Source: Lumbricus rubellus (Eukaryota; Annelida; Clitellata; Crassiclitellata; Lumbricidae). Taken from it: a stretch of 64,000 nucleotides of DNA. Positions 1-64,000 of the stretch are shown piece after piece. The notes under the pieces are model-generated. The model was given only the letters and a program-made list of their open reading frames with translations, did no database searches and was not told where the DNA came from. The position numbers and the translations under genes are program-made. Positions within the stretch are counted from its first letter, which is position 1. The number at the start of each line of letters is the position of its first letter. The stretch spans positions 437,831 to 501,830 of the forward strand of contig OX243824.1 in NCBI GenBank assembly GCA_945859605.1. The letters are read 5' to 3'.

Positions 1-700
1 TAAAGATGTCGAAGTAGGCCTAACTGTCATGGCGGATGAAATTAGTCTCTTCATTCAATGCTGCTGTAACTTTCCAATGATGAAAATGCTGTTTCGTTTT
101 ACTAAATATAATAAATTATAAAGTTGCCTAAACGGAATATTCTTCAAACGGTACTGGATTTTAAGTTCATGTGCGATTACTACATGTCAGTACTTCTGCC
201 TCCAGTACAAGTTACCGTTATAGTTATCGTTAGTGTTATTATTTTTATTACTGTTGTATTGTTATTGCTATAGTTATTGTTGTTGTTTTTTGTTATTTTT
301 ATTATTAGTGGAATTATATAAATTTGTAATGTGAGCAAGATGACATCGGAATGTGAATCTAAGGCGTGGATATTCAGCCGCCAGAGGAAGATGCAGTTAA
401 AGATCAATAAGCTTGAAAGCCAGTGAGGAGTAATGAGTTTTAAGCCACTTTTTTGAAGGAAGAAGTAAGATTGAGCTACGAATAGAGAGTGGAAACCGAA
501 TCCATTTCCTGGGCGTGCTGAGACAATGATAGAGCATATAATTATGCTTTGGCTAAGGAAGCCCTAAATATTGATCACATAAATTCTATTAAAGGGGTCG
601 ACACTAAAATTCAAAATCACTGACCAGACACAGTGTCACTAAAAATGAAAAGCTAATAATTTAATGCAAACTTATCATAGTTATAATTTATTTATATCGA
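1..700. other. intergenic, no gene seen
   Basis: AT-rich sequence with a short run of simple TTATT-type repeats near 230-310. I see no conserved coding segment, transposon terminus or promoter motif here. Confidence 0.4.
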
Positions 701-718
701 CTCAATGGCATTTGAAAG

Positions 719-770
719 CCACGTCCATCCGTCCATCCGTCCGTCCGTCCGTCCATCCGTCCATCCATTC
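719..770. repeat. (ATCC/GTCC)n microsatellite
   Basis: Degenerate tetranucleotide run of CCAT/CCGT units. Similar ATCC tails follow other retroposon-like modules in this window (41.76 kb), so it may be a retroposon tail. Confidence 0.7.
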
Positions 771-1049
771 CATCCTATAAAATTGAAGTTAAGGTCCAGA
801 TAACGACTCCGGCAGCCGATAGGTGGAGTTAAGTGACAAAATATACGAGAGGCGTCACAATGAAGTCAAAAAATGCATTACCAGACATTAACTACGTCGA
901 ATAATTTCTTATAAATAGGTAATGTGATCTCATTTTGAAAGCTATCTTGATCGATGCATGGGTGCTTTGAACAAAAATAGTTTTAAACATAAAAATCCTC
1001 ATCGAGTGCGAAAAAGTCGTTAAATGTATATAACTATATTTGGAATCAC

Positions 1050-1088
1050 TTAAACACCTTTATTTATATTATCTCGCGCCTATGTAAA
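1050..1088 (+). promoter_or_regulatory. PSE-TATA-like promoter, site 1
   Basis: AACACCTTTA core starts at 1053 and a TATGTAA box starts at 1081, 28 nt later. It is followed about 87 nt on by copy 1 of the CCAGGG stem-loop module. The spacing matches the other sites in the window; the TATA is one base off canonical. Confidence 0.5.
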
Positions 1089-1139
1089 TCTGGCTTCTGC
1101 TAGTGTATTAATTCTGATATTCCCTTAAGATTAAAAATT

Positions 1140-1211
1140 AAGTGCTGTGATATTATGCTAGACAAATTTTTGTCGAGGGCAACGGCCTCTGCTGTCATAG
1201 GCCCTGGTCAA
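1140..1211 (+). repeat. CCAGGG/CCCTGG stem-loop module, copy 1
   Basis: This is one of four related copies (1.14, 18.84, 41.69 and 52.50 kb) built as AAGTGCTGT..AATAT, then GTCCAGGG, a conserved loop around AACGGCCTCTGTTGTCAT, then CCCTGGTC. The stem arms are 1174-1180 and 1201-1207, with one mismatch here. A PSE-TATA site lies just upstream. It could be a small structured RNA or the 3' end of a short retroposon; the sequence alone does not decide. Confidence 0.5.
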
Positions 1212-1659
1212 AGCAGGATCGTCCTCCTCTTCAGATCTGATATAAATCATTGCCGGTACCTACAGCCGAGAGGGTCTCGATAAAACGTGCGTACGACATG
1301 TAAATTTCTAATCATGACGTCAGTGTTGCATCTAATAATGTCATAAATGTAGAATTTTCATTAGCGACGTTAACAACTTTTGATGTCATAAATATTATGT
1401 CGCGGAATACATAGCTACCTTCAAAACAGTTATCATGATCCTTATCTTAGTTTTGTTTAATCTGATCGGTATTATAATTCGAGGAATGTTCCTCCATTCG
1501 ACAACTTTAACTGTATTTTGGATAAAAATCGACGCAACTGCATAGCTAGCTGCAAGATGTCGGTAAACACTTTTAACCAATCAATCATTCAATCAAAAAA
1601 TAAATAAATTCATATCTCGAGCTGCCCTAGTCTCAAAAGGACTATGTCAAAATTATTGT

Positions 1660-1735
1660 ACATTATTCATTCATTCATTCCGAAAACTTATATAGCGCCC
1701 CTTCATGAAATCTACTCAGAGGCGCTCCCAGCCCA
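1660..1735 (-). mobile_element. L2-type 3' tail fragment
   Basis: A CATT-type simple tail is followed by the reverse complement of the tail GGGAGCGCCTCTGAGTAG...GGGGCGCTATATAA. The same tail ends the L2 LINE copies and SINEs elsewhere in the window. Confidence 0.6.
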
Positions 1736-2126
1736 GCCACGATTAAAAAGATAGGTCTTAAGCAACTATGGTTTATAAGTATCACTTGAAGAAGTCATCA
1801 GTCAACCCCCTTCAACACAACCATGTTCAGTAATTGACGGCAGTTCTGAATTTCTGTATCATATCTCAACCCACCCATCCATCTCCGGAGTTTCTCGTGA
1901 GTCGTAAGAAATCCATCAAGGCATTGGGAGTTCTTATTAGAGAGAAATTTACACTTAGAGACCACATTGAAAACCAGCTTTGATGCCACAGCTGAGTCCT
2001 TTTCAACTGGATATGGTTTTTTTAATATAAATTTAATGTGCACTTTAACCGGTTGCGGTCTGTCAACCAGATTATTCAATAAAGAGAATAATTATTACTA
2101 ACCCTCTTTCTTGAAACACAGAGTCG

Positions 2127-2166
2127 TTAAGCACCTTTAAATTGGATGTTATTATACTTATATGTA
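2127..2166 (+). promoter_or_regulatory. PSE-TATA-like promoter, site 2
   Basis: GCACCTTTAAATTGG has its first aligned base at 2130, and TATATG starts at 2159 (29 nt). About 60 nt upstream lies a hairpin-like block (CCGGTTG...CAACC) followed by CAATAAAGAG, shared with site 4. Confidence 0.55.
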
Positions 2167-2323
2167 GTATTATTTACCAAAATTTGAAATTATAGCTTTT
2201 GCTAAAACCACGAAGCCGGTAAATTAAAGTATCAATAGAAATCGTAATAATTACACAAACTTATAAAATAGCCCCTCGAAAGCCAGGCGCGGGGCACCAG
2301 CTTATTCACGAGCACGAGCGCTG

Positions 2324-2375
2324 CTTTTGGACTACTACGGACAGCCCTTTTGGGCTGTCCGTAGTAGTCCAAAAG
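2324..2375. repeat. Perfect 24-bp-arm hairpin, TTTT loop
   Basis: Arms 2324-2347 and 2352-2375 are perfect reverse complements (core GGACTACTACGGACAGCCC), separated by TTTT. The arms carry no mismatch at all, unlike every other inverted repeat nearby, so it looks young or maintained. Confidence 0.85.
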
Positions 2376-2394
2376 GAGGTTCGGGTCCGGTTGT

Positions 2395-2435
2395 CATATG
2401 ACCGGCGGGGTTGCAGGTTCAAATTCCCGACATGT
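2395..2435 (+). repeat. tRNA-like B-box, SINE-type fragment
   Basis: GGTTGCAGGTTCAAATTCCCG fits a tRNA T-arm/B-box (GGTTCRANYCC). No complete cloverleaf can be drawn, so this is a tRNA-derived remnant rather than a tRNA gene. Confidence 0.4.
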
Positions 2436-3066
2436 ATTTTTTTAACCAAATTACCTGTGATGAATATACTAATCGTGCGCCATCGTTGGGAAGCTCTGAA
2501 GGTAAGGCAAGGTCTTCTCTAACCAAAGACATGTCACAGACCATATATCTATATACATCTCTTCTTGGTAATCTTAAGTCTAATTTCAGCCTTTGTCCTG
2601 GACTCTTGATTTTGGTTTAAATGAGTGTCAGTTTACGTTTCTCCATGCCACTTCGCTTTGCAGCACGGCGGCCATCGACAACTACTATCGATCTCAACGC
2701 AATACAGTTTGGGGTTCACATGAAGAGAACGTTCCGCCGGTTCCACAGATGAAATTTAGTCCGTCGCCAAAATGATGCTAATTTACCCGCCAGAAAAGGT
2801 GATGACCTTTTTTCTTCGTTTGAAGTTCTTGGAAGGGGGGAGCTAAGCCCGAGAAAATATACCATTTACATGGTAAAAAAAGTGTGAGTATGCGCCTTCT
2901 TGGGGGCCTAGCACCCCCTTAGCTTCTGATAAACTCCGCCCATGTAAAATTTGTACCAGTATCTTTCATTTGACTTATGTATGAACTGAAAAATGTTATA
3001 AAGAAAAACGAAGCCGTCGCGGAGACAACGCATTTTGAAAACGGTGAACGAACTTTCGAGTCACCC

Positions 3067-3405
3067 TGAACCCACTGCTGTAAAGCCGACCTGCGTGTCG
3101 TGCTATAGTTTGTCGTATTTCGTATAACCTGTACCTGTAATCAATCTGCGGTCTGTCAGATTGAATCATTAAACGAAGATTATTATTATTAACAGAAACT
3201 TCTTACTTAGACACCTCTGTCTAGTTTAATGCACATTCTATAAATACATTATTTTCGGTTTAGCGCTCGTTAAGTAATATCTTCTCTATAATTAACATTC
3301 AATCTGACACACCGCAGAATGATTACAGGTACAGGTTATACGAAATACGGCCAACTATAATAGCACGACACGCAGGTCGGCTTTACAGCAGTGGGTTCGG
3401 TAACT
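3067..3405. repeat. Inverted repeat, ~105-bp arms
   Basis: The left arm (about 3067-3170) and right arm (about 3300-3405) are near-perfect reverse complements, with shared blocks such as CCACTGCTGTAAAGCCGACC and GTATAACCTGTACCTGTAAT. The ~130-bp loop contains PSE-TATA site 3. Confidence 0.8.
3207..3247 (+). promoter_or_regulatory. PSE-TATA-like promoter, site 3
   Basis: TTAGACACCTCTG starts at G3210 and TATAAATAC starts at 3239 (29 nt). It lies in the loop of the 3067-3405 inverted repeat, so a transcript starting ~30 nt downstream would run into the right arm. Confidence 0.55.
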
Positions 3406-3419
3406 TAACACTATTGGCC

Positions 3420-3636
3420 TAAGTGCTGGATCACTCCTGGTTCGGCCAATCCAGAAGTGGGAGGGGCTATCTTACTTTCAGCAGAACCCGAGTCAAACAA
3501 CACAACAGCAAAGCGCCTACGGCAGCTAACAGAAACTTTAATAATTTTTGCCCTGAGCGAGGCTTGAACCCGGATCGCGATAATGACAACTCAGTTGATC
3601 GACCAGCGCTCTCTCAACTGAGCTACGGGACCCCCC
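3420..3636 (-). mobile_element. tRNA-derived SINE
   Basis: On the minus strand the head is GGTCCCGTAGCTCAGTTGAG with an A-box, a plausible anticodon arm, then GGGTTCAAGCC as B-box (about 3633 down to 3555), followed by a non-tRNA body to about 3420. The T-stem does not pair well, so it is a SINE and not a functional tRNA gene. Confidence 0.65.
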
Positions 3637-3869
3637 ACCCCCCGCCCCCCCCCCCAAGTCGTAAAACAACAGGTAAACAACGTCAATGGTCTTAGTGGAG
3701 ATTTACTTCCGCTACATGCAGCTCAATATAATTTGCTGGACTACCATCGGCTCTCGCGAATAAGCTGGTGCCCTGCGTTTGACTTTCGAGTGGCGCTATC
3801 GAAATTCGGAGATTGCTATTACGATCATGATTACGATTCCCAAAGTATTCTTACCCTCCCTATAATATA

Positions 3870-4007
3870 TTTTGACCTCAGAAACCTTCTCAGCCATTGC
3901 TAAATTGGGGGCGATGCCTTGACAACATCGCCATACCAATGCAGCTACCATGAACTCAATACGTTGGCGAATAAGGAGCCAGTGAAGTACCTCAAGACAA
4001 GACCATA
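3870..4007 (-). mobile_element. L2-type LINE fragment, 3' piece
   Basis: Minus-strand translation gives LHWLLIRQRIEFMVAALVW, the conserved C-terminal block of L2/CR1 reverse transcriptases (compare LHWLPIRQRIQFRVSALVW at 40.7 kb). It belongs with 4678-5190 as a single L2 copy split by the piggyBac-type element. Confidence 0.75.
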
Positions 4008-4011
4008 TTAA

Positions 4012-4673
4012 CCCTCGAGTGCCCAAGAGGGGGGGGGGGGTCCGACCGGACCCCAGGCCTGTTTTTTCCGGATAACTTTTAAAGGCTTGGGATCTGCATA
4101 AATGCTTTTAGGTATTGATAGAACAACCATTTGGGCATAGATTGGTATATTTTGCGTGAGTATTGTCCAACCCTGCACCCCACAACCACAGCATATACTA
4201 AGGGTACCCCCTGATATGCGGCTGATATTCATACAAGCGCATGGTTACTGGTCAATAACTATTATTTTATACCAGGTGGTGCTATTGTGATATAATATAC
4301 ATCAATCGATTGCAAATTTAGTTGGGATTACTTAAAACTAAATTATATAACGATATTCCAATCCCTTCTCAAGATATTAACATGAACACGCTGGGGTCCG
4401 TGCCGGACGTATAGGCTTTCCTTCGATAAATAACGCAAGCATGCAAGCATAACATATGTATTACGAGATTTTTACACTATTAGTTTACACCAGGTGGTGT
4501 TATTGTGCTATGAGATACATCAATCGATTGCAAATTCATTTGGGATTACATTGAAATAAATTCTATGACGATATTCCAATCCCTTCTCAAGATATTAACA
4601 TAAAACGCTGGGGTCCGCGCGGACCCCCCCCTTGGGCCTTCGTGTACCAAAAAATACCTTGGGCACTCGAGTG
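4012..4673. mobile_element. piggyBac-type element (TTAA, CCC...)
   Basis: TTAA occurs at 4008-4011 and 4674-4677. The ends are CCCTCGAGTGCCCAAG and its inverse CTTGGGCACTCGAGTG. Insertion is into an L2 copy. Subterminal G9/C7 blocks (GTCCG/CGGACC) extend the inverted repeat. The interior has two direct copies of a ~130-bp block (4275-4405, 4488-4620). No transposase is present, so it is non-autonomous. TTAA targets are diagnostic of piggyBac-like cut and paste. Confidence 0.75.
4275..4620. repeat. Direct duplication (~130 bp, two copies)
   Basis: Copies 4275-4405 and 4488-4620 share CAATCGATTGCAAATT, CGATATTCCAATCCCTTCTC and CGCTGGGGTCCG, offset by about 213 bp. Both are inside the piggyBac-type element. 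Confidence 0.8.
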
Positions 4674-4677
4674 TTAA

Positions 4678-5190
4678 ATTTTAGGGATTTTCCTAATTAG
4701 GCGCGCAGCAGAGCGCAACACCCGGTCAAGACAAGTCAATTTGCTGGATGGTACGCTAAAGTAGAGCGAAGAGCAATAGTCAATGCGAGATGTAACAAAG
4801 GAATGCACTAGAGTAAGAGTAGCAGCAGATGTAAGAGAACGGATGACAGTGCGAAGCTGGTGCAGCTGGTAATAGCAGTCTCGTGCAAGACGGTGAAGTT
4901 GAGGAGCAAAAGGGAGGTCTCAAAACTTCTTCTATCCGGGGTTTTCGTACTAGAAGCGGCTCTGATTTATGTGCACATTGAGAGGCGATTTATACATTCA
5001 TGGATACAATGCAATACAGTGAAATTTCTCCAATGTGGAGGGAACTAAGAGAAGGAAACAGTTACTGTTCAAATTTTTACGCTAATTATTTTATTCCAAT
5101 ATCTGCTAAATATTCAGAGATATTGATAAAATTAGTAAAGGTAGTTTAATTTTGAAGGAAGCTTTGGACAAAAATGAGTTTATTTGATGG
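4678..5190 (-). mobile_element. L2-type LINE fragment, 5' piece
   Basis: It is the reverse complement of the L2 copy at 40.19-40.68 kb for its whole length, including non-coding sequence upstream of the coding block. Read on the minus strand it covers the region encoding LRQLRTVIRSLTSAATLTLV, with frame breaks. The homology to the 40.2 kb copy ends at AAATAAACTC near 5185. Confidence 0.8.
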
Positions 5191-5512
5191 TGATATGCAC
5201 CATAGGCCTATCCTCCGGCAGTTTTTGTGCAAGTATGACGCGTCTCTGAATGGTCATTATGTGATAGACGCTCTTCAAATCTTTCGATACCACGTTCTGG
5301 AAACTGCAATATGCTGCGTCCTTGTATGATGGAAAGATGGATGAACAAAAATGTTCGTCATTTAGATAATTAATTAATTATTGTAAGCGTCGTTGCGAAT
5401 GCATCCAATCAATTTAACTTACAGGAAAAATTTATATATTGCTACTAAATAATGAAAATAAATGTGTCTAAATATTATAATTGATTAATTCATTTAATGA
5501 TTATTTAATCAA

Positions 5513-5850
5513 TAAGTGCATTTATATATACAGCGCCTCCTATTGGGGACACTCAGAGGCGCTCCCAACATCAGTGCGACCAGATAAAGCTGTCTTAATT
5601 TGAGAGAGGATAGCCTCATAAGGAGTATTAGAAATGGAGCGGAGAGTTAGAGGAAGTCCATCCCAGGTTAAGGGTCCTACCACTGAGAAAGCACGGTAGG
5701 TTCTGCGTAGTGGAAGTACGAGCAAAAGAAAGAGACAGAGAGCAGACTTTGTTCAGTCGAACGAAGGGAGCGGAAATGGTGAGAGCTAAGAGTAGGGCTA
5801 CAGAGCTCGAACAAGGTAGGCAGGAGCAGAGGTCAGGCTTACAGCGCCTG
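5513..5850 (-). mobile_element. L2-type LINE C-terminus and tail
   Basis: Minus-strand frame contains YRAFSVVGPLTWDGLPLTLR, then the VGSASE end and tail GGCGCTGTATATAAA. The RAFSVxGPxxWNxLP motif is the L2/CR1 C-terminal signature. Only the last ~60 codons are readable. Confidence 0.75.
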
Positions 5851-5859
5851 ATTAGAGTT

Positions 5860-6500
5860 CTCTAGAGTCTAGAGATCATTATATGCTCAATTCGCTGCTT
5901 GAGTAGGAGACAGTGGAGAACGTCACTCATATGACTGGAGAAGATGTTGCTGAATTTGGGTATGCGAGCGAGCAACAGTGCGTAGTTGACATAGTTGATA
6001 GTAGCAGGTACATCTGAGTGAGTGAATGTGTGGAGCAAAAGTAGCTTTTTGTCCAGGTAAACCGTGTCATGTTGTGAAATCTGGCGACTGATAAGGTTTG
6101 TGACGTCGTTAACACGTTAGGCCTACCACGTCTTTCGATTTTATTTCGGAGCTCCGAATCGTAAAACAGCAACTGACGATTTCGAAACCTTTTAATTGGT
6201 CGCACTTGACCCTATAATATGTTACATTTACGATTTCGGATAATATCGGATCCGATGCCCGTTATAATACCGCCACAGAGTCCCGTGCCTAGATAAAGGA
6301 TTACAATAACGTTGAACTTTGCTCTTCCTGGCGTAGTGGTGATGGTGCATTTCATAACACGCTGGTGTTGATTGCAAAAGGCAACGAGTTCGCGCCCCGT
6401 ATGCTATTATCGCCGAGTATATTGCAGGCTGTCTGTTCTGTTAGTAGTTAAAATTAATGTTTTATGTAATTTGCGTTCTTGTGAATTGTTTAAATTGCAT
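5860..6500. other. unassigned intergenic
   Basis: No coding similarity, terminal repeat or promoter motif recognised in this stretch. Confidence 0.35.
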
Positions 6501-6597
6501 AAATGTACACTGTTACAGTAACCGGTTGTGGTCTGTCAACCGGATTGTTTCAATAAAGAGAATATTTACAAAATCTCTTTGATGGAAAACAGACTCA

Positions 6598-6637
6598 ATA
6601 GACACCTTTAAATTGATGTTATAATATAATGTAAATT
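6598..6637 (+). promoter_or_regulatory. PSE-like site 4 (weak TATA)
   Basis: GACACCTTTAAATTG starts at 6601. The TATA position reads ATGTAAATT, not a canonical box. The upstream block CCGGTTG...CAACCGG plus CAATAAAGAGAAT (about 6520-6560) is shared with site 2. Confidence 0.4.
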
Positions 6638-6714
6638 AATTTACCAAATGATATAATGAATTCAACATTCTGAGTCACAGATTAAATAGGTCTAGATTAA
6701 TACCCCCCCCCCCC

Positions 6715-6880
6715 CCCCCCAAAGAGGTGCAGAGGAAGGCCTAGACAAAAACTGCTGGACGGGATGATGGAAGATGGATACAGAGAACTTAAGGATATGG
6801 CACAACAGCGTGAAAGTGGATACATTGGACGTTTGGACCTGCCACTTGGCAGAGAACGTAAAGAAGAAGATTAATAAAAT
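6715..6880 (+). pseudogene. LINE reverse-transcriptase C-terminal fragment
   Basis: Plus-strand frame reads RGRPRQKLLDGMMEDGYREL then DMAQQRE, the terminal block of a non-LTR retrotransposon polyprotein. The same block appears in the minus-strand LINE at 37.3 kb (RGRPRTMLLDWMM). A homopolymer C run precedes it. It is a relic with no upstream RT domain. Confidence 0.7.
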
Positions 6881-7480
6881 GCGCCCTACCAATTGATCCA
6901 TGCACTCTCAAATACGCTTCCAATGTTGAGAATGGAAATAATAAGCATAAACCTCCTACGTATTGGAATAGAAAAAAGAATAAAACGAACTAATTAGATG
7001 ACTATTCGAAATATAAAAAGCAAGAGAACATAGCAAAACGTGCGAGTATCGAGGAAGTCGTGCGACAAGTCTAGCAGAAGAATTTAGCATAAAATGCACA
7101 GATGACAGGCAAACCTTATGAAGCCCAATTAGTAGTGAATTTCATTAGTCAATTCGTGAGGAGATAAAGGTGTGTAGGCTACTATGATAGTCGTAGCTAG
7201 ACACCTTGGAGGACACCGATCTCCTAATTGACCTAAGTCGTCTCAAGTGGTAGTAACAGGAACTGGTCAGGAGAAGCAGGTGTTCAGTACTGTAACATGA
7301 GATTTATTTCTTTAGCGTTTGCAGTTCGCGCTATGCCAGCGCACAGCATCGTCATCAACAACATGCAAAGTGGACAGTCCACCAGGAAACCAGTTAGGCT
7401 AGATCGTACCCAGCTGCCTGCATGCTGTTAGGTCAGGTACGTGGGTTTCCTGAAGAAATATGACGTCCGCTTCATGTAGG

Positions 7481-7643
7481 CATGGGCGGAGTTTATCAGG
7501 GGCTAGGGGGGCTAAGCCCCTCCAAGAAAGCCCAAATTCATCTTTTTACCATGAAAATGGTATTCTTTTTCTGGGTTAGCCCTCCCAATAAGGCCAGGCT
7601 CGGGGTTAGCTCCCCCAAGAACGGAAGCCAAACTCCGCCCATG
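7481..7643. mobile_element. MITE with 8-bp target duplication
   Basis: 163-bp element with perfect terminal inverted repeats CATGGGCGGAGTTT / AAACTCCGCCCATG, flanked by a perfect 8-bp duplication CATGTAGG (7473-7480, 7644-7651). TIRs starting CA and 8-bp duplications fit hAT or P superfamilies. Related single ends occur near 2930, 29.40 and 31.43 kb. Confidence 0.85.
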
Positions 7644-7732
7644 CATGTAGGTGGGCTATAGCTGCTGATGAGTGTGCGCTTGACCGCCGACAGACAGACC
7701 CTCGACGTTGAGTTGAAGAACTCGAAATGCAG

Positions 7733-7858
7733 GCTCTGTGGTTTGGAAGTCATTGGGCTCTGTGGTTTGGAAGTCATTGGGCTCTGTGGTTTGGAAGTCA
7801 TTGGGCTCTGTGGTTTGGAAGTCATTGGGCTCTGTGGTTTGGAAGTCATTGGGCTCTG
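7733..7858. repeat. 24-bp tandem repeat, ~5 copies
   Basis: Unit GCTCTGTGGTTTGGAAGTCATTGG, near-identical, five copies plus a partial. It is open in several frames on both strands only because the unit length is a multiple of three. It abuts a minus-strand tRNA-like A-box (7880-7948), so it may be an amplified piece of a SINE. Confidence 0.9.
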
Positions 7859-7879
7859 GCGCATGTTCAAGTCCTGAAT

Positions 7880-7950
7880 AGCGTGAAAGTTCCTCCAAAC
7901 CATCCGCCTTACCGGCGCCATATCTAACCGACTCAGCTATGACGAACACA
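7880..7950 (-). mobile_element. tRNA-headed SINE fragment
   Basis: Minus-strand sequence TAGCTGAGTCGGTTAGATAT resembles a tRNA D-arm/A-box; GGACTTGAACATGCGCC downstream resembles a decayed B-box. The tandem 24-mers follow immediately. Confidence 0.4.
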
Positions 7951-8165
7951 CTCACCGCAGGCTGTTAGTAGGAAGCGCCTAGGAAGTCATCACCATTAGC
8001 CTAGTCACGCTGCGAGAAGTTGGTTACGCTCTGAAGACAATGCACCATATAATGTCTTTTCTAACCAGAGATGTGTTTCGGACAATAGTCTTTTCTCTCG
8101 CAAAGTCAATTTAAGATACAACACGAAGCGATACGTTGACGATTTCAAAATAATGATGCCTTAGT

Positions 8166-8204
8166 CAAGACACCTTTAAATCGGGTTTCCTAGCTACATA
8201 AACG
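8166..8204 (+). promoter_or_regulatory. PSE-like site 5 (TACATAA)
   Basis: GACACCTTTAAATCG starts at 8169; the nearest TATA-like string TACATAA starts at 8195, 2-3 nt early relative to the other sites. Degenerate. Confidence 0.35.
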
Positions 8205-8828
8205 TCATCCGCATGCAACTTGTGGTCGACGTAATTCGCAGACTTATGGTAACGTTGAAAATCTTAGAACAGCGACCAGATATCCTTTTTAAAAGGCGGT
8301 TTTTAACTTGACAAACTAGAAAAAGAGCAAGGTGACAAAATTAATAAGTGTAAACGGCCTAAAGATATGACTGAAGCCTGCAGTCTGAAATCGTATCATG
8401 TGACACGCATCATTTTATATTTCATCTAAAAATTGATAAAGCGTTTCTCGCAGCATATGCTATTCAGAGGCACTTTCATCGCAGAAGGCCGAGTTGAAAG
8501 TAACGTCTTGAGCGAGCGAGAGTATGCGGGGAAGAGCCCAGACATGAGCTTGACCCTGAAAGATTCTTAACGCAATTGTAATTATAATATATAATTAATT
8601 GTACTTTCACATGAGGGAGGGGCACACAAAATTTAAGAGGTGCAACAAAGGATGGATACGGAAACATATTTTTTAATGTGATTTTATAATGAATTATGGA
8701 TAGCATCAGTGGCCAGGAAAAAACAGTAATTGCTTTAAGCAGCTCTGCTATGGCTTAAACGGTCCAATTCTACAATGATTCACGGTTCGGACTTCTCACT
8801 CATAAACAATTGACATCACATAAGTTAT

Positions 8829-8869
8829 GCTTAAAAAGGTAAAAAAGAATAATATTAAAAGGTGTCTAA
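8829..8869 (-). promoter_or_regulatory. PSE-like motif, minus strand (no TATA)
   Basis: On the minus strand TTAGACACCTTTTAATATT starts at 8866. Position 29-30 reads TTTTTAAG rather than TATA, so this is a decayed or chance match. Confidence 0.25.
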
Positions 8870-9120
8870 ATTGCGCCAAATAGATTTGACAGGATGTAAT
8901 TAAAATGCCTAACGCCATCTTGCGAATGACAGGACCGTTGTTCAATATAAAATATAAGATACAAATTGTACCATTGAAGACTGTGTCAGTTGCTATTTTG
9001 AGCGAAAATCAGACTTAAATAAAGTCTATAATGACCGTTCTTTATTTCTGTGCATTGCTTGAACGCTGCGTCGTTCATCATGTAGAAGTCACTAAATGTT
9101 GCATTCTAATGAAAGCTCTT

Positions 9121-9160
9121 TTAGACACCTTTATGTTTGTTATTCCAAAATTATATAAAT
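9121..9160 (+). promoter_or_regulatory. PSE-TATA-like promoter, site 6
   Basis: TTAGACACCTTTATG with G at 9124; TATATAAAT starts at 9152 (28 nt). No coding region follows; the next recognised item is a reverse GGAGGGCG module at 9.45 kb. Confidence 0.6.
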
Positions 9161-9448
9161 CTGCCTCAGCGAACTTATGTACAATCCTTTGCTCCCTTCC
9201 GCATGGCAGATACTGTTAAAAAGGGTAATATTTTTAGGATCTTGCGACCTTTTACCTATCTCCACTGCGCACCGCATCATCAAATCTTAAAGGTCGTGAT
9301 ATAATCTGTAACCGATTTCTAGTCAAGATGTTGCTGTAATTTGGATGAGCATCTTCTGAACTCCACAACGGATGCCTCGATCCTAGTTTGTCATGTCCGG
9401 TCTGGTATTTTGCAGTTTTACGTCGCTGTGTAGTATCAATGACCATTG

Positions 9449-9492
9449 GTGACGCCCTCCTTCTCCTACCAGACTGTGGACTGCCACAGGCA
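9449..9492 (-). repeat. CCAGTCC...GGAGGGCG module
   Basis: Minus strand: GGCAGTCCACAGTCTGG, then GAGAAGGAGGGCGTC, then a GACGTAAAACTGCAAA end. One of about 13 dispersed copies of a ~100-bp module. Confidence 0.6.
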
Positions 9493-9559
9493 GGCAACGA
9501 GCAGCCGTTGTGCAAAGCCTGGACTTCCATTAGCGGAGGAAATGTTGGCCTTTGCGTAT

Positions 9560-10010
9560 ACTTGATTGCCTACCATTATAGTCTCCGTGGAGGTTAGAGT
9601 CGGCTAAGCTCCCTCGCCACGACATGGCGTACAATGCATCGGACATTGGGGTGGGGGGTGGGGAGAAGACCAGGCTGTTCAAGATAGGAGAGTAGCTGGA
9701 GAGAAACTAGACGCTCAAGAGTCTTAGATAAGAAGGATAAATTGGAAATACAATCATGTATATGTAGGTCGGTATAGATATTAACCCATTCACCGCCGCT
9801 ATGAGAAATAGTATCAAGTTGCAGCTGATAGTATAAATTATGTCAATAGACTTCTGAGAGTGCAATTTTATTTAAATTACTTGTTGTGACCTAGTTTTAG
9901 GACGTTGCTTTTTCGCAACAACGGCAGAAAAAGTGAACTTTATCTATGCCTATATTACAATAATTATGTCTGCATGTTTTTGCAACTAATGACCTAAAAC
10001 CTTGCACCTA
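9560..10010. other. unassigned intergenic
   Basis: Begins with a G-run (GGGGTGGGGGGTGGGG near 9650). TTAACCCATTCACCGCC at 9781 resembles a piggyBac-type TTAA-CCC end, but no matching right end was found. No gene seen. Confidence 0.35.
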
Positions 10011-10129
10011 AACAGAGGGCGACCAGGACCATCCAGTGGGGGAGGGCTACTCCCTCACTGTCGGAGAAGTGGGGCGGCCTAAAATTAATAATCCCTATTT
10101 CCACTTCCTCGCCAACGTTTCGCATCTAA

Positions 10130-10580
10130 TATTACAATATTAACCTGACAGCTAGACCGAGTGCCCCCACGACTAACTCGTCTACACAATGGACACACCC
10201 CGCCCAGCTGGGACGGGGTGGGGCTGGGTTTTGTTCGGGGTGAACAAAAAATTGCAGGTGACTCGAAATTTCGAAGGGTAGCGCCGGGCCGCCGGCCACT
10301 CCAGAGGAGAGGAGAGAACACTCCGTGGGGGTGGGAGCGAAATTGGTGGTGACTGTTGAGGCGGGGGTGTTGTTGGCGGTAGAGGTCACAAACAGCAATC
10401 CTCTGAGTAACGCTGCAACACCCGAGAGGTGCAAGCATGCTGAAGCGGGTGGCGAGCGTGGATGGGTAGTGGATGGGGCTGGATGGGATTGGGTGGGGTG
10501 AGAGGGCGTGGGACGGGATGGGGTTGGGAGGGCGGGGTGGTGGTGGGTGGTGGCGACGGCGGGGAAAGCCGAAACTGTAA
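10130..10580. other. GC-rich island with G-tract region
   Basis: An unusually G/C-rich patch. 10445-10560 is a purine-skewed run of GGAT/GGGT/GGGTGG tracts with many G3-4 runs on the plus strand, so G-quadruplex formation is plausible. Long open frames here are low-complexity (Pro/His-rich on the minus strand) and not convincing genes. Confidence 0.5.
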
Positions 10581-10739
10581 AAAATTCGTTTAGAAATTCT
10601 TATTTCTTCTTGCAAATATATTATTATCCAAAAACCTCAATGGTACTTTTTATGGCCCACCCTGCATATTAGATTTTGTTTATAGTGTGATACGTGTACG
10701 CTCATACATGTAATATAACGAGCGTTCACTTACATGCTA

Positions 10740-11160
10740 TCCTCTATGGCTTACGTGACTTATCTCAGGCGTAGACCTGGACACGGTCCTTTGGTCTTGC
10801 ACGTGAGAGGGAAAGGTGTGGCCAGTTGGCGCCACAAGTCACGTGGGTTTAGCCCGAGCTATCGTGAAAAGGTTGGACGATAGAGCGTTCAGTATAATTC
10901 GCCTCGTTGGTGGGACTGGTCGAGTCGTTGGTCGCATCGTTGGTGGACTCGTTGGATGTTGTTCCTGAGACGTCCCCTGTTGGTGGGTCCTGCATTGAAC
11001 GTTTTCCTTCCGTGACGTTCAGAAGCTGTCGTTCAGCTTGTCCGGAGTTCGGTTCGTATTCACCGTTGGTTCGGTTCTGCTTGGCTGTCGTATGCCTACT
11101 TTCAAGGTATTTAAAGGACTCTTTACATAATTCATTGCTGTGAATATTTATCACATTAAA
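10740..11160. other. CpG-rich segment of unknown origin
   Basis: GTTGGT-rich, CpG-containing sequence ending near TATTTAAAGG. It resembles the composition of the LTR at 60.7 kb, but I found no TG...CA ends or target duplication, so a solo LTR is only a guess. Confidence 0.25.
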
Positions 11161-11218
11161 CGATGAAAATTAATTTGGGACCTTGCGAGATTTCTCCCTA
11201 GATGCAACGCTAACAATG

Positions 11219-11259
11219 TTAGACACCTTTGATGCACTTATTTCAGACTTTATATAATT
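11219..11259 (+). promoter_or_regulatory. PSE-TATA-like promoter, site 7
   Basis: TTAGACACCTTTGATG with G at 11222; TATATAATT starts at 11251 (29 nt). Downstream sequence is unlike that after other sites. Confidence 0.6.
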
Positions 11260-11548
11260 TACATTCTCGCAAAACAACAACTTTTATCACTTCTTTCGAG
11301 CACATTCGTAATGTGGCGCTATAACAAGTGGACTTCCCAAGGCCTATAATAATTATAATAATCTTAGATAATTATTTGGAAACATCTTAAAAAACTCCTA
11401 TGAATTACCAAAGTGTCGATTTTCGCTTTTCTCCAATATACGTTATTCCTATGCACATTGTAAGTTATAGATCGTTCTTTCAAGAAGTAAGCTTGCAAAG
11501 TAGCGCATCACTCTTCGAAAAAGTTATTATAGACCTCAAAATATTAAG

Positions 11549-11550
<2 letters not shown>

Positions 11551-11591
<41 letters not shown>
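11551..11591. repeat. (TA)n microsatellite
   Basis: About 20 TA units. Confidence 0.95.
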
Positions 11592-11592
<1 letters not shown>

Positions 11593-11704
11593 CACGCTCA
11601 GCCTAAACATCCCGAAATCGGAAAATAATTTCGCCACCTAAAATGTTTCTAAATAATTTCCATCGGCATCAATGGCCTTTGCTGACATGGAATGTTCATA
11701 GTCT

Positions 11705-11910
11705 CTTCATTCGCCCATCCATTAATTCATCCATCTATCCATTCATTATCTATCCATCATCGATCTAACCATTTATCAATTCATCCATCCATCCATCCAT
11801 CAATTCATCCATCCATCCAATCATCCATCAATTCATCCATCCATCCAATCATCTATTCATAATCCGTGCATTCACCCACCCATCCATTCACCAATCCATT
11901 AACCAATCCA
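11705..11910. repeat. (ATCC)n-type degenerate microsatellite
   Basis: CATCCATCCATTCATC-type repeats with interspersed AATT. May be a retroposon tail that has expanded. Confidence 0.85.
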
Positions 11911-12007
11911 CTAATAAATCCAAGCGCTGCGAATTATAATTGCTATCGTCAAATTGAGTTAAGGTCGATCTGACAGGAACTAAGTGGTTTTAAGCGACAA
12001 AACCCTA

Positions 12008-12048
12008 TTAGACACCTTTAAATTCTTTATTTATATTTTATATAAATA
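12008..12048 (+). promoter_or_regulatory. PSE-TATA-like promoter, site 8
   Basis: TTAGACACCTTTAAATTC with G at 12011; TATATAAAT starts at 12039 (28 nt). This is one of the closest matches to the composite consensus. It lies 85 bp upstream of the hAT insertion at 12134, so a downstream transcript would be interrupted by that element. Confidence 0.65.
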
Positions 12049-13187
12049 TTTTGACAGTGACGATGGCTAATAGTTGGCCACTAAAATGGTGTCAAAATGA
12101 CAGAAGGACGTCGTCAAAAAACATAATCTATATCAGGGGTCTCAAACTCAAGTCATCATGTGGGCCAAATTTGAAAATTTACAGTGTCTCGCGGGCCGCA
12201 ACATAAAATTATGTCTTGCAAGTTAAACTATTTTTATGAGGTGAGGGTTACAATCCTGTAATAATGATATAATCTTGTAAAATCACCTAAGCTAATTTTA
12301 TACTTTCAGTGTAACCTTAATCATGGTACTATACACAAAATTGAAAAACTCAGAGTCACAATGAAGAGCATCAATGTCACATTTAGTAAGCCTAATGGGC
12401 CTACCTACAACTAAACTTGTAGCATCTTTATATGATAAAGTATTATAGTTAATAGTGTCCGAGGTGATCAGGTGTGATTAGCGATACACATCATCTGACA
12501 ACATTTCCCAACTATCATTGTTTAGTTTTATCTTTTTAGATGTGAAGAATCAGAATATAGGTCTACATCTTCCACATATTCACCCGTAACTGTCAGACGT
12601 GTCATTTGAGATTTATTAATCTTCATTAAATAAAATGAAAAAGCTGTTCATATAATAATTCTTATGTGTAATGTCAAATATTGCCATTAGCGTGTTGCAG
12701 TAGGCCTACTGCAGGTGCAGATTTTGGTATTTTTCTTGTAGTAGAAAAGTATAGAATACTTTGTGCCTACCTTATTGTAGGCCTAAGCTTACTTCTGCTT
12801 CAACATGCATGGTATTACATTTAAAGCTCACTATAACTACACCGTGATTCAAAAAAAACTAAGCCAAACTGTTTTTCATATATCTTTAATGCCTGATAAC
12901 ATAGCACGCTAAAAGTTTCCAAATATTTAGAGAAGTGGACCAAGAATATGATCCCAAAGTTTCATCAGATAAAGTTGAACGCATAAAAAGATATGAATAT
13001 TTAAACTTCACATAACGAAATTGCTGTTTACAAGCAATTTTCTGTCAGATTCAATAAAAATGTTTCCCTATTATCTCTAATGCCTGATGATTAATCATTC
13101 TAAAATTTTCCAGATATGTAGAGAATTGAACTAACAATATGGTTCCAACAGTATGGTTTCATTATTTGATTAAATAACATGCTCTAA

Positions 13188-13426
13188 ATGTCCTCCTCCT
13201 GCTTGCACGCAAACCTGGAGGCTATGGCGCCATGCATTGGGAAACGGCATCGTCGATTATCCTCTGGTTCCTGCCAACTCACACTTCCAACAAGCGTTGC
13301 TTCAGATCGTTTATATCATGGATTGTTGTCTGGTAGACTCGGTCTTGCATCACGCTCCATATTTTATAGTCGACAGGATTCAAATCAGGACTGTTCGGAG
13401 GCCAAAATGTGGAAGAAATGAAGTCT
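13188..13426 (-). pseudogene. mariner transposase C-terminal relic
   Basis: Minus-strand translation reads FWPPNSPDLNPVDYKIWSVM, then QDRVYQTTIHDINDLKQRLL, with stops after. SPDLNPVDYxIW carries the last catalytic aspartate of Tc1/mariner transposases. The reading frame is broken upstream by the foldback insertion at 13435 and downstream by stops, so it is dead. Confidence 0.9.
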
Positions 13427-13434
13427 GGCGTCTA

Positions 13435-14071
13435 GGTTTGCGGACGATTCGTCTATGGACGATTCGTCAAGCGGACGATTCGTCTATGGACGATTCGTCT
13501 ATGGACGATTCGTCAGTGGACGATTCGTCCACCCGTGGTGGACTATAGGTGCTGGTACGCACTGAATTTCGTGACAGTGGTAGGCTATCCGTGTGCTACC
13601 ATTCGAACAAAGAGTCAATATCACGTCTATTTAAGCAGCAATAATTATTTTCATCGTTCAATCTTTTAGTTGAGTGACCTAAAAAATATAATCAATCCGA
13701 CTTACATGAAAAAGAATTATTTTCGGTCAGTGCGTACCAGCACCTATAGTCCATCACGGGTGGACGAATCGTCCACTGACGAATCGTCCATAGACGAATC
13801 GTCCATAGACGAATCGTCCGCTTGACGAATCGTCCGTGTGACGAATCGTCCACTGACGAATCGTCCATAGACGAATCGTCCGCTTGACGAATCGTCCGTT
13901 GGACGAAACGTCCTCGGACGAATCGTCCATAGACGAATCGTCCGATTGACGAATCGTCCGTTGGACGAAACGTCCTCGGACGAATCGTCCACTGACGAAT
14001 CGTCCACCTGACGAATCGTCCATGACGAACCGTCCATGACGAATCGTCCGTAGACGAAACGTCCGCATACG
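13435..14071. mobile_element. Foldback element with GGACGATTCGTCC arms
   Basis: Innermost of three nested elements. It is flanked by an 8-bp duplication GGCGTCTA (13427-13434, 14072-14079), which interrupts the mariner transposase. The left arm (13435-13575) and right arm (13728-14071) are inverted copies made of tandem repeats of a 13-15 bp unit that is itself a palindrome (GGACGATTCGTCC). A ~150-bp unique loop lies between. No ORF of its own. Structure recalls FB/Galileo-like or MULE foldbacks. Confidence 0.85.
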
Positions 14072-15552
14072 GGCGTCTAAGAGAGTCAGCATTTCGATGG
14101 TTTCCTTGGCTCTGTTGAAAAAGAAAACAGCCTTCTGGGGCTATAGATTTCTGATAACAGGTGGAAGATGTTGTGACAGCAGAACATTGCGATAATACAC
14201 TCCGTTAATTTTACTCCAGGATCCCTGAAGACTAAAATTTGTCAACTATCAAGCATCGAACCGCAACGAACACAATAACAGACACGCTGAAAACTGATAT
14301 TTCGGAAGATGAAGCTTAAAATGTTCATATCTTTCTATCCGTTCAAATTTATGACATGATATTTTGGAATCCTATTCTTGGTTCAATTCTCTAAATATCT
14401 GAAAATTGTAAGTGAGATTGATTATCAGAAATTGGAGATATAAGAAAAACAGTTTAGCTTACTTTTTTTACTGAATCTGACAGAAATTTGCTTGTAAACT
14501 GCAATTTCGGCATACAAAGTTTAAAAATTCATATCTTTTTATCCGTTCAAATTTATTTCATGAAATTTTGGAATAATATTCTTGGTCCACTTCTCTAAAT
14601 ATTTGGAAAATTTTAGCGTGATATGTTGTCAGGCATTAGAGATATATGAAAAACAGTTTGGCTTAGTTTTTTTTGAATCACGGTGTATATCTGCATATCT
14701 GCTGTTGCAGATTGAATATCCAGAGCAAAAATTAGAAGAATACAGTTTGAACCAAGGTTCAAAGAACAAAGGAACAGAGAATTCGGTTTTTAACCAATTT
14801 CTTTTTAAAATAAAAAACAAATAAAAAACCAGATGGCTCTCGCGGGCCGCATTATTCGGGTCCACGGGCCGCATGCGGCCCGCGGGCCGCGTGTTTGAGA
14901 CCCCTGATCTATATAATTATGGCGCTTGTGTATATAAAATTCCACTACTAACGGCGTGAGTTGTGCATAGAGAATTCAAAATTTTGACAACAACCTCCTT
15001 TCATTCTTTTTAAGTGTGAACGTTGTTTAATTAACAGTTTAGTGGTTCGTGTAGGCTACTATCATGGTCAAACACAGGACGATATAGTAAGTCTTAGTTG
15101 TTGTTTAAATCTGACTATAATAGTTGGCAACTAACGGAAAAAAGCGGTAGCCAATCACGGGCGACGACCTGTTAACCGTTTAAGTCACGATTGGCGCAAA
15201 ATCTGTTTTCTGACGGTCGTGTACTAGTTTTCTAGTCGCTCCGTGATGGTCAAAACATGGCGTGGGTACATTTTGCGGTTCGTCCACTTCGACGAAGCTT
15301 AGGACAACAACGATTGTTTTGGAGACACAATGGTTACATGCAAGCTTATTAGCTTAATTCTGCTGGCCCTAGGACGATGAGGCTATAGTTAGGCTTTTCG
15401 TTTTTGCCATCACCAAATGCCATTAATTAATGTGTGACAAGACGCACTTAGGCAAAGATCGCACAATACTGCCCGAGGAATCCTTTACGCGGGCGATACA
15501 ACCGTCGATAAGCAATACATTAACAGTTTGGCTCCATTTAGACAGTTGTCAG

Positions 15553-15592
15553 TTAGACACCTTTGTATTAGGAATACAAAATTTTATAAATA
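15553..15592 (+). promoter_or_regulatory. PSE-TATA-like promoter, site 9
   Basis: TTAGACACCTTTGTATT with G at 15556; TATAAATAG starts at 15585 (29 nt). Lies ~60 bp upstream of a minus-strand LINE relic. Confidence 0.6.
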
Positions 15593-15654
15593 GTATTTTG
15601 ATTTTTGCTGAACGATCTTTTTGGCTGGATGCTGAAGGGTAGTTTGTCACCTTG

Positions 15655-15870
15655 TCACCTTGTGCCATCGATTCTTGGAACCTTAGCGACCGCTGTGATA
15701 AACCTTCTCCATGTGTTACGATCTTCCGTCGCGTCTCTCAATTCCTCCAGTTTCATCTTTGTTCTCTCGTGTATTTCTTCCATCCACCTTCTTCTTGGGC
15801 GTCCTCTCTTCCTTTTTCCCTCTCCGCAGGCCAACATCATCTCCTTTTCCACAAGGACGTAATTAAAAAT
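15655..15870 (-). pseudogene. LINE RT C-terminal fragment
   Basis: Minus-strand frame reads GKRKRGRPRRRWMEEIHERT, then EDRNTWRRFI, the terminal GRPRxRWxxxI...DRxxWR block of non-LTR retrotransposons. Related relics lie at 55.9 and 57.8 kb. Confidence 0.75.
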
Positions 15871-15954
15871 GTTACACAAACCAAAGGAAAATTAATATTA
15901 CCGGTATTGATTCTCCTGGCCGTGTTTGAACCATGCAAAAAATCTTGTGGCACC

Positions 15955-16040
15955 CATAAATGGGGGCCACGTCCCATGGAGATTTGAAATGGGGGAGGGG
16001 GCATGGCCCGATTGCCCCCTGGATCCGCCCCTGCATATAG
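15955..16040. mobile_element. MITE-like fragment (GGGGCGGATCC type)
   Basis: GGATCCGCCCCTGCAT preceded by G/C-rich inverted blocks. A related end, TGATCCGCCCCTGG, is near 54.03 kb. No paired end identified. Confidence 0.35.
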
Positions 16041-16069
16041 CGCGGCGGCGCCAAAAAGGCGGCGCCAAA

Positions 16070-16310
16070 ACGTCACGCACCGGTTTGCTAGAGGTGGAAA
16101 AAGGTTCCTCAGGACATGACTGACATTTAGCATTACATTACGAAGCAGCCCAGCATCAGCTCCGGTAACTAATTTCTCCATGTTCGGGAACATCGTGGAA
16201 ATGAATCCCAGTCTTCGCATCCGGTTCAACATTTGTTCTTGCTTAGTTCTGTCGCTGCTAATGGTGAAACAACCCCCACAAGGTTGGGGCAGCATAGAGT
16301 ATCCTCGCGA
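16070..16310 (-). pseudogene. LINE C-terminal fragment (second type)
   Basis: Minus-strand frame reads LLRNVMLNVSHVLRNLFPPL, the SHVLxxLLPP motif at the C-terminus of several non-LTR retrotransposon polyproteins. Short relic. Confidence 0.5.
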
Positions 16311-16574
16311 CACAAGTAGCTTGAGCTACCTCGTGCAGAGCGTCAGAGGGTAGTCCATGGACTCTAAGCATTCTCAGTAATGATGCGTGTTGCGTGGTAA
16401 AAATCTGTCATTAAAATAATAATAATTATGAATGCTTAAATGTAAATCGCACGGCTTAAACTTTTATTTGTTTTGTTTTATGGAGGCCTACATTGATCAC
16501 GGTTGCCTTACGAAGGTTTACATTGAAAACACGGCGATGTGACGGTACTGCAGCCAAAAGATCTTGAGTTATTC

Positions 16575-16614
16575 TTGGACACCTTTAAATCAAATAATAA
16601 AGACGTTATTTAAG
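16575..16614 (+). promoter_or_regulatory. PSE-TATA-like promoter, site 10
   Basis: TTGGACACCTTTAAATC with G at 16578; TATTTAAG starts at 16607 (29 nt). TATTTAA is a weak TATA variant. Confidence 0.5.
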
Positions 16615-16911
16615 TCTTCTCTTTGTTAAATCTAAAGCTAGTGTTTTTGACAGATTGTTGTTACATTTTTATCGGATCAGGAGTTATAAATAGGCAAATG
16701 CGGACATGATAATAAGATTTCAATTCTGCTCACGCACGCATTCGGTCAAGATCTTTCCCCTACCTTGCGCACCCGTACGTACGCTAAATAGCCTTACTCC
16801 GACCACCTTTCCCTCCCATCATACGTCATAATTATATGGACAGCCATTAATAGAGTGTATGTGTGTATTTGCTGTTCAACGTCATTGCAGTGGTAACAAA
16901 GGCCATTAGCG

Positions 16912-16952
16912 ACGCCCTCCTCTTTTATCCAGGCTTGGGACTGGCACTGGCA
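16912..16952 (-). repeat. CCAGTCC...GGAGGGCG module
   Basis: Minus strand: GTGCCAGTCCCAAGCCTGG, ATAAAAGAGGAGGGCGTCGC, then AATGGCCTTTGTTACCAC and ACGTTGAAC. This is the best-preserved copy. CCACTGGTTGCACTCTGCC lies just 5'. Confidence 0.75.
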
Positions 16953-17018
16953 GAGTGCAACCAGTGGCGGAGTCCATTAATATGCAGGCCTAGTAGTATA
17001 GTTGCAGTTTAACGTCAC

Positions 17019-17061
17019 TGTGTGGTAACGAAGGCCATTAGCGATGCCCTCTTCCTTTATT
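17019..17061 (-). repeat. GGAGGGCG module, split copy (left part)
   Basis: Minus-strand module interrupted inside CCTGAATAAAG by the element at 17062-18809. The remainder (CAGTCCCAAACCTG) resumes at 18814. Confidence 0.7.
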
Positions 17062-18809
17062 CTGCCGTGCTAAGCAAAAAGACAGTAACTCAAGTTTTTC
17101 CGTTTTTGAGTTAGCACTTGTTTTCACATCCTGACAACATGTTCCATCATATCTGGAAGCAAGGAAACGGTATCGGTCCGGGAACATGGAAAAAAAACGG
17201 AAACGAAATTAACAGTATCTCAAAATTGGGTCGTCGTGCTAAGCAAAAAAGCAGTAACTTGAGTTACTGTCTTCTTGCTTAGTATTCCATGTATATTCAA
17301 GTCCGACCGATTTACAGATATTTCAATATATCGGCTTTCAAATCACCTAGAATCGTCATCTTGGTGTCAAAACATACACATTCAAGGTCAAGGAGTCCAA
17401 TAGGGTCATCTAAAAGTTTTCCCATGGGTCTGAATGGCGGCCATTTTCCAAAATGGCGTTCAAAATATGGATTTTTCAATTTCTCAGCTTTCAATTCACT
17501 TAGAATCGTCATCTTGGTGTCAAAACATACACATTCAGGGTCACGGATTCCAGTGGAGCCATCCAAATTTTCCCAATGGCCTCAATGGCGGCCATTTTCC
17601 AAAATGGCCGACCCAACAAAAGGATTTGTCAATATCACGGCTTTCAAGTAACTTAGAATCGTCATCTTGGTGTCAAAACACGGATTCCAGTGGAGCCATC
17701 CAAATTTTTTCAATGGCCTCAATGGCGGCCATTTTCCAAAATGGCCGACCCAACAAAAGGATTTGTCAATATCACGGCTTTCAAGTAACTTAGAATCGTC
17801 ATCTTGGTGTCAAAACACGGATTCCAGTGGAGCCATCCAAAATTTCAGAATGGCCTCAATGGCGGCCATTTTCCAAAATGGCGGACCCCAAAAGAGGGAT
17901 TTGTTAATATCTCGGCTTTCAGTTCACTTGGAATTGTCATCTTAGTGTCAAAACATGCAAAATTCAGTCAGGGATCTCAATAGGGCCATCACATAGTTCC
18001 CAGTGACCTCAATGACCACCATTTTCCAAAATGGCCGACACAAAATGAGGGATTTGCAAAATTCACATTTTGGACGGCCATTTTGAAAATGACCGCCATT
18101 GAGGCCAGATGAAGTTTTGGGTGGCCCCATTGGAATCCTTGTCCCTAAATATGTATATTTAGGCACCAAGATGACGATTCTAAGTGGATTTAATGCTGAG
18201 ATATTAAAAAATCACGATTTTGGTCGGCCATTTTGAAAAATGGCCGCCGTTGAAGCCAGAGTTGGTTTTAGATGGCACTATTGGAATCATCGTCCCTAAA
18301 TATGTATGATTAGACACTAAGATGACACTTTTAAGTGAAATAGAAGCCGAGATATTTAAAAGTATGTACATGTATATCTGTCGGCCATTTTGGAAAATGG
18401 ATGCCATTGGTGCCAGAGGGCATATCTGCAATGACCCTATAGCCAAATATTTTTCTTAGGACATGTTCGTGGTATATACCAAATTTCATGTTTGTTTCAC
18501 AAAGAGAACAATTATTTTTAACCAGCCCGCTCTACCATACGATGAGTTACTGCTTTCTTGCTTAGCATCAAACCGATTTTCAATTCTTCGATACTAAGCA
18601 AAAAAGCAGTATCTCATTTTTATACAATTTTTACACAAATTTCACAAAAAACTAGTTTAGTTTCAAAATTCAGTAGTTTATATATAACTGCTTGCAAAAA
18701 TTCAGAAAGATTCTAGCATTATTTCTGGTTGAATTAAACCGATTTCTTCTTTATCGTTTTACGCAAATTCGTCTTTTTTGAGTTACTGTCTTTTTGCTTA
18801 GCACGGCAG
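17062..18809. mobile_element. Palindromic element, TIR CTGCCGTGCTAAGC
   Basis: Ends CTGCCGTGCTAAGCAAAAAG and its inverse, with a 4-bp duplication TATT (17058-17061, 18810-18813). The empty site can be read from the interrupted GGAGGGCG module. Extra internal copies of the terminal repeat (GCTAAGCAAAAAAGCAGTAA) lie near 17230-17285 and 18545-18615. The core is an array of 130-155 bp units in direct order (five, 17.33-17.95 kb), then at least two inverted units (18.05-18.45 kb). Apparent proteins rich in NGGHFPKW are the tandem unit in translation. Confidence 0.8.
17331..18446. repeat. Tandem ~130-155 bp units, then inverted
   Basis: Marker string GAATCGTCATCTTGGTG recurs near 17350, 17503, 17656 and 17788, and degenerate near 17932. 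GGCGGCCATTTTCCAAAATGG recurs between them. Reverse-complement units (CCAAGATGACGATTC) occur near 18166 and 18312. The array is therefore a large imperfect palindrome centred near 18.04 kb. Confidence 0.85.
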
Positions 18810-18834
18810 TATTCAGGTTTGGGACTGTATTATG

Positions 18835-18895
18835 CCAAACAAACAAATTTATGTCCAGGGCAACGGCCTCTGTTGTCATGGGCCCTGGTCACACA
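18835..18895 (+). repeat. CCAGGG/CCCTGG stem-loop module, copy 2
   Basis: Stem CCAGGGC (18855-18861) pairs with GCCCTGG (18882-18888), 7 bp perfect, around the conserved loop AACGGCCTCTGTTGTCAT. A short ATCC tail follows. Confidence 0.55.
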
Positions 18896-18939
18896 TGGAT
18901 CCATCCAACCTTCGGTTTTTAAGTCGGCTCAAGGCAAGA

Positions 18940-18980
18940 CAAGACACCTTCATTTTGGTTAATCTCATCATAATAATTAC
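18940..18980 (+). promoter_or_regulatory. PSE-like motif, degenerate TATA
   Basis: GACACCTTCATTTTGG with G at 18943; TAATAATT sits at the TATA position. Duplicated at 51539 within the segmental repeat. Confidence 0.3.
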
Positions 18981-19118
18981 AGATTTTAATGGGGTTTTTT
19001 CTCCAAATTTTATGTTAATCGACTGAAACTTTTCTGCACCACTATGCTCACGTTGCTAAGACAAAAATAATTGAGCAATCGAACGAGTCATCAAAAGCGA
19101 TTTAACCTTAAAGTTAAT

Positions 19119-19456
19119 GTATTTGGGCACAGCACCCTCCTATCTTCGTGATTTCTTTACCTTGACCTCGACTGCTGCGGGTCGCCGATCTTTGCGCTCG
19201 GCCTCTAGAGGTGACTTCATGGTTCCTCATGCCCACACAGCCACAAGGCAGCACAGGGCATTTTCGGTCACTGGACCTTCCGTCTGGAACGACCTTCCCT
19301 CTAACCTGCGTTCCCAACCTCGGAACATGTCTGGCACTTTCTATAGTTCGCTCAAGACCTTTCTCTTCGACCGGGCCTGGGTCGGGAGCGCCTCTGAGTA
19401 GAGCCCTTGAAGAGGCGCTATATAAATACCATAGATAGATAGATAGATAGATAGAT
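19119..19456 (+). mobile_element. L2-type LINE 3' end, (GATA)n tail
   Basis: The frame from about 19120 to the stop at 19401 encodes QHRAFSVTGPSVWNDLPSNL and LKTFLFDRAWVGSASE, the L2 C-terminus. Then GAGCGCCTCTGAGTAG, GGCGCTATATAAAT and a GATA tail follow. The empty site is visible in the paralogous segment at 51.7 kb, which shows a clean 5'-truncated insertion. Confidence 0.9.
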
Positions 19457-19744
19457 ATATTACAGCGCAAAAGAGTCGATGTTGTGGGAATCAGCTTATC
19501 ACAGGCGCTCAGTCAAAACAAAAGCGATGGGTGATAATATTTTATTTTCGCATGAAATAATTCTACCTATAAATTATTACAAACTGGGAAAACGTTAACA
19601 ATTCGCTTATTCCATTTAAGATTCCTTTTCTTGCCTTCTGTTTAATTGGGTGAAGCTCCTCATTACCGCTGTGATCTTACTATACGCGGCCTATCTTGGG
19701 CATATCCACAGCCCAGGATCATGCATGTGACTCTGTTGTTATTT

Positions 19745-19860
19745 TACATTGGAATAGAATAGAATTGAATAGAATAGAATTGAACAGTATACATTAGAAT
19801 AGTATACAATAGAATAGAATAGAATTGAATAGTATACAATAGAATAAATTACAATACACT
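19745..19860. repeat. (AGAAT)n microsatellite
   Basis: GAATAGAATTGAATAG-type pentanucleotide repeat; a shorter version is at 52050-52115 in the duplicate segment. Confidence 0.9.
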
Positions 19861-20385
19861 ATAAAAATAAAGTTTACGCAGGAAGTTGTTGCCAGACACT
19901 TTTTCTGGAAATATTGTTTGTATAAGTGTAGATATATTATATTAAATAATATTCTTATCATATCTTATACCTTTTATTCGTTTACTTTGTGTCGTATATA
20001 AACAAAACCAGATCTATTTCAGTAAATTATAAAGACGATCCGCTTTTGCAACAATACAGAAGAAACTTTTACAGATGTTAAAATCAAGACCACCGATAAT
20101 TATCTATCGTATGGTCGACTAGATGTGGCGCCCGTGTACTTCCTATGTTGCAATTCGCACATTTTCAGCAGATCACCCTGCATACGTACAAATACGTTTC
20201 TCTTTTCTCTTAAATCTTTCAATACATTATGTGATCGATAGATCTGTGTAGAAATAATGTTGATGTATTGTAGGGGGTCATGGTTGTCACTAGCTGTCGC
20301 TACCCTATTTGCTGCTACCAATAATGTTATGGTCATTTTAGACATAGTGGCATAGGTCTCTACAATTATGTATTTTTATACGTAC

Positions 20386-20588
20386 ATGCTACAGCGCCCC
20401 TTCAAGCGCTCTATTCAGAGGCGCTCCCGACTACAGCGCGGACACTGCATCGGAGTTTCACGCCGAAGCGCTGAGCAATTGCGAGTGAATGATTTGCCCA
20501 AGAGCCCAACGTGGTGACTTGAGGTGGATTCAAACCTGCAACCCTCCAGCTGCATGGAAACGAACATACCCACTACACCACCGCGCCC
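20386..20588 (-). mobile_element. tRNA-headed SINE, L2-type tail
   Basis: On the minus strand a GGGGCGCGGTGGTGTAGTGG head with A-box is followed by a B-box (GCAGGTTTGAATCCACC), a body with AATTGCTCAGCGCTTCGGCG, and a tail GGGAGCGCCTCTGA...GGGGCGCTGTAG. Same family as 43.97 and 45.63 kb. Confidence 0.8.
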
Positions 20589-20699
20589 CATACTTGACTC
20601 TCTAATCAGTTTTCATGACGAGTAAAAACCTAACCAGACAAGCATCAGTTTTTATGTGTTCATCATGCAATTTTTAATTTGCTCCACCACTACAATATA

Positions 20700-20746
20700 G
20701 TGCCAGTCCTCAGGTTCATGAAAATATGAGGGCGACGCATTGAATT
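20700..20746 (+). repeat. CCAGTCC...GAGGGCG module
   Basis: TGCCAGTCCTCAGGTTCATG then TGAGGGCGACGC. Paralogue of 48319-48364. Confidence 0.6.
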
Positions 20747-20814
20747 AAAGTTTGGATTAAAATAACGTCATCAATATTCAATGCAGCAGGCGTTACTCCA
20801 GTTTACTATAAATC

Positions 20815-20960
20815 ATTCATTCATTCCATATATTCTGACATTTATATAGCGCCCTTCAAGAAAACTATTAAGAAGAACTCCGACACCAGCGCGTCCAAAA
20901 TTAACAGTTTGATCCTGGTAGAGTTCCAGATTATAAGGCTATTCAGACCACGTCTTGTCC
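20815..20960 (-). mobile_element. L2-type C-terminal fragment
   Basis: Minus-strand reading gives PYNLELYQD...GRAGVGV and the tail GGGCGCTATATAAATGTCAG. Paralogue at 48.43-48.58 kb. Confidence 0.6.
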
Positions 20961-21149
20961 AACCACAGAGATGGCTCGATTCTGCATGGTCGCAGTACTA
21001 ATTGAAGTCTAGATGAAAGTACCCATAATTATCTGAATTCAATTACTGCTTGGCTGAATTAAATATCCGTCTCATCGTTAAATAATTAAGCATTTAAGGC
21101 ATCTTAAATTGACCGCTGACCAACTGATATTCAATGCATATAATAAGAG

Positions 21150-21192
21150 CATCACCGTCGCCCTCCTGCTTTATTCAGGCTTGAGACTGGCT
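21150..21192 (-). repeat. CCAGTCC...GGAGGGCG module
   Basis: Minus strand: GCCAGTCTCAAGCCTGAAT then AAGCAGGAGGGCGACGG. Confidence 0.65.
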
Positions 21193-21459
21193 GTAAGCAA
21201 ATTTTATATAACGAAAATGGTCAGCTAATTTTTATGCAAGAGCGTACGCGTAATGGTCAGCTAATTATTATGCAAGAGCGTACGCGTAAGGTAGGCCAGG
21301 TGGCTGAGTGGCGGGAAAGTTGCTGCTGCCGGACCGACGCCGGAGAGCGAGAGAGAATGACAGAGAGAAAGACAGAGAGAACGACAGAGAGAGAGGGGGA
21401 CAGAGCGACTGAAGGAAAGATGTACGCACTTTCCGGTAAATGTGAAACTACTTACTTTT

Positions 21460-22200
21460 AGCTCAACCAATCACACTTCATCCAGGGGAACTTGGCGAAG
21501 AATTGAGTTTGACCAATGACAACTCACGAAACAGTAACCAATGCACTGCCACGTAGCCTAAGCTGCTGTCTCACGAATCTCACCATCCCTTTTTTAAACG
21601 TCAACACGACGACGTGCGACTGCGCTTCGGAAAGCTAGGCTATAACGATTTTCGACGATTTGCAATATAACACGTTTCTGGTTTGGCTATTAAAATTCCT
21701 GACAAAAAAGTCATCACCTCACGTAGGCCTATGGACGAACGTTTTCTACAGATAATTATATCTCACTTTAGCGTTCTTTATTATTAAATTTTTAAGCGTT
21801 CTTTATTATTAAATTTTTAGCATAACTATAGCATCGGAGACCTAGGTTCTTTCGCTCAGGGTAAAGTTTGGCGTCGTGAGGGTCGGTTAGGGTTAGGTTT
21901 AGGGTTACGGTTAGTCTTAATTACATATTTTTGCAACGATACAGAATGCTCCGCTGTTCGATAGTCTACTTTTGCCATAGTAAATACGCCCTATCAATTA
22001 AAAGCTTGCGTACTCACTTACTCTTAAATGCACCTTTCAATGCTCTGCAACGCGCCAGTAGCTTGGATGAGGTGTGATTGGTTGAGCTAAAAATAGACAG
22101 TTTCACATTTAAGAGTAAGTAATACCGCACGCTTATATTCTTATTCCTGCTCTTTCTGCGCTCCTTAGACGTCACTGGGCAGCTTAATTAACACAGGAAG
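21460..22200. other. unassigned; interstitial TTAGGG-like run
   Basis: Contains GGTTAGGGTTAGGTTTAGGG (21885-21905), preceded by GTCGTGAGGGTCGGTTAGGG, a block also seen inside the foldback at 28.3 kb. No gene recognised. Confidence 0.4.
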
Positions 22201-22213
22201 CTCCGTCTAGTTA

Positions 22214-22216
22214 TAA

Positions 22217-22248
<32 letters not shown>

Positions 22249-22250
22249 AT
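22214..22250. repeat. (TA)n microsatellite
   Basis: TA-rich dinucleotide run. Confidence 0.9.
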
Positions 22251-22259
22251 AATTATAAG

Positions 22260-22765
22260 GTCGTTGCTCAAAGGTTCCTTTCTAAAAATATACGCCAATC
22301 AATTTACGCTACATCCTGCCTTATTATCGCAACCACGAAGTAGGCCTAGGCCTAGGCTACTATTTATATTTCCCATAGCCCATAATATTATGTATGTCTC
22401 TTTTAAAATAAGTGACCATAATGTTAAATGTTCTTAAGACGTCAACGTTTTTATCATAAGAGAATCTTTCAGTAAGGCAGAAACTGTCGATTAAAACTAT
22501 AAAAGGCTCAACTTGAACACATTTCGACAAACGATCGATATATGGACGCCACTGCAGGAAAAGACTTGCAAAACAAAAGCGAAAATAATCGCAAACGTCC
22601 TGATTTGCGATCTTCTTCAAATTACAACAGAGGTCAGTTACTGTAGGCTACTCAGTGGAGAGAAGCATTATTATTATTCTTTTAAACGGACTGCTAAGAG
22701 TTTGCCTTATCGTCCTTAATCTAACTAACATCTCTTCCACTTAGGACTACACATCCTCTGCTATA
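22260..22765. other. unassigned intergenic
   Basis: Short open frames on both strands lack any recognisable family; TAGGCCTAGGCCTAGG near 22340 is a local pile-up of the genome-wide palindrome. Confidence 0.35.
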
Positions 22766-22769
22766 TATG

Positions 22770-23834
22770 GGGGAGAGTGCTCCAAGATGCCCACTCTAAC
22801 AAAAATTGATATTTTCTTCTGTGTGGATTCTAAGAGAAGAACATGTCTGACTCTAATGCAAAGAGTAATCATTATGGAAGCAAGTATAGAACATAATTCA
22901 ATAAGATCATTTGTGTAAATTTAAAAAGGTAGACCCCTCCAAACTGGGCGTCTTAGGAACCCTATACTACAAGACGCCCATAGGATGGGCATCTTGGAGC
23001 AATGGAAATTGACTAAAAGAAGTGGTATTGCAATCATGCATTTTTAGACTAAACCAATAAACTGCATGACAGCTAAACAAATTTAACCAAGAATAAAAGA
23101 TCCTAAAGCTACAAACCAAATCAATACATGAGAAGCAAAAACTCCAATCTCATATTGTAAGTCATTATTGTCATTTTCACCTTAAACACAGGCTAACGAA
23201 AAGTCACATGCGAATGTCTTGGATATTTATCGATCTGTAGGCTTACATTCTTCATGACACCATTCTTACACTTCCTGCACTAGGCTGTAGGCCTATCTAA
23301 AAATTTCTGCTTCAATAAACACTGTAGACTCAGAATATCGATGAGCAGAAGGTGGTTTCATGGTAGGCACCAATTCTTGGCCACTTGCTAATGGTATCCA
23401 AGACGCTCATGGGCATCTTGTAATCTATATGCTTAGTATACATTCAGGATGCCCATGGGCTTCTTGTAATTTTCGAGTCCTTCTCTACTGACGCCATTTT
23501 ATTTAACGAGGTCAATGTTTACGAGTTAAATAAAACCATTAAAATAACTATAAATGAATCCAAAATAAACGTTGAAGTGCACGAATTTTTACTGCATAAG
23601 GCTAAAGAGAAAATTAGGAAGATTCGTGAATGTGTACTTACGCAAAATGGGTGAAAATTTAGAAAATTGATTTATCGCGTCAATATCTCGAACACTGAAA
23701 CATTGCTGTTATGGAAGGTTCACAAGATGTCGCTGCATGCAATGAGACAACTAAAATACGAATTTATGTCTGTTTATCCGTTTTAAAGGGGGTGGGCGTC
23801 TTATTCACCCTGGGCATCTTGTAGCACTCTCCCC
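22770..23834. mobile_element. DNA transposon, TIR GGGGAGAGTGCT
   Basis: The left end GGGGAGAGTGCTCCAAGATG is matched by the right end on the minus strand, GGGGAGAGTGCTACAAGATG. Internal blocks repeat GGGCATCTTGTAAT. There is no transposase frame, and a target duplication could not be called. Superfamily unassigned. Confidence 0.65.
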
Positions 23835-23973
23835 TAGACCTAATTTCCACCGACTGAAAACCAAAACCACACTCTTTAATCAATGCTATTCCGATTTAAC
23901 CAACGCACTACCGCGCCACCACCGTCATTACTGATTAAACTTTCCCCCGTTGCACCATGTTGTCTCCCATGTT

Positions 23974-24214
23974 CAGAGGCGCAACCAGAAAATTTTCCTG
24001 GGGGGTGCTCAGAATTATTATTGTAAGCGCCGATGGTGCGAAGTAGCGAGTGCCAAAGGAACTTGCTTGATTGTGTAATCTTAAAGACCGAATGACCCCT
24101 ACCCCCCCCCCCCACGCACCAAAAAACTCATCGGATTTGGAAAAATTGCGTTGGTTACCTTTTAAGCCTGGGGGTGCTCAAGCACCCCTCAGCACCCCCC
24201 TAGTTGCGCCACTG
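23974..24214. mobile_element. hAT-type MITE, perfect 8-bp duplication
   Basis: 241 bp; ends CAGAGGCGCAACCAG / CTAGTTGCGCCACTG; flanks CCCATGTT at 23966-23973 and 24215-24222. Internal GGGGGTGCTCAAGCACCCC palindromes. Confidence 0.9.
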
Positions 24215-24239
24215 CCCATGTTTGACATTACCGGATTTA

Positions 24240-24840
24240 ACTTGACACAGGACGTAGAGCACTTTATCCATAACGGACTTGATTTTGTATAGCGCTGGTG
24301 ATAATTAAGTTTGTCTGCATGAAGTGGTTTTTGTGGTTGCTAAGCAATTATCTAACGTCAACATAAGGCTAGGCCTACAAAGGCCCAGTGTCTAAAGTGT
24401 AATAAGAAGAAGTGTACTTGGTTGGGGGGGGGGGGGAGAAGTGAAGGGCGACCTCCAAGGCGCAAAAAAAGCAGAGGAGGGTTTGGGGATGAATGTGCTT
24501 GAATTTGGATACCACAATTATAGCATTTTAAGCTGTTATTTTAGCGAAATTGTTCATCATTCAAGTGCTGATAGTCTGGGTTTAAGATTAATGATTGTTC
24601 CTCCCATTCTTTCAATTTTTTTAAATCTCCAAATTGTAATGGTGGCATTGTTAGCTGCCATTTCAATAAAATATCTCATATTTTCAGTTCTTCAAAAAGT
24701 GGTCTAAAACTTCAATAAAAATTATTGGCTGACCCCCATTATTTAAAATGTTTTTTTTTTATTTTCACATTGTCATGGTATTATTTCTACTGTCAGTTCG
24801 GTAAATTTGCTGATGTTTGATGAGCAGTGGATAGACACTA
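24240..24840. other. unassigned intergenic
   Basis: G-run near 24423-24437 and an AT-rich segment. An 88-residue hydrophobic frame (24441-24707) has no family signature and I do not call it a gene. Confidence 0.3.
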
Positions 24841-24841
24841 A

Positions 24842-24845
<4 letters not shown>

Positions 24846-24882
<37 letters not shown>
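24846..24882. repeat. (TA)n microsatellite
   Basis: TA run that forms the left flank of the element at 24883-27096; a second TA run forms its right flank. Confidence 0.9.
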
Positions 24883-24886
<4 letters not shown>

Positions 24887-27096
24887 GGTGGTTGTTAAAA
24901 ATGAAAGTTGGAATTTACTGTTCTCCAAGTTTCCATTTGGTGCCATTCCATCCAGAAACATCACACAAAAAGTTGTGGGAGAAAATATTAATATTTAGGA
25001 CTTGCACAACACGGTCAAAGTTTATAATGGGGACCCTTGAACAGTAAGCATAATTGCTGTAATCAGCCATGCATCTCAAACCAGAAATCAATTCAACAGA
25101 TTTATTACAACGATATTATTGCATGCCTGAATACCGATGCTCACACTGATTGGTGATTAAAATATTAATTATTATTCCTACCCATGTACTTAATCGATGT
25201 CAATGTGACCTTGAAGGTTTTACGGTTTTACGGTACTCTTATTTGTTCGAGCTGAGAACGAGTTGCGATGCTCTTCTACAACTTGTGATAGAAATTGTTT
25301 TTGTTCTTCATTTCTTGTACTTGAGGCATTGAAATGCTGAATAAGGATACCATCTCGCGTGTCAGCTAGGTCACTGATAACCTTTATGTCGAACTCATGA
25401 TTTATCCGGCCAATTGGAACGTGTTTCAGAAGTGCATCTAGTAGTTTCAAGATGCAGAACAGGTCACGATTTGAATGTGTCATGACATGATTTCGGCCTA
25501 TAGTCTACTTGTGAATGGTTGGGACAAGATTTGTGGTTTGCATTTTGAGAGCTCAGAACCTTCTTTGTCCATTAGAACTGCTATGATCAACTTCTTCTCT
25601 TCCAATGGCACGTCATTGTGAATTTGAAAGGAACTCAAACCTTACAACAGTTTGGATAAATACCAGAGATTGCGACCAAAGTGTGTCACTGCATCATCAG
25701 CAATGAACTTCGATGGATTTAGAGAGATACACATCAGTTTTGATCGTTCCCAGGACCAGTGGTTACTGATGGGGTTTGAAACTAATGGCGGACATGCAGG
25801 TGCATATCCCTAACAGCCTAATAATAATTTCCAGATGTTTCCACACATGTTCGTGATAAGATAATCGCGTGATGACTTCACTCGTTGCTGTAGCCTAGAG
25901 GGCACTCGTTTTGAAATAGCAACTTCTTCATTATTATTTTATGCAGTAGATTGCACTCGTCATCCATACCGTTATGAGGGGGGTTTGCAGCCGATATTAG
26001 CTTCTTTAAGCCTTGCCGGTCTGCAGCTTACAAGCCTGCTTACAGTGCTTAGTCACATGAGTTGAAACTTTTGTCAAAGGTTTGACTTTGTTCAAAATGA
26101 GACGAAGCTGCTCAGTAGTCTGGGTGAGACTGTCCCCGATGCCAAGCTTTTCTCGCCCTGTGATGATGGAACAGCAGGTCAACTCTGAGAAGATAGCTGC
26201 GATAATGTCTCCACAAGATGGAAGCTGGAAACCTTTGAAGTTATCCTCCGTCCCCTTGCTTGCGATATTTCCACTGCTGAACGAGTATTGACTCTACTAT
26301 AATCGACATTGCTTTCGCTATATTAGATGCAGACATTTAGATAATGTCCCTTTAATGCTGTATATAGTCAATATAATTTATGTTCGTAACAATTATGCAT
26401 AGCGTTGTTTGAAACAAGTTGACAATGAACAAGCACAGCATGTTCAAGTGTTGAAGTAGAAACATTTTTTGTAAGCTGATGCAAAAGGTATAAGAGGAAG
26501 GGAGAGCAAGGGTATCATTACTCGGAACAAAGACACTTAAAATTTTACATGGAACCTTTAAAACTGTATAGCAGCCTACATTAGTGTTTAATGTATGAGA
26601 TGCATTACAGCACAATATATAATAGGCCCAACGTATGTAAGACCGTGCGTAGTGTGTACTGTAGTGCATTGATGATATAGATTGTAGGCATAATTAGTAG
26701 CCTAAAAGATCATAACATTGAATGGATCATCGTTCACAGGAATTCCCTCACTTGTGAAATACCACTAAAATGCTCATAAATATGAATAATTAGTAATCAC
26801 TGATGACAAGAGCATTGTAGAATTAACTTTTCAGCTATGCTTAAGTAAAAAATCATGAAGTATTTCAGTAAAAAATTCATAATTAAAAAGATTCATGTAA
26901 ATAATACTCATATACGAAATTACGACAATTATTTGTAAATCCTAAACTTCAGCGACGTTGTGCAAGTCCTAAATATTCTTCGATTCTCATAATTTTTTGG
27001 TTACTGAGGTTTTAGACCAAGTGGCACGGAATGGCGGGTTGGAGAAATATGACATCCCAAGTTGAAAATTTACCATTAGCGATGCGACTACCCTAA
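24883..27096. mobile_element. Decayed DNA transposon in a (TA)n site
   Basis: The left end ATTAGGGTGGTTGTTAAAA and the right end read on the minus strand ATTAGGGTAGTCGCATCG form ~10-bp inverted termini, each abutting TA repeats. The interior holds decayed coding sequence: minus strand 25.50-25.85 kb (VPLEEKKLIIAVLMDKEGS) and plus strand 26.08-26.30 kb (LACDISTAERVLTLL). No transposase motif is recognised, so superfamily and even element status are tentative. Confidence 0.4.
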
Positions 27097-27100
27097 TATA

Positions 27101-27144
<44 letters not shown>
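27097..27144. repeat. (TA)n microsatellite
   Basis: TA run between two transposon ends. Confidence 0.9.
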
Positions 27145-27147
<3 letters not shown>

Positions 27148-27770
27148 GGTGAACGGAAAAAAACCGAACCTCTACAATAAATAAAGAAATTAACGCCAAA
27201 CATGTAAAAAATATTATTGAGAATAGAACTATTTTATTCGCAACTATAAACTTAACTAGTTTTAATAATTATACGCTATTCCAGCTAAAACTTGAAGTTA
27301 ATTAAAATGTTTGAAGGAGCGTACTGCGACAAAACTAGCGGAGGTCAACAAGCAGGCATGGGCCGCATGGCTTGAGCGATCAATGCAGTTGTTGATGCGC
27401 TATCCTGCAAACTTGATTCATTGCAAATAGCCTAGACCATTGGACTATAAAATCTAGTCTGTGATGCAAGAAAAGGTTTACAAGAAAAGGCACGTGATGT
27501 CGGAGAACTGCGTCAGCGTATGATATTGGCATGGGGCGAATATGATCATGCTGTAATTTATTCAGCAACTATAGTCAGTGCCGAGCGCGTCTTTGTGCGT
27601 GTTTTGAGGCTGAAGGAGGATATTTTGAACACACATTATAACTAGCAAGTGATAGTTATCTGATTCTTGTCGTTTAAGCTGAATTTTCTCCAAATTTTAT
27701 TAAAATGTACAAATTATAACACAAATTATCGTAGCAAAAGGAGAGGTTCGGTTTTTTTCCGTTCACCGTG
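27145..27770. mobile_element. Tc1/mariner-type element, 626 bp
   Basis: Near-perfect ~28-bp ends: CACGGTGAACGGAAAAAAAC then CGAACCTCT, with its inverse at the right, flanked by TA. The interior shows a decayed, stop-laden segment. Different family from the two mariners at 12.8 and 46.6 kb. Confidence 0.85.
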
Positions 27771-27804
27771 TATATATATATATAGCGTGGTTGAATGTAT
27801 ATAT

Positions 27805-27892
27805 AATTCAGATAAGATAGAATAAGATAAGATAAGATAAGACAAGTTAAGATAAGTTAAGATAAGAAGTTAAGATAAGTTAAGATAAGTGG
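27805..27892. repeat. (GATAA)n / (GTTAA)n microsatellite
   Basis: GATAAGATAAGATAAG followed by AAGTTAAGATAAG units. Confidence 0.9.
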
Positions 27893-28185
27893 CTGAATGC
27901 GTACTTGTTACCTTTTATTACAGACAGTTCCAATAGCGTTTGGCTTAGGCACAATGAATTTGTCTGTTTAGTTTATTGATCAGGTTTGTATTGAAACACT
28001 GTTTAATGTTGATATCAGTCAAATGCTCAAAAGTCCGTTAGCTTTTTAGTCTGATCGACCTTTAAAATGATACATAATTATGTTAAAAAAAATTAGACAA
28101 CCGATTTGCTCATTATCAAATTATTTAGCCTGTTCAGCAATTTTTCTTCAATCAGACCTGTTTAATGGTAGGACCTGAACTATAC

Positions 28186-28724
28186 GGGGAACGGACATTT
28201 ACCCCCCGGACATATTCCACCCGGACATATTCCCCCCGGACATTTACCCCCCGGACGTTCCCCCCGTTTTTGACTAGGACATTTACCCCCCGGACAATTT
28301 CCCCCCTCTGTACATATTATAGGCTAGGCATCGTGAGGGTTGGTTAGGTTCAGGTTATGCATCGTGAGGGTCGGTTAGGGTCAGTTTATGCATCGTGAGG
28401 GTCGGTTAAGGTTAGTGATATGGTTAGTGCAGTCATTCATTAACATAGGTTAGACATCGTGAGGGTCGGTTAGGGTCAGGTTAGGCATCGTGAGGGTCGG
28501 TTAGGGTCAGTTAGGGTCAGTGCAGTCATTCATTAACATAGGTTAGGCATCGTGAGGGTCGGTTAGGGTCAGGTCAGGCATCGTGACGGTCGGTTAGGGT
28601 TAGTGATAGGGTTAGTGCAGTCATTCATTAACATAGGGGCCCTTATGGGGGGGGGGAATGTCCTAGGTCGGGGGAAAACGTCCGGGGGGGTTAAATGTCC
28701 GGGAGGAAAATGTCCTACATCCGC
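28186..28724. mobile_element. Foldback element with GGACATTTACCCCC arms
   Basis: The left arm (28186-28310) has tandem GGACATTTACCCCCC-type units; the right arm (28640-28724) has inverted units (GGGGGGTTAAATGTCC). ACTATAC flanks it on both sides (28179-28185, 28725-28731). The core is a tandem ~25-60 bp repeat containing CATCGTGAGGGTCGGTTAGG. The frames are artefacts of the repeat. Confidence 0.75.
28330..28615. repeat. Tandem GTGAGGGTCGGTTAGGGTCAG units
   Basis: About eight imperfect copies of a GTGAGGGTCGGTTAGGG core, some grouped into a longer unit ending GTGCAGTCATTCATTAACAT. Core resembles the sequence near 21.88 kb. Confidence 0.85.
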
Positions 28725-28984
28725 ACTATACCTACATTGCAACGAACGCAATGTCATCTTACGCTAAACATTTAAATATTTTTTCAATATTTTAATTTTA
28801 AAGAAGAACACAAAAGACTGCGGAATGGAGAAATTGAACGGAACGCGATTCCGTCTAGAAGACATTCTGCGGTAAGACTGCAATATATTTATATGAAGCA
28901 AGATATGGTAGCAACGCTTTCAATAACACGACCAACTTGACTGATGCACTTTTATTTTATTTATTTGTATTTAGCCTACTTATC

Positions 28985-29165
28985 GTATTTTCTGTAGAGC
29001 CCATTCAAGCTCGCTACTCAGAGGCGCTCCTGACTACAGCGCGGACTGTGCATCGGAGTTTCACCCTGAAAAGGAATAATTGCGAGTGACAGACTTGCTC
29101 AAGGTCTTACGAGGTCGAGGTCGAACCTGGAACCCTTCAGCTTCAATGCACCGAACCCACCACTA
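28985..29165 (-). mobile_element. tRNA-headed SINE, split (3' part)
   Basis: Minus-strand copy of the L2-tailed SINE, interrupted inside its tRNA-like head by the hAT element 29166-31644. The head resumes at 31653-31680 (CACCATCACGCTCTG). Confidence 0.85.
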
Positions 29166-31644
29166 CAGGGGTTATTTTAACGTGCAGCTGGACACAAAGT
29201 GTGTAGTTGGAAAACGAATTTGTGCAGTTGAAAATCAGGTTTTGTGCAGTTACTTTTTTACACACAACCGCATAAACAAGGTAAGTAGCTAATATATTTT
29301 ACTTAAACTATTAATTTGTAACAAACAAGATTATACGACATTTTGTCGTGAATTTAACTTTAAATTTCTACTGACAACTCTATTGGCATAAAATATAAGC
29401 ATGGGCGAAGTTCATCAGAGTAGCCTATATCTAAGCCCCCACAATAATCCACCAACTTTACCATGCATCAATAAGGATTTTTATAAGGGTAAAAATGGTA
29501 CATTAGTGGATGCAACAAAAGAGCAAAAGGCCTAGACAGTGAGCTGCTGGCCACCAGCCCCCTTCCATACATCAAGACTGTGAAAACGAGGACTGGCAAT
29601 GTGTAGCAGAACCGTAGTATAATTCTTTTAATGAGCAAAAAACAGGTTGGCAGAATACAACCTGGGACAATGAGACAAACTAAAAGATAGAAGTAGATAT
29701 CAGTTATTAGTAGGCTATTAATATATCACATGGTTTTCACATCACTACCGTATTGTCAGTTGTCACCTGGAGGTGAAGTTCTAAGCATTTTCATGGAAGT
29801 TCAAAGTTGTGCATTTGCTCTCTGATCATGAGAAGTGGCCAGCGACTTGTGATCTGTGAAGTATTCTCATCGATTTTCGGGTGTCTAAGGTCGTCATTAT
29901 GATTTTAAAATTGTCAAAAAATTTCGGATGTCTAAAGACATTATTTTGATTCCAGTATTATCAATGATTTTCAGGTGTCTAAGGAAATCATTTTAATTTT
30001 AGTAGTATGATTTTTATAAACGATTTTCAGGTGTGTAAGGACATCTTTTTGATTCCAGTATTAGCAACGATTTTCAGATGTCTAAGGACATCTTTTTGAT
30101 GCCAGTATAATCAACATTTTTTGGGTGTCTAAGGATATTATTTTGATTTTAATGTTATCAACGATTTTCGGGTGTGTTAAGACATCATTTTGAATGCAGT
30201 ATTATTAACGATTTTCAGGTGTGAAAAGGCATCAATTTGATGCCAGTATATTTTTATCAACGATTTTTGTGTGTCTAAAGACATCATTTGATTTCAGTAT
30301 TATCAACGATGTTCGGGTGTGTAAAGACATCATTTGATTTCATTATTATCAACGATTTTCGGGTGTCTAATGTCATCATTTTGATTTTAATATTATCATC
30401 CATTTTCGGGTGTGTAAGGACATCATTTGATTTTAGTATTATCAACGATTTTCCGGTGTCTAATGTCATCATTTTTATATTAATATTATCAGCGATTTTC
30501 GGTTGCATCAGGATATCATTATGATTCCAGTATTTTCAAAGATTTTCGGGTGTGTAAGGACATCATTTTGATTTTAGCAATACAAACGATTTTCGGGTGT
30601 GTAATGATATCATTTTGATTTTAGTATTATCAACGATTTTCACGTGTGTTAAGATATCATTTTGAATGCAGTATTATTAACGATTTTCAGGTGTCTAAGT
30701 ACATCTATTTGATGCCAGTAATATCAACGATTTTTGTGTGTCTAAAGACATCATTTTGATTTCAGTATTATCAACGAAATTTGGGTGTGTAAGGACATCA
30801 TTTGATTTCAGTCTAATCAACGATTTTCGGGTGTCTAGTGTCATCATTTTGATTTTAATATTATCAACGATTTTCGGGTGTCTAAGATGATCATTATGAT
30901 TTTAGTATTTTCAACGATTTGTGGGTGTGTAAGGACATCATTTTTGATTCTAGTATTATCAACGATTTTTGGGTGTCTTGGGATATCATTTTGACTTTAT
31001 TATTATCCACGATTTTCGGGTGTATAAGGATTTCACATAGGTGCCAGTATTTTCAACAATTTTCAGGTGTCTAAGGACATCAATTTTTTCCCGGTATTAT
31101 CAACGATTTACGGGTGTTTAAGGACATCATTTTGAATCCAATATTATCAACGAAATGCTGTCTTGAAGTTGACTTGACTATTGTAGAGATACGCGGGACA
31201 TTGGAATTCCAGCAGGTTAAGAACTTTTATGACATCATAGACAAAAATTGGTAGGCCCTATAATAGACGTCATTGTTAATCTATTTAATTACTGTTTAGC
31301 GAAAATGTGCACATTCCCCTCTCGGCGCGTCGCGTTTTGGCGCTTGTACTTCTGCCGCTCTGTGGTTTACCCAAACACACGAGGGGCCATTTATGATTTA
31401 GTCCCCCCCCCCCAAGAGCTGGGACCAAACTCCGCCCATGCAAATAAAGTATTGACTTGATTAAACTGGCTTCAAAGTTTATAGCTGCAAACTTCAATCA
31501 CAAAACTTGCAATAGGCCGACTATAGGCTTCTCTAAATGTCTTTTGAAAATAGAGTATTATTCCAAATCGGAAAGACCAATTTACACGATGATGATATTC
31601 TGAAAATTATGTGCAGTTGAGAAATTTCCTTAAAATAACCCCTG
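29166..31644. mobile_element. hAT-type element carrying a minisatellite
   Basis: Ends CAGGGGTTATTTTAA and TTAAAATAACCCCTG with a perfect 8-bp duplication CACCACTA (29158-29165, 31645-31652); the empty site is a SINE. The interior has GTGCAGTTG-type subterminal repeats, two CATGGGCGGAG-type MITE ends (29401, 31426-31440) and a 1.3-kb array of a 47-bp unit. No transposase. Confidence 0.9.
29871..31153. repeat. 47-bp minisatellite, about 27 copies
   Basis: Unit of the form TTTTCGGGTGTCTAAGGACA, then TCATTTTGATTTTAGTATTA, then TCAACGA; most copies are 46-47 bp, a few longer. The complementary strand of every unit contains TTAGACACC, the same 9-mer that opens the PSE-like sites. Apparent frames such as 30284-30524 are the repeat read through. 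Confidence 0.9.
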
Positions 31645-31689
31645 CACCACTACACCATCACGCTCTGTACATGAGCGACGGAATTATGG

Positions 31690-31800
31690 CAGAATGGTTG
31701 AGCGATAAGAATGACCTTTAGGCCGGTTGCACCTACAGGAGCAAGGCCCTGCAATGGTCACCAAGTCTCCAGTTGGAGAGGAAGTCAATGGACAATGACA
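31690..31800 (+). mobile_element. tRNA-like SINE fragment
   Basis: TGGCAGAATGGTTGAGCGAT fits a Leu/Ser-type tRNA A-box region; GCAAGGCCCTGCAATGGTC follows. No full tRNA fold. Confidence 0.35.
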
Positions 31801-32099
31801 AGTTAGGAGCAAAAAGCAATTAATTTAGTAACGTTTAGCTGATGATATAATAATTATTATTATTTGTCTGTTGCCTAAATTATCTCTTCCAGTTATGGCA
31901 TTTTGGGATACTTATAAGCTTAGGCCTACCTATTGTACATGTATGTAATCGTAGCAATAAGCCTATGTAAAGAGCGTTAGTAGGCTATACATTCAATTAT
32001 TCTAAATTAACTAGTGAAAAACCGAGTCTTGCGCTCTTAAGTCCGTCTAATTGGGAACGTTTCTAAATTTGGTCATGTCTCAAGTTATATCAACTTATA

Positions 32100-32530
32100 T
32101 GCTAAAGACATTACGACGGTTTCCTACGCAGCGCAGTGAGTATAGGATTGCTGCTCTTGTTCGGCAATGTCAGCCCAGACTACCTGCGAAAATACCTCAG
32201 TAAGAGCACCATTAACTCTGTTGAGCCACGATTATCCAAGGACATTATGACACCGCCTCTAAGTTTTGTGCACATGTGTACTCTTGGATCCAATCGCACG
32301 AACTGCAAATGTGCAGAATCGACACTTTTACGCTGTGTGCGCAGTTGTCTGTAATGGACTTCCACAGGATCTACTTCTTCTGCATCCTGGGGATCTTACT
32401 GATGCATTTTTTATTTGCCTCAAAACTCACTTTTTGCAGTGCTAGAGTCAGGAGCGCTTCCGAGAAGTCCTCTGGAAGAGACGCTTTCGAAATCTGTGAA
32501 GGCATTAATGTCGTCTTCCATTGTTAATGT
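32100..32530 (+). mobile_element. Decayed L2/CR1-type C-terminal fragment
   Basis: Across shifting frames one reads PDYLRKYLS, SNRTNCKCAEST and FICLKTHFLQC, followed by a tail like GTCAGGAGCGCTTCCGAG. Order and motifs match L2/CR1 C-termini. It lies just upstream of the first recognised exon of the host gene. Confidence 0.6.
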
Positions 32531-32551
32531 TGCATATTTTTTTTATTGCAG

Positions 32552-32738
32552 TTGCATAATCTTCCATTCGAGATCTTAGACATGATCTTACAAAAGTCTT
32601 ATCTGCATTGGATATTGAATTCACAAAAAAAGTACATAGACGAAGAAGTTGTGCGATCGCTCTTGTCAGTTGACGTTTCCTTCTATCGAAGAATCACCAG
32701 AAAACGGTTCAAGAAGGCAATATTTCGATACTTGAAAG
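32552..32738 (+). CDS. F-box-like exon of predicted F-box/CARD/propeller gene
   Basis: This is the most 5' exon I can support. It is bounded by a strong acceptor (polypyrimidine run ending TTTTTTATTGCAG, AG at 32550-32551) and a consensus donor (GAAAG/GTAAGG at 32739). The frame starts at a codon boundary and ends in phase 1. It encodes ~62 residues starting LHNLPFEILDMILQKSYLHW and ending VDVSFYRRITRKRFKKAIFR-YLK. LPxEILxxIL is the first helix of F-box domains, which bind Skp1 in SCF ubiquitin ligases; the second half is a weaker match. The start codon and any upstream exon are not identified, though an internal ATG occurs at 32582. Confidence 0.6.
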
Positions 32739-32759
32739 GTAAGGTTCCTTTCAAGCATT

Positions 32760-33855
32760 GTAACAGTTGTACAACTTAGATCCGTCGATATCAAGACTTG
32801 CACAGAACAATTGAAAGAAATATAATCTTAAAACTTTTAGAGAGTCATTATCGTCCTCCATAATTAGGCTATTGTAGGCCTAGTTAGCTATCAACGGTTC
32901 ATTATTTTTAGGTAAGCTTACCTCACAATAGCTGCACCCTGATTCAGGCTACGTGGATGCAAAATTTCTCGTGAAGAGGATGGGTTACTGGCTTCTCGAA
33001 TGACCGGAAGTAATTTTTCCTGTAGTCTTACTACACTCATCCTGTAGCGGTAGGTGTTCGTTTTCCCAATATGTCGACGTAGGCTAGATCCTGTGGAAAC
33101 ACATTCCAGACAAGTGGACTCATAGTGTAAAAGCGTCGTGCGATTGGAACCGAGTCATTCTGTGCATGCAATATCAGAAAAGCACGGTAGGCTATCATGT
33201 TCAGAGTCCAGCGATCTTGGGCATCCAGCTTTCTCTCCAGTTCCTTGATACGTATTCAGGTTACGGGCTTGCAGGAAAACAAACAGTATCATAAAATTAT
33301 AATATGAATAGGTTATGTCTTAAACAGCCAAAATTTCGTGAACATCCGGAAGTTTGTGTTCCATACATTAATTTATAGGCCTAACATCATGTCATAGATT
33401 GCCAATGCAGATTGCGTGTTCAAGGTTTTGTGGTATTCGATGTATCAAACGGAATGTATTGGGTCACCGAGGCAGAAACGAATATTCAGGAATAATTTTT
33501 AAATGAAACTACGGATTTCTACTTAGCCTATGCAACATTAGGCCCTATAGCGTTCTTTGAGTTAGCCTGCAGTGCGTTGAAAATTGACGGGAGATCTATG
33601 GTAGGCCTAGTTGTAATTATTTTGTGCTCTAGACAGATTGGCGTGAATGCCCTCTTTTATCAATAGTTGAATCAAATTTAATTTCATCACTTTGTGTTAT
33701 AATTTATTTTTATTCTGTCTTTTCTTCTCACACCAAAGATTTCTATTAACTTCAGAGTTCGCACAAATATTTCGCTACTGATTGAAAATGTTTTGATGTA
33801 GGCTAACATAGATATGATGCCATTCAAATGAAGGTCCTAATGATGGTTTAAATGT
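32760..33855 (+). other. Intron A (no other gene seen)
   Basis: Runs from the 32739 donor to the 33861-33862 acceptor. Includes short inverted ATTCAGGYTACG ends near 32943 and 33259, perhaps a small MITE. Confidence 0.4.
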
Positions 33856-33862
33856 CTTTTAG

Positions 33863-34150
33863 ATTTCTATGGAAAAACCAGGAAAAGATCTTCGATAATT
33901 AGAAACAACAGAAACTATCTGTTAGAAAAAATTAAACCACATGATGAATTAATCGCGTCGCTGTTGTCTCTCGACTGCATAACAGAAGAACAAAGTCACT
34001 TCATTCAACGACAGATTTCAACACAAGATAAGAACTCAGAACTGTTGTACGTCGTGGAATCTTTCGACGAAGCAAAGTTCTCGAATTTTATCAAATGTCT
34101 TCGACAAACCAACCAGAAGACAGTGACAAGGATCATGGAAAACGGAGGAG
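33863..34150 (+). CDS. CARD-like exon of predicted F-box/CARD/propeller gene
   Basis: Acceptor AATGTCTTTTAG (AG at 33861-33862), donor GAGGAG/GTGCAA at 34151; enters and leaves in phase 1, matching its neighbours. It encodes ~96 residues. A basic start (FYGKTRKRSSIIRNN) is followed by a death-fold pattern: LLEKIKPHDELIASLLSLD, CITEEQSHFIQ, then ELLYVVESFDEAKFSNFIKC and LRQTNQKTVTRIM. The helix-1 LLEKI.P, LTxxQ turn and final FxxFxxxLRxTxQ helix are characteristic of CARD domains, which mediate homotypic assembly in apoptosis and innate immune signalling. A phase-1, single-exon domain fits exon shuffling. Confidence 0.7.
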
Positions 34151-34205
34151 GTGCAAAGTATAAACTTTATAAAGGCCTATAATTAGCCTAACATTATAGC
34201 CTAAA

Positions 34206-34234
34206 TATGCTTTAAAATAATAAAAATGATGATG

Positions 34235-34279
<45 letters not shown>
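34206..34279. repeat. (AAT)n microsatellite, 5' flank of LINE
   Basis: AAT/GAT triplets immediately 5' of the RLE-type LINE insertion; the isoleucine run that appears in frame with the LINE is this repeat. Confidence 0.9.
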
Positions 34280-35752
34280 GTTGGATTGGGACCACTGTTT
34301 GGCCTTCATCTTAACCCAGCCAAGTGCGAAGTTTTCTCCCCGGATGCCACATTGGAACTAACATCTTCCTTTTCGAGCTACCCTAGGGTCGAGTTGACTG
34401 ATCTGGGTTTATTGGGGGCCCCACTGTTTCGGGGGAAGGCGCTGGACAATGCCCTGGCACATCACGGAGATATGTTCAGGCGAGCTTTGGAGAGACTGCG
34501 TCTTTTGCCTTCACAGAACGCCCTGATCTTGCTGCGTTCTTCATTCGGTGCTTCGAAATTGAGTTACCTTCTCCGTTGCTCTCCCTGCTTTGACCACCCT
34601 GCCCTAGTAACATTAGATGGACTCATGAGGACGGGCATTGAGACCATTGTTAACTGCTCTCTCAATGATCTCCAATGGCTGCAGGCCGGGCTACCAATCA
34701 AGGATGGCGGACTTGGCATCCGTAGAGTCGCTTCGCTGGCTTCTTCCGCCTTTTTGGCTTCAGCCGCGTCGACTCTCGACCTGCAGTCCGCCATCCTTGC
34801 GGCTGGTGTGGCAGCTCCTGACCAGTTCGTGTCGGATCTGTTAGAGGCCCGTCGCGAAACCTTGCCGGCGACAATGCACCCCTTACCCGGAAAACAGAGC
34901 CTCTGGGACAGGCCCCTGGTTGAAAAAGACAAGGCGGAAATCCGCCAGAGTGCCGTCGGGTTAGTCAACCGTGCCAGGCTGGACGCGTCGGGCAGTCCCC
35001 ATTCAGCTGACTGGCTGTTCGCGCTTCCAATCGCCGCCTGTGGCCTTGTCCTGGATAACGAGGCTGTCCGGGTAGCGGTGGGCCTGAGGTTGGGTTTGGA
35101 CTTGTGTGGTCCTCACACATGCCACTGTGGCGAGGGAGTTGGCCCCGAGGGCCATCATGGGTTCGTCTGTAGGAGAGCCATGGGTCGCTCCCTTCGTCAC
35201 CACGCCATAAATGACATCATTTGGCGTGCCCTCCTCAGAGCTGACATTCCAAGCATCAAGGAGCCGGCTGGTCTCTTCAGATCCGATGGAAAAAGGCCGG
35301 ACGGGGCAACCCTCATACCCTGGTCAGGGGGGAATTACTTGGCGTGGGATGCCACCATCGTTCATACGTGTGCCGCCTCGTACATAACCCACCCGAACGG
35401 TGTGGTCGGGCCCGCATCAGTGCAGGCGGCCATCCGCAAAGAACAAAAATACGGAGGCCTGCCCACTTCGTACATCTTTCAGCCGGTGGCCATAGAGACA
35501 TTGGGTCCGCTCAACCCGTCGGCCTCAGACTTCATTAATGAAATTGGCAGTCGCATCTCTTCTATCACTGGTGACAGACGTGAAGCCTTCTTTCTTTTTC
35601 AACGTCTGTCCATTTGTATCCAACGCTTCAACCTGGTAGCTTTCAAAGGCACTTTTGCCACACACCCTGAAGACGAGGCCTGACCCACCAGACATACATT
35701 CTTCAATTAATAATAGCCCATAAGTCCCTGGGGGAATGAAGTACCTCAGGGC
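34280..35752 (+). mobile_element. 5'-truncated LINE with restriction-like endonuclease
   Basis: The open frame to the stop at 35683 (~468 codons) begins within the reverse transcriptase thumb (FGLHLNPAKCEVF). It continues through IKDGGLGIRR, a CCHC knuckle (CHCGEGVGPEGHHGFVC) and GRSLRHHAINDIIWRAL. It then has KRPDGATLIPWSGGNYLAWD, the PDx12-14D motif of the restriction-like endonuclease at the C-terminus of R2/R4/NeSL/Hero-type LINEs. The catalytic RT core (YADD) is absent, so the copy is dead by truncation, but the remaining frame is intact, pointing to a recent insertion. Inserted in intron B of the host gene. 3' UTR ends GGGCAC-A10. Confidence 0.9.
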
Positions 35753-35895
<143 letters not shown>

Positions 35896-35939
35896 GAGAG
35901 ATTATAGATACCTCGGGTAAAAAAAAAAAAAATAATAAT

Positions 35940-37200
35940 AAATTAATAAAAATAAATATAGGCTAATCATAATAATTGTTATACTTGGGGCCTTTAACGT
36001 AACAGGATTGGACTAAACGTAGCCAGCCGTTCCATATGCCACTAAGAGTGTCCTCAAGTATATAAAATTGTTTTATTACCATAATTATTATGATTTTTAT
36101 AATTATTTTTATTATTACAATCACCATTAATGTCGTGCTGTTGTTGCTGCTGATGTTTAGAATGATAATAGTAGTAACAATAGTGATAATAATAAAGGTT
36201 TTATTATAATACTGAAATTATAATGGTGGTGATAATAGATATTTCACTTATACAAAATAACATCACAATAATTCCGATGCCTTGAAATATTTTTTAGATT
36301 AGCCTAATAATTATTAGGCCATATTCCCAATATACAAGCCTTTGTATAATCAACTCTCGAAACTTCAGTACAAGTTTTGAAATCATTTGAAAAGCATCAT
36401 ACGAAAAGGTATTAACATGGCTCTTTCACTTTTAGGAAAGCTTAGCCTAAACTCGGACGGAAAGTTACCGGTATTTGACAATTTTGACACTTTGTTACGC
36501 CGACGTTGCTTTGTTGCATAGCCTACATGACTTCACCCATAGCCATTTTAAGATTCTGGCCGGCCATTTTGTTCGCCATTTTGGTTTTTAGTGCAGTGCT
36601 ACATATATGTCTTTGATTCCATTGCACGTCTTGAACCCTATAGTAGTCTTAATTTAGAGTCTAAAACCGTGTTTCTATCAGATACAATACATTACTTTTA
36701 GTCATTTGAAGCAATAAACAGCCATTTTGTCCGGCATCTTGTTCTCCCATGGAGCCGCTAAAAATTCAGCTTGCTAACCACGATTTTCGTTTTCAGGAGG
36801 GCCAAATTAGTCTAAAACCACCGGTTAGCAAATTGTTACATGATTTGCTTCTAGCAGTGTAATTTTTCAGATCCAAAGCCTAGACTAAAAACTATTATTA
36901 GCCTATCTAACTTGTTTAAAATCCTAATCATGCTGTACAACTAGGGTTTGTGCATTTATTTAATTCAATGACTCTTATTTTTTGCTTCCCTTCCATCTTT
37001 ATCACAACGTATTTTCGTTCATCGTCGAAATAGATCTATTCGTATATTTGCCTTTTAACACTAGGCTAATTCATAAATTGGCCCTTATGAATACGGTAGC
37101 TTACTTGAGCAATAATGACATTAATTTTATTTGAAAAGCATGTTACTAGTTCGTTATGAAAATGTCCAGTTTCACTTCCTGATCAAATTATTCAACGAAA
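35940..37200 (+). other. Intron B, unassigned portion
   Basis: AT-rich with simple ATT stretches; GCCATTTTG blocks near 36540-36735. No coding family or promoter motif recognised. Confidence 0.35.
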
Positions 37201-37252
37201 CTTCGTTTTTGTAACGTGTCTTCTTCTTCTTTCGTTCTCTGCAGGTTCATAA

Positions 37253-38045
37253 TTATGTCCAATGACGCCACGCATATCTGTTCTGTGCATTTATCTTTAG
37301 CCCTCTGTAACCGTCCTTTGTCATCATCCAGTCCAGTAGCATTGTTCTTGGTCTTCCTCTTGTCTTTTTCCCCTCCATAGGCCTACTTCCTTCGATGATA
37401 TCTCGTACTATAGTGTCACTCCTCATGATGTGGCCAATCCAGTTTCTCTGTCGCCTCCGTATTGTCTCCAGCATTGATATTTCCTCTTCCACCATCTGCA
37501 GTATTTCTTCGTTCGTCTTGTGCTCCCTCCAGCTGACATGCTTCATTCTCCGCCAAATCCACATTTCGAAAGCCTCCAATCTTCTTATATCATCCTTTCT
37601 CATTGTCCATGTTTCTGACCCATACAGTACCACACTCCACACCAGCATCTTGACCATTCTCTTCTTTAGATTCATATTTAGTTGTCCTCTGAGGAGTTCC
37701 CCTCTTTTGTTGAATGCATCTTTTCCCATGGCTATTCGTCTTTTATTTCTACATGGCATCTTGCATCATCTGTGACCATACTTCCTAGGTAACAATTTCT
37801 CCACGTGCTCTATTTCTTCTCCGTTTAATGTGATCTTAAGAATTGCTTTCTTTCCTCCTTTGCTTATCCTCATAGCCTTTGTCTTTTTGATGTTTATTTT
37901 CATGTCGTATTCTGTCGATATCATGTTCAATCGATCCATCATTCTTTGTAATCCTCCTTGAGTGCCTGCCAACATTGCCTGATCGTCCGCAAACCTCAGA
38001 GCTTTTATCAGTCTCTCTCCTACCTTTATCCCCTCATCATGAACG
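37253..38045 (-). pseudogene. LINE reverse transcriptase fragment (FADD motif)
   Basis: The minus-strand frame starts GIKVGERLIKALRFADDQAM; FADD is the RT catalytic box. It continues MNINIKKTKAMRIS-like sequence, then after a frameshift near 37765 VWSVVLYGSETWTMRKDDI, RRLEAFEMWIWRRM, RRQRNWIGHI and RGRPRTMLLDWMM. This order (palm, thumb, YGSETWT, GHxxR, GRPR) is that of Jockey/CR1/RTE-type LINEs. 5'-truncated and frameshifted. Ends ~110 bp before exon C of the host gene. Confidence 0.85.
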
Positions 38046-38157
38046 TGTGTTCATCCTAAAAATATTTTTAGCTTCACTGAAGTTATCGAAACCTATGTAT
38101 GTCTATTGTCTAAGCTTGGTTGAAATTCTTTTCAAAAACAGTGGTTTTTGCTTTTAG

Positions 38158-38524
38158 GCGCAACTAAAATTGAACTGCAAAGTCGTGGTGCAATGTGTAC
38201 ACACTGTACAGCGTCAACGGAATTACAGCAGCTTCATCAGAAAATCGAATATCTTCAAAGCAAAACAATACGATGGTCAAATCAAAATTATAAATTCATG
38301 AGTCAACTGAAGGAAGAAGGCCTTGAAATCCTCAGCTCTCGACTGGACAGAAGGACTGTCAAATTGGTCGTTTGGATCTGGTGTCGTTCGCAAGCAGCTC
38401 TTGAATATATTCAGAAGATTTACGAATCGAATCAGTTGAGAGATGTGTTATTTGAAAATATTCAACCATCCACTTCAAATATGATCGACATCGATAGCAA
38501 TCAATTCAATAAAACCATTGGCAA
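38158..38524 (+). CDS. Helical linker exon of predicted F-box/CARD/propeller gene
   Basis: Acceptor GGTTTTTGCTTTTAG (AG at 38156-38157), phase 1, compatible with the CARD exon donor. It encodes ~122 residues with a possible zinc-binding-like CTHC near the start, a predicted coiled coil (ELQQLHQKIEYLQSKTIRWS), then helical LSSRLDRRTVKLVVWIWCRS. A donor CAA/GTACTT at 38525 leaves in phase 2, which matches the phase-2 acceptor before the propeller exon. If that donor is not used, translation stops at TGA 38532-38534 and the propeller would be a separate gene. The donor is non-ideal, so this junction is the weakest point of the model. Confidence 0.55.
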
Positions 38525-38814
38525 GTACTTCTGAACGACATCGTCATAGAAGGAAATCTGTTACATGCAATCAACTCCACTTAAGAATCTTCAATTTACT
38601 ATTAAATGATTAAGTCAACCATGATCAGCGGGATGAATGTTGAAATTGACATGCCATTAATGCATTGCATAGGCTATTATGAATACCGTACAGTATTATA
38701 AGTTGCGGTGGTTGATTGGTTAGAGACTTAGAGTGGTTGGCCTATAGCGCGGAGAGTACGGGCTATATACATGACTGTACCCGTCCGAGGCGGTTGTTAT
38801 GTAGGGACCTAGAT

Positions 38815-39196
38815 CACGTTCGTCTTCATCATCGTCATCATCTTCATCGTCGTCGTCGTCGTCGTCGTCACCATGATCATCGTCATCATCATCGTCGTCG
38901 TCGTGGTCACCGTCATCATCATCATCATCATCGTCGTCGTCATCATCATCGTCATCACCGTCATCAACGTCATCATCATCGTCGTCGTCATCAACGTCAT
39001 CATCATCGTCGTCGTCGTGGTCACCGTCATCATCGTCATCATCATCATCACCGTCATCAGCGTCATCATCATCGTCGTCGTCATCAACGTCATCATCATC
39101 GTCGTCGTCATCATCACCGTCATCAGCGTCATCATCATCGTCGTCGTCATCAAAGTCATCATCATCGTCGTCGTCATCGTCTTCATCGTCGTCAAC
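38815..39196. repeat. (TCATCG)-type triplet microsatellite
   Basis: CATCATCGTCGTCG units, ~380 bp, in intron C. It yields artefactual His/Arg-, Ile/Val- and Met/Thr-rich frames on both strands. Confidence 0.95.
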
Positions 39197-39332
39197 ATTC
39201 AGTTGTAAGACAGAAAGACTGTAAAAAAGAAAGCTAATAACAAGCGGTCAAATTATATTTGCGAATTATTAGTTTGTTTGTTCTCAATTTGTTCTGTATA
39301 ATTATTGTAGTCGTGCGTGCGTTTTCTCTCAG

Positions 39333-40191
39333 TTTCACTCAGAGCATCAAGACACAAGAAAATAAAGATATGTATCTGCATGGAATGACTAAGCTACGAA
39401 ACGAGATCTTCATACTCTTTTCATCGTCTTCTACTATAATTCATGTCTTTGAAGATCAAAACCCATTCAATTGGCAAAAGGAAATCAAACTAACAGAGAT
39501 TAAAATTGTGCGTGACATTCGATCCAATGAGAAGGAAAATTGTCTTTACCTCACTGACTATCATGATGACAATATCGTCTGGAAGATAACAAGAGAAGGA
39601 GATGACGAACACAAAATCATCAGATGGCTGACAATTTCTGGTCCACCATATGTTATGTCAATGTCGACTGATGGTCAGTTCATGACTTTCCATAAATCAT
39701 CGTCCTCTCTGATGATCTACGGATCAGACGCAAAACTCATTCGATCCATTCAGTTGCCAACAGACATCGTGTATCCTCTTCATGCAGTGGAAACATCCAT
39801 CGGGAATTGTGTCATACTTCATCAGTGGATAAAACAGAATGGAGAGAATGAGTCGAATGGGTTAGTGCGGGTAACAAAGTTTGACATATGTGAGTTGAGC
39901 AGAGATGGACAGATAGTGCGTCGTTTTATTCCTTCAGATGAAACACAACAACTGCATAATTCTGAGTATTTCTCAATCGACTCAGAGGATCGAGTGTTTG
40001 TGGTTGACTATGGGAATAGTAGAGTGATTCTATTGGATTCCGATCTAAGATGGGACGGAATTCTTATTCTTACAATAGAGAAAGAAGAGTTGGGTATCGA
40101 ATGGCCATACAGATTGTGTTACGACGAAGAAAAGAAACAACTGATCGTCACAGGAACTCAAGTTAAGGTTTACTCTTTGAGTCGGAAATAA
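39333..40191 (+). CDS. NHL-like beta-propeller exon
   Basis: Acceptor CGTTTTCTCTCAG (AG at 39331-39332), phase 2. It encodes ~286 residues to TAA 40189-40191. Repeated blade-like blocks include ENCLYLTDYHDDNIVWKIT, MSMSTDGQFMTFH, LIRSIQLP, HAVETSIGNCVILHQW, ICELSRDGQIVRRFIPSD, FSIDSEDRVFVVDYGNSRVI and LCYDEEKKQLIVTG. The D.D.R.FV.D..N.RV pattern is that of NHL/six-bladed propellers, used for protein or RNA binding. An alternative start at ATG 39259 would give a 310-residue protein with a signal-peptide-like leader, but that leader is likely intron sequence. AATAAA overlaps the stop codon. Confidence 0.7.
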
Positions 40192-41120
40192 ACTCATTTT
40201 TGTCCAAAGCTTCCTTACATATTAAACTACCGGTACTAATTTTTTTAACAATATCTCTGAATATTTTGCAAATATGGGAATAAATTAGCGTAAGAATTTG
40301 AACAGTTTCCTTCTCTTAGTTCCTTCCACATTGGAGAAATTTTACTGTATTGCATTGTATCCATGAATTTATAAATCGCCTCTCAATGTGCACATAAATC
40401 AGAGCCGCTTCTAGTACGAAAACCCCGGATAGAAGAAGTTTTGAGACCTCCCTTTTGCTCCTCAACTTCACCGTCTTGCACGAGACTGCTATTACCAGCT
40501 GCGCCAGCTTCGCACTGTCATCCGTTCTCTTACATCTGCTGCTACTCTTACTCTAGTGCATTCCTTTGTTACATCTCGCAATGACTATTGCTCTTCGCTC
40601 TACATTGGCCTCCCATCCAGCAAATTGACTTGTCTTGACCGGGTGTTGCGCTCTGCTGCGCGCCTAATTGTGAAAATCCCTAAATATGGTCATGTCTCAA
40701 ACTACATGCTTGATATACTTCACTGGCTCCCTATTCGCCAGCGTATTCAGTTCAGGGTGTCTGCATTGGTATGGCGATGTTGTCAGGGCCTTGCCCCAAT
40801 TTACCTCAGTGAGCTATGCAACTTTACATTGGGTATCCAAGGACGTCGTCAGCTACGCTCTGCTGATAAGGGAGTCCTCTTGGTTCCTTTTGGTCGTACT
40901 GCTACCATGAAGAATCGAGCCTTCTCTGTGGTTGGTCCAGTGTTCTGGAATAGCCCTTCTTGTGAGCTACGCCTACACCCTGGGACTCTACCAGGATCGT
41001 TCCTTGCTAAACTTAAAACTGTTCTTATTGAGCGCGTTGGAGTCGGGAGCGCCTCTGAGTAGTTTTCTTAACTTGAAGGAACGCTATATAAATGTCCGAA
41101 TGAATGAATGATGAAAAAGC
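40192..41120 (+). mobile_element. L2-type LINE 3' end
   Basis: The readable frame from about 40475 to the stop at 41062 includes YYQLRQLRTVIRSLTSAATL, VLRSAARLIVKIPKYGHVSN, LHWLPIRQRIQFRVSALVW, RAFSVVGPVFWN and VGVGSASE, i.e. the C-terminal part of an L2/CR1 polyprotein after the RT core. The tail is GGGAGCGCCTCTGAGTAG, then CGCTATATAAATG and a GAATGAATG run. It begins right at the stop codon of the propeller exon. Confidence 0.9.
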
Positions 41121-41150
41121 TCCATGGGGCTATATGAATTCTTTTAAGCA

Positions 41151-41191
41151 TTAGACACCTCTATTTTTGATATTTTATGTCTTATAATATG
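41151..41191 (+). promoter_or_regulatory. PSE-TATA-like promoter, site 11
   Basis: TTAGACACCTCTATT with G at 41154; TATAATATG starts at 41183 (29 nt). A forward GGAGGGCG module lies 190 nt downstream. Confidence 0.6.
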
Positions 41192-41339
41192 TATATCCTA
41201 ATTTTTGATGTTTACTATATCTGTCATATGCCGGAAGAATCACCATCTCCCCAGTTCATTGTCTAAAAATTATAAAAATAATATAAGAGTAATAAAGTCG
41301 TAACAGAGCAACTACCCCTGGACAATTACCTCGGGACGG

Positions 41340-41382
41340 TACCAGTCCCAAGCCCGGATAAAAGAGGAGGGCGATGCAACTG
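41340..41382 (+). repeat. CCAGTCC...GGAGGGCG module
   Basis: ACCAGTCCCAAGCCCGGATA then AAAGAGGAGGGCGATGC, followed by TGATCTTTGTTATCAC. Confidence 0.75.
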
Positions 41383-41604
41383 ATCTTTGTTATCACATTG
41401 TCGTCAGACTCAATCATCAATGCCACTATTCAAAGATGAGGAGATAATCAGAAGGTCTAATAATAACTTGGATATTGGCCTGGTAATTGTTTTGGTTATC
41501 GAGCGCCACCTCCTTGATTGAACACCTTCGCAATTACATATTATCACAAGATGACTTCAACAAGTCAGAACTAATTCTCCGGTGCGGTTCATTTGTATCT
41601 CCAG

Positions 41605-41645
41605 TAAGACACCCTTAGGTTGGATATTTTTAGTATATATAAGGC
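41605..41645 (+). promoter_or_regulatory. PSE-TATA-like promoter, site 12
   Basis: TAAGACACCCTTAGG with G at 41608; TATATAAGG starts at 41636 (28 nt). The stem-loop module copy 3 starts 80 nt downstream of the G. Confidence 0.6.
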
Positions 41646-41687
41646 GGAATTTTGCAAAATCTTATCAGTATATAAATTGCTTATTAA

Positions 41688-41785
41688 GTGCTGTAATATG
41701 CCGAGCAAATTTCTGTCCAGGGAAACGGCCTCTGTTGTCATAGACCCTGGTCAAATCAAATCCATCCATCCATCCATCGATTCCT
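41688..41785 (+). repeat. CCAGGG/CCCTGG stem-loop module, copy 3
   Basis: CCAGGG 41717-41722 pairs with CCCTGG 41745-41750 around AAACGGCCTCTGTTGTCATA; an ATCC tail (41759-41778) follows. PSE site 12 lies upstream at nearly the same distance as site 1 lies from copy 1. Confidence 0.6.
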
Positions 41786-41826
41786 GTTCGTTGATTAACA
41801 AATTATTATGGCCACAAGGTCTACAA

Positions 41827-43020
41827 CAGGGGTTCTCAACCTTTTTTGGCGCGCGACACACCTAAACTTGCAACCAAATTTCGCGACACACCGTGCAATT
41901 GTCATGTGAATATCCTTAAAAAATTAAATTAGGCCTCCTAAGTCAGCTTACCTATAGGCCTATATTTGAAATTTCTACAAATTTTAATAAATGAATGTTG
42001 AAAGGCCTACAGTAACTGAATGCTCCCTATTTTCTAATTATTCTAACATTCAAAATTTTACTAATCTAAATTTTACGATTCTACGACGTTTTATGACTCT
42101 TCATTAATTGTATGTCCTAACAATTAGGCCTATTGAGATTTGTGTTCCTGGATTTTCCTTGGATCACAGTTAGATGAGGATCCACAGGCTTTGTGAGTAC
42201 AGCACGTATATAGGGCCTACGCCCTACCTACAGCTGAGACTAACGACTGAAAATAGCCATAATATGAGTTATATTAGTTTTAGATTTTAAAAAGCATAAA
42301 TTGTCCATAGTCCAAACCACTAGGCCTAGCTCTGATAGCTCAAGACAAAACAGGAAAACATGGGATAGCCTAAAGGTAACTGAACACTACCGAAACTATA
42401 AACGCCCTTCAAAACGTCGAATAATTGTAACGGAAACTGGAATGCGCAGGCCTACAGTAGTTTTTTAGTTAAAAAACGGGCCATTGGGACTTCTGGGTCC
42501 CTGGATCTTGTGCACCTTCCTTATATTGTAAATTGTCACTATCTGAATACGCAAACAACCATTCCGTGTCATCAATTTTAGAATCGCAAAAAAATTTCTT
42601 CATGATAATTTCCCCCATTATTTTCGAAGGTTACAGCATTGGATATAATTTTAATCGGTGCGCTCGCTGACGTTTTATAAACTTACTGTAGTCTATGTCA
42701 TGCAGGCCTACATAGGCAGTGCATGTGGGCTTATAAGGCAAACATTGTGGCTGCTCCCGATTGAGATCAAATGGAATAGATAAATGAACTCCTTCGAATT
42801 GCCTATAGATATTCTCACAGCCTACGCCTGCCAAACTGCTAAAGTGAACAAGTCAGTGTAATCATATATGCAAGAAGGACGGCTGTGTGCTGTAAGGATT
42901 ATTGTGTCGCGATACACCTATTCTTCGCGACACACCAGCGACACACCACTTCTACGCGACACACCTCCGGTCGCTTCGCGACACACTAGTGTGTCGCGAC
43001 ACACCGGTTGAGAACCCCTG
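41827..43020. mobile_element. hAT-type element, TIR CAGGGGTTCTCAACC
   Basis: Ends CAGGGGTTCTCAACC / GGTTGAGAACCCCTG. Flanks GTCTACAA (41819-41826) and GTCTACGT (43021-43028) match at 6 of 8. Subterminal repeats of GCGACACACC are on both sides. ~1.2 kb, no transposase recognised. Confidence 0.85.
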
Positions 43021-43104
43021 GTCTACGTAATGATCCATGAAGCCGCTAGGTGGCGTTAGGTACCAGATAACGTATCGTTATGTACAGGCATTAATAGAAT
43101 TGAC

Positions 43105-43168
43105 CGAATGAATGTATGAATGAATGAATGAATGAATGAATGAATGAATGAATGAATGAATGAATGAA
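43105..43168. repeat. (GAAT)n microsatellite
   Basis: Typical of L2 tails here; the L2 body itself is not recognised upstream. Confidence 0.9.
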
Positions 43169-43353
43169 TACAATATAAAAAAAACTAAGTTGAATTATTT
43201 TGGGTAAATATAGGTATTGTAATCCGCGATGTAATTTTCTAGATCGCCGTACACGAAATCACACTTCACTTCAATGCATGCACATTGTACAGGTAGACAT
43301 ACATGTGCATTGTGCACGTTACAAACAATAAAAAATTCGTCCGTCTGACTCTC

Positions 43354-43393
43354 TTTAACACCTTTATAATTGGTTATTACTTCTTATATAAAA
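43354..43393 (+). promoter_or_regulatory. PSE-TATA-like promoter, site 13
   Basis: TTAACACCTTTATAATTGG with first aligned A at 43357; TATATAAAA starts at 43385 (28 nt). GTCAAAACAAAATCGATGG follows ~110 nt on, a block shared with 19.5, 51.8 and 56.65 kb. Confidence 0.6.
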
Positions 43394-43748
43394 TATTTTT
43401 TCGTGTATTTTTGTGTATTTAATTATTGAAATATTATGCATGTTCTTGGCTGCTTGGCAACTCCGTCAAAACAAAATCGATGGGCAGAGAGGGAAATCGG
43501 TTCCATATACAAACTGAAACAGAAGACAAACTTCTTAGGTGGATGACATTTTTATGTGAAGATTTCAGTTCGGAAAGATGTGGAAGAGTATCAAATGAGG
43601 ATCTGGAATGATCAATGGATACGATCCTATCATCTAACACTGTTCTCACTCCGGCAGTGTCAGTTCCATGCCTAGAGAAAGGAGATCGAGACACGACGCT
43701 AATCAACCTCATTAAAACGCAGAGTCGTTAAGCAGAAACTAATTGCAC

Positions 43749-43792
43749 TTAGACACCTTTAAATTTTTTGATGAAATATATATATATATATA
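43749..43792 (+). promoter_or_regulatory. PSE-TATA-like promoter, site 14
   Basis: TTAGACACCTTTAAATT with G at 43752; a TATATATATATA run covers the TATA position. GAGTCGTTAAGC precedes it at 43730, as upstream of site 2. Confidence 0.6.
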
Positions 43793-43973
43793 ACATAAAT
43801 TAACTGAAGCAGCGGTCACTCTTACCATCTGAACAGTTACATCGGTGAATTACCATATTTTTTTATCAACCACAAAGGCTATAATTATTAGCTAAAGTAA
43901 GATCGATAGGCTGTTAAGACCACTTCTATAATTAGACAGCTATAGGCATTAGGCATAGCTATAACAAGTTTGT

Positions 43974-44192
43974 GGGGCGCGGTGGTCTAGTGGTGGCGTC
44001 GTTGCCTTGGAGCCGGAAGGTCCGAGGTTCGAATCCACCTCCCCGCGTAAGGACCTTGGGCAAGTTCTTCACTTACAATTGCTCAGCGCTTCGGCGTGAA
44101 ACTCCGATGCAGTGTCCGCTCTGCATCGGGAGCGCCTCTGAGTAGAGAGCTTGAAGGGGCGCTATAACAAGTGCACATACAAACAAACAAGA
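43974..44192 (+). mobile_element. tRNA-headed SINE, L2-type tail (best copy)
   Basis: The head GGGGCGCGGTGGTCTAGTGG has a Pol III A-box, and GAGGTTCGAATCCACC is a perfect B-box. The body has GACCTTGGGCAAGTTCTTC and GCTCAGCGCTTCGGCGTG. The tail GGGAGCGCCTCTGAGTAG, GGGGCGCTATAACAAGTGC is shared with the L2 LINEs, so L2 machinery probably mobilised it. An ACAAACAAACAA end follows. Confidence 0.9.
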
Positions 44193-44349
44193 GTCACTGA
44201 GCTACAATTTTTGCGCAGTAACGCACTGTCGATAGATAGGCCTACTAAAAAGAATTTTCTCAGTCAAGGTAAATCGAATTATCAGGTTCGTAAAGTGAAC
44301 TGCAATATTTCAACATTTATTGCCTTTTGAAGACTTGTAAAATCTCTGC

Positions 44350-44391
44350 TTGGACACCATTTTATCTTTATTTTCCGATACTATAAATAAA
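44350..44391 (+). promoter_or_regulatory. PSE-TATA-like promoter, site 15
   Basis: TTGGACACCATTTTATC with G at 44353; TATAAATAA starts at 44382 (29 nt). A forward GGAGGGCG module lies ~147 nt downstream. Confidence 0.55.
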
Positions 44392-44497
44392 ATGTTTCAA
44401 CGACGCTAAAATGCGTGTTCAGCAGTTTGTTTGAAAACATTCCTTCTGGCACCGATAGACAAAGTAACGGCACACCATTTACATTTCAACTAAAGAA

Positions 44498-44542
44498 TGC
44501 CAGTCCCAATTAAAGCATGATGAAGAGAGGAGGGCGATGCCA
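44498..44542 (+). repeat. CCAGTCC...GGAGGGCG module
   Basis: TGCCAGTCCCAATTAAAGC then AGAGGAGGGCGATGCC. Confidence 0.65.
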
Positions 44543-44659
44543 AATCGTCGTTATTATTGCATGGTGACGTTGATAGCGTTCAAGGTGCAAGCAGAAACAG
44601 TTGTCTTAAGCTTTCGTCAGATGTGGAAATGTGGATATTTCCAATTGGATTCTTCGCCT

Positions 44660-44905
44660 TGAAGCGGCTATGCACCCGTTGCTATAAAGGACGATATCGG
44701 CGATCTCGTGACCCAGCAGATCGTTGTCAATGGATTACCCGACTTCTCTCGCCGGTTCAAATCCACCCCAAGCAGCCGCGTAGGGACCTTGGGCAAGTCA
44801 TTCACTCGCAGTTGCTCAGCTATTCGGCGTCAAACTCTGATTCAGTGTCCGCGCTGTAGTCGGAAGCGCTTCTGAGTAGGGCGCCATAACTAGTAGCCTA
44901 CACAT
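44660..44905 (+). mobile_element. SINE, degraded head
   Basis: GCCGGTTCAAATCCACC B-box, GACCTTGGGCAAGTCATTC, GCTCAGCTATTCGGCG, tail TCGGAAGCGCTTCTGAGTAG. Confidence 0.7.
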
Positions 44906-45137
44906 ACAAAACCGAAACGTCTTAGGTCTACAATCTCTGGCCTACATGGACATGGCATGCACACGATCTTCTGGACCTTTGGCTTTCACTGCAGAGGACT
45001 TCCTCCGGATTATGAGATCATCCGTCCAGTTCAATCAAAATATAATTTATGTAAACAAATCTTTTTTATTTACATCAAGTAATTTTTCGACTCAAACATC
45101 GGGATATTGTAAAACATTTAATTTCTCTGAAAGGTTT

Positions 45138-45177
45138 CTTATAAACCAGTAGCAATGTCAAATTATAAGGTGTTCAA
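45138..45177 (-). promoter_or_regulatory. PSE-like motif, minus strand (marginal)
   Basis: Minus strand GAACACCTTATAATTTG starts at 45174; TTTATAAG sits 2 nt later than usual. Weak. Confidence 0.25.
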
Positions 45178-45359
45178 TAAAAGGAAATAAAAACACCCAA
45201 TAAAATTCGCAGTTTTCAGCGAGGCGTTTATTTACATGCATATAGAATTTTTCTCGCATAAAATTTTATTATTTTGTCATCCATCTTCCTGACTTGGTCT
45301 CCTAAGACTGAAATTACAACTACAACTACCTTACGCAAAATCAATGTTCGGATTCTGTC

Positions 45360-45404
45360 AGTGCCAATCCCAAGCATGGATAATGGAGGAGGGCGACGAC
45401 AATG
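45360..45404 (+). repeat. CCAGTCC...GGAGGGCG module
   Basis: GTGCCAATCCCAAGCATGG then ATAATGGAGGAGGGCGACG. Confidence 0.6.
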
Positions 45405-45626
45405 GTTTCAAAAAGGGAAGAACAATGTCATCAGCATATCTGAGGTTGTTTTGGCGCCCTATGAATTCTGATATTACTAATACGATTACGTTTAATGATA
45501 TTTCCTATAGAACAGTGAAAAGAACGTTAAAAATCATTGCGACTAATACAACAGTTGCTACTGTTATTGTTCTTTTGCTGTTGTTGCTATATTTTTCATT
45601 ATAATTACTAGGCCTATATTGTTTCT

Positions 45627-45834
45627 ATGTGCACTTGTTATAGCGCCCCTTCAAGCTCTCGCTACTCAGCGGCGCTCCCGAATGCAGAGCGGACACTGCA
45701 TCGGAGTTTCACGCGGAAGCGCTGAGCAATTGTGAGTGAAGGACATGCCCAAGGTCCTTACGCGGCGAGGTGGATTCGAACCTCGGACCTTACGGCTCCA
45801 GGGCAACGACTCCACCACTACACCGCCGCGCTCT
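45627..45834 (-). mobile_element. tRNA-headed SINE, L2-type tail
   Basis: Minus-strand copy: AGAGCGCGGCGGTGTAGTGG head, GAGGTTCGAATCCACC B-box, full body and GGGGCGCTATAACAAGTGC tail. Confidence 0.85.
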
Positions 45835-46058
45835 ACAATAATTATACTAGGCCTATTTGACAGAAGTCATAAGCAACATGACGGGCGACTGAACTAAGTG
45901 GCAATGCTTTTATCAATGTCGAAACTTACTTTCCTTGCCGCGAAATTTCTATTCGTCCACTTAAATTGTTTTGATGGACGGTCAACGAATAAGATCGTTG
46001 AATCTGCAATAATTGACTAGCACAGAAACGTCAGAATTTTGCAATTGTTTAACCTTCT

Positions 46059-46098
46059 TAGGACACCTTTAACTTGTAATTCATGAAGCTATAAATTG
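46059..46098 (+). promoter_or_regulatory. PSE-TATA-like promoter, site 16
   Basis: TAGGACACCTTTAACTTG with G at 46062; TATAAATTG starts at 46090 (28 nt). Confidence 0.65.
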
Positions 46099-46581
46099 AT
46101 TTTAAGTCCATTTTTGAATAAGTGCGACCTGCTGAATGCGTCTAATTGGTCCACATAGGCCTAGTCGTAATCATAATTATCTATCATCTATGTATTAGTT
46201 TAATTACTTTAATTAATCGATATATTATTCGTCAGTGGCTTCAAGATTTTTTAAATAGTTACGAAGTTATCGACTATTTGCAGCATTATTATTCTTAATC
46301 AATCCCACTTCTAGTTTGGCAGGAATCATTTTCATCGATACAGCTTCTGCTTACATGTAGGTTAGAATTCGGCAAGAATTTAATTCATCAACCAAATTTT
46401 AGTTTAGGCAGGAATCAGTTTATATCGATATCACTTTTATTTAATTAAAAATCATTGTTCATCAATCCAGCTCTGATTTCATGAGATTGTTTCTCAATAA
46501 AAATTATATTTAGTTACTGGGTGTCCCACTCAGTACCGGCGCCATAACTTTTTTAAGCAGGGCATAGCCAGGGCAGTCATA

Positions 46582-47793
46582 CACCGTGGTTCAAAAAAAG
46601 TAAGCCAAATTGTTTTGCGCATATCTCTAATACCTGACGACATATCAAGCTAAATTTTTCTAAATATTTAGAGAAGTGGACCAAGAATATGATTCCAAAA
46701 TTTCATGAGATAAAGTTGAACGGATAAAAAGATATCAATATTTAAACTTCATATACCGAAATTGCAGTTTACAAGCAATTTTTCTGTCAGATTCAATAAA
46801 AAAGTAAGCCAAACTGTTTTTCTTGCATCTCTGATGTTTGATGAGTAATCATAAAAACCTTTTACCAATATTTAGGGAATTGAACCAAGAATAGGATTCC
46901 AAAATATCATGTCATAAATTTGAAGGGATAAAAAGCTACGGATATTTCAACTTTATCACCCGAAATTTCAGTTTTCAGCAGGTCTGTTATGGTGTCCGTT
47001 GCGGTTTCGACGCTTGGCCGTTCCCATTTAGTCTTCATTGATCCTGAAGTAAAACTTAATAGAGCCTATTATCGCGATGTTCTGTTGTCACAACATCTTC
47101 TATCTGTAATCAGAAATCTAGTCCCAGAAGACAGCTTTGTTTTTCAGCAAAACAGCGCCAGCCCACAGAACCAAGGAACCATCGAAATGCTGACAAGAGA
47201 GACGCCAGGCTTAATTTATCCCACATTATGACCTCCGAACAGCCCAGATTTGAATCCTGTCGACTATAAAAATGTGAAACGTGATGCAAGACCGAGCCTA
47301 TCAGACAACAATCCATGATATAAACGATCTGAAGCAACGCTTGTTGGAAGTGTGGGATGGCCTGGACCAGAGGATAATCGACGTTGCTGTTGCCATTGCA
47401 ATGGCGCCAGCGCCTCCAGGCGTGCGTGCAAGCAGGAGGAGGACATTTTGAGCATCTTATTTAATTAAATTATCAAACCATACTGTTGGGGTCATATTGT
47501 TAGTTCAATTCTCTACATATCTGGAAAATATAAGAATGATTAATCATCAGGCATTGGAGATAATAAGGAAACATTTGATCGAATCTGACAGAAAATTGCT
47601 TGTAAACTGCAATTTCGGTATATGAAGTTTAAATATTCATATCTTTTTATCCGTTCAACTTTATTTCGTGAAATTTTGGAATCATATTCTTGGTCCACTT
47701 CTCTAAATATTTGGAAAATTGTAGCTTGATATGTCATCAGATGTTAGAGATATATGCAAAACAATTTGGCTTACTTTTTTTTGAACCACGGTG
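46582..47793 (+). mobile_element. Tc1/mariner element, copy 2
   Basis: Ends CACCGTGGTTCAAAAAAAGT and its inverse, flanked by TA (46580-46581, 47794-47795). 1212 bp. Long terminal repeats with internal tandem copies of AAGTAAGCCAAACTGTTTTT. Same family as the element at 12.84 kb, but with the transposase on the plus strand and no foldback. Confidence 0.9.
46989..47455 (+). pseudogene. mariner transposase relic
   Basis: Plus-strand frames read HLVFIDPEVKLNRAYYRDVL, LVPEDSFVFQQNSASPQNQG, then after a stop at 47229 PPNSPDLNPVDYK, with later frameshifts to GGHFEHL-like end. It covers the second and third catalytic acidic residues region (the middle motif reads FQQNS where FQQDN is usual, so the aspartate is lost). 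Non-functional. Confidence 0.9.
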
Positions 47794-48318
47794 TACAAGC
47801 AACCAGGGCAGAGGGCGATTCGCGTGCTCGGTAGTATAAGACCTTAAATAATAATTATTAGGCCTACATGGACCTATAATTTGGCGCTACCGGGCTCTCC
47901 ACAAATCACCAGTGATGTCACAGCTGGCTTTTTCCACTAGATCTGTTTTTTTTGCCTTCGTCTGGGTTTCTAGTCTGTTTGAGACAAAATCTGGGTTAAT
48001 TTTAAATACTTGACCATTTTTTTCTACAATGCATGAATATTCAGTGCACTGAGCAATAGGCCTATACATTATAGCGCCGCCACTGATGCCACTTCTAGGC
48101 CCTATTTTACAAGAAATCTTTCCGTCAATCCGACTTGTACATGTACATTGTATCTGATAAACACTGAAATCCATGCAATACAGTATAACAGCGCTCTTCA
48201 CCCATATACTGTTTACAGTATAACAATGCTATTACTATGATTGTATTACAAGCATCAGTTTTTATGTGTTTATCATGCAATTTTTAATTTACTCCACCAC
48301 TATTCGTACACCATCTGT

Positions 48319-48364
48319 TATAGTACCAGTCCACAGGTTCATGAAAGGGTGAGGGCGACGCATT
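48319..48364 (+). repeat. CCAGTCC...GAGGGCG module
   Basis: TACCAGTCCACAGGTTCATG then GGTGAGGGCGACGC. Confidence 0.55.
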
Positions 48365-48429
48365 GACTTCCAGATTGGATTAAATTAATGTCAGCAATAT
48401 TCAATGCAACAGGCGTTACTCCAGTTCAC

Positions 48430-48580
48430 TATATTCATTAATTCCTTCCATTTATTCGGACATTTATATAGCGCCCTTCAAGAAAACTATTAAGAAGAGC
48501 TCCGACACCAGCGCGTCCAAAATTAACAGTTTGATCCTGGTAGAGTTCCAGATTATAAGGCTATTCAGACCACTAGGCCA
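48430..48580 (-). mobile_element. L2-type C-terminal fragment
   Basis: Paralogue of 20815-20960; tail GGGCGCTATATAAATGTCCG on the minus strand. Confidence 0.6.
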
Positions 48581-48779
48581 ACCACAGAGAAGGTTCGATT
48601 CTTCATGCAATTCATGGTCGCAGTACTACTTGAAGTCCAAATCAAAATACCCATAATTATTCGAAATCACTTACCGCTTGGCTAAATTAAATATCCGTCT
48701 CATCCTTAAATAATTGAACATTTAAGAAATCTTAATTTGACCACTGACCAAGTGATATTCGATGCGTATGATAAAACAC

Positions 48780-48824
48780 CAGCGTCGCCCTCCTGCTTCA
48801 TTCAGACTTGAGACTGGCACTGTA
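48780..48824 (-). repeat. CCAGTCC...GGAGGGCG module
   Basis: Minus strand: GTGCCAGTCTCAAGTCTG then AATGAAGCAGGAGGGCGACG. The minus-strand PSE at 48963 lies ~140 nt 5' of it. Confidence 0.65.
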
Positions 48825-48925
48825 AGAATGCCTGCAGTGGAAGACCAGGTATACAGTTGAAACACGTTAACATACAGATTTCTTTATAATTGTTTATGTG
48901 ACCCTGACACCGAATGGTGAAATTA

Positions 48926-48966
48926 AAATATATAATGACATTTTCAAACAAGTTGAAGGTGTTTAA
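48926..48966 (-). promoter_or_regulatory. PSE-TATA-like promoter, minus strand
   Basis: Minus strand AACACCTTCAACTTG starts at 48963; TATATATTT starts at 48934 (29 nt). Confidence 0.6.
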
Positions 48967-49417
48967 TTTGCGCAGAGAAAATTTTGCAACTAATTTGTTT
49001 AACGACATCCTGGTGTGCGCCGACATTAGGTTACCGGTAATGGATTTAAGACAATAGCTGTATTCAAATAAATAATAAAATATAGCGAATTCTTTACAAA
49101 TAACAAACCAAAAAAAGGCAAAATAAACACAAAAGATAGCCAGATCAAGTCATTTATTTCTTTTAGAATACGCGTTGAATCCCGCTGACTTTCATGCTAT
49201 ACCTTCTCACCACCCATCGGAATTGTTTTTGACAGAATAAGCTGGTTCCCTCGACATCGCTTTTTTGTGGGAATCTTGAAATTACGGTTACTTTTAGTTT
49301 AGCATTGAATATATTTAATTGATTCGTGGTTTATCATTTTTATTGATAAGTTCATACTTTTATCAGACGAGTCGATTAAAGAGTGGGAGATAATTATAAA
49401 TTTGATGCGACACGGAA

Positions 49418-49459
49418 TGCATATGTAGAGAATATTAATCACGACATTAAGGTGTCTAA
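49418..49459 (-). promoter_or_regulatory. PSE-TATA-like promoter, minus strand (TACATAT)
   Basis: Minus strand TTAGACACCTTAATG with G at 49456; TACATATG starts at 49427 (29 nt). One mismatch in TATA. Confidence 0.5.
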
Positions 49460-49693
49460 GCAGAGTCATAAATAATAACCTACAATAAAAAAAATATTAG
49501 AGCACTAAACGGTCGTTTGCCGATTCACGCCGTCAAAATGAATGGCATCTTCGAAACTTCCTTTCGGGATCATATTAGTTATTTAGTCGTTGTGAAATGT
49601 CGATGAAATGCTCGCACTCAAGATCAATTTCTAATTATGACGTTCACAGAAAGGAGAGCGAAATACTGAATAATTTGCAGAACATTGTTGTTT

Positions 49694-49735
49694 TAAGACA
49701 CCCTTATTTTGCTTAATATATGTATATATTAAATA
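49694..49735 (+). promoter_or_regulatory. PSE-TATA-like promoter, site 17
   Basis: TAAGACACCCTTATTTTG with G at 49697; TATATATTA covers 49723-49731. Confidence 0.55.
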
Positions 49736-49739
49736 GCCT

Positions 49740-50140
49740 ACTTGCAACATTTGCTGCGGTGATATCTCGCGTAATTGGTTATTTTCCCTCTAACTAGTTG
49801 TAATAACTTGCAGGAAATGGCCATGTCAACCAACAAGTGTATTATAGCGTCGTTGGTATTCAGCGTATAAATTCAAAGCTGTCGCCATCTGGTGATATTT
49901 ACAAAGTCAGAAAATTTCGTTGGATGACACTTATAATTATAGTGACTATAATAGTACTCATGCAAGCAATAATTTTCCGGTCATTTGTAACCCAGTTGTA
50001 TACGAAGATTTCAACACCTTTGACTAGAAAAGAATAGACTTTATATAATGCAATATCAGATGAGATTTTTTCGATTTCCGCATTGATCGCATAGGACAGA
50101 TATCAGAAAAGTACGTTCACATGAATAGAACGCTGTATAA
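49740..50140. other. unassigned intergenic
   Basis: A 66-codon frame (49837-50037) with a hydrophobic centre has no recognised family; not called as a gene. Confidence 0.35.
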
Positions 50141-50142
50141 CA

Positions 50143-50345
50143 ACTTCTTCATTGACTAAAACAGGCGTTTGACAGTGTGTGGCTAGAGAGTCTATGGAAA
50201 ACATTGAGATACTGTGGAGTACCGGAGGAGTTGGTAATATTGATAGAGGACATAACCTATACAACAATTCAGAAAGAGCAGTGATAGTCGAAGGAGAACT
50301 GACGGAATGGTTCATGCTAAAGGTAGGAGTAAGGCAGCTAGGGAT
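50143..50345 (+). pseudogene. LINE reverse transcriptase N-terminal palm relic
   Basis: With frame changes one reads KQAFDSVWLESLWKTLRYCG, YNNSERAVIVEGELTEWF and VGVRQ, i.e. RT blocks A-C of a Jockey/CR1/RTE-type LINE. FDSVW contains the first catalytic aspartate region. Probably the same family as 37.3-38.0 kb. Confidence 0.75.
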
Positions 50346-50628
50346 GTGGAATGTCATCATATTTACGCACTATGTTATAAACTTCAGAGTAGGAGCTGTT
50401 TTACCGCTTCGGCAGAATGGGGCTGCGTAGTCAGGGCAGTTGTTTAATGATGAGAAGGAGATTAGCCAATCTAATCATCAAGAGTAAGGATATGGTTTGG
50501 TTAATCATCTGTTAACGTCATGCTAGTTAAACAGCATCGCGATCTAGATCGCTATGGAAATTAGTAACTGCATTATTGAAAGATTTCGTCCAAAACTACA
50601 GGGACGTGGATTAATTATTTCTATTTGT

Positions 50629-50669
50629 TTAGACACCTTTAAGTTGTAATATATGTTCACTATAGTAAT
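50629..50669 (+). promoter_or_regulatory. PSE-TATA-like promoter, site 18
   Basis: TTAGACACCTTTAAGTTG with G at 50632; TATAGTAAT starts at 50661 (29 nt). Confidence 0.6.
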
Positions 50670-50789
50670 AACTCATTTAACATAATATTTGACTTTTGAA
50701 CATAACGACAGCTTATAAGAACAAATGCCGTTGCATTCGCAAAATTCAGTGTGGAATATAATATCATATAGTTATTGGCTCCTTTATTA

Positions 50790-50985
50790 TAGTTGCAGGA
50801 GCTCTGCTGCTCGACCACGCATGTTCAACGCCGCTATTCTATCCGCTCAGCTGCACAAGCGGAACCTATTGTTCCACGCTCACGGATTGCAATCAGGCAG
50901 CGCCGTGCTTTCTCCGTGGCTGGCCTGCGACCTGGAATGAGCTCCCTGTTATCAGGGTGACACACCGCACCCTGTTACATGTCGA
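50790..50985 (+). pseudogene. LINE C-terminal fragment
   Basis: One frame reads IVPRSRIAIRQRRAFSVAGL, a L2/CR1-type C-terminal signature (VPRxR...RAFSVAGP). Confidence 0.6.
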
Positions 50986-51115
50986 TGCACTTTAAAAATA
51001 AACAACAAAAGTAATGTGAGGATAACAATGTCATTAATTGGCGACAAAGAGAACCCTCGGAATAAAGTTTCTAACATCTTTAACTGGTAGAACAAAAGGA
51101 TGCGGTCTAGGGCGT

Positions 51116-51152
51116 AAGTTATAGCCTGGACGAAGAAGGAGGGCGTCGCTAA
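51116..51152 (+). repeat. GGAGGGCG module, partial
   Basis: AGCCTGGACGAAGAAGGAGGGCGTCGC then AACGATCTTTGTTAACAC; the CCAGTCC half is decayed. Confidence 0.5.
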
Positions 51153-51379
51153 CGATCTTTGTTAACACATTATAGACGTCGAACTGAAGCTACTATTGAC
51201 TACTACTACATGAGGTTCATATTCAGACTCGCAGATCGCTTCCTTTAATAAATGACCTTACGAAGAATAACATTTATGACTCGATGAAATTGATTTAATG
51301 CTTAAGATGACTATTAAGTCATCTTTGACACTAGTCATCTTTGTCGTGTCAGTGTGTCGTTAAACAGCAACAAGACGTT

Positions 51380-51520
51380 TCATCGTTTAATATGCGGCAT
51401 ATACGAGACTTAAGACATGATGTTTGAGAAGAAATTTTGCTAATTTTCATCCATCCATTTTAAATGTGATATTCATACTATAAATTAAAGAGGTGCGGTC
51501 AGCCTTCGGTTTTAAGTCAG
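51380..51520. repeat. Inverted paralogue of 56925-57066
   Basis: TTGCTAATTTTCATCCATCC, TTTTAAATGTGATAT and GGTGCGGTCA blocks recur reverse-complemented at 56.93-57.07 kb. Confidence 0.75.
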
Positions 51521-52402
51521 AGACTCAAGATAAGACAAGACACCTTCATTTTGGTTAATCTCATCCTCATAATTACAGATTTTGATAGGTTTCTTTCAAC
51601 TGAAACTTTTCCGCGCACCTATGCCCACGTTGCTGAGAACATTATAATTGAGCAAAGGAACGAGTCATTAACCTTCGCCAAGTTAAAAACCATTTGACCT
51701 TAAAGTTAAGATATTCGCATTTGTATAATATTATTACAGCGCAAAAAGTCGATGTCGCGGGAATCAGCTTATTTGCAGGCGCTCAGTCAAAACAAAAGCG
51801 ATGGGTGATATTATATTTTCGCAAAAAGCAATTCTACCTATACTGCAAACTGGAAAAAACGTTAACAGTTCGCTTATTCCTTTTAAGATTCTTTTTCTTA
51901 CCTTTTGTTTAATTGGGTGAAACTCCTCGTTACCGCTCTGATCTTACTACGCGGTCTATCTTGGGCATAACTTCAGGAGTCCTCTTAGCTCTAGAGTATC
52001 GGATTTCCACAGCCCATGATCATGCCTGTGACTATGTTGTCATTTTACATTGGAATAAAATAGAATAGAATAGAATATACAATACAATACAATACAATAT
52101 AAAACATAAAGTGGACGCAGGAAGTTGTTGCCAGACACTTTTTCTGGAAATATTGTTTAGCTTAAGTGTAGATAGATAGATTAGATACCTTTGTATCGTT
52201 TACTTTGCTTCCTATATAAACAAAACCAGATCTATTGCAATAAATTACAAAAAAAATTATCGTTTGCAACAATACATGACTATATAGATGTTAAAATCAA
52301 CGTCATCAATATGTATCGTATGGTCGACTGTGGAACCAGCGTACTTCCTCTGTTTCAATTCGCACATTTTGTGGAGATCACCCTGCGTACGTACAAATAA
52401 GT
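51505..52402. repeat. Segmental duplicate of 18905-20200
   Basis: Lacks the L2 insertion present in the other copy, so it preserves the pre-insertion sequence. Contains a degenerate PSE at 51539 (TCATAAT at the TATA position). Confidence 0.8.
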
Positions 52403-52501
52403 TTTTATATCCATCCAGTTACAAAAGTTAATCAGTTAAAGTCGTCTTCGAAACTTCTGTTCTTCAAAAACAAAACAAATCTGGTCTAGTACCTTTCTCA
52501 T

Positions 52502-52570
52502 AAGTGCTGTAATATTCCGAGCAAATTTCTGCCCAGGGTAACGGCCTCTGTTGTCATAGACCCTGGTCAA
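52502..52570 (+). repeat. CCAGGG/CCCTGG stem-loop module, copy 4
   Basis: CCAGGGT (52533-52539) pairs with ACCCTGG (52560-52566). The closing pair is T-A here and C-G in copy 2, a compensatory change. Confidence 0.55.
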
Positions 52571-52867
52571 ATTGGAATCCTCCTCCTCTGTTCTTCAGTT
52601 GTGGACGTCATATTTAGAAATTTATTTTTGTGAACGTAGGCCTAATAAATGCATTTTACCGAGACCCAAGTAACAGGCCTAATGTAGACAACCCTTAATT
52701 AGAAAGCCTTTAGAGACACTGTTGCGTCTAATATATGAAAGAAATGTAGACAATTTTTCATCGAGTATAATTTTGCGGCATTTGAGACAATGTTACCATC
52801 TGATTCATCAGCTTTTGTCGTAACTACTGTTATCAGTTGCGCCAGTTGAGAGTTGTGACAGTTGTCT

Positions 52868-53012
52868 CTCGCTCTGACCTTGGGCAAGTCCTTCACTCTC
52901 AATTGCTCAGCGCTTCGGCGTGAAACTCCAATTCAGTGTCCGCGTTGTAGTCGGGAGCGCCTCTGAGTAGTTACTTTGAAGAGGTGATATAACAAGTGAA
53001 CATACAAACAAA
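52868..53012 (+). mobile_element. SINE, 5'-truncated
   Basis: GACCTTGGGCAAGTCCTTC, GCTCAGCGCTTCGGCGTG, then GTCGGGAGCGCCTCTGAGTA and an ACAAACAAAT end. tRNA head missing. Confidence 0.8.
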
Positions 53013-53059
53013 TGTTATCAGTTAGCGAAGTCGTTAGGAATTTCGATCAACATGCACTG

Positions 53060-54300
53060 TTAAACACCCATTTATTAATTATTTACTCTATATATATATA
53101 ACATTTTATAACGTCATGCATTATTGCAGTTTCGGCACAAAGAAACTAGACATGACAATAATAAAGTTACGTTCATAATACGGCCATCAGAGAACGCTAG
53201 AATTGCGAACAGATAATTGTCGAATTTAAAGTTTTCACTTTTATATAATACATATTTGCACACAGTTTGTGGTGTTATGTTCACAAAAGAATTCATTTAC
53301 CGTAATCAAGAAGAAACGTTAGTAACAATTAGGCCTACTACTTAAAGTATTGCTGAACTCTATTCTGTCTTGCTTCGATTTCCCTCACGAGACGTCTAGA
53401 TTAAACACCGTCTGTTAACACATGTAGACCAACGTACATGCGGCGAGTTTCAGTAGTTAAGTCGAAAAATAACAAAGATTTGGATACGGGCGACAGTGGC
53501 ATGCATTAGAGCATGCGATAACTCGTAACTGTCTCAGCTGGTAGTAGCAACTGCGGCAGAGTTGATGGATATGTCACACAAACCTTAGTTCTTGACCAAG
53601 CGTGGCATCAAGATTCATGAACAGTGTTAAGACTTAAGAGAAATTGAATTGAAGGAACACAGTAGCAAGCTCACACAAATTGAGAGTAGCAAGCTGTTGC
53701 CTCGTGCCAAGCCATACGAATTGAGCTTTTGAACGGACTATAAAACGTAAGCGGATACAGAAATATTGCAGGTGGTCTTGGGGGAAAGAAAATTATTTGA
53801 TTCTTAGCCAAAAAATCTGACAGCCTTTTTCCCCACAAATTTCTTTTAAAAACCCGTTGCAATTCCGGTTATTTGAAAGCTGACGAACTTTTTTGAGTCA
53901 TATGCTACTTTTTCTCTCTCTCGCCTTTACCCGCTGCTTTGATTGACGACTTGAAACCTGATGGGGGAAACACGTCTTGTACAAATCTCTGAATGGGGTA
54001 TGTACGGATTGCCTCTTCTCCCTCCATTGATCCGCCCCTGGTCTTGGCCAAATCATCCAGCGCCATACATCACACATGCGTCGGAGTGTCATCAGCGTGG
54101 TTATCGTATTTGCAGTAGTAACATCAGTTATATCGGTTTAAAGCCAGGGTGTGAATTGCCGGGGTTTGGGGGTTTCAACCCCCCAGTCTTTCTTAGAGCC
54201 CCATGTTAAAGTATGTTTTTTACACCCCAATTCCAAGTAGATAATGGTCCAACCCCCAGTTATTTTTCCACAATTCTCACACTGTTTAAAGCCACCGTGT
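53060..54300. other. unassigned intergenic
   Basis: A GATCCGCCCCTGG MITE-type end (54.03 kb) and a GGGGTTTGGGGGTTTCAACC block (54.16 kb) with partly inverse neighbours suggest small MITE remnants. No gene recognised. Confidence 0.35.
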
Positions 54301-54321
54301 AGATACAAAGATCATTAGCAG

Positions 54322-54362
54322 TGACCTCCGTCTTCGTCTTGACTTGAGTCTGGCACTGTTAA
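54322..54362 (-). repeat. CCAGTCC...GGAGG module
   Basis: Minus strand: AGTGCCAGACTCAAGTCAAG then GACGGAGGTCACTGC. Minus-strand PSE at 54485 lies ~125 nt 5'. Confidence 0.55.
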
Positions 54363-54447
54363 AGAAGGATCACTGGCGGATATGAGTCTAGGATTCTATA
54401 TTTCTATTGGAATTGAGACCGATTCAGTTAAAAGAAATAAGCGATAA

Positions 54448-54488
54448 TTAAATATAGGTTGGTAAACAATAACTTTTAAGGTGTCCAA
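54448..54488 (-). promoter_or_regulatory. PSE-TATA-like promoter, minus strand
   Basis: Minus strand TTGGACACCTTAAAAGTT with G at 54485; TATATTTAA starts at 54456 (29 nt). Confidence 0.6.
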
Positions 54489-54557
54489 GCATTGATCAAT
54501 ACGATTTTATTAGTTCCGTAGTTGTATTTTCCGTAGTTTATTAGTTGTACCGTAGTT

Positions 54558-54808
54558 TGTTTGTTTCTTTGTTTGTATGTGCACTTGTTATAGCGTTCCT
54601 TTGAGCTCTCTACTCAAAGGCGCTCCCAAATCTAGCGCGGACACTGTATCGGAGTTTCACACCGAAGCCCTGAACAATTGTGAGTGAAGGACTTGCTCAA
54701 AGCCCCTACGCGGCAACTTGAGGTGGATTCGAACCTGTAAACCTCCGGGAGTCCGGCTGCAAGGCAACGATCATACCCAACTAGAGCCACTAAACCACCG
54801 CGCCCACT
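54558..54808 (-). mobile_element. tRNA-headed SINE, L2-type tail
   Basis: Minus strand: GGGCGCGGTGGTTTAGTGGC head, GGTTCGAATCCACC B-box, tail to GCTATAACAAGTGCACATAC and AAACAAAC end. Confidence 0.85.
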
Positions 54809-54844
54809 ATGTAGTGTGCAAAGATGTTGTCAATCAATAAATCA

Positions 54845-55085
54845 ATCAATCATAATTTATATAGCGCCCCTTCAAGGTACCTACTCAGAGGCGCAACCAT
54901 CATCGTTAACTTAGGGATATGGTTTGTAGGGCGCGGTAGTTTCTTGGAGTCGGAAGGTTCCTGGTTCGAATCCATGATGCACCTCAATCGGAGTTTCACG
55001 TCTGGCTCAGGGTCCTTACGCGGCGGCTGTAAGACCCGCAGACTTACGGCTCCGAGGCACCTACAGTCCTACACCACCCCTTACA
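54845..55085. mobile_element. Rearranged SINE fragments
   Basis: A minus-strand tail (TATAGCGCCCCTTCAAGG) abuts a plus-strand head (GGGCGCGGTAG..GGTTCGAATCC) and then minus-strand head pieces, i.e. two or more SINE pieces joined head to head. Confidence 0.6.
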
Positions 55086-55309
55086 CATTCTGCTATTCCC
55101 ATGTAAAGGTTTTAAGCAGAATAAAACAGCTGCAACAATAGCGCGCTCAATAGCGATATTTAAATTATGCCTTTGGTGGAAAGCAGAATTAACTTCGAAG
55201 TAAAATGAAAACAACTATTATTTTCATTCTGATACTAATAACATTGTTAGCAAAATCTGTCACTAGGACATCTCACCATCTGATACACGATATCAGGAAA
55301 GAAATGAGT

Positions 55310-55350
55310 TTATTTATATCACACGCTTCTTAAATTAAAAAGGTGTTGAA
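55310..55350 (-). promoter_or_regulatory. PSE-TATA-like promoter, minus strand
   Basis: Minus strand AACACCTTTTTAATTTAAG starts at 55347; TATAAATAA starts at 55318 (29 nt). Confidence 0.55.
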
Positions 55351-55869
55351 ATGGTATAAAATCGTTAAAACTGCGCTCTGCTCAACGTCATTTTAATTGA
55401 GACTTTGCCGCACAACTACCTTACTATTTAAACGGCAAAATTAAGTCAATTTAAATTCGCAAAGTAAGCACTAAACTATTAATAGTAAAATGTAGCGCAC
55501 TGCTCTTTCTCTAAAAGAACGCCAAATCAAAGCAAGGAAGTGGTCTAAGTGTTGTTGTTTTCACAGTAGGCCTACTTATTTATTCTATAGCATTGTCTGA
55601 TTGTAGGCCTATTGATTGCTAGCGTATAGACTCTAGACGCTAGCAATAAATAGGCCTAAAATCTAGAGTATTCTTGGAATAATAATTATACAATGGAGCG
55701 TATATTATTATTTATATTAATAACAACTAGGTATTTTCGAGAAGACAACAGTCTTAATCATACTGATAGCACCACTGTGACAGTGTCTCCACATTGCCAT
55801 TAATAACAGATAAAGGAACTGAGTAAGAAATTCTTTATAGACATCTACCAAACGCGATAAGTTTATGCT

Positions 55870-56150
55870 TATGGAGAAAGGGACTTACTTGACTTATGGC
55901 CTTGGCGATGCCCCAGCACGCAGAAGCCGCTCATTTATGGAAGCTCTCCATCTCCCTCTGTTCTCCGCCTGCATCGACAGCCTCCACCATCGACAGCCCC
56001 ACCTCCTGACAGTCCTCCTTGATCATGTATCTCCATCGTTTGTTCGGTCTTCCCCTTTTTTTCTTCCCTGTACCTCTCCATTGAAGGCTATCTTAGGATG
56101 TCTATCATTCTCCATCCTGACCATGTGCCCAAAGTAGCGCAGCCGTATGG
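55870..56150 (-). pseudogene. LINE RT C-terminal fragment
   Basis: Minus-strand frame: IRLRYFGHMVRMENDRHPK, KKRGRPNKRWRYMIKED, then an EQREMESF block. Same terminal block class as 15.7 and 57.8 kb. Confidence 0.75.
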
Positions 56151-56441
56151 AGAAAGTAATTCACAGAAACTGTAGAATTGGGTAATTTCGTTTAATTTCA
56201 TATTAATAGGCATCGGGATATTTTACTGTTGTGTTTCAATTTGTCAGATCAACTAATTTTATGATGTTAAAAATGAATATAATAAGCGAAATTTTATTTA
56301 ATTTATTAGTTGATAATCGAGAAATAAATTATAGAAACTAAGAGACTTCGAAAATGGCGCAGATGAAAACGTCGCATTTCGAGATACTCTTTGGTCTACC
56401 AATAAACCTTCATCATTAGAGCCTAATCATTCTGGCTATAG

Positions 56442-56482
56442 TTAGACACCTTTAATTGTTATAATTTCAACATATATATTTT
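56442..56482 (+). promoter_or_regulatory. PSE-TATA-like promoter, site 19
   Basis: TTAGACACCTTTAATTG with G at 56445; TATATATTT starts at 56473 (28 nt). CGCTCAGTCAAAACAAG lies 200 nt on. Confidence 0.6.
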
Positions 56483-56793
56483 TCATGACTCAAATTCTGC
56501 AGATTTGACGTTGCCTACAGTGTTTACTTGCGTCGAGAACAACAAAAACCACGACTCATTAAAAAATTATTTAATTTATAAAGACAAGATAATCGGAAAC
56601 TTGAAACCTCCACAACCCCGTGAATGCTAAGTGGTGGCAGCCAGCTTTTCAGAGACGCTCAGTCAAAACAAGACCTATAGGAAGAAGGGTAAAGTCAGAC
56701 TTCCCCAAAACAAGTTTAGTGAGGGGAAGACTTTTATGTGGATGACTAGGCCTAAATGAAATAAAGTAGGATAGGAGAGGAATCGGGATCTGA

Positions 56794-57155
56794 GAATACT
56801 TTATAATTATGGATTTCATCATATAACTAAACGGACATTATCATCCCAGATAAAACCCCACCGGAAATAATCCCCAGGGTAGAAAGTTATTCCCTCCTAG
56901 TCCATTATACCAACTTAAAACCGATTGTTGACCGCACCTTTTTAATTAGTTTATACTAAACTTTATAGTATGAGTATATCACATTTAAAATGAATGGATG
57001 AAAATTAGCAACCTATCTTCTCAAGCATCATGTCCTAAGTCTCCTATCGGATGTCTATTAAACGATGAATACTTTATAATTATGGATTTCATCATATAAC
57101 TAAACGGACATTATCATCCCAGATAAAACCCCACCGGAAATTATTCCCTGGGTTA
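56794..57155. repeat. ~90-bp direct repeat, 273 bp apart
   Basis: ATACTTTATAATTATGGATT through ATAAAACCCCACCGGAAAT at 56794-56885 and again at 57067-57155; the segment between holds the inverted paralogue of 51.4 kb. Could be a terminal direct duplication. Confidence 0.8.
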
Positions 57156-57227
57156 GAACATTATTCCCCTCCTAGTCCATGATATCATTGCCTTAAAATG
57201 ATGCAAGAAACATGAGAATAAGTGGTA

Positions 57228-57310
57228 ACAGGACAATTACCCCCGAGCAATTACCCCTAGACAATTCCCAGACAATTACCCTATAGACAATTACCTCTAT
57301 GCCAATTACC
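57228..57310. repeat. Degenerate GACAATTACCCC tandem units
   Basis: Six or so copies of (A)GACAATTACCC; resembles decayed arms of the foldback family at 28.2 kb. Confidence 0.6.
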
Positions 57311-57350
57311 CCCCCCCTCCCAAGCTCCATAATGGAGGAGGGTGACGGGA
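57310..57350 (+). repeat. GGAGGGTG module
   Basis: CCCAAGCTCCATAATGGAGG then AGGGTGACGGG; paralogue of 41340-41382. Confidence 0.55.
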
Positions 57351-57568
57351 CTGATTTGTTTATCACAGCGTCATCGAACTCAGTCAACTACTGCTATTCA
57401 AAGATGAGGTGATATTCAGTTGGTTGAATATTCTGGATATTGGTCTGAAAACGGTTACTGAGGGCCACCTGGTGATGCCTTCAGCATTGAACATCACCGC
57501 AATTATAATTATCTGAACAAGATGACTTGAAAAACTTCTTCGGTATAATAGGTCTTTTGTGGCACCGC

Positions 57569-57610
57569 TAAGACACCCTTAGGTTGAATTTTTTTAGAAT
57601 TATATATAAA
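57569..57610 (+). promoter_or_regulatory. PSE-TATA-like promoter, site 20
   Basis: TAAGACACCCTTAGG with G at 57572; TATATATAAAG starts at 57601 (29 nt). Paralogue of site 12: the composite motif is preserved although flanks have diverged. Confidence 0.6.
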
Positions 57611-57732
57611 GCGTAATTTCGCTTTAGTTTATTCTGTGATTAACCATTTCCATTCTTGTTCGCTTGACGTTGATTGACCTCATTACGGTTGGATTTCCAC
57701 AAAATAACAATGAAAATAACATCCTCATTGGC

Positions 57733-57985
57733 TCATTCCTGAAGTTCGGAGATCAGAGGCAACGACAGCAGCTTCCTCCATTCCTCTCTATCCTGCGCCT
57801 GTCTGGCACAGTCCACAGGTGGTAGTCCGGTCCAGTCACATACATCATCAATCCAGCGCCTCCTTGGTCTTCCCCGTGCTCTGGTTCCCTCGATTCGTCC
57901 ATGTATTAGCAGTGTCGATATGTTCTCCACCCTCATCAGGTGTCCGAAGTATCGTAGTTTCCTTTTCTGCACCCTCTCCAACAGT
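57733..57985 (-). pseudogene. LINE RT C-terminal fragment
   Basis: Minus-strand frame: MERVQKRKLRYFGHLMRVEN, GTRARGRPRRRWIDDVCDWT, QAQDREEWRKL. Intact to its stop but only the last ~80 residues of a LINE polyprotein. Confidence 0.8.
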
Positions 57986-57999
57986 CCCTGTTTCTCTAT

Positions 58000-58500
58000 G
58001 AATGCTTAGCTGTAAAACGCAAAAATTGAACTTTTTTCGTTTTGTTCCCTGCTCATAGTTCACAGTAGCAACCAATTTGCAGCATTCTATGCAATACAAA
58101 TGAAAATGCGTAGCGCGCTCTAAATTAATAATAATAAGTAAGACAGGTCTTGTAGCCTACATGAGCACCAAGAACTTGGCAAGAAGAGTTTATTTAAAGA
58201 GGCGCTACATAAGATTTGTGTTCAAACACTGACGGTCTTAATGGAATTCTGCGACTCCTCGATAAATATGTCAGTTATAATTATGGTTAAATCGTCTAGC
58301 ATTTTAAAAGATTGTATTAGACGAATCGATCTAATCGATGTCGCAACGACGACGTCTAACACTGGAATAAAAAAATCTCTGACCAAATGTTGATGGAGGT
58401 CGGTTGCGAGATAAATAAAAATAATTGACCTGAACAATTTCAATTTAGACGCACATTTTACCAGTCTCTGTGTGACGTTGGAAACTCATTTTCTGCGAAT
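58000..58500. other. unassigned intergenic
   Basis: No family, terminal repeat or long conserved frame recognised. Confidence 0.35.
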
Positions 58501-58504
58501 AATG

Positions 58505-58545
58505 TTAGACACCTTGAAACCAATGTTTCTATATGCTATATAAGA
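58505..58545 (+). promoter_or_regulatory. PSE-TATA-like promoter, site 21
   Basis: TTAGACACCTTGAAACC with G at 58508; TATATAAGAG starts at 58537 (29 nt). Confidence 0.6.
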
Positions 58546-58872
58546 GAAATAGTATTAAAGCCGTTGTTGTTCCACCAGCTTTTCATTAGAACGAAAGCAA
58601 TTGTAATTGATCACAGCCATCTGCATGATCGTTCTGAAAGTAACAGCGAAGAAATTTACATTCCTGACATTAATTTTAGAAGACATCACCTACTAGCGCA
58701 TTAGGTTGTCAGCATTCCGATATTCAATGTAAAAAAACGAACACCGTTATATTTTCCAATCCATATTGGGGACGGATCCTTTGGTCTAATTTCGTTGGAT
58801 TTTGAACAATTGGTGTAATTCATCAAAAAATTATTAGCCGGAAGCAGTTTAGCTAGCTTCTCAAGCAATTAA

Positions 58873-59175
58873 CCCGTTATGGACCAAAACTTTACTAGGC
58901 AAAATTTTTATAAACTGCGATGATATTTTGGACAATAAAAATGATGTTTGAACGTATGCATTGTGTTTTTGGATAAATCTCATATAACATATGCAAAACT
59001 GCATATGTTCGTTTTACGAACATTGGGCTAATAGGCTACTGACAACATGCGCCATATATATCTATCTTGCACGAAACGACATCACACCACAATAAAGTAC
59101 TACCAATGGAAAATACAATACATGCATGCATACATACATACAATGTACATACATACATGCATGCATACATATATG

Positions 59176-59207
<32 letters not shown>

Positions 59208-59728
59208 CACTCTGCATGCAAAATATATACAGGCATTATATACATGCATGCATGCATTTACACTCTTATAATATACGCATACTTGCGTGCATACATCCAT
59301 ACATGGATACATACATGTACATACATACAAGCGTACATATATACTTACATACATACATAAAAATACGCATATGGATACATGCATACACATATGCAAGCAC
59401 ATAGACACACGCTCATACATACTATACATGCATACATACATGCATGCGCACATGCATACCTTCATTCATTCATTTATACATACATACATACATACATACA
59501 TACATGCATGCATACATACATACATGCATACATACGTACATGCATACGTACATACATGTATGCATCTGTTTAGATCTGTTGGGTATAGCTACTTCGCGAG
59601 ATTCTTGTTAGGGCGCTATACAAATGTTCATATACATACGCACATACATACATGCGTGCATATATACATACATACATACATACATACATACATACATACA
59701 TACATACATACATACATACATACATACA

Positions 59729-59760
<32 letters not shown>

Positions 59761-60436
59761 CACACACATACATACATACATGCACATGCAACAATGTGTC
59801 CATACATGCATGTGTACATGAACAGTGAATACGTACATTCCTGTATGCATACATACTGTAATACATGCACGCATAAGCGCACGTATGCATACATGTATGC
59901 TGTACATGCATGCATACATGCGTACATGCATAGGTCTAAAAGCATAGGCCTACAATTTGAGTTGGTTTATATATGTAACTCAGACTTAGATATGCATGTA
60001 CGGTATGTGTCTGTAAATCAACGTTGACTTGACATGACGCATCAGTAGCCTATTGGACCATTGTTCGTAAAACGAACATGACCCGGATATGAATTTTTTA
60101 CAATTTGGTTTTTTACTGGAAAATTATACAAATGCCATGTGCTCTGTGACAAATATGTGCACTTTTAAAATTCATATCAGTTTGAGTGTTCTCGCACATC
60201 ACACCAAAAAAACAACTTTGCTAACAAAAGACGGCGATTATACGTAGTTTTGCAGTTTTTTGGCATTAATTAAAAACAGTTCAAAACTTAAAAAACTATA
60301 ATTTTTTCATTCGATCTGACAAATCAATTTTCCTGCTGACCTAAAAACATCGGTACAGGAGATTAAAATCATGCCGTCCTCCAAATTGACGTCTTCAAAA
60401 AATATGTTCGTAAAACGAACGATGGTCCTTAACGGG
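58873..60436. mobile_element. piggyBac-type element carrying (CATA)n
   Basis: TTAA at 58869-58872 and 60437-60440; ends CCCGTTATGGACC / GGTCCTTAACGGG. GTTCGTTTTACGAAC palindromes flank the interior (about 59008, 60069, 60408). ~850 bp of CATA/CATG repeats occupy the centre. The numerous Tyr/His/Met-rich frames are the microsatellite. No transposase. Confidence 0.8.
59100..59935. repeat. (CATA)n/(CATG)n microsatellite
   Basis: Long degenerate tetranucleotide array, purest at 59660-59760. Interrupted near 59565-59630 by a short non-repeat sequence (GTTAGGGCGCTATACAAATG) that looks like an L2-type tail. Confidence 0.95.
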
Positions 60437-60440
60437 TTAA

Positions 60441-60700
60441 ACTCTAGTCAAAATTGCCCAGATTACATAAGACCGTTGATGACTGCTAAGAAATCATTTT
60501 CGTTGATGTTGTCACGAGTTGCCCTTGTAAATAGTATTGGGCCCATTGTTGTAGACCTATGCATTATATACCTATATTGTGTTATGTCGTATATAATAGT
60601 ATTATGTGCTTAAATGACAGTTTGACAATAGTATATAGATATACCTATAATAATCTAGCTTATATAATATATCGATGGTCGTCGATGGTCGTTGGGTCCA
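60441..60700. other. unassigned, between transposons
   Basis: AT-rich; nothing recognised. Confidence 0.4.
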
Positions 60701-60705
60701 AAAGG

Positions 60706-61631
60706 TGTGTCGGGGTTAAGGGTCATCTGTCTGGAAGGCAGATAGGCCTATATAGGCAAGAGAACGGACTGTCTGGGGGTCAGTCGTCAGAGGTCAGTCG
60801 TCAGTCGTGAGTCGTCAGTCGTCAGTCGTCGGAAGCTGTCGTCGAGGAGTCATCAGTCGTCGGTCGGAGATGCGAAGTGGGCATGCACGCTGAGCTTTGC
60901 TGAAGGACGTTCGAGCGTAGGACAACGCACAACGGTGCAAGAAGGTGAATACTGGGCACAACGGTGCTACCAGGCGAATTCGGAGCACAACGGTGCTACT
61001 ACAAGACGAGGACGGGCTAGAAGGGCGGACGCTTTCCCGCCATTTCTCCGTCGCTTTCCGCCACTTCGTCGCAACTTCTCTACCACGTGACCACGTCTAT
61101 GCTAGACGTGGGCGGTGTCTGTGAGAGCGGAATCTTCTCCGCCACTTCTACCACAGAGGTGGGCGGTGCCGGAAGAAACTGGCACTCCTCTACAAGACGC
61201 GACCAGCGGTCGTAGCTGGAACGCCAGCAGGACGGGAACTCTCGACGCTGGGTTCGAGAACGGACCAACGGACGACTTCAGAACCAACCGGACCAGTGAG
61301 CCGACCGAAGCCCTTCGCTGCGTAACAGGACTTCTTCACACCTGCAGAACTGTCTCCATGCGAACGGAAACGTGAGTGGGGGCGAAGTTTTGTTGGGAGG
61401 GGTCTGGGGGAGGGCACGACCATCGATTAGGGCGCTATAGGCGTAGCCTATTAACGATACTGTTTTTGCTCTATATGTATATGTCTTTTAGTTTAATTTC
61501 AGTTGTCTTTTTATCTGAATAATTTTCTAAACGAGTTCATGCTTTGTTTTCTAGTATTTCGATGACAATATTCTAGACACCCTTTCCTTAATAGGCTAGG
61601 GGTAACTCGCCATTTAAGATAACTCATGACA
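60706..61631 (+). mobile_element. Putative 5' LTR of Ty3/gypsy-type element
   Basis: TGTGTCGGGGTTAAGGG is a plausible LTR start and CATGACA a plausible end, three bases before the primer binding site. CpG-rich middle (CGTCGG, GGCGG). The start was chosen by the TG and the base composition change; the 3' LTR is beyond the window, so the boundaries cannot be confirmed. A GACACCC motif at 61576 lacks a TATA. Confidence 0.5.
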
Positions 61632-61634
61632 ATG

Positions 61635-61655
61635 TGGTGGCAGCATAGGTGGGAT
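61635..61655 (+). other. Primer binding site, tRNA-Leu type
   Basis: TGGTGGCAGC...GGTGGGAT matches the complement of an animal tRNA-Leu 3' end (TCCCACCGCTGCCACCA) with a short insertion. TGG pairs with the tRNA CCA. It marks the start of the internal region of the retrotransposon. Confidence 0.65.
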
Positions 61656-61996
61656 GGTTGAGTTTGTTTAGGATATGGTCGTTGTATTAGGAACATAGGC
61701 TTTATTTGACTCGGTAGAAATAGACGGGGATTTAGACACTGATTAAACGATTTAGCTAAACGCATTGAAGCATTGCTAAAGATAATTTATGCTATTATAG
61801 CGTAGGTGTTTCACGCTGCATAAAATAGGCCAGAGGGATTGTTTAAAGATCTGTTGTAGACTTAGGTAAACATACTTCTTCTATAGTGTCGCCTATAGTG
61901 GGGTCTAAGGTAATTATTTAGACTGAATAGACTAGCATTTGTCGCTTAGGGGATATTCTGTTTCAGTTTAGCCCAGCCGGCTAATTATATTGCAAC

Positions 61997-64000
61997 ATGG
62001 AGCAATTGATAGCACTTGCCGAAAGGAGTGGCTTGAAAGGGCCTGAGCTTCTTGAGTTTGTGGAGAAGCACAGAGCTGACGAAGAAGCGCGACAGAAACG
62101 GATTCTTGAGCGAGAAGAGAGAGCAGCTGACAGAGAGATGCGCAAGTTTGAATTGGAGCGTCAGGCTAAAGTGGAAGCAGAACAAAACGCACTCAAGAAG
62201 TTTGAGATGGAGCAACAGGCTAAAGCTGTAGCCGAAGAAAACGCCATGAAGAAGTTAGATTTGGAGAGACAGGCCACGGCCGAGGCCGAAGCCAATGTAA
62301 TGAGAAAGTTTGAATTGGAGAGACAGGCAAAAGCTGAAGCCTTAGATTTGGAGAGACGGGCAAAAGCCGAAGCCGATGAATGCGCCATGAGAAAATTGGA
62401 ACTTGAAAGAAAGATGAAACAGGAGGCGCACGAGCAAGCATTGGAAATGCAAAAGGAACAGCACGAGCAGTCTATGGCTTTGGAGAAAGCTAAGCTCGAA
62501 GGGAAGGCTGTAGGCCTACGGCAGGCTAGTATTAGAAGTGGTAGTGAAAACGCAGCATCGGAAGAGGATGGTGAAGAGGAGGAGGAGGAAGAGGAGCGGA
62601 CCTCGGATTTTACAGTCAATGCGAGGAAAGGACCAAAGCTACCTCCATTTGAGGATGGAAAGGATAATATGGACGCTTATCTGAGAAGATTTGAGAAATA
62701 TGCGTCTATTCGAAAATGGAAAAGGCAGGAGTGGGCAGTTTATTTGGCCGCACTTTTGAAGGGACGCGCTTTAGATGTGTTTGCGCGTATGCCGCCTGAA
62801 CAATACGACGATTACGACGCATTGAAAGATGCTCTTCTGAAAAGATATCAGATGACGGAAGAAGGCTTTCACAAGCGGTTTAATAACTGTAGACCGGAAA
62901 CTGGAGAAGCGCCTCAACAATTCATCACCAGGTTAGAAAGCTACTTGATGAGATGGATTGAGCTCGCCAAAGTCACTCAAGACTTCGAAGGACTAAAGAG
63001 TCTGCTGGTAAAGGAGCAGTATCTCTCGGTAGTGAGCAAAGAATTGTCGCTGTTCTTGAGAGAAAGGGCGCCAAAAGACCTTCAAGAACTCGCTAAATTA
63101 GCGGAGACTTACATAGAGGCACACGAAGGAAAGTCAAAACAGTCATACCAGTCGGACTACGGAGAGAAAGAAGTAAGAACAGAGGGAAAATTTCTCAAGC
63201 CAGACTTCACGAAGGAAAATGAGAGGGCTGGAAAGAAAGACCAAAAACGTAACGGGGCTACTGATAGGCCTTGTTTTTTTTGTAACCGATACGGGCACTC
63301 TTATAATTCATGTCGGTTTAGAATGAATACGTCACATAAAGCAGCAGGCATGCAGACTTCCTGGAAGCCTAGAAATGCACGGCAGAACCAGAAGAAAAAA
63401 GCTGAAAACAAGGAAGATACAGATAAATCAGCATCTTCCGCAGTTGATAAGAAAACGCACCAAACGACCGCAACTTCAACCGATCCAGAAGGAACGCTGG
63501 TCAAGGAAGGGTGTGACGAAAATGCTGGTCAGGCGTTGAAAAATCTGTCCGATGGTGAAGATGTCGAACTAAGATGTGGTTGCAAAGCGCACGTCATAGC
63601 TGAAGCCTGTAGACCGGGTAAATACGGAACTGATATGAAGACAACGATTGGTTATGTAGGAGATCAACAGGTCGAAGTGCTTCGAGACACCGGATGTTCG
63701 TCAGTGGTTGTAGCCAGGAGGCTGGTGAAAAAGAATCAGATGACTGGGAAGCATGAGTTGTGCATTCTGATTGACAAAACTACGAGGAAAGTGCCAACCG
63801 CTATCATTGAAGTCAGAACGGACTACTTCACAGGGAAAGTGAAAGCGCTCTGCATGAAGGAAACATTATACGACCTTGTAATTGGAAATATATCTGGAGC
63901 GGAACTACGGCCCAGATCCTTCGACAAGAGTACTGAGGTACATGAACAAGACTTGTTGATTGACGCAGAGAAAGATGCGGGGTGTACTGAAGAGCAGTTG
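61997..64000 (+). CDS. Ty3/gypsy-type Gag-protease polyprotein (partial)
   Basis: Open from ATG 61997 to the window edge (668 codons, no stop). Residues ~20-185 are a heptad-like charged coiled coil with repeated KFELERQAKAEAE-type units. Residues ~185-200 are an acidic run (EEDGEEEEEEEE). ~215-350 resemble a retrotransposon Gag domain (DAYLRRFEKYAS, WAVYLAALLKGRALDVFARM, APQQFITRLESYLMRWIEL). 426-439 are a CCHC knuckle, CFFCNRYGHSYNSC. Aspartic protease follows with DTGCSS (D564), then DLVIGN. RT, RNase H and integrase would follow outside the window. The frame is undamaged, so the element may be young. Confidence 0.9.
   Translation, partial: MEQLIALAERSGLKGPELLEFVEKHRADEEARQKRILEREERAADREMRKFELERQAKVEAEQNALKKFEMEQQAKAVAEENAMKKLDLERQATAEAEANVMRKFELERQAKAEALDLERRAKAEADECAMRKLELERKMKQEAHEQALEMQKEQHEQSMALEKAKLEGKAVGLRQASIRSGSENAASEEDGEEEEEEEERTSDFTVNARKGPKLPPFEDGKDNMDAYLRRFEKYASIRKWKRQEWAVYLAALLKGRALDVFARMPPEQYDDYDALKDALLKRYQMTEEGFHKRFNNCRPETGEAPQQFITRLESYLMRWIELAKVTQDFEGLKSLLVKEQYLSVVSKELSLFLRERAPKDLQELAKLAETYIEAHEGKSKQSYQSDYGEKEVRTEGKFLKPDFTKENERAGKKDQKRNGATDRPCFFCNRYGHSYNSCRFRMNTSHKAAGMQTSWKPRNARQNQKKKAENKEDTDKSASSAVDKKTHQTTATSTDPEGTLVKEGCDENAGQALKNLSDGEDVELRCGCKAHVIAEACRPGKYGTDMKTTIGYVGDQQVEVLRDTGCSSVVVARRLVKKNQMTGKHELCILIDKTTRKVPTAIIEVRTDYFTGKVKALCMKETLYDLVIGNISGAELRPRSFDKSTEVHEQDLLIDAEKDAGCTEEQL

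Follow-up and report, generated by a model that had tools for sequence, protein, structure and literature searches.

The question raised by this locus is what kind of promoter is scattered along it, and what these promoters might transcribe. The window (the whole 64-kb stretch of DNA that was analyzed) was scanned with an iterated PWM for a PSE followed by a TATA box, with repeats masked. Thirty-five PSE+TATA sites were found at a score >17 (Table 1), 28 on the plus and 7 on the minus strand (binomial p 0.0005). The lowest score in this set is 20.5, and the next-best candidate below it has 11.6. Order-3 Markov sequences gave a mean of 0.13 sites >17 (30 runs, maximum 1), and the reversed window sequence gave no site above score 13. 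The masked regions are eight simple-repeat stretches and a 47-bp minisatellite at positions 29850–31160; this minisatellite resembles the PSE and overwhelms a naive scan. No PSE+TATA site is found between positions 19966 and 41154.

When the spacing term is omitted from the score, 10 PSE-TATA pairs are at 28 nt and 19 at 29 nt, and other distances from 15 to 49 nt have at most 8 each; both boxes had been trained on sites with the same 28/29-nt spacing, and an exact-string search displays the same spacing peak. The initial annotation had listed 17 plus-strand and 3 minus-strand canonical copies and about 7 variants. The dispersed copies are confirmed, with a total that was somewhat low compared with the 35 found by PWM. 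The spacing is as described at all nine coordinate pairs quoted there, but the GACACC motif is not present at 43357 and 55347 (both AACACC).

Table 1. PSE+TATA sites of the window (window coordinates; TATA offset in nt; score, PWM).
PSE	TATA	Span	Strand	Score	Remarks
G 9124	+28	9121..9159	+	36.7	predicted start ~9182
43752	+29	43749..43788	+	36.5	
12011	+28	12008..12046	+	35.3	
52184	+29	52181..52220	+	32.0	PSE variant GATACC; paralogue of 19966
49697	+28	49694..49732	+	32.0	
48963	+29	48927..48966	-	31.7	
56445	+28	56442..56480	+	31.5	
57572	+29	57569..57608	+	30.7	paralogue of 41608
3210	+29	3207..3246	+	30.4	within inverted repeat 3059-3405
15556	+29	15553..15592	+	30.4	
50632	+29	50629..50668	+	30.3	
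41608	+28	41605..41643	+	30.2	paralogue of 57572
11222	+29	11219..11258	+	29.9	
41154	+29	41151..41190	+	29.5	weak homology to 5468 up to +21
46062	+28	46059..46097	+	29.0	
16578	variant, +29	16575..16614	+	29.0	
1053	variant, +28	1050..1088	+	28.3	
5468	+30	5431..5471	-	28.2	weak homology to 41154
2130	+29	2127..2166	+	27.1	paralogue of 6601
54485	+29	54449..54488	-	26.9	
50013	+29	50010..50049	+	26.9	
49456	weak, +29	49420..49459	-	25.5	
51539	weak	51536..51575	+	25.4	paralogue of 18943
44353	+29	44350..44389	+	25.3	
43357	+28	43354..43392	+	25.2	
53063	+28	53060..53098	+	25.1	
6601	degenerate (TGTAAATT)	6598..6637	+	24.5	paralogue of 2130
18943	degenerate	18940..18979	+	24.2	paralogue of 51539
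8866	degenerate	8830..8869	-	24.0	
58508	+29	58505..58544	+	23.6	
55347	+29	55311..55350	-	23.2	
8169	weak, +28	8166..8204	+	22.1	
6184	+29	6181..6220	+	22.0	PSE variant
45174	variant, +29	45138..45177	-	21.3	
19966	+29	19963..20002	+	20.5	weak PSE; paralogue of 52184

The window is part of a much larger set. The whole 787-Mb genome has 4570 strict PSE+TATA copies, versus 89 in the reversed control, and extrapolation gives a total of about 20,000. The copies crowd into domains of megabase size, which often lie close to the end of a contig. Contigs C14 and C17, with 9% of the bases, carry 50 of the 77 distinct exact copies, and on C17 all 18 exact copies are within the first 6.31 of 33.7 Mb; the window belongs to this domain (C17, 0.44–0.50 Mb). 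On C1, a contig of 68.4 Mb, 48 of 59 strict copies fall within the initial 4.6 Mb (among the matches listed, the first 100 of 4570). Outside the window, eight loci chosen at arbitrary places, with about 35.6 kb of readable sequence in all, show no PSE+TATA site; a 5-kb control inside the C17 domain (at 1.0 Mb) has none.

The snRNA genes of the same genome were compared with these sites. The best PSE match is at −64 in 5/5 U6 genes (110 nt upstream scanned) and at −58/−59 in the 13/13 U1 and 9/9 U2 genes compared (7-nt slot); slot-P is <0.05 in 9/13 U1, 9/9 U2 and 5/5 U6 genes, a set that includes near-copies. Judged by its sequence and its fixed distances in U6, U1 and U2 genes, the dispersed motif is the species' own PSE, and the earlier assignment of the motif to the animal snRNA PSE is thus borne out.

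The distances also separate the gene classes. From the G of the PSE to the start of TATA there are 34 nt in 5/5 U6 genes, 28–29 nt in most dispersed copies and 26–30 nt in U1/U2; in these genes the search for the box was limited to TSS−33 to −28, and the box is clear in 8/22. The U6 genes start 30 nt after TATA; with a start at that distance, the dispersed spacing of 28–29 nt places the PSE at −58/−59, the position seen in the Pol II genes U1 and U2. A TATA-like box near −30 is found in 4/13 U1 and 4/9 U2 genes, thus TATA alone is not a mark of Pol III in this genome. As read from these sequences, the dispersed copies display U1/U2 geometry, unlike that of U6. They differ from U1 and U2 in a usually stronger TATA, in the lack of an snRNA body, in the YRNT start described below, and in their thousands of copies versus tens.

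The predicted start was analyzed with 135 of 157 sites retained as non-redundant downstream (34 from the window and 101 from loci fetched for holding the exact motif). The sequence YRNT, with Y at TATA+29, is present in 30/135 sites versus 10.8 +/- 3.4 expected. T follows YR in 30/49 sites, compared with 23/86 without YR (Fisher 8.5e-5); one position earlier the values are 22/38 and 28/97. In a rotation test over 88 offsets, none of 20000 rotations gave a count of 30 at a single offset. YRNT at offsets 28–30 occurs in 68/135 sites, and windows three offsets wide that begin at 30 or beyond give 21–43. The signal is weak in the window alone (34 sites), with YRNT in 5 at offset 28 and 5 at offset 29. 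Other patterns close after TATA, i.e. TTTT at +13 and TG at +10, have z values similar to or above that of YRNT, thus the region is not otherwise featureless.

Past the start, no common product is seen. After +1, no sequence column exceeds 0.45 for a single base. An Rfam scan of the window gave 0 matches at gathering score, in agreement with the earlier observation that no snRNA body is recognizable after the sites. (Weak Rfam matches in the window are mostly simple repeats.) Folding after the 35 window sites shows no signal (z mean −0.03). Of the 135 sites, 21–28 have matches elsewhere in the fetched DNA for 24-mers from about TSS−22 to +37, and 38–55 have them for 24-mers from +38 on; the zone poor in repeat matches ends near +37. 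The pausing signature of nematode piRNA loci consists of a high and then a low melting temperature downstream; here GC is 0.413 at +10..17 and 0.35–0.36 from +18 to +81, a weak pausing-like pattern in base composition only. That the dispersed sites are many small transcription units, as initially proposed, is plausible.

Several observations bear on the origin of the copies. Five pairs among the 35 sites are homologous across the PSE (52184/19966, 57572/41608, 2130/6601, 18943/51539 and 41154/5468, the last with homology that stops inside the unit), and with only these five pairs the copies are not pieces of a single repeat. In 3/4 paralogue pairs examined, conservation is higher in the PSE than in the flank upstream of it; one of the four pairs has a PSE without conservation, and another shows only a slight difference (17/21 versus 87/123). 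Some copies are in tandem arrays of near-identical 49–56 bp units. A TTAA-flanked insertion is located near one start site.

The reading that we somewhat favor is that the sites are a library of individually promoted Pol II snRNA-type units, probably piRNA-like guide-RNA genes. SNAPc would bind the PSE (TTAGACACCTTTAAATTG), the strong TATA 28–29 nt downstream of the PSE G would position TBP, and transcription would begin with a purine located 30 nt downstream of the first base of TATA (G+58/59), at the same place as in the species' own U1/U2. The product would be a short capped RNA, probably ~30–40 nt, with a sequence of its own at almost all loci. The T of YRNT is two nt inside the transcript and could serve as the 5′-terminal U of a small RNA after trimming of the capped end, as in C. 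elegans 21U-RNAs, with presumed loading onto Piwi.

Other explanations have to be weighed against this one. The same Pol II promoters might yield short non-piRNA products, either promoter-proximal capped RNAs or another class of small RNA, with YRNT an ordinary initiator. The U1/U2 geometry fits this, and YRNT overlaps the animal initiators TCAKTY and YYANWYY. However, A is depleted at the T (0.10 versus 0.38) and G/T are not favored at N, unlike those initiators; the depletion, together with the rotation test, indicates that this T is more than the W of a generic initiator. The species' own U1 (CATA) and U2 (TATC) starts do not fit YRNT, and thousands of dissimilar products in domains are the 21U pattern. 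We consider such non-piRNA products rather unlikely. It is improbable that the sites are mostly dead relics, i.e. promoter fragments that duplication and mobile elements have scattered and that are little transcribed. The local families, tandem arrays, degenerate TATA boxes and TTAA-flanked insertion would fit relics, but the unlike downstream sequences, the tightly kept spacing and the conservation of the PSE above its flanks in 3/4 pairs argue against them, and the YRNT peak is difficult to account for unless the sites function now or did so in the past.

The initial annotation viewed the sites as U6-like Pol III units, which now appears decidedly improbable. A PSE with a strong TATA and a start 30 nt after it are indeed shared with the Type 3 promoters of U6, and in humans TATA strength or presence decides the polymerase (passages of PMC9841428). 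The PSE-TATA distance, however, is 5–6 nt shorter than in U6, and TTTT, the Pol III terminator, is not enriched (18/35 within 100 nt versus 53% at random positions). In Drosophila, where PSEA is combined with PSEB or TATA, the distance to the second box separates Pol II from Pol III (8 versus 12 bp), and it is the sequence of PSEA rather than the second box that determines the polymerase (passages of PMC4227766); only distances were compared here. Spliced-leader or other repeated snRNA genes are hardly credible and largely refuted by the lack of conserved sequence past the start, of Rfam matches at gathering score in the window and of a folding signal after the 35 window sites, even though SL RNA genes also have snRNA-type promoters.

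The closest parallel to the guide-RNA reading is the type I (Ruby-motif) piRNA/21U-RNA loci of nematodes (C. elegans, Pristionchus, Plectus; parts of PMC4050365 and PMC6436959). Both systems consist of very many separate loci, with products that are predicted to be short here, and in both the upstream element is related to the species' own SNAPc/PSE element, the loci are in megabase clusters and the products are unlike one another. YRNT at the start is also shared, here by sequence signature alone. The nematode loci yield 21-nt RNAs with a 5′ U that the Piwi protein PRG-1 binds. There are differences as well. The Plectus sambesii loci are described as lacking TATA boxes (parts of PMC6436959), whereas a strong TATA is at a fixed distance here, and because most sites have it at +28/29 the units are not classed as members of the nematode type I. 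In addition, the PSE differs in sequence from the nematode GTTTC/CTGTTTCA, the domains are on several contigs, and the host is probably not a nematode.

To our knowledge, single-gene SNAPc-driven piRNA loci are present only in nematodes, and full-text literature searches, judged on titles and the beginnings of abstracts, yielded none outside them. We propose tentatively, at somewhat less than an even chance, that a non-nematode animal makes piRNAs from about twenty thousand single genes, with a U1/U2-type SNAPc promoter plus TATA and in megabase domains, and that a system like the type I piRNAs of C. elegans either arose independently here or dates back much further. A guide-RNA library of the nematode kind in another animal would be a surprise. 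The reading predicts the 5′ ends of thousands of RNAs. As a natural variant that contains TATA, the system would make the choice of polymerase by PSE-TATA distance testable. A second lineage would mean that the snRNA promoter was turned into a guide-RNA factory more than once, or anciently.

A scan of the window with a naive position weight matrix for the PSE plus TATA composite was swamped by a 47-bp minisatellite with a PSE-like unit; in the final scan this minisatellite and eight simple-repeat stretches were masked. The converged model gives 35 sites, 28 on the plus and 7 on the minus strand (sites are named by the position of the PSE G), with the consensus TTAGACACCTTTAAATTG followed by TATATAAA 28–29 nt past the G. 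There is a clear gap in score between the lowest site (20.5) and the next best match (11.6), and thirty order-3 Markov sequences yielded a mean of 0.13 sites above a score of 17. Counted without the spacing term, 10 pairs have the TATA box at 28 nt and 19 at 29 nt, with no more than 8 pairs at any other spacing from 15 to 49 nt. The nine PSE/TATA pairs quoted in the initial annotation are all present in the window sequence, each at its quoted position.

The initial annotation had proposed a comparison with the species' own U6 and U1 promoters, and this shows the same PSE in both. The five U6 genes over the cut-off, the strong ones among six matches, were used; in all five, the window-trained PSE finds its best match within 110 nt upstream exactly at −64, and a TATA box starts at G+34, i.e. 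at −30. In a comparison restricted to the expected slot, a PSE-type element is at −58 or −59 in 13 of 13 U1 matches and in 9 of 9 U2 genes. In eight of the 13 U1 genes this position is also the best match over the whole 160 nt upstream, and in the other five it appears in the slot test only; the slot PSE is not significant alone in four of the 13, yet ACACC is present. The nine U2 genes come from 15 upstream regions read, out of 46 U2 matches; loci L052–L057 were omitted as weaker matches with a start unlike U2 and no PSE. In loci L049–L051, from a tandem U2 array, the best match is at −102 and the −59 element was found within the slot. Near −30, 4/13 U1 and 4/9 U2 genes have a clear TATA-like box (slot-P < 0.05). 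As judged from these promoter sequences, the dispersed motif is the species' own PSE. The tandem array exists besides dispersed U2 genes, and the PSE of its three genes read, ACTACCTCG, differs from theirs.

Since the U6 start lies 30 nt after the TATA box, and from the U1 and U2 genes, the start of the dispersed units is expected at TATA+30. C. elegans 21U-RNAs are described as having YRNT as their start signature, with R as the start and T as the 5′ U (PMC4050365). Eleven patterns, YRNT among them, were profiled across 135 non-redundant sites (34 in the window, 101 in fetched loci); 22 of 157 sites were removed beforehand as redundant or N-rich, as were sites too near the locus ends. YRNT peaks with Y at TATA+29 (30/135, background 10.8 ± 3.4; 22/135 at offset 28), and none of 20,000 rotations gave 30 occurrences at any offset. 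The T is associated with YR (30 of 49 sites with YR vs. 23 of 86 without, Fisher 8.5e-5), and A is depleted at the T position (0.10 vs. 0.38). Other profiled patterns peak close after the TATA box, e.g. TTTT at +13 and TG at +10. The window sites alone, with 5/34 at each of offsets 28 and 29, are too small a sample for a peak. YRNT was counted before the snRNA genes were retrieved, thus the agreement of the two start positions was not arranged. Among the U1 and U2 genes, the starts that were read differ from YRNT.

The initial annotation took the sites for U6-like Pol III promoters. This class assignment was given up, because the TATA box is at G+28/29 in the dispersed units vs. G+34 in the species' own U6 genes, and TTTT terminators are not enriched after the 35 window sites. 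The shorter spacing places the units in the geometry of Pol II snRNA genes. In Drosophila also, Pol II and Pol III snRNA genes are reported to differ in the distance of the second box (8 vs. 12 bp), but the determinant of the polymerase in the fly is the PSEA sequence (PMC4227766); in land plants the distance is reported to decide (PMC9841428). In Lumbricus rubellus the distance may likewise decide polymerase choice.

Two repeat origins were weighed. The minisatellite as source of the signal was rejected, as the signal persists once it is masked. The initial annotation had also considered that all copies might be fragments of one repeat family aligned well beyond the motif. When the 800 nt surrounding each site were compared with the window, five pairs homologous across the PSE emerged among the 35 sites, the remaining sites having no such partner among called sites, and 135 of 157 sites are non-redundant downstream; this origin was therefore rejected. 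Four of the homologous pairs were aligned. In three of them conservation is higher in the PSE (20/21, 17/21 and 21/21) than in the upstream 120 nt (78/128, 87/123 and 70/134); in the fourth, 52184/19966, it is not. A “replaced cassette at the start site” was striking from segment identities of paralogue pairs, and was then dropped: alignments of eight pairs show a TTAA-flanked insertion and indels, with no single pattern. This insertion, with inverted ends, distinguishes two copies that are near-identical in other respects (L016 after 4669 vs. L017 after 4129); it lies about 22–26 nt past the TATA start in one of them. The minisatellite itself was possibly derived from a promoter unit.

No conserved body follows the start (every column ≤0.45 for any one base), Rfam gave no family at cut-off in the window, and sequences downstream of the window sites fold no more stably than shuffled ones (mean z −0.03). 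Spliced-leader genes were rejected since a shared exon is absent. The 24-mers from TSS−22 to +37 match other fetched DNA in 21–28 of 135 sites, and from +38 on in 38–55 (shuffled letters, 7–22). Such depletion is in part expected beside any selected motif; the upstream side at a similar distance is less depleted (42 vs. 23 of 135, Fisher 0.010, a comparison picked after seeing the table). Together these counts hint at a functional unit ending near +37. A GC bump at +10 to +17 followed by lower GC gives weak support for a pausing signal. Upstream, a search for a distal element found weak k-mer excesses only.

The assembly has 787 Mb in 368 contigs. The exact motif gave 81 rows, or 77 distinct sites, and the reversed pattern none; 50 of the 77 are on contigs C14 and C17, which have 9% of the assembled bases. 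On C17, the contig of the window (C17:437831–501830), all 18 lie within the first 6.31 Mb; the 32 on C14 range between 0.14 and 35.8 Mb of its 36.9 Mb, most of them towards the outer parts. A looser pattern, GACACCTTTN{19,20}TATA, has 4570 matches in the genome vs. 89 reversed. Among the first 100 matches listed, on contigs C1, C2 and C3, 48 fall within the first 4.6 Mb of C1 and 11 within its remaining 63.8 Mb; on C2, the first 5.1 Mb have 13, the stretch at 54.9–60.0 Mb (of 62.9 Mb) has 12, and the part separating these has 14; C3 has two. This pattern fits 8 of the 35 window sites, so that the genome-wide total may be about 20,000 units, an estimate that is extrapolated from a single window and carries a large error. 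No sites occur in eight loci placed arbitrarily (about 35.6 kb of readable sequence); one of these loci sits inside the C17 domain, at 1.0 Mb. Twenty 10-kb pieces at exact matches have 2–15 sites each above a score of 15, the count of 15 taking in nine minisatellite units; loci L001–L028 were selected by the exact motif, and their site density is therefore not a random sample. One viral-contig scan for the motif gave no matches.

Other features are collected in the table. The twister-like sequences belong to a dispersed repeat family with 10 members found in the window, and the frame with the SCAN match looks like a retroelement gag. Several promoters have the 72-nt repeat within a few hundred nt, and it was also seen by eye in locus L003.

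Features of the window (positions are those of the window unless a contig or locus is named)
Feature	Position	Remarks
Site-free gap	between 19966 and 41154	
CARD-domain frame (Pfam PF00619)	33844-34179	in part without PSE sites
Frame, many relatives with NHL repeats	39391-40188	in part without PSE sites
Site pairs homologous across PSE	52184/19966, 57572/41608, 2130/6601, 18943/51539, 41154/5468	
Further segment homologous to 18943	52507-52658	without called site
Imperfect inverted repeat, 370 nt	3059-3405	site 3210 inside
47-bp minisatellite	29860-31153	unit resembles PSE on minus strand; no TATA at right distance
Conserved 72-nt repeat	1142-1213, 18823-18894, 41685-41756, 52501-52572	
Type-P1 twister ribozyme-like	16915-16973 (-)	RF03160, 51.5 bits, below 67.2 cut-off
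Type-P1 twister ribozyme-like	41297-41375 (+)	RF03160, 28.9 bits, below 67.2 cut-off
Twister-like copies or parts, eight more	e.g. 48782-48839 (-), 45342-45398 (+)	
Long open frame with SCAN-domain match	61985-64000	
Tandem array, PSE + TATA in units	L028 347-739	49 bp
Tandem array, PSE + TATA in units	L013 5439-5606	~56 bp
Tandem U2 snRNA array	C7:20085887-20152201	

In anatomy the units match nematode type I piRNA loci, except for an additional TATA box. The promoters of the nematode loci are likewise described as derived from an snRNA element, and the piRNA loci of Plectus sambesii as being without TATA (PMC6436959), in contrast to the units here. Because of this difference, and because small RNAs from the units are a prediction, they are not classed as nematode type I piRNA loci. 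A literature search for motif-dependent single-locus piRNA genes, judged largely on listings, returned nematodes only. In genome size and U6 sequence the animal studied here differs from nematodes. The units in Lumbricus rubellus look like nematode type I piRNA loci, and they probably function alike.
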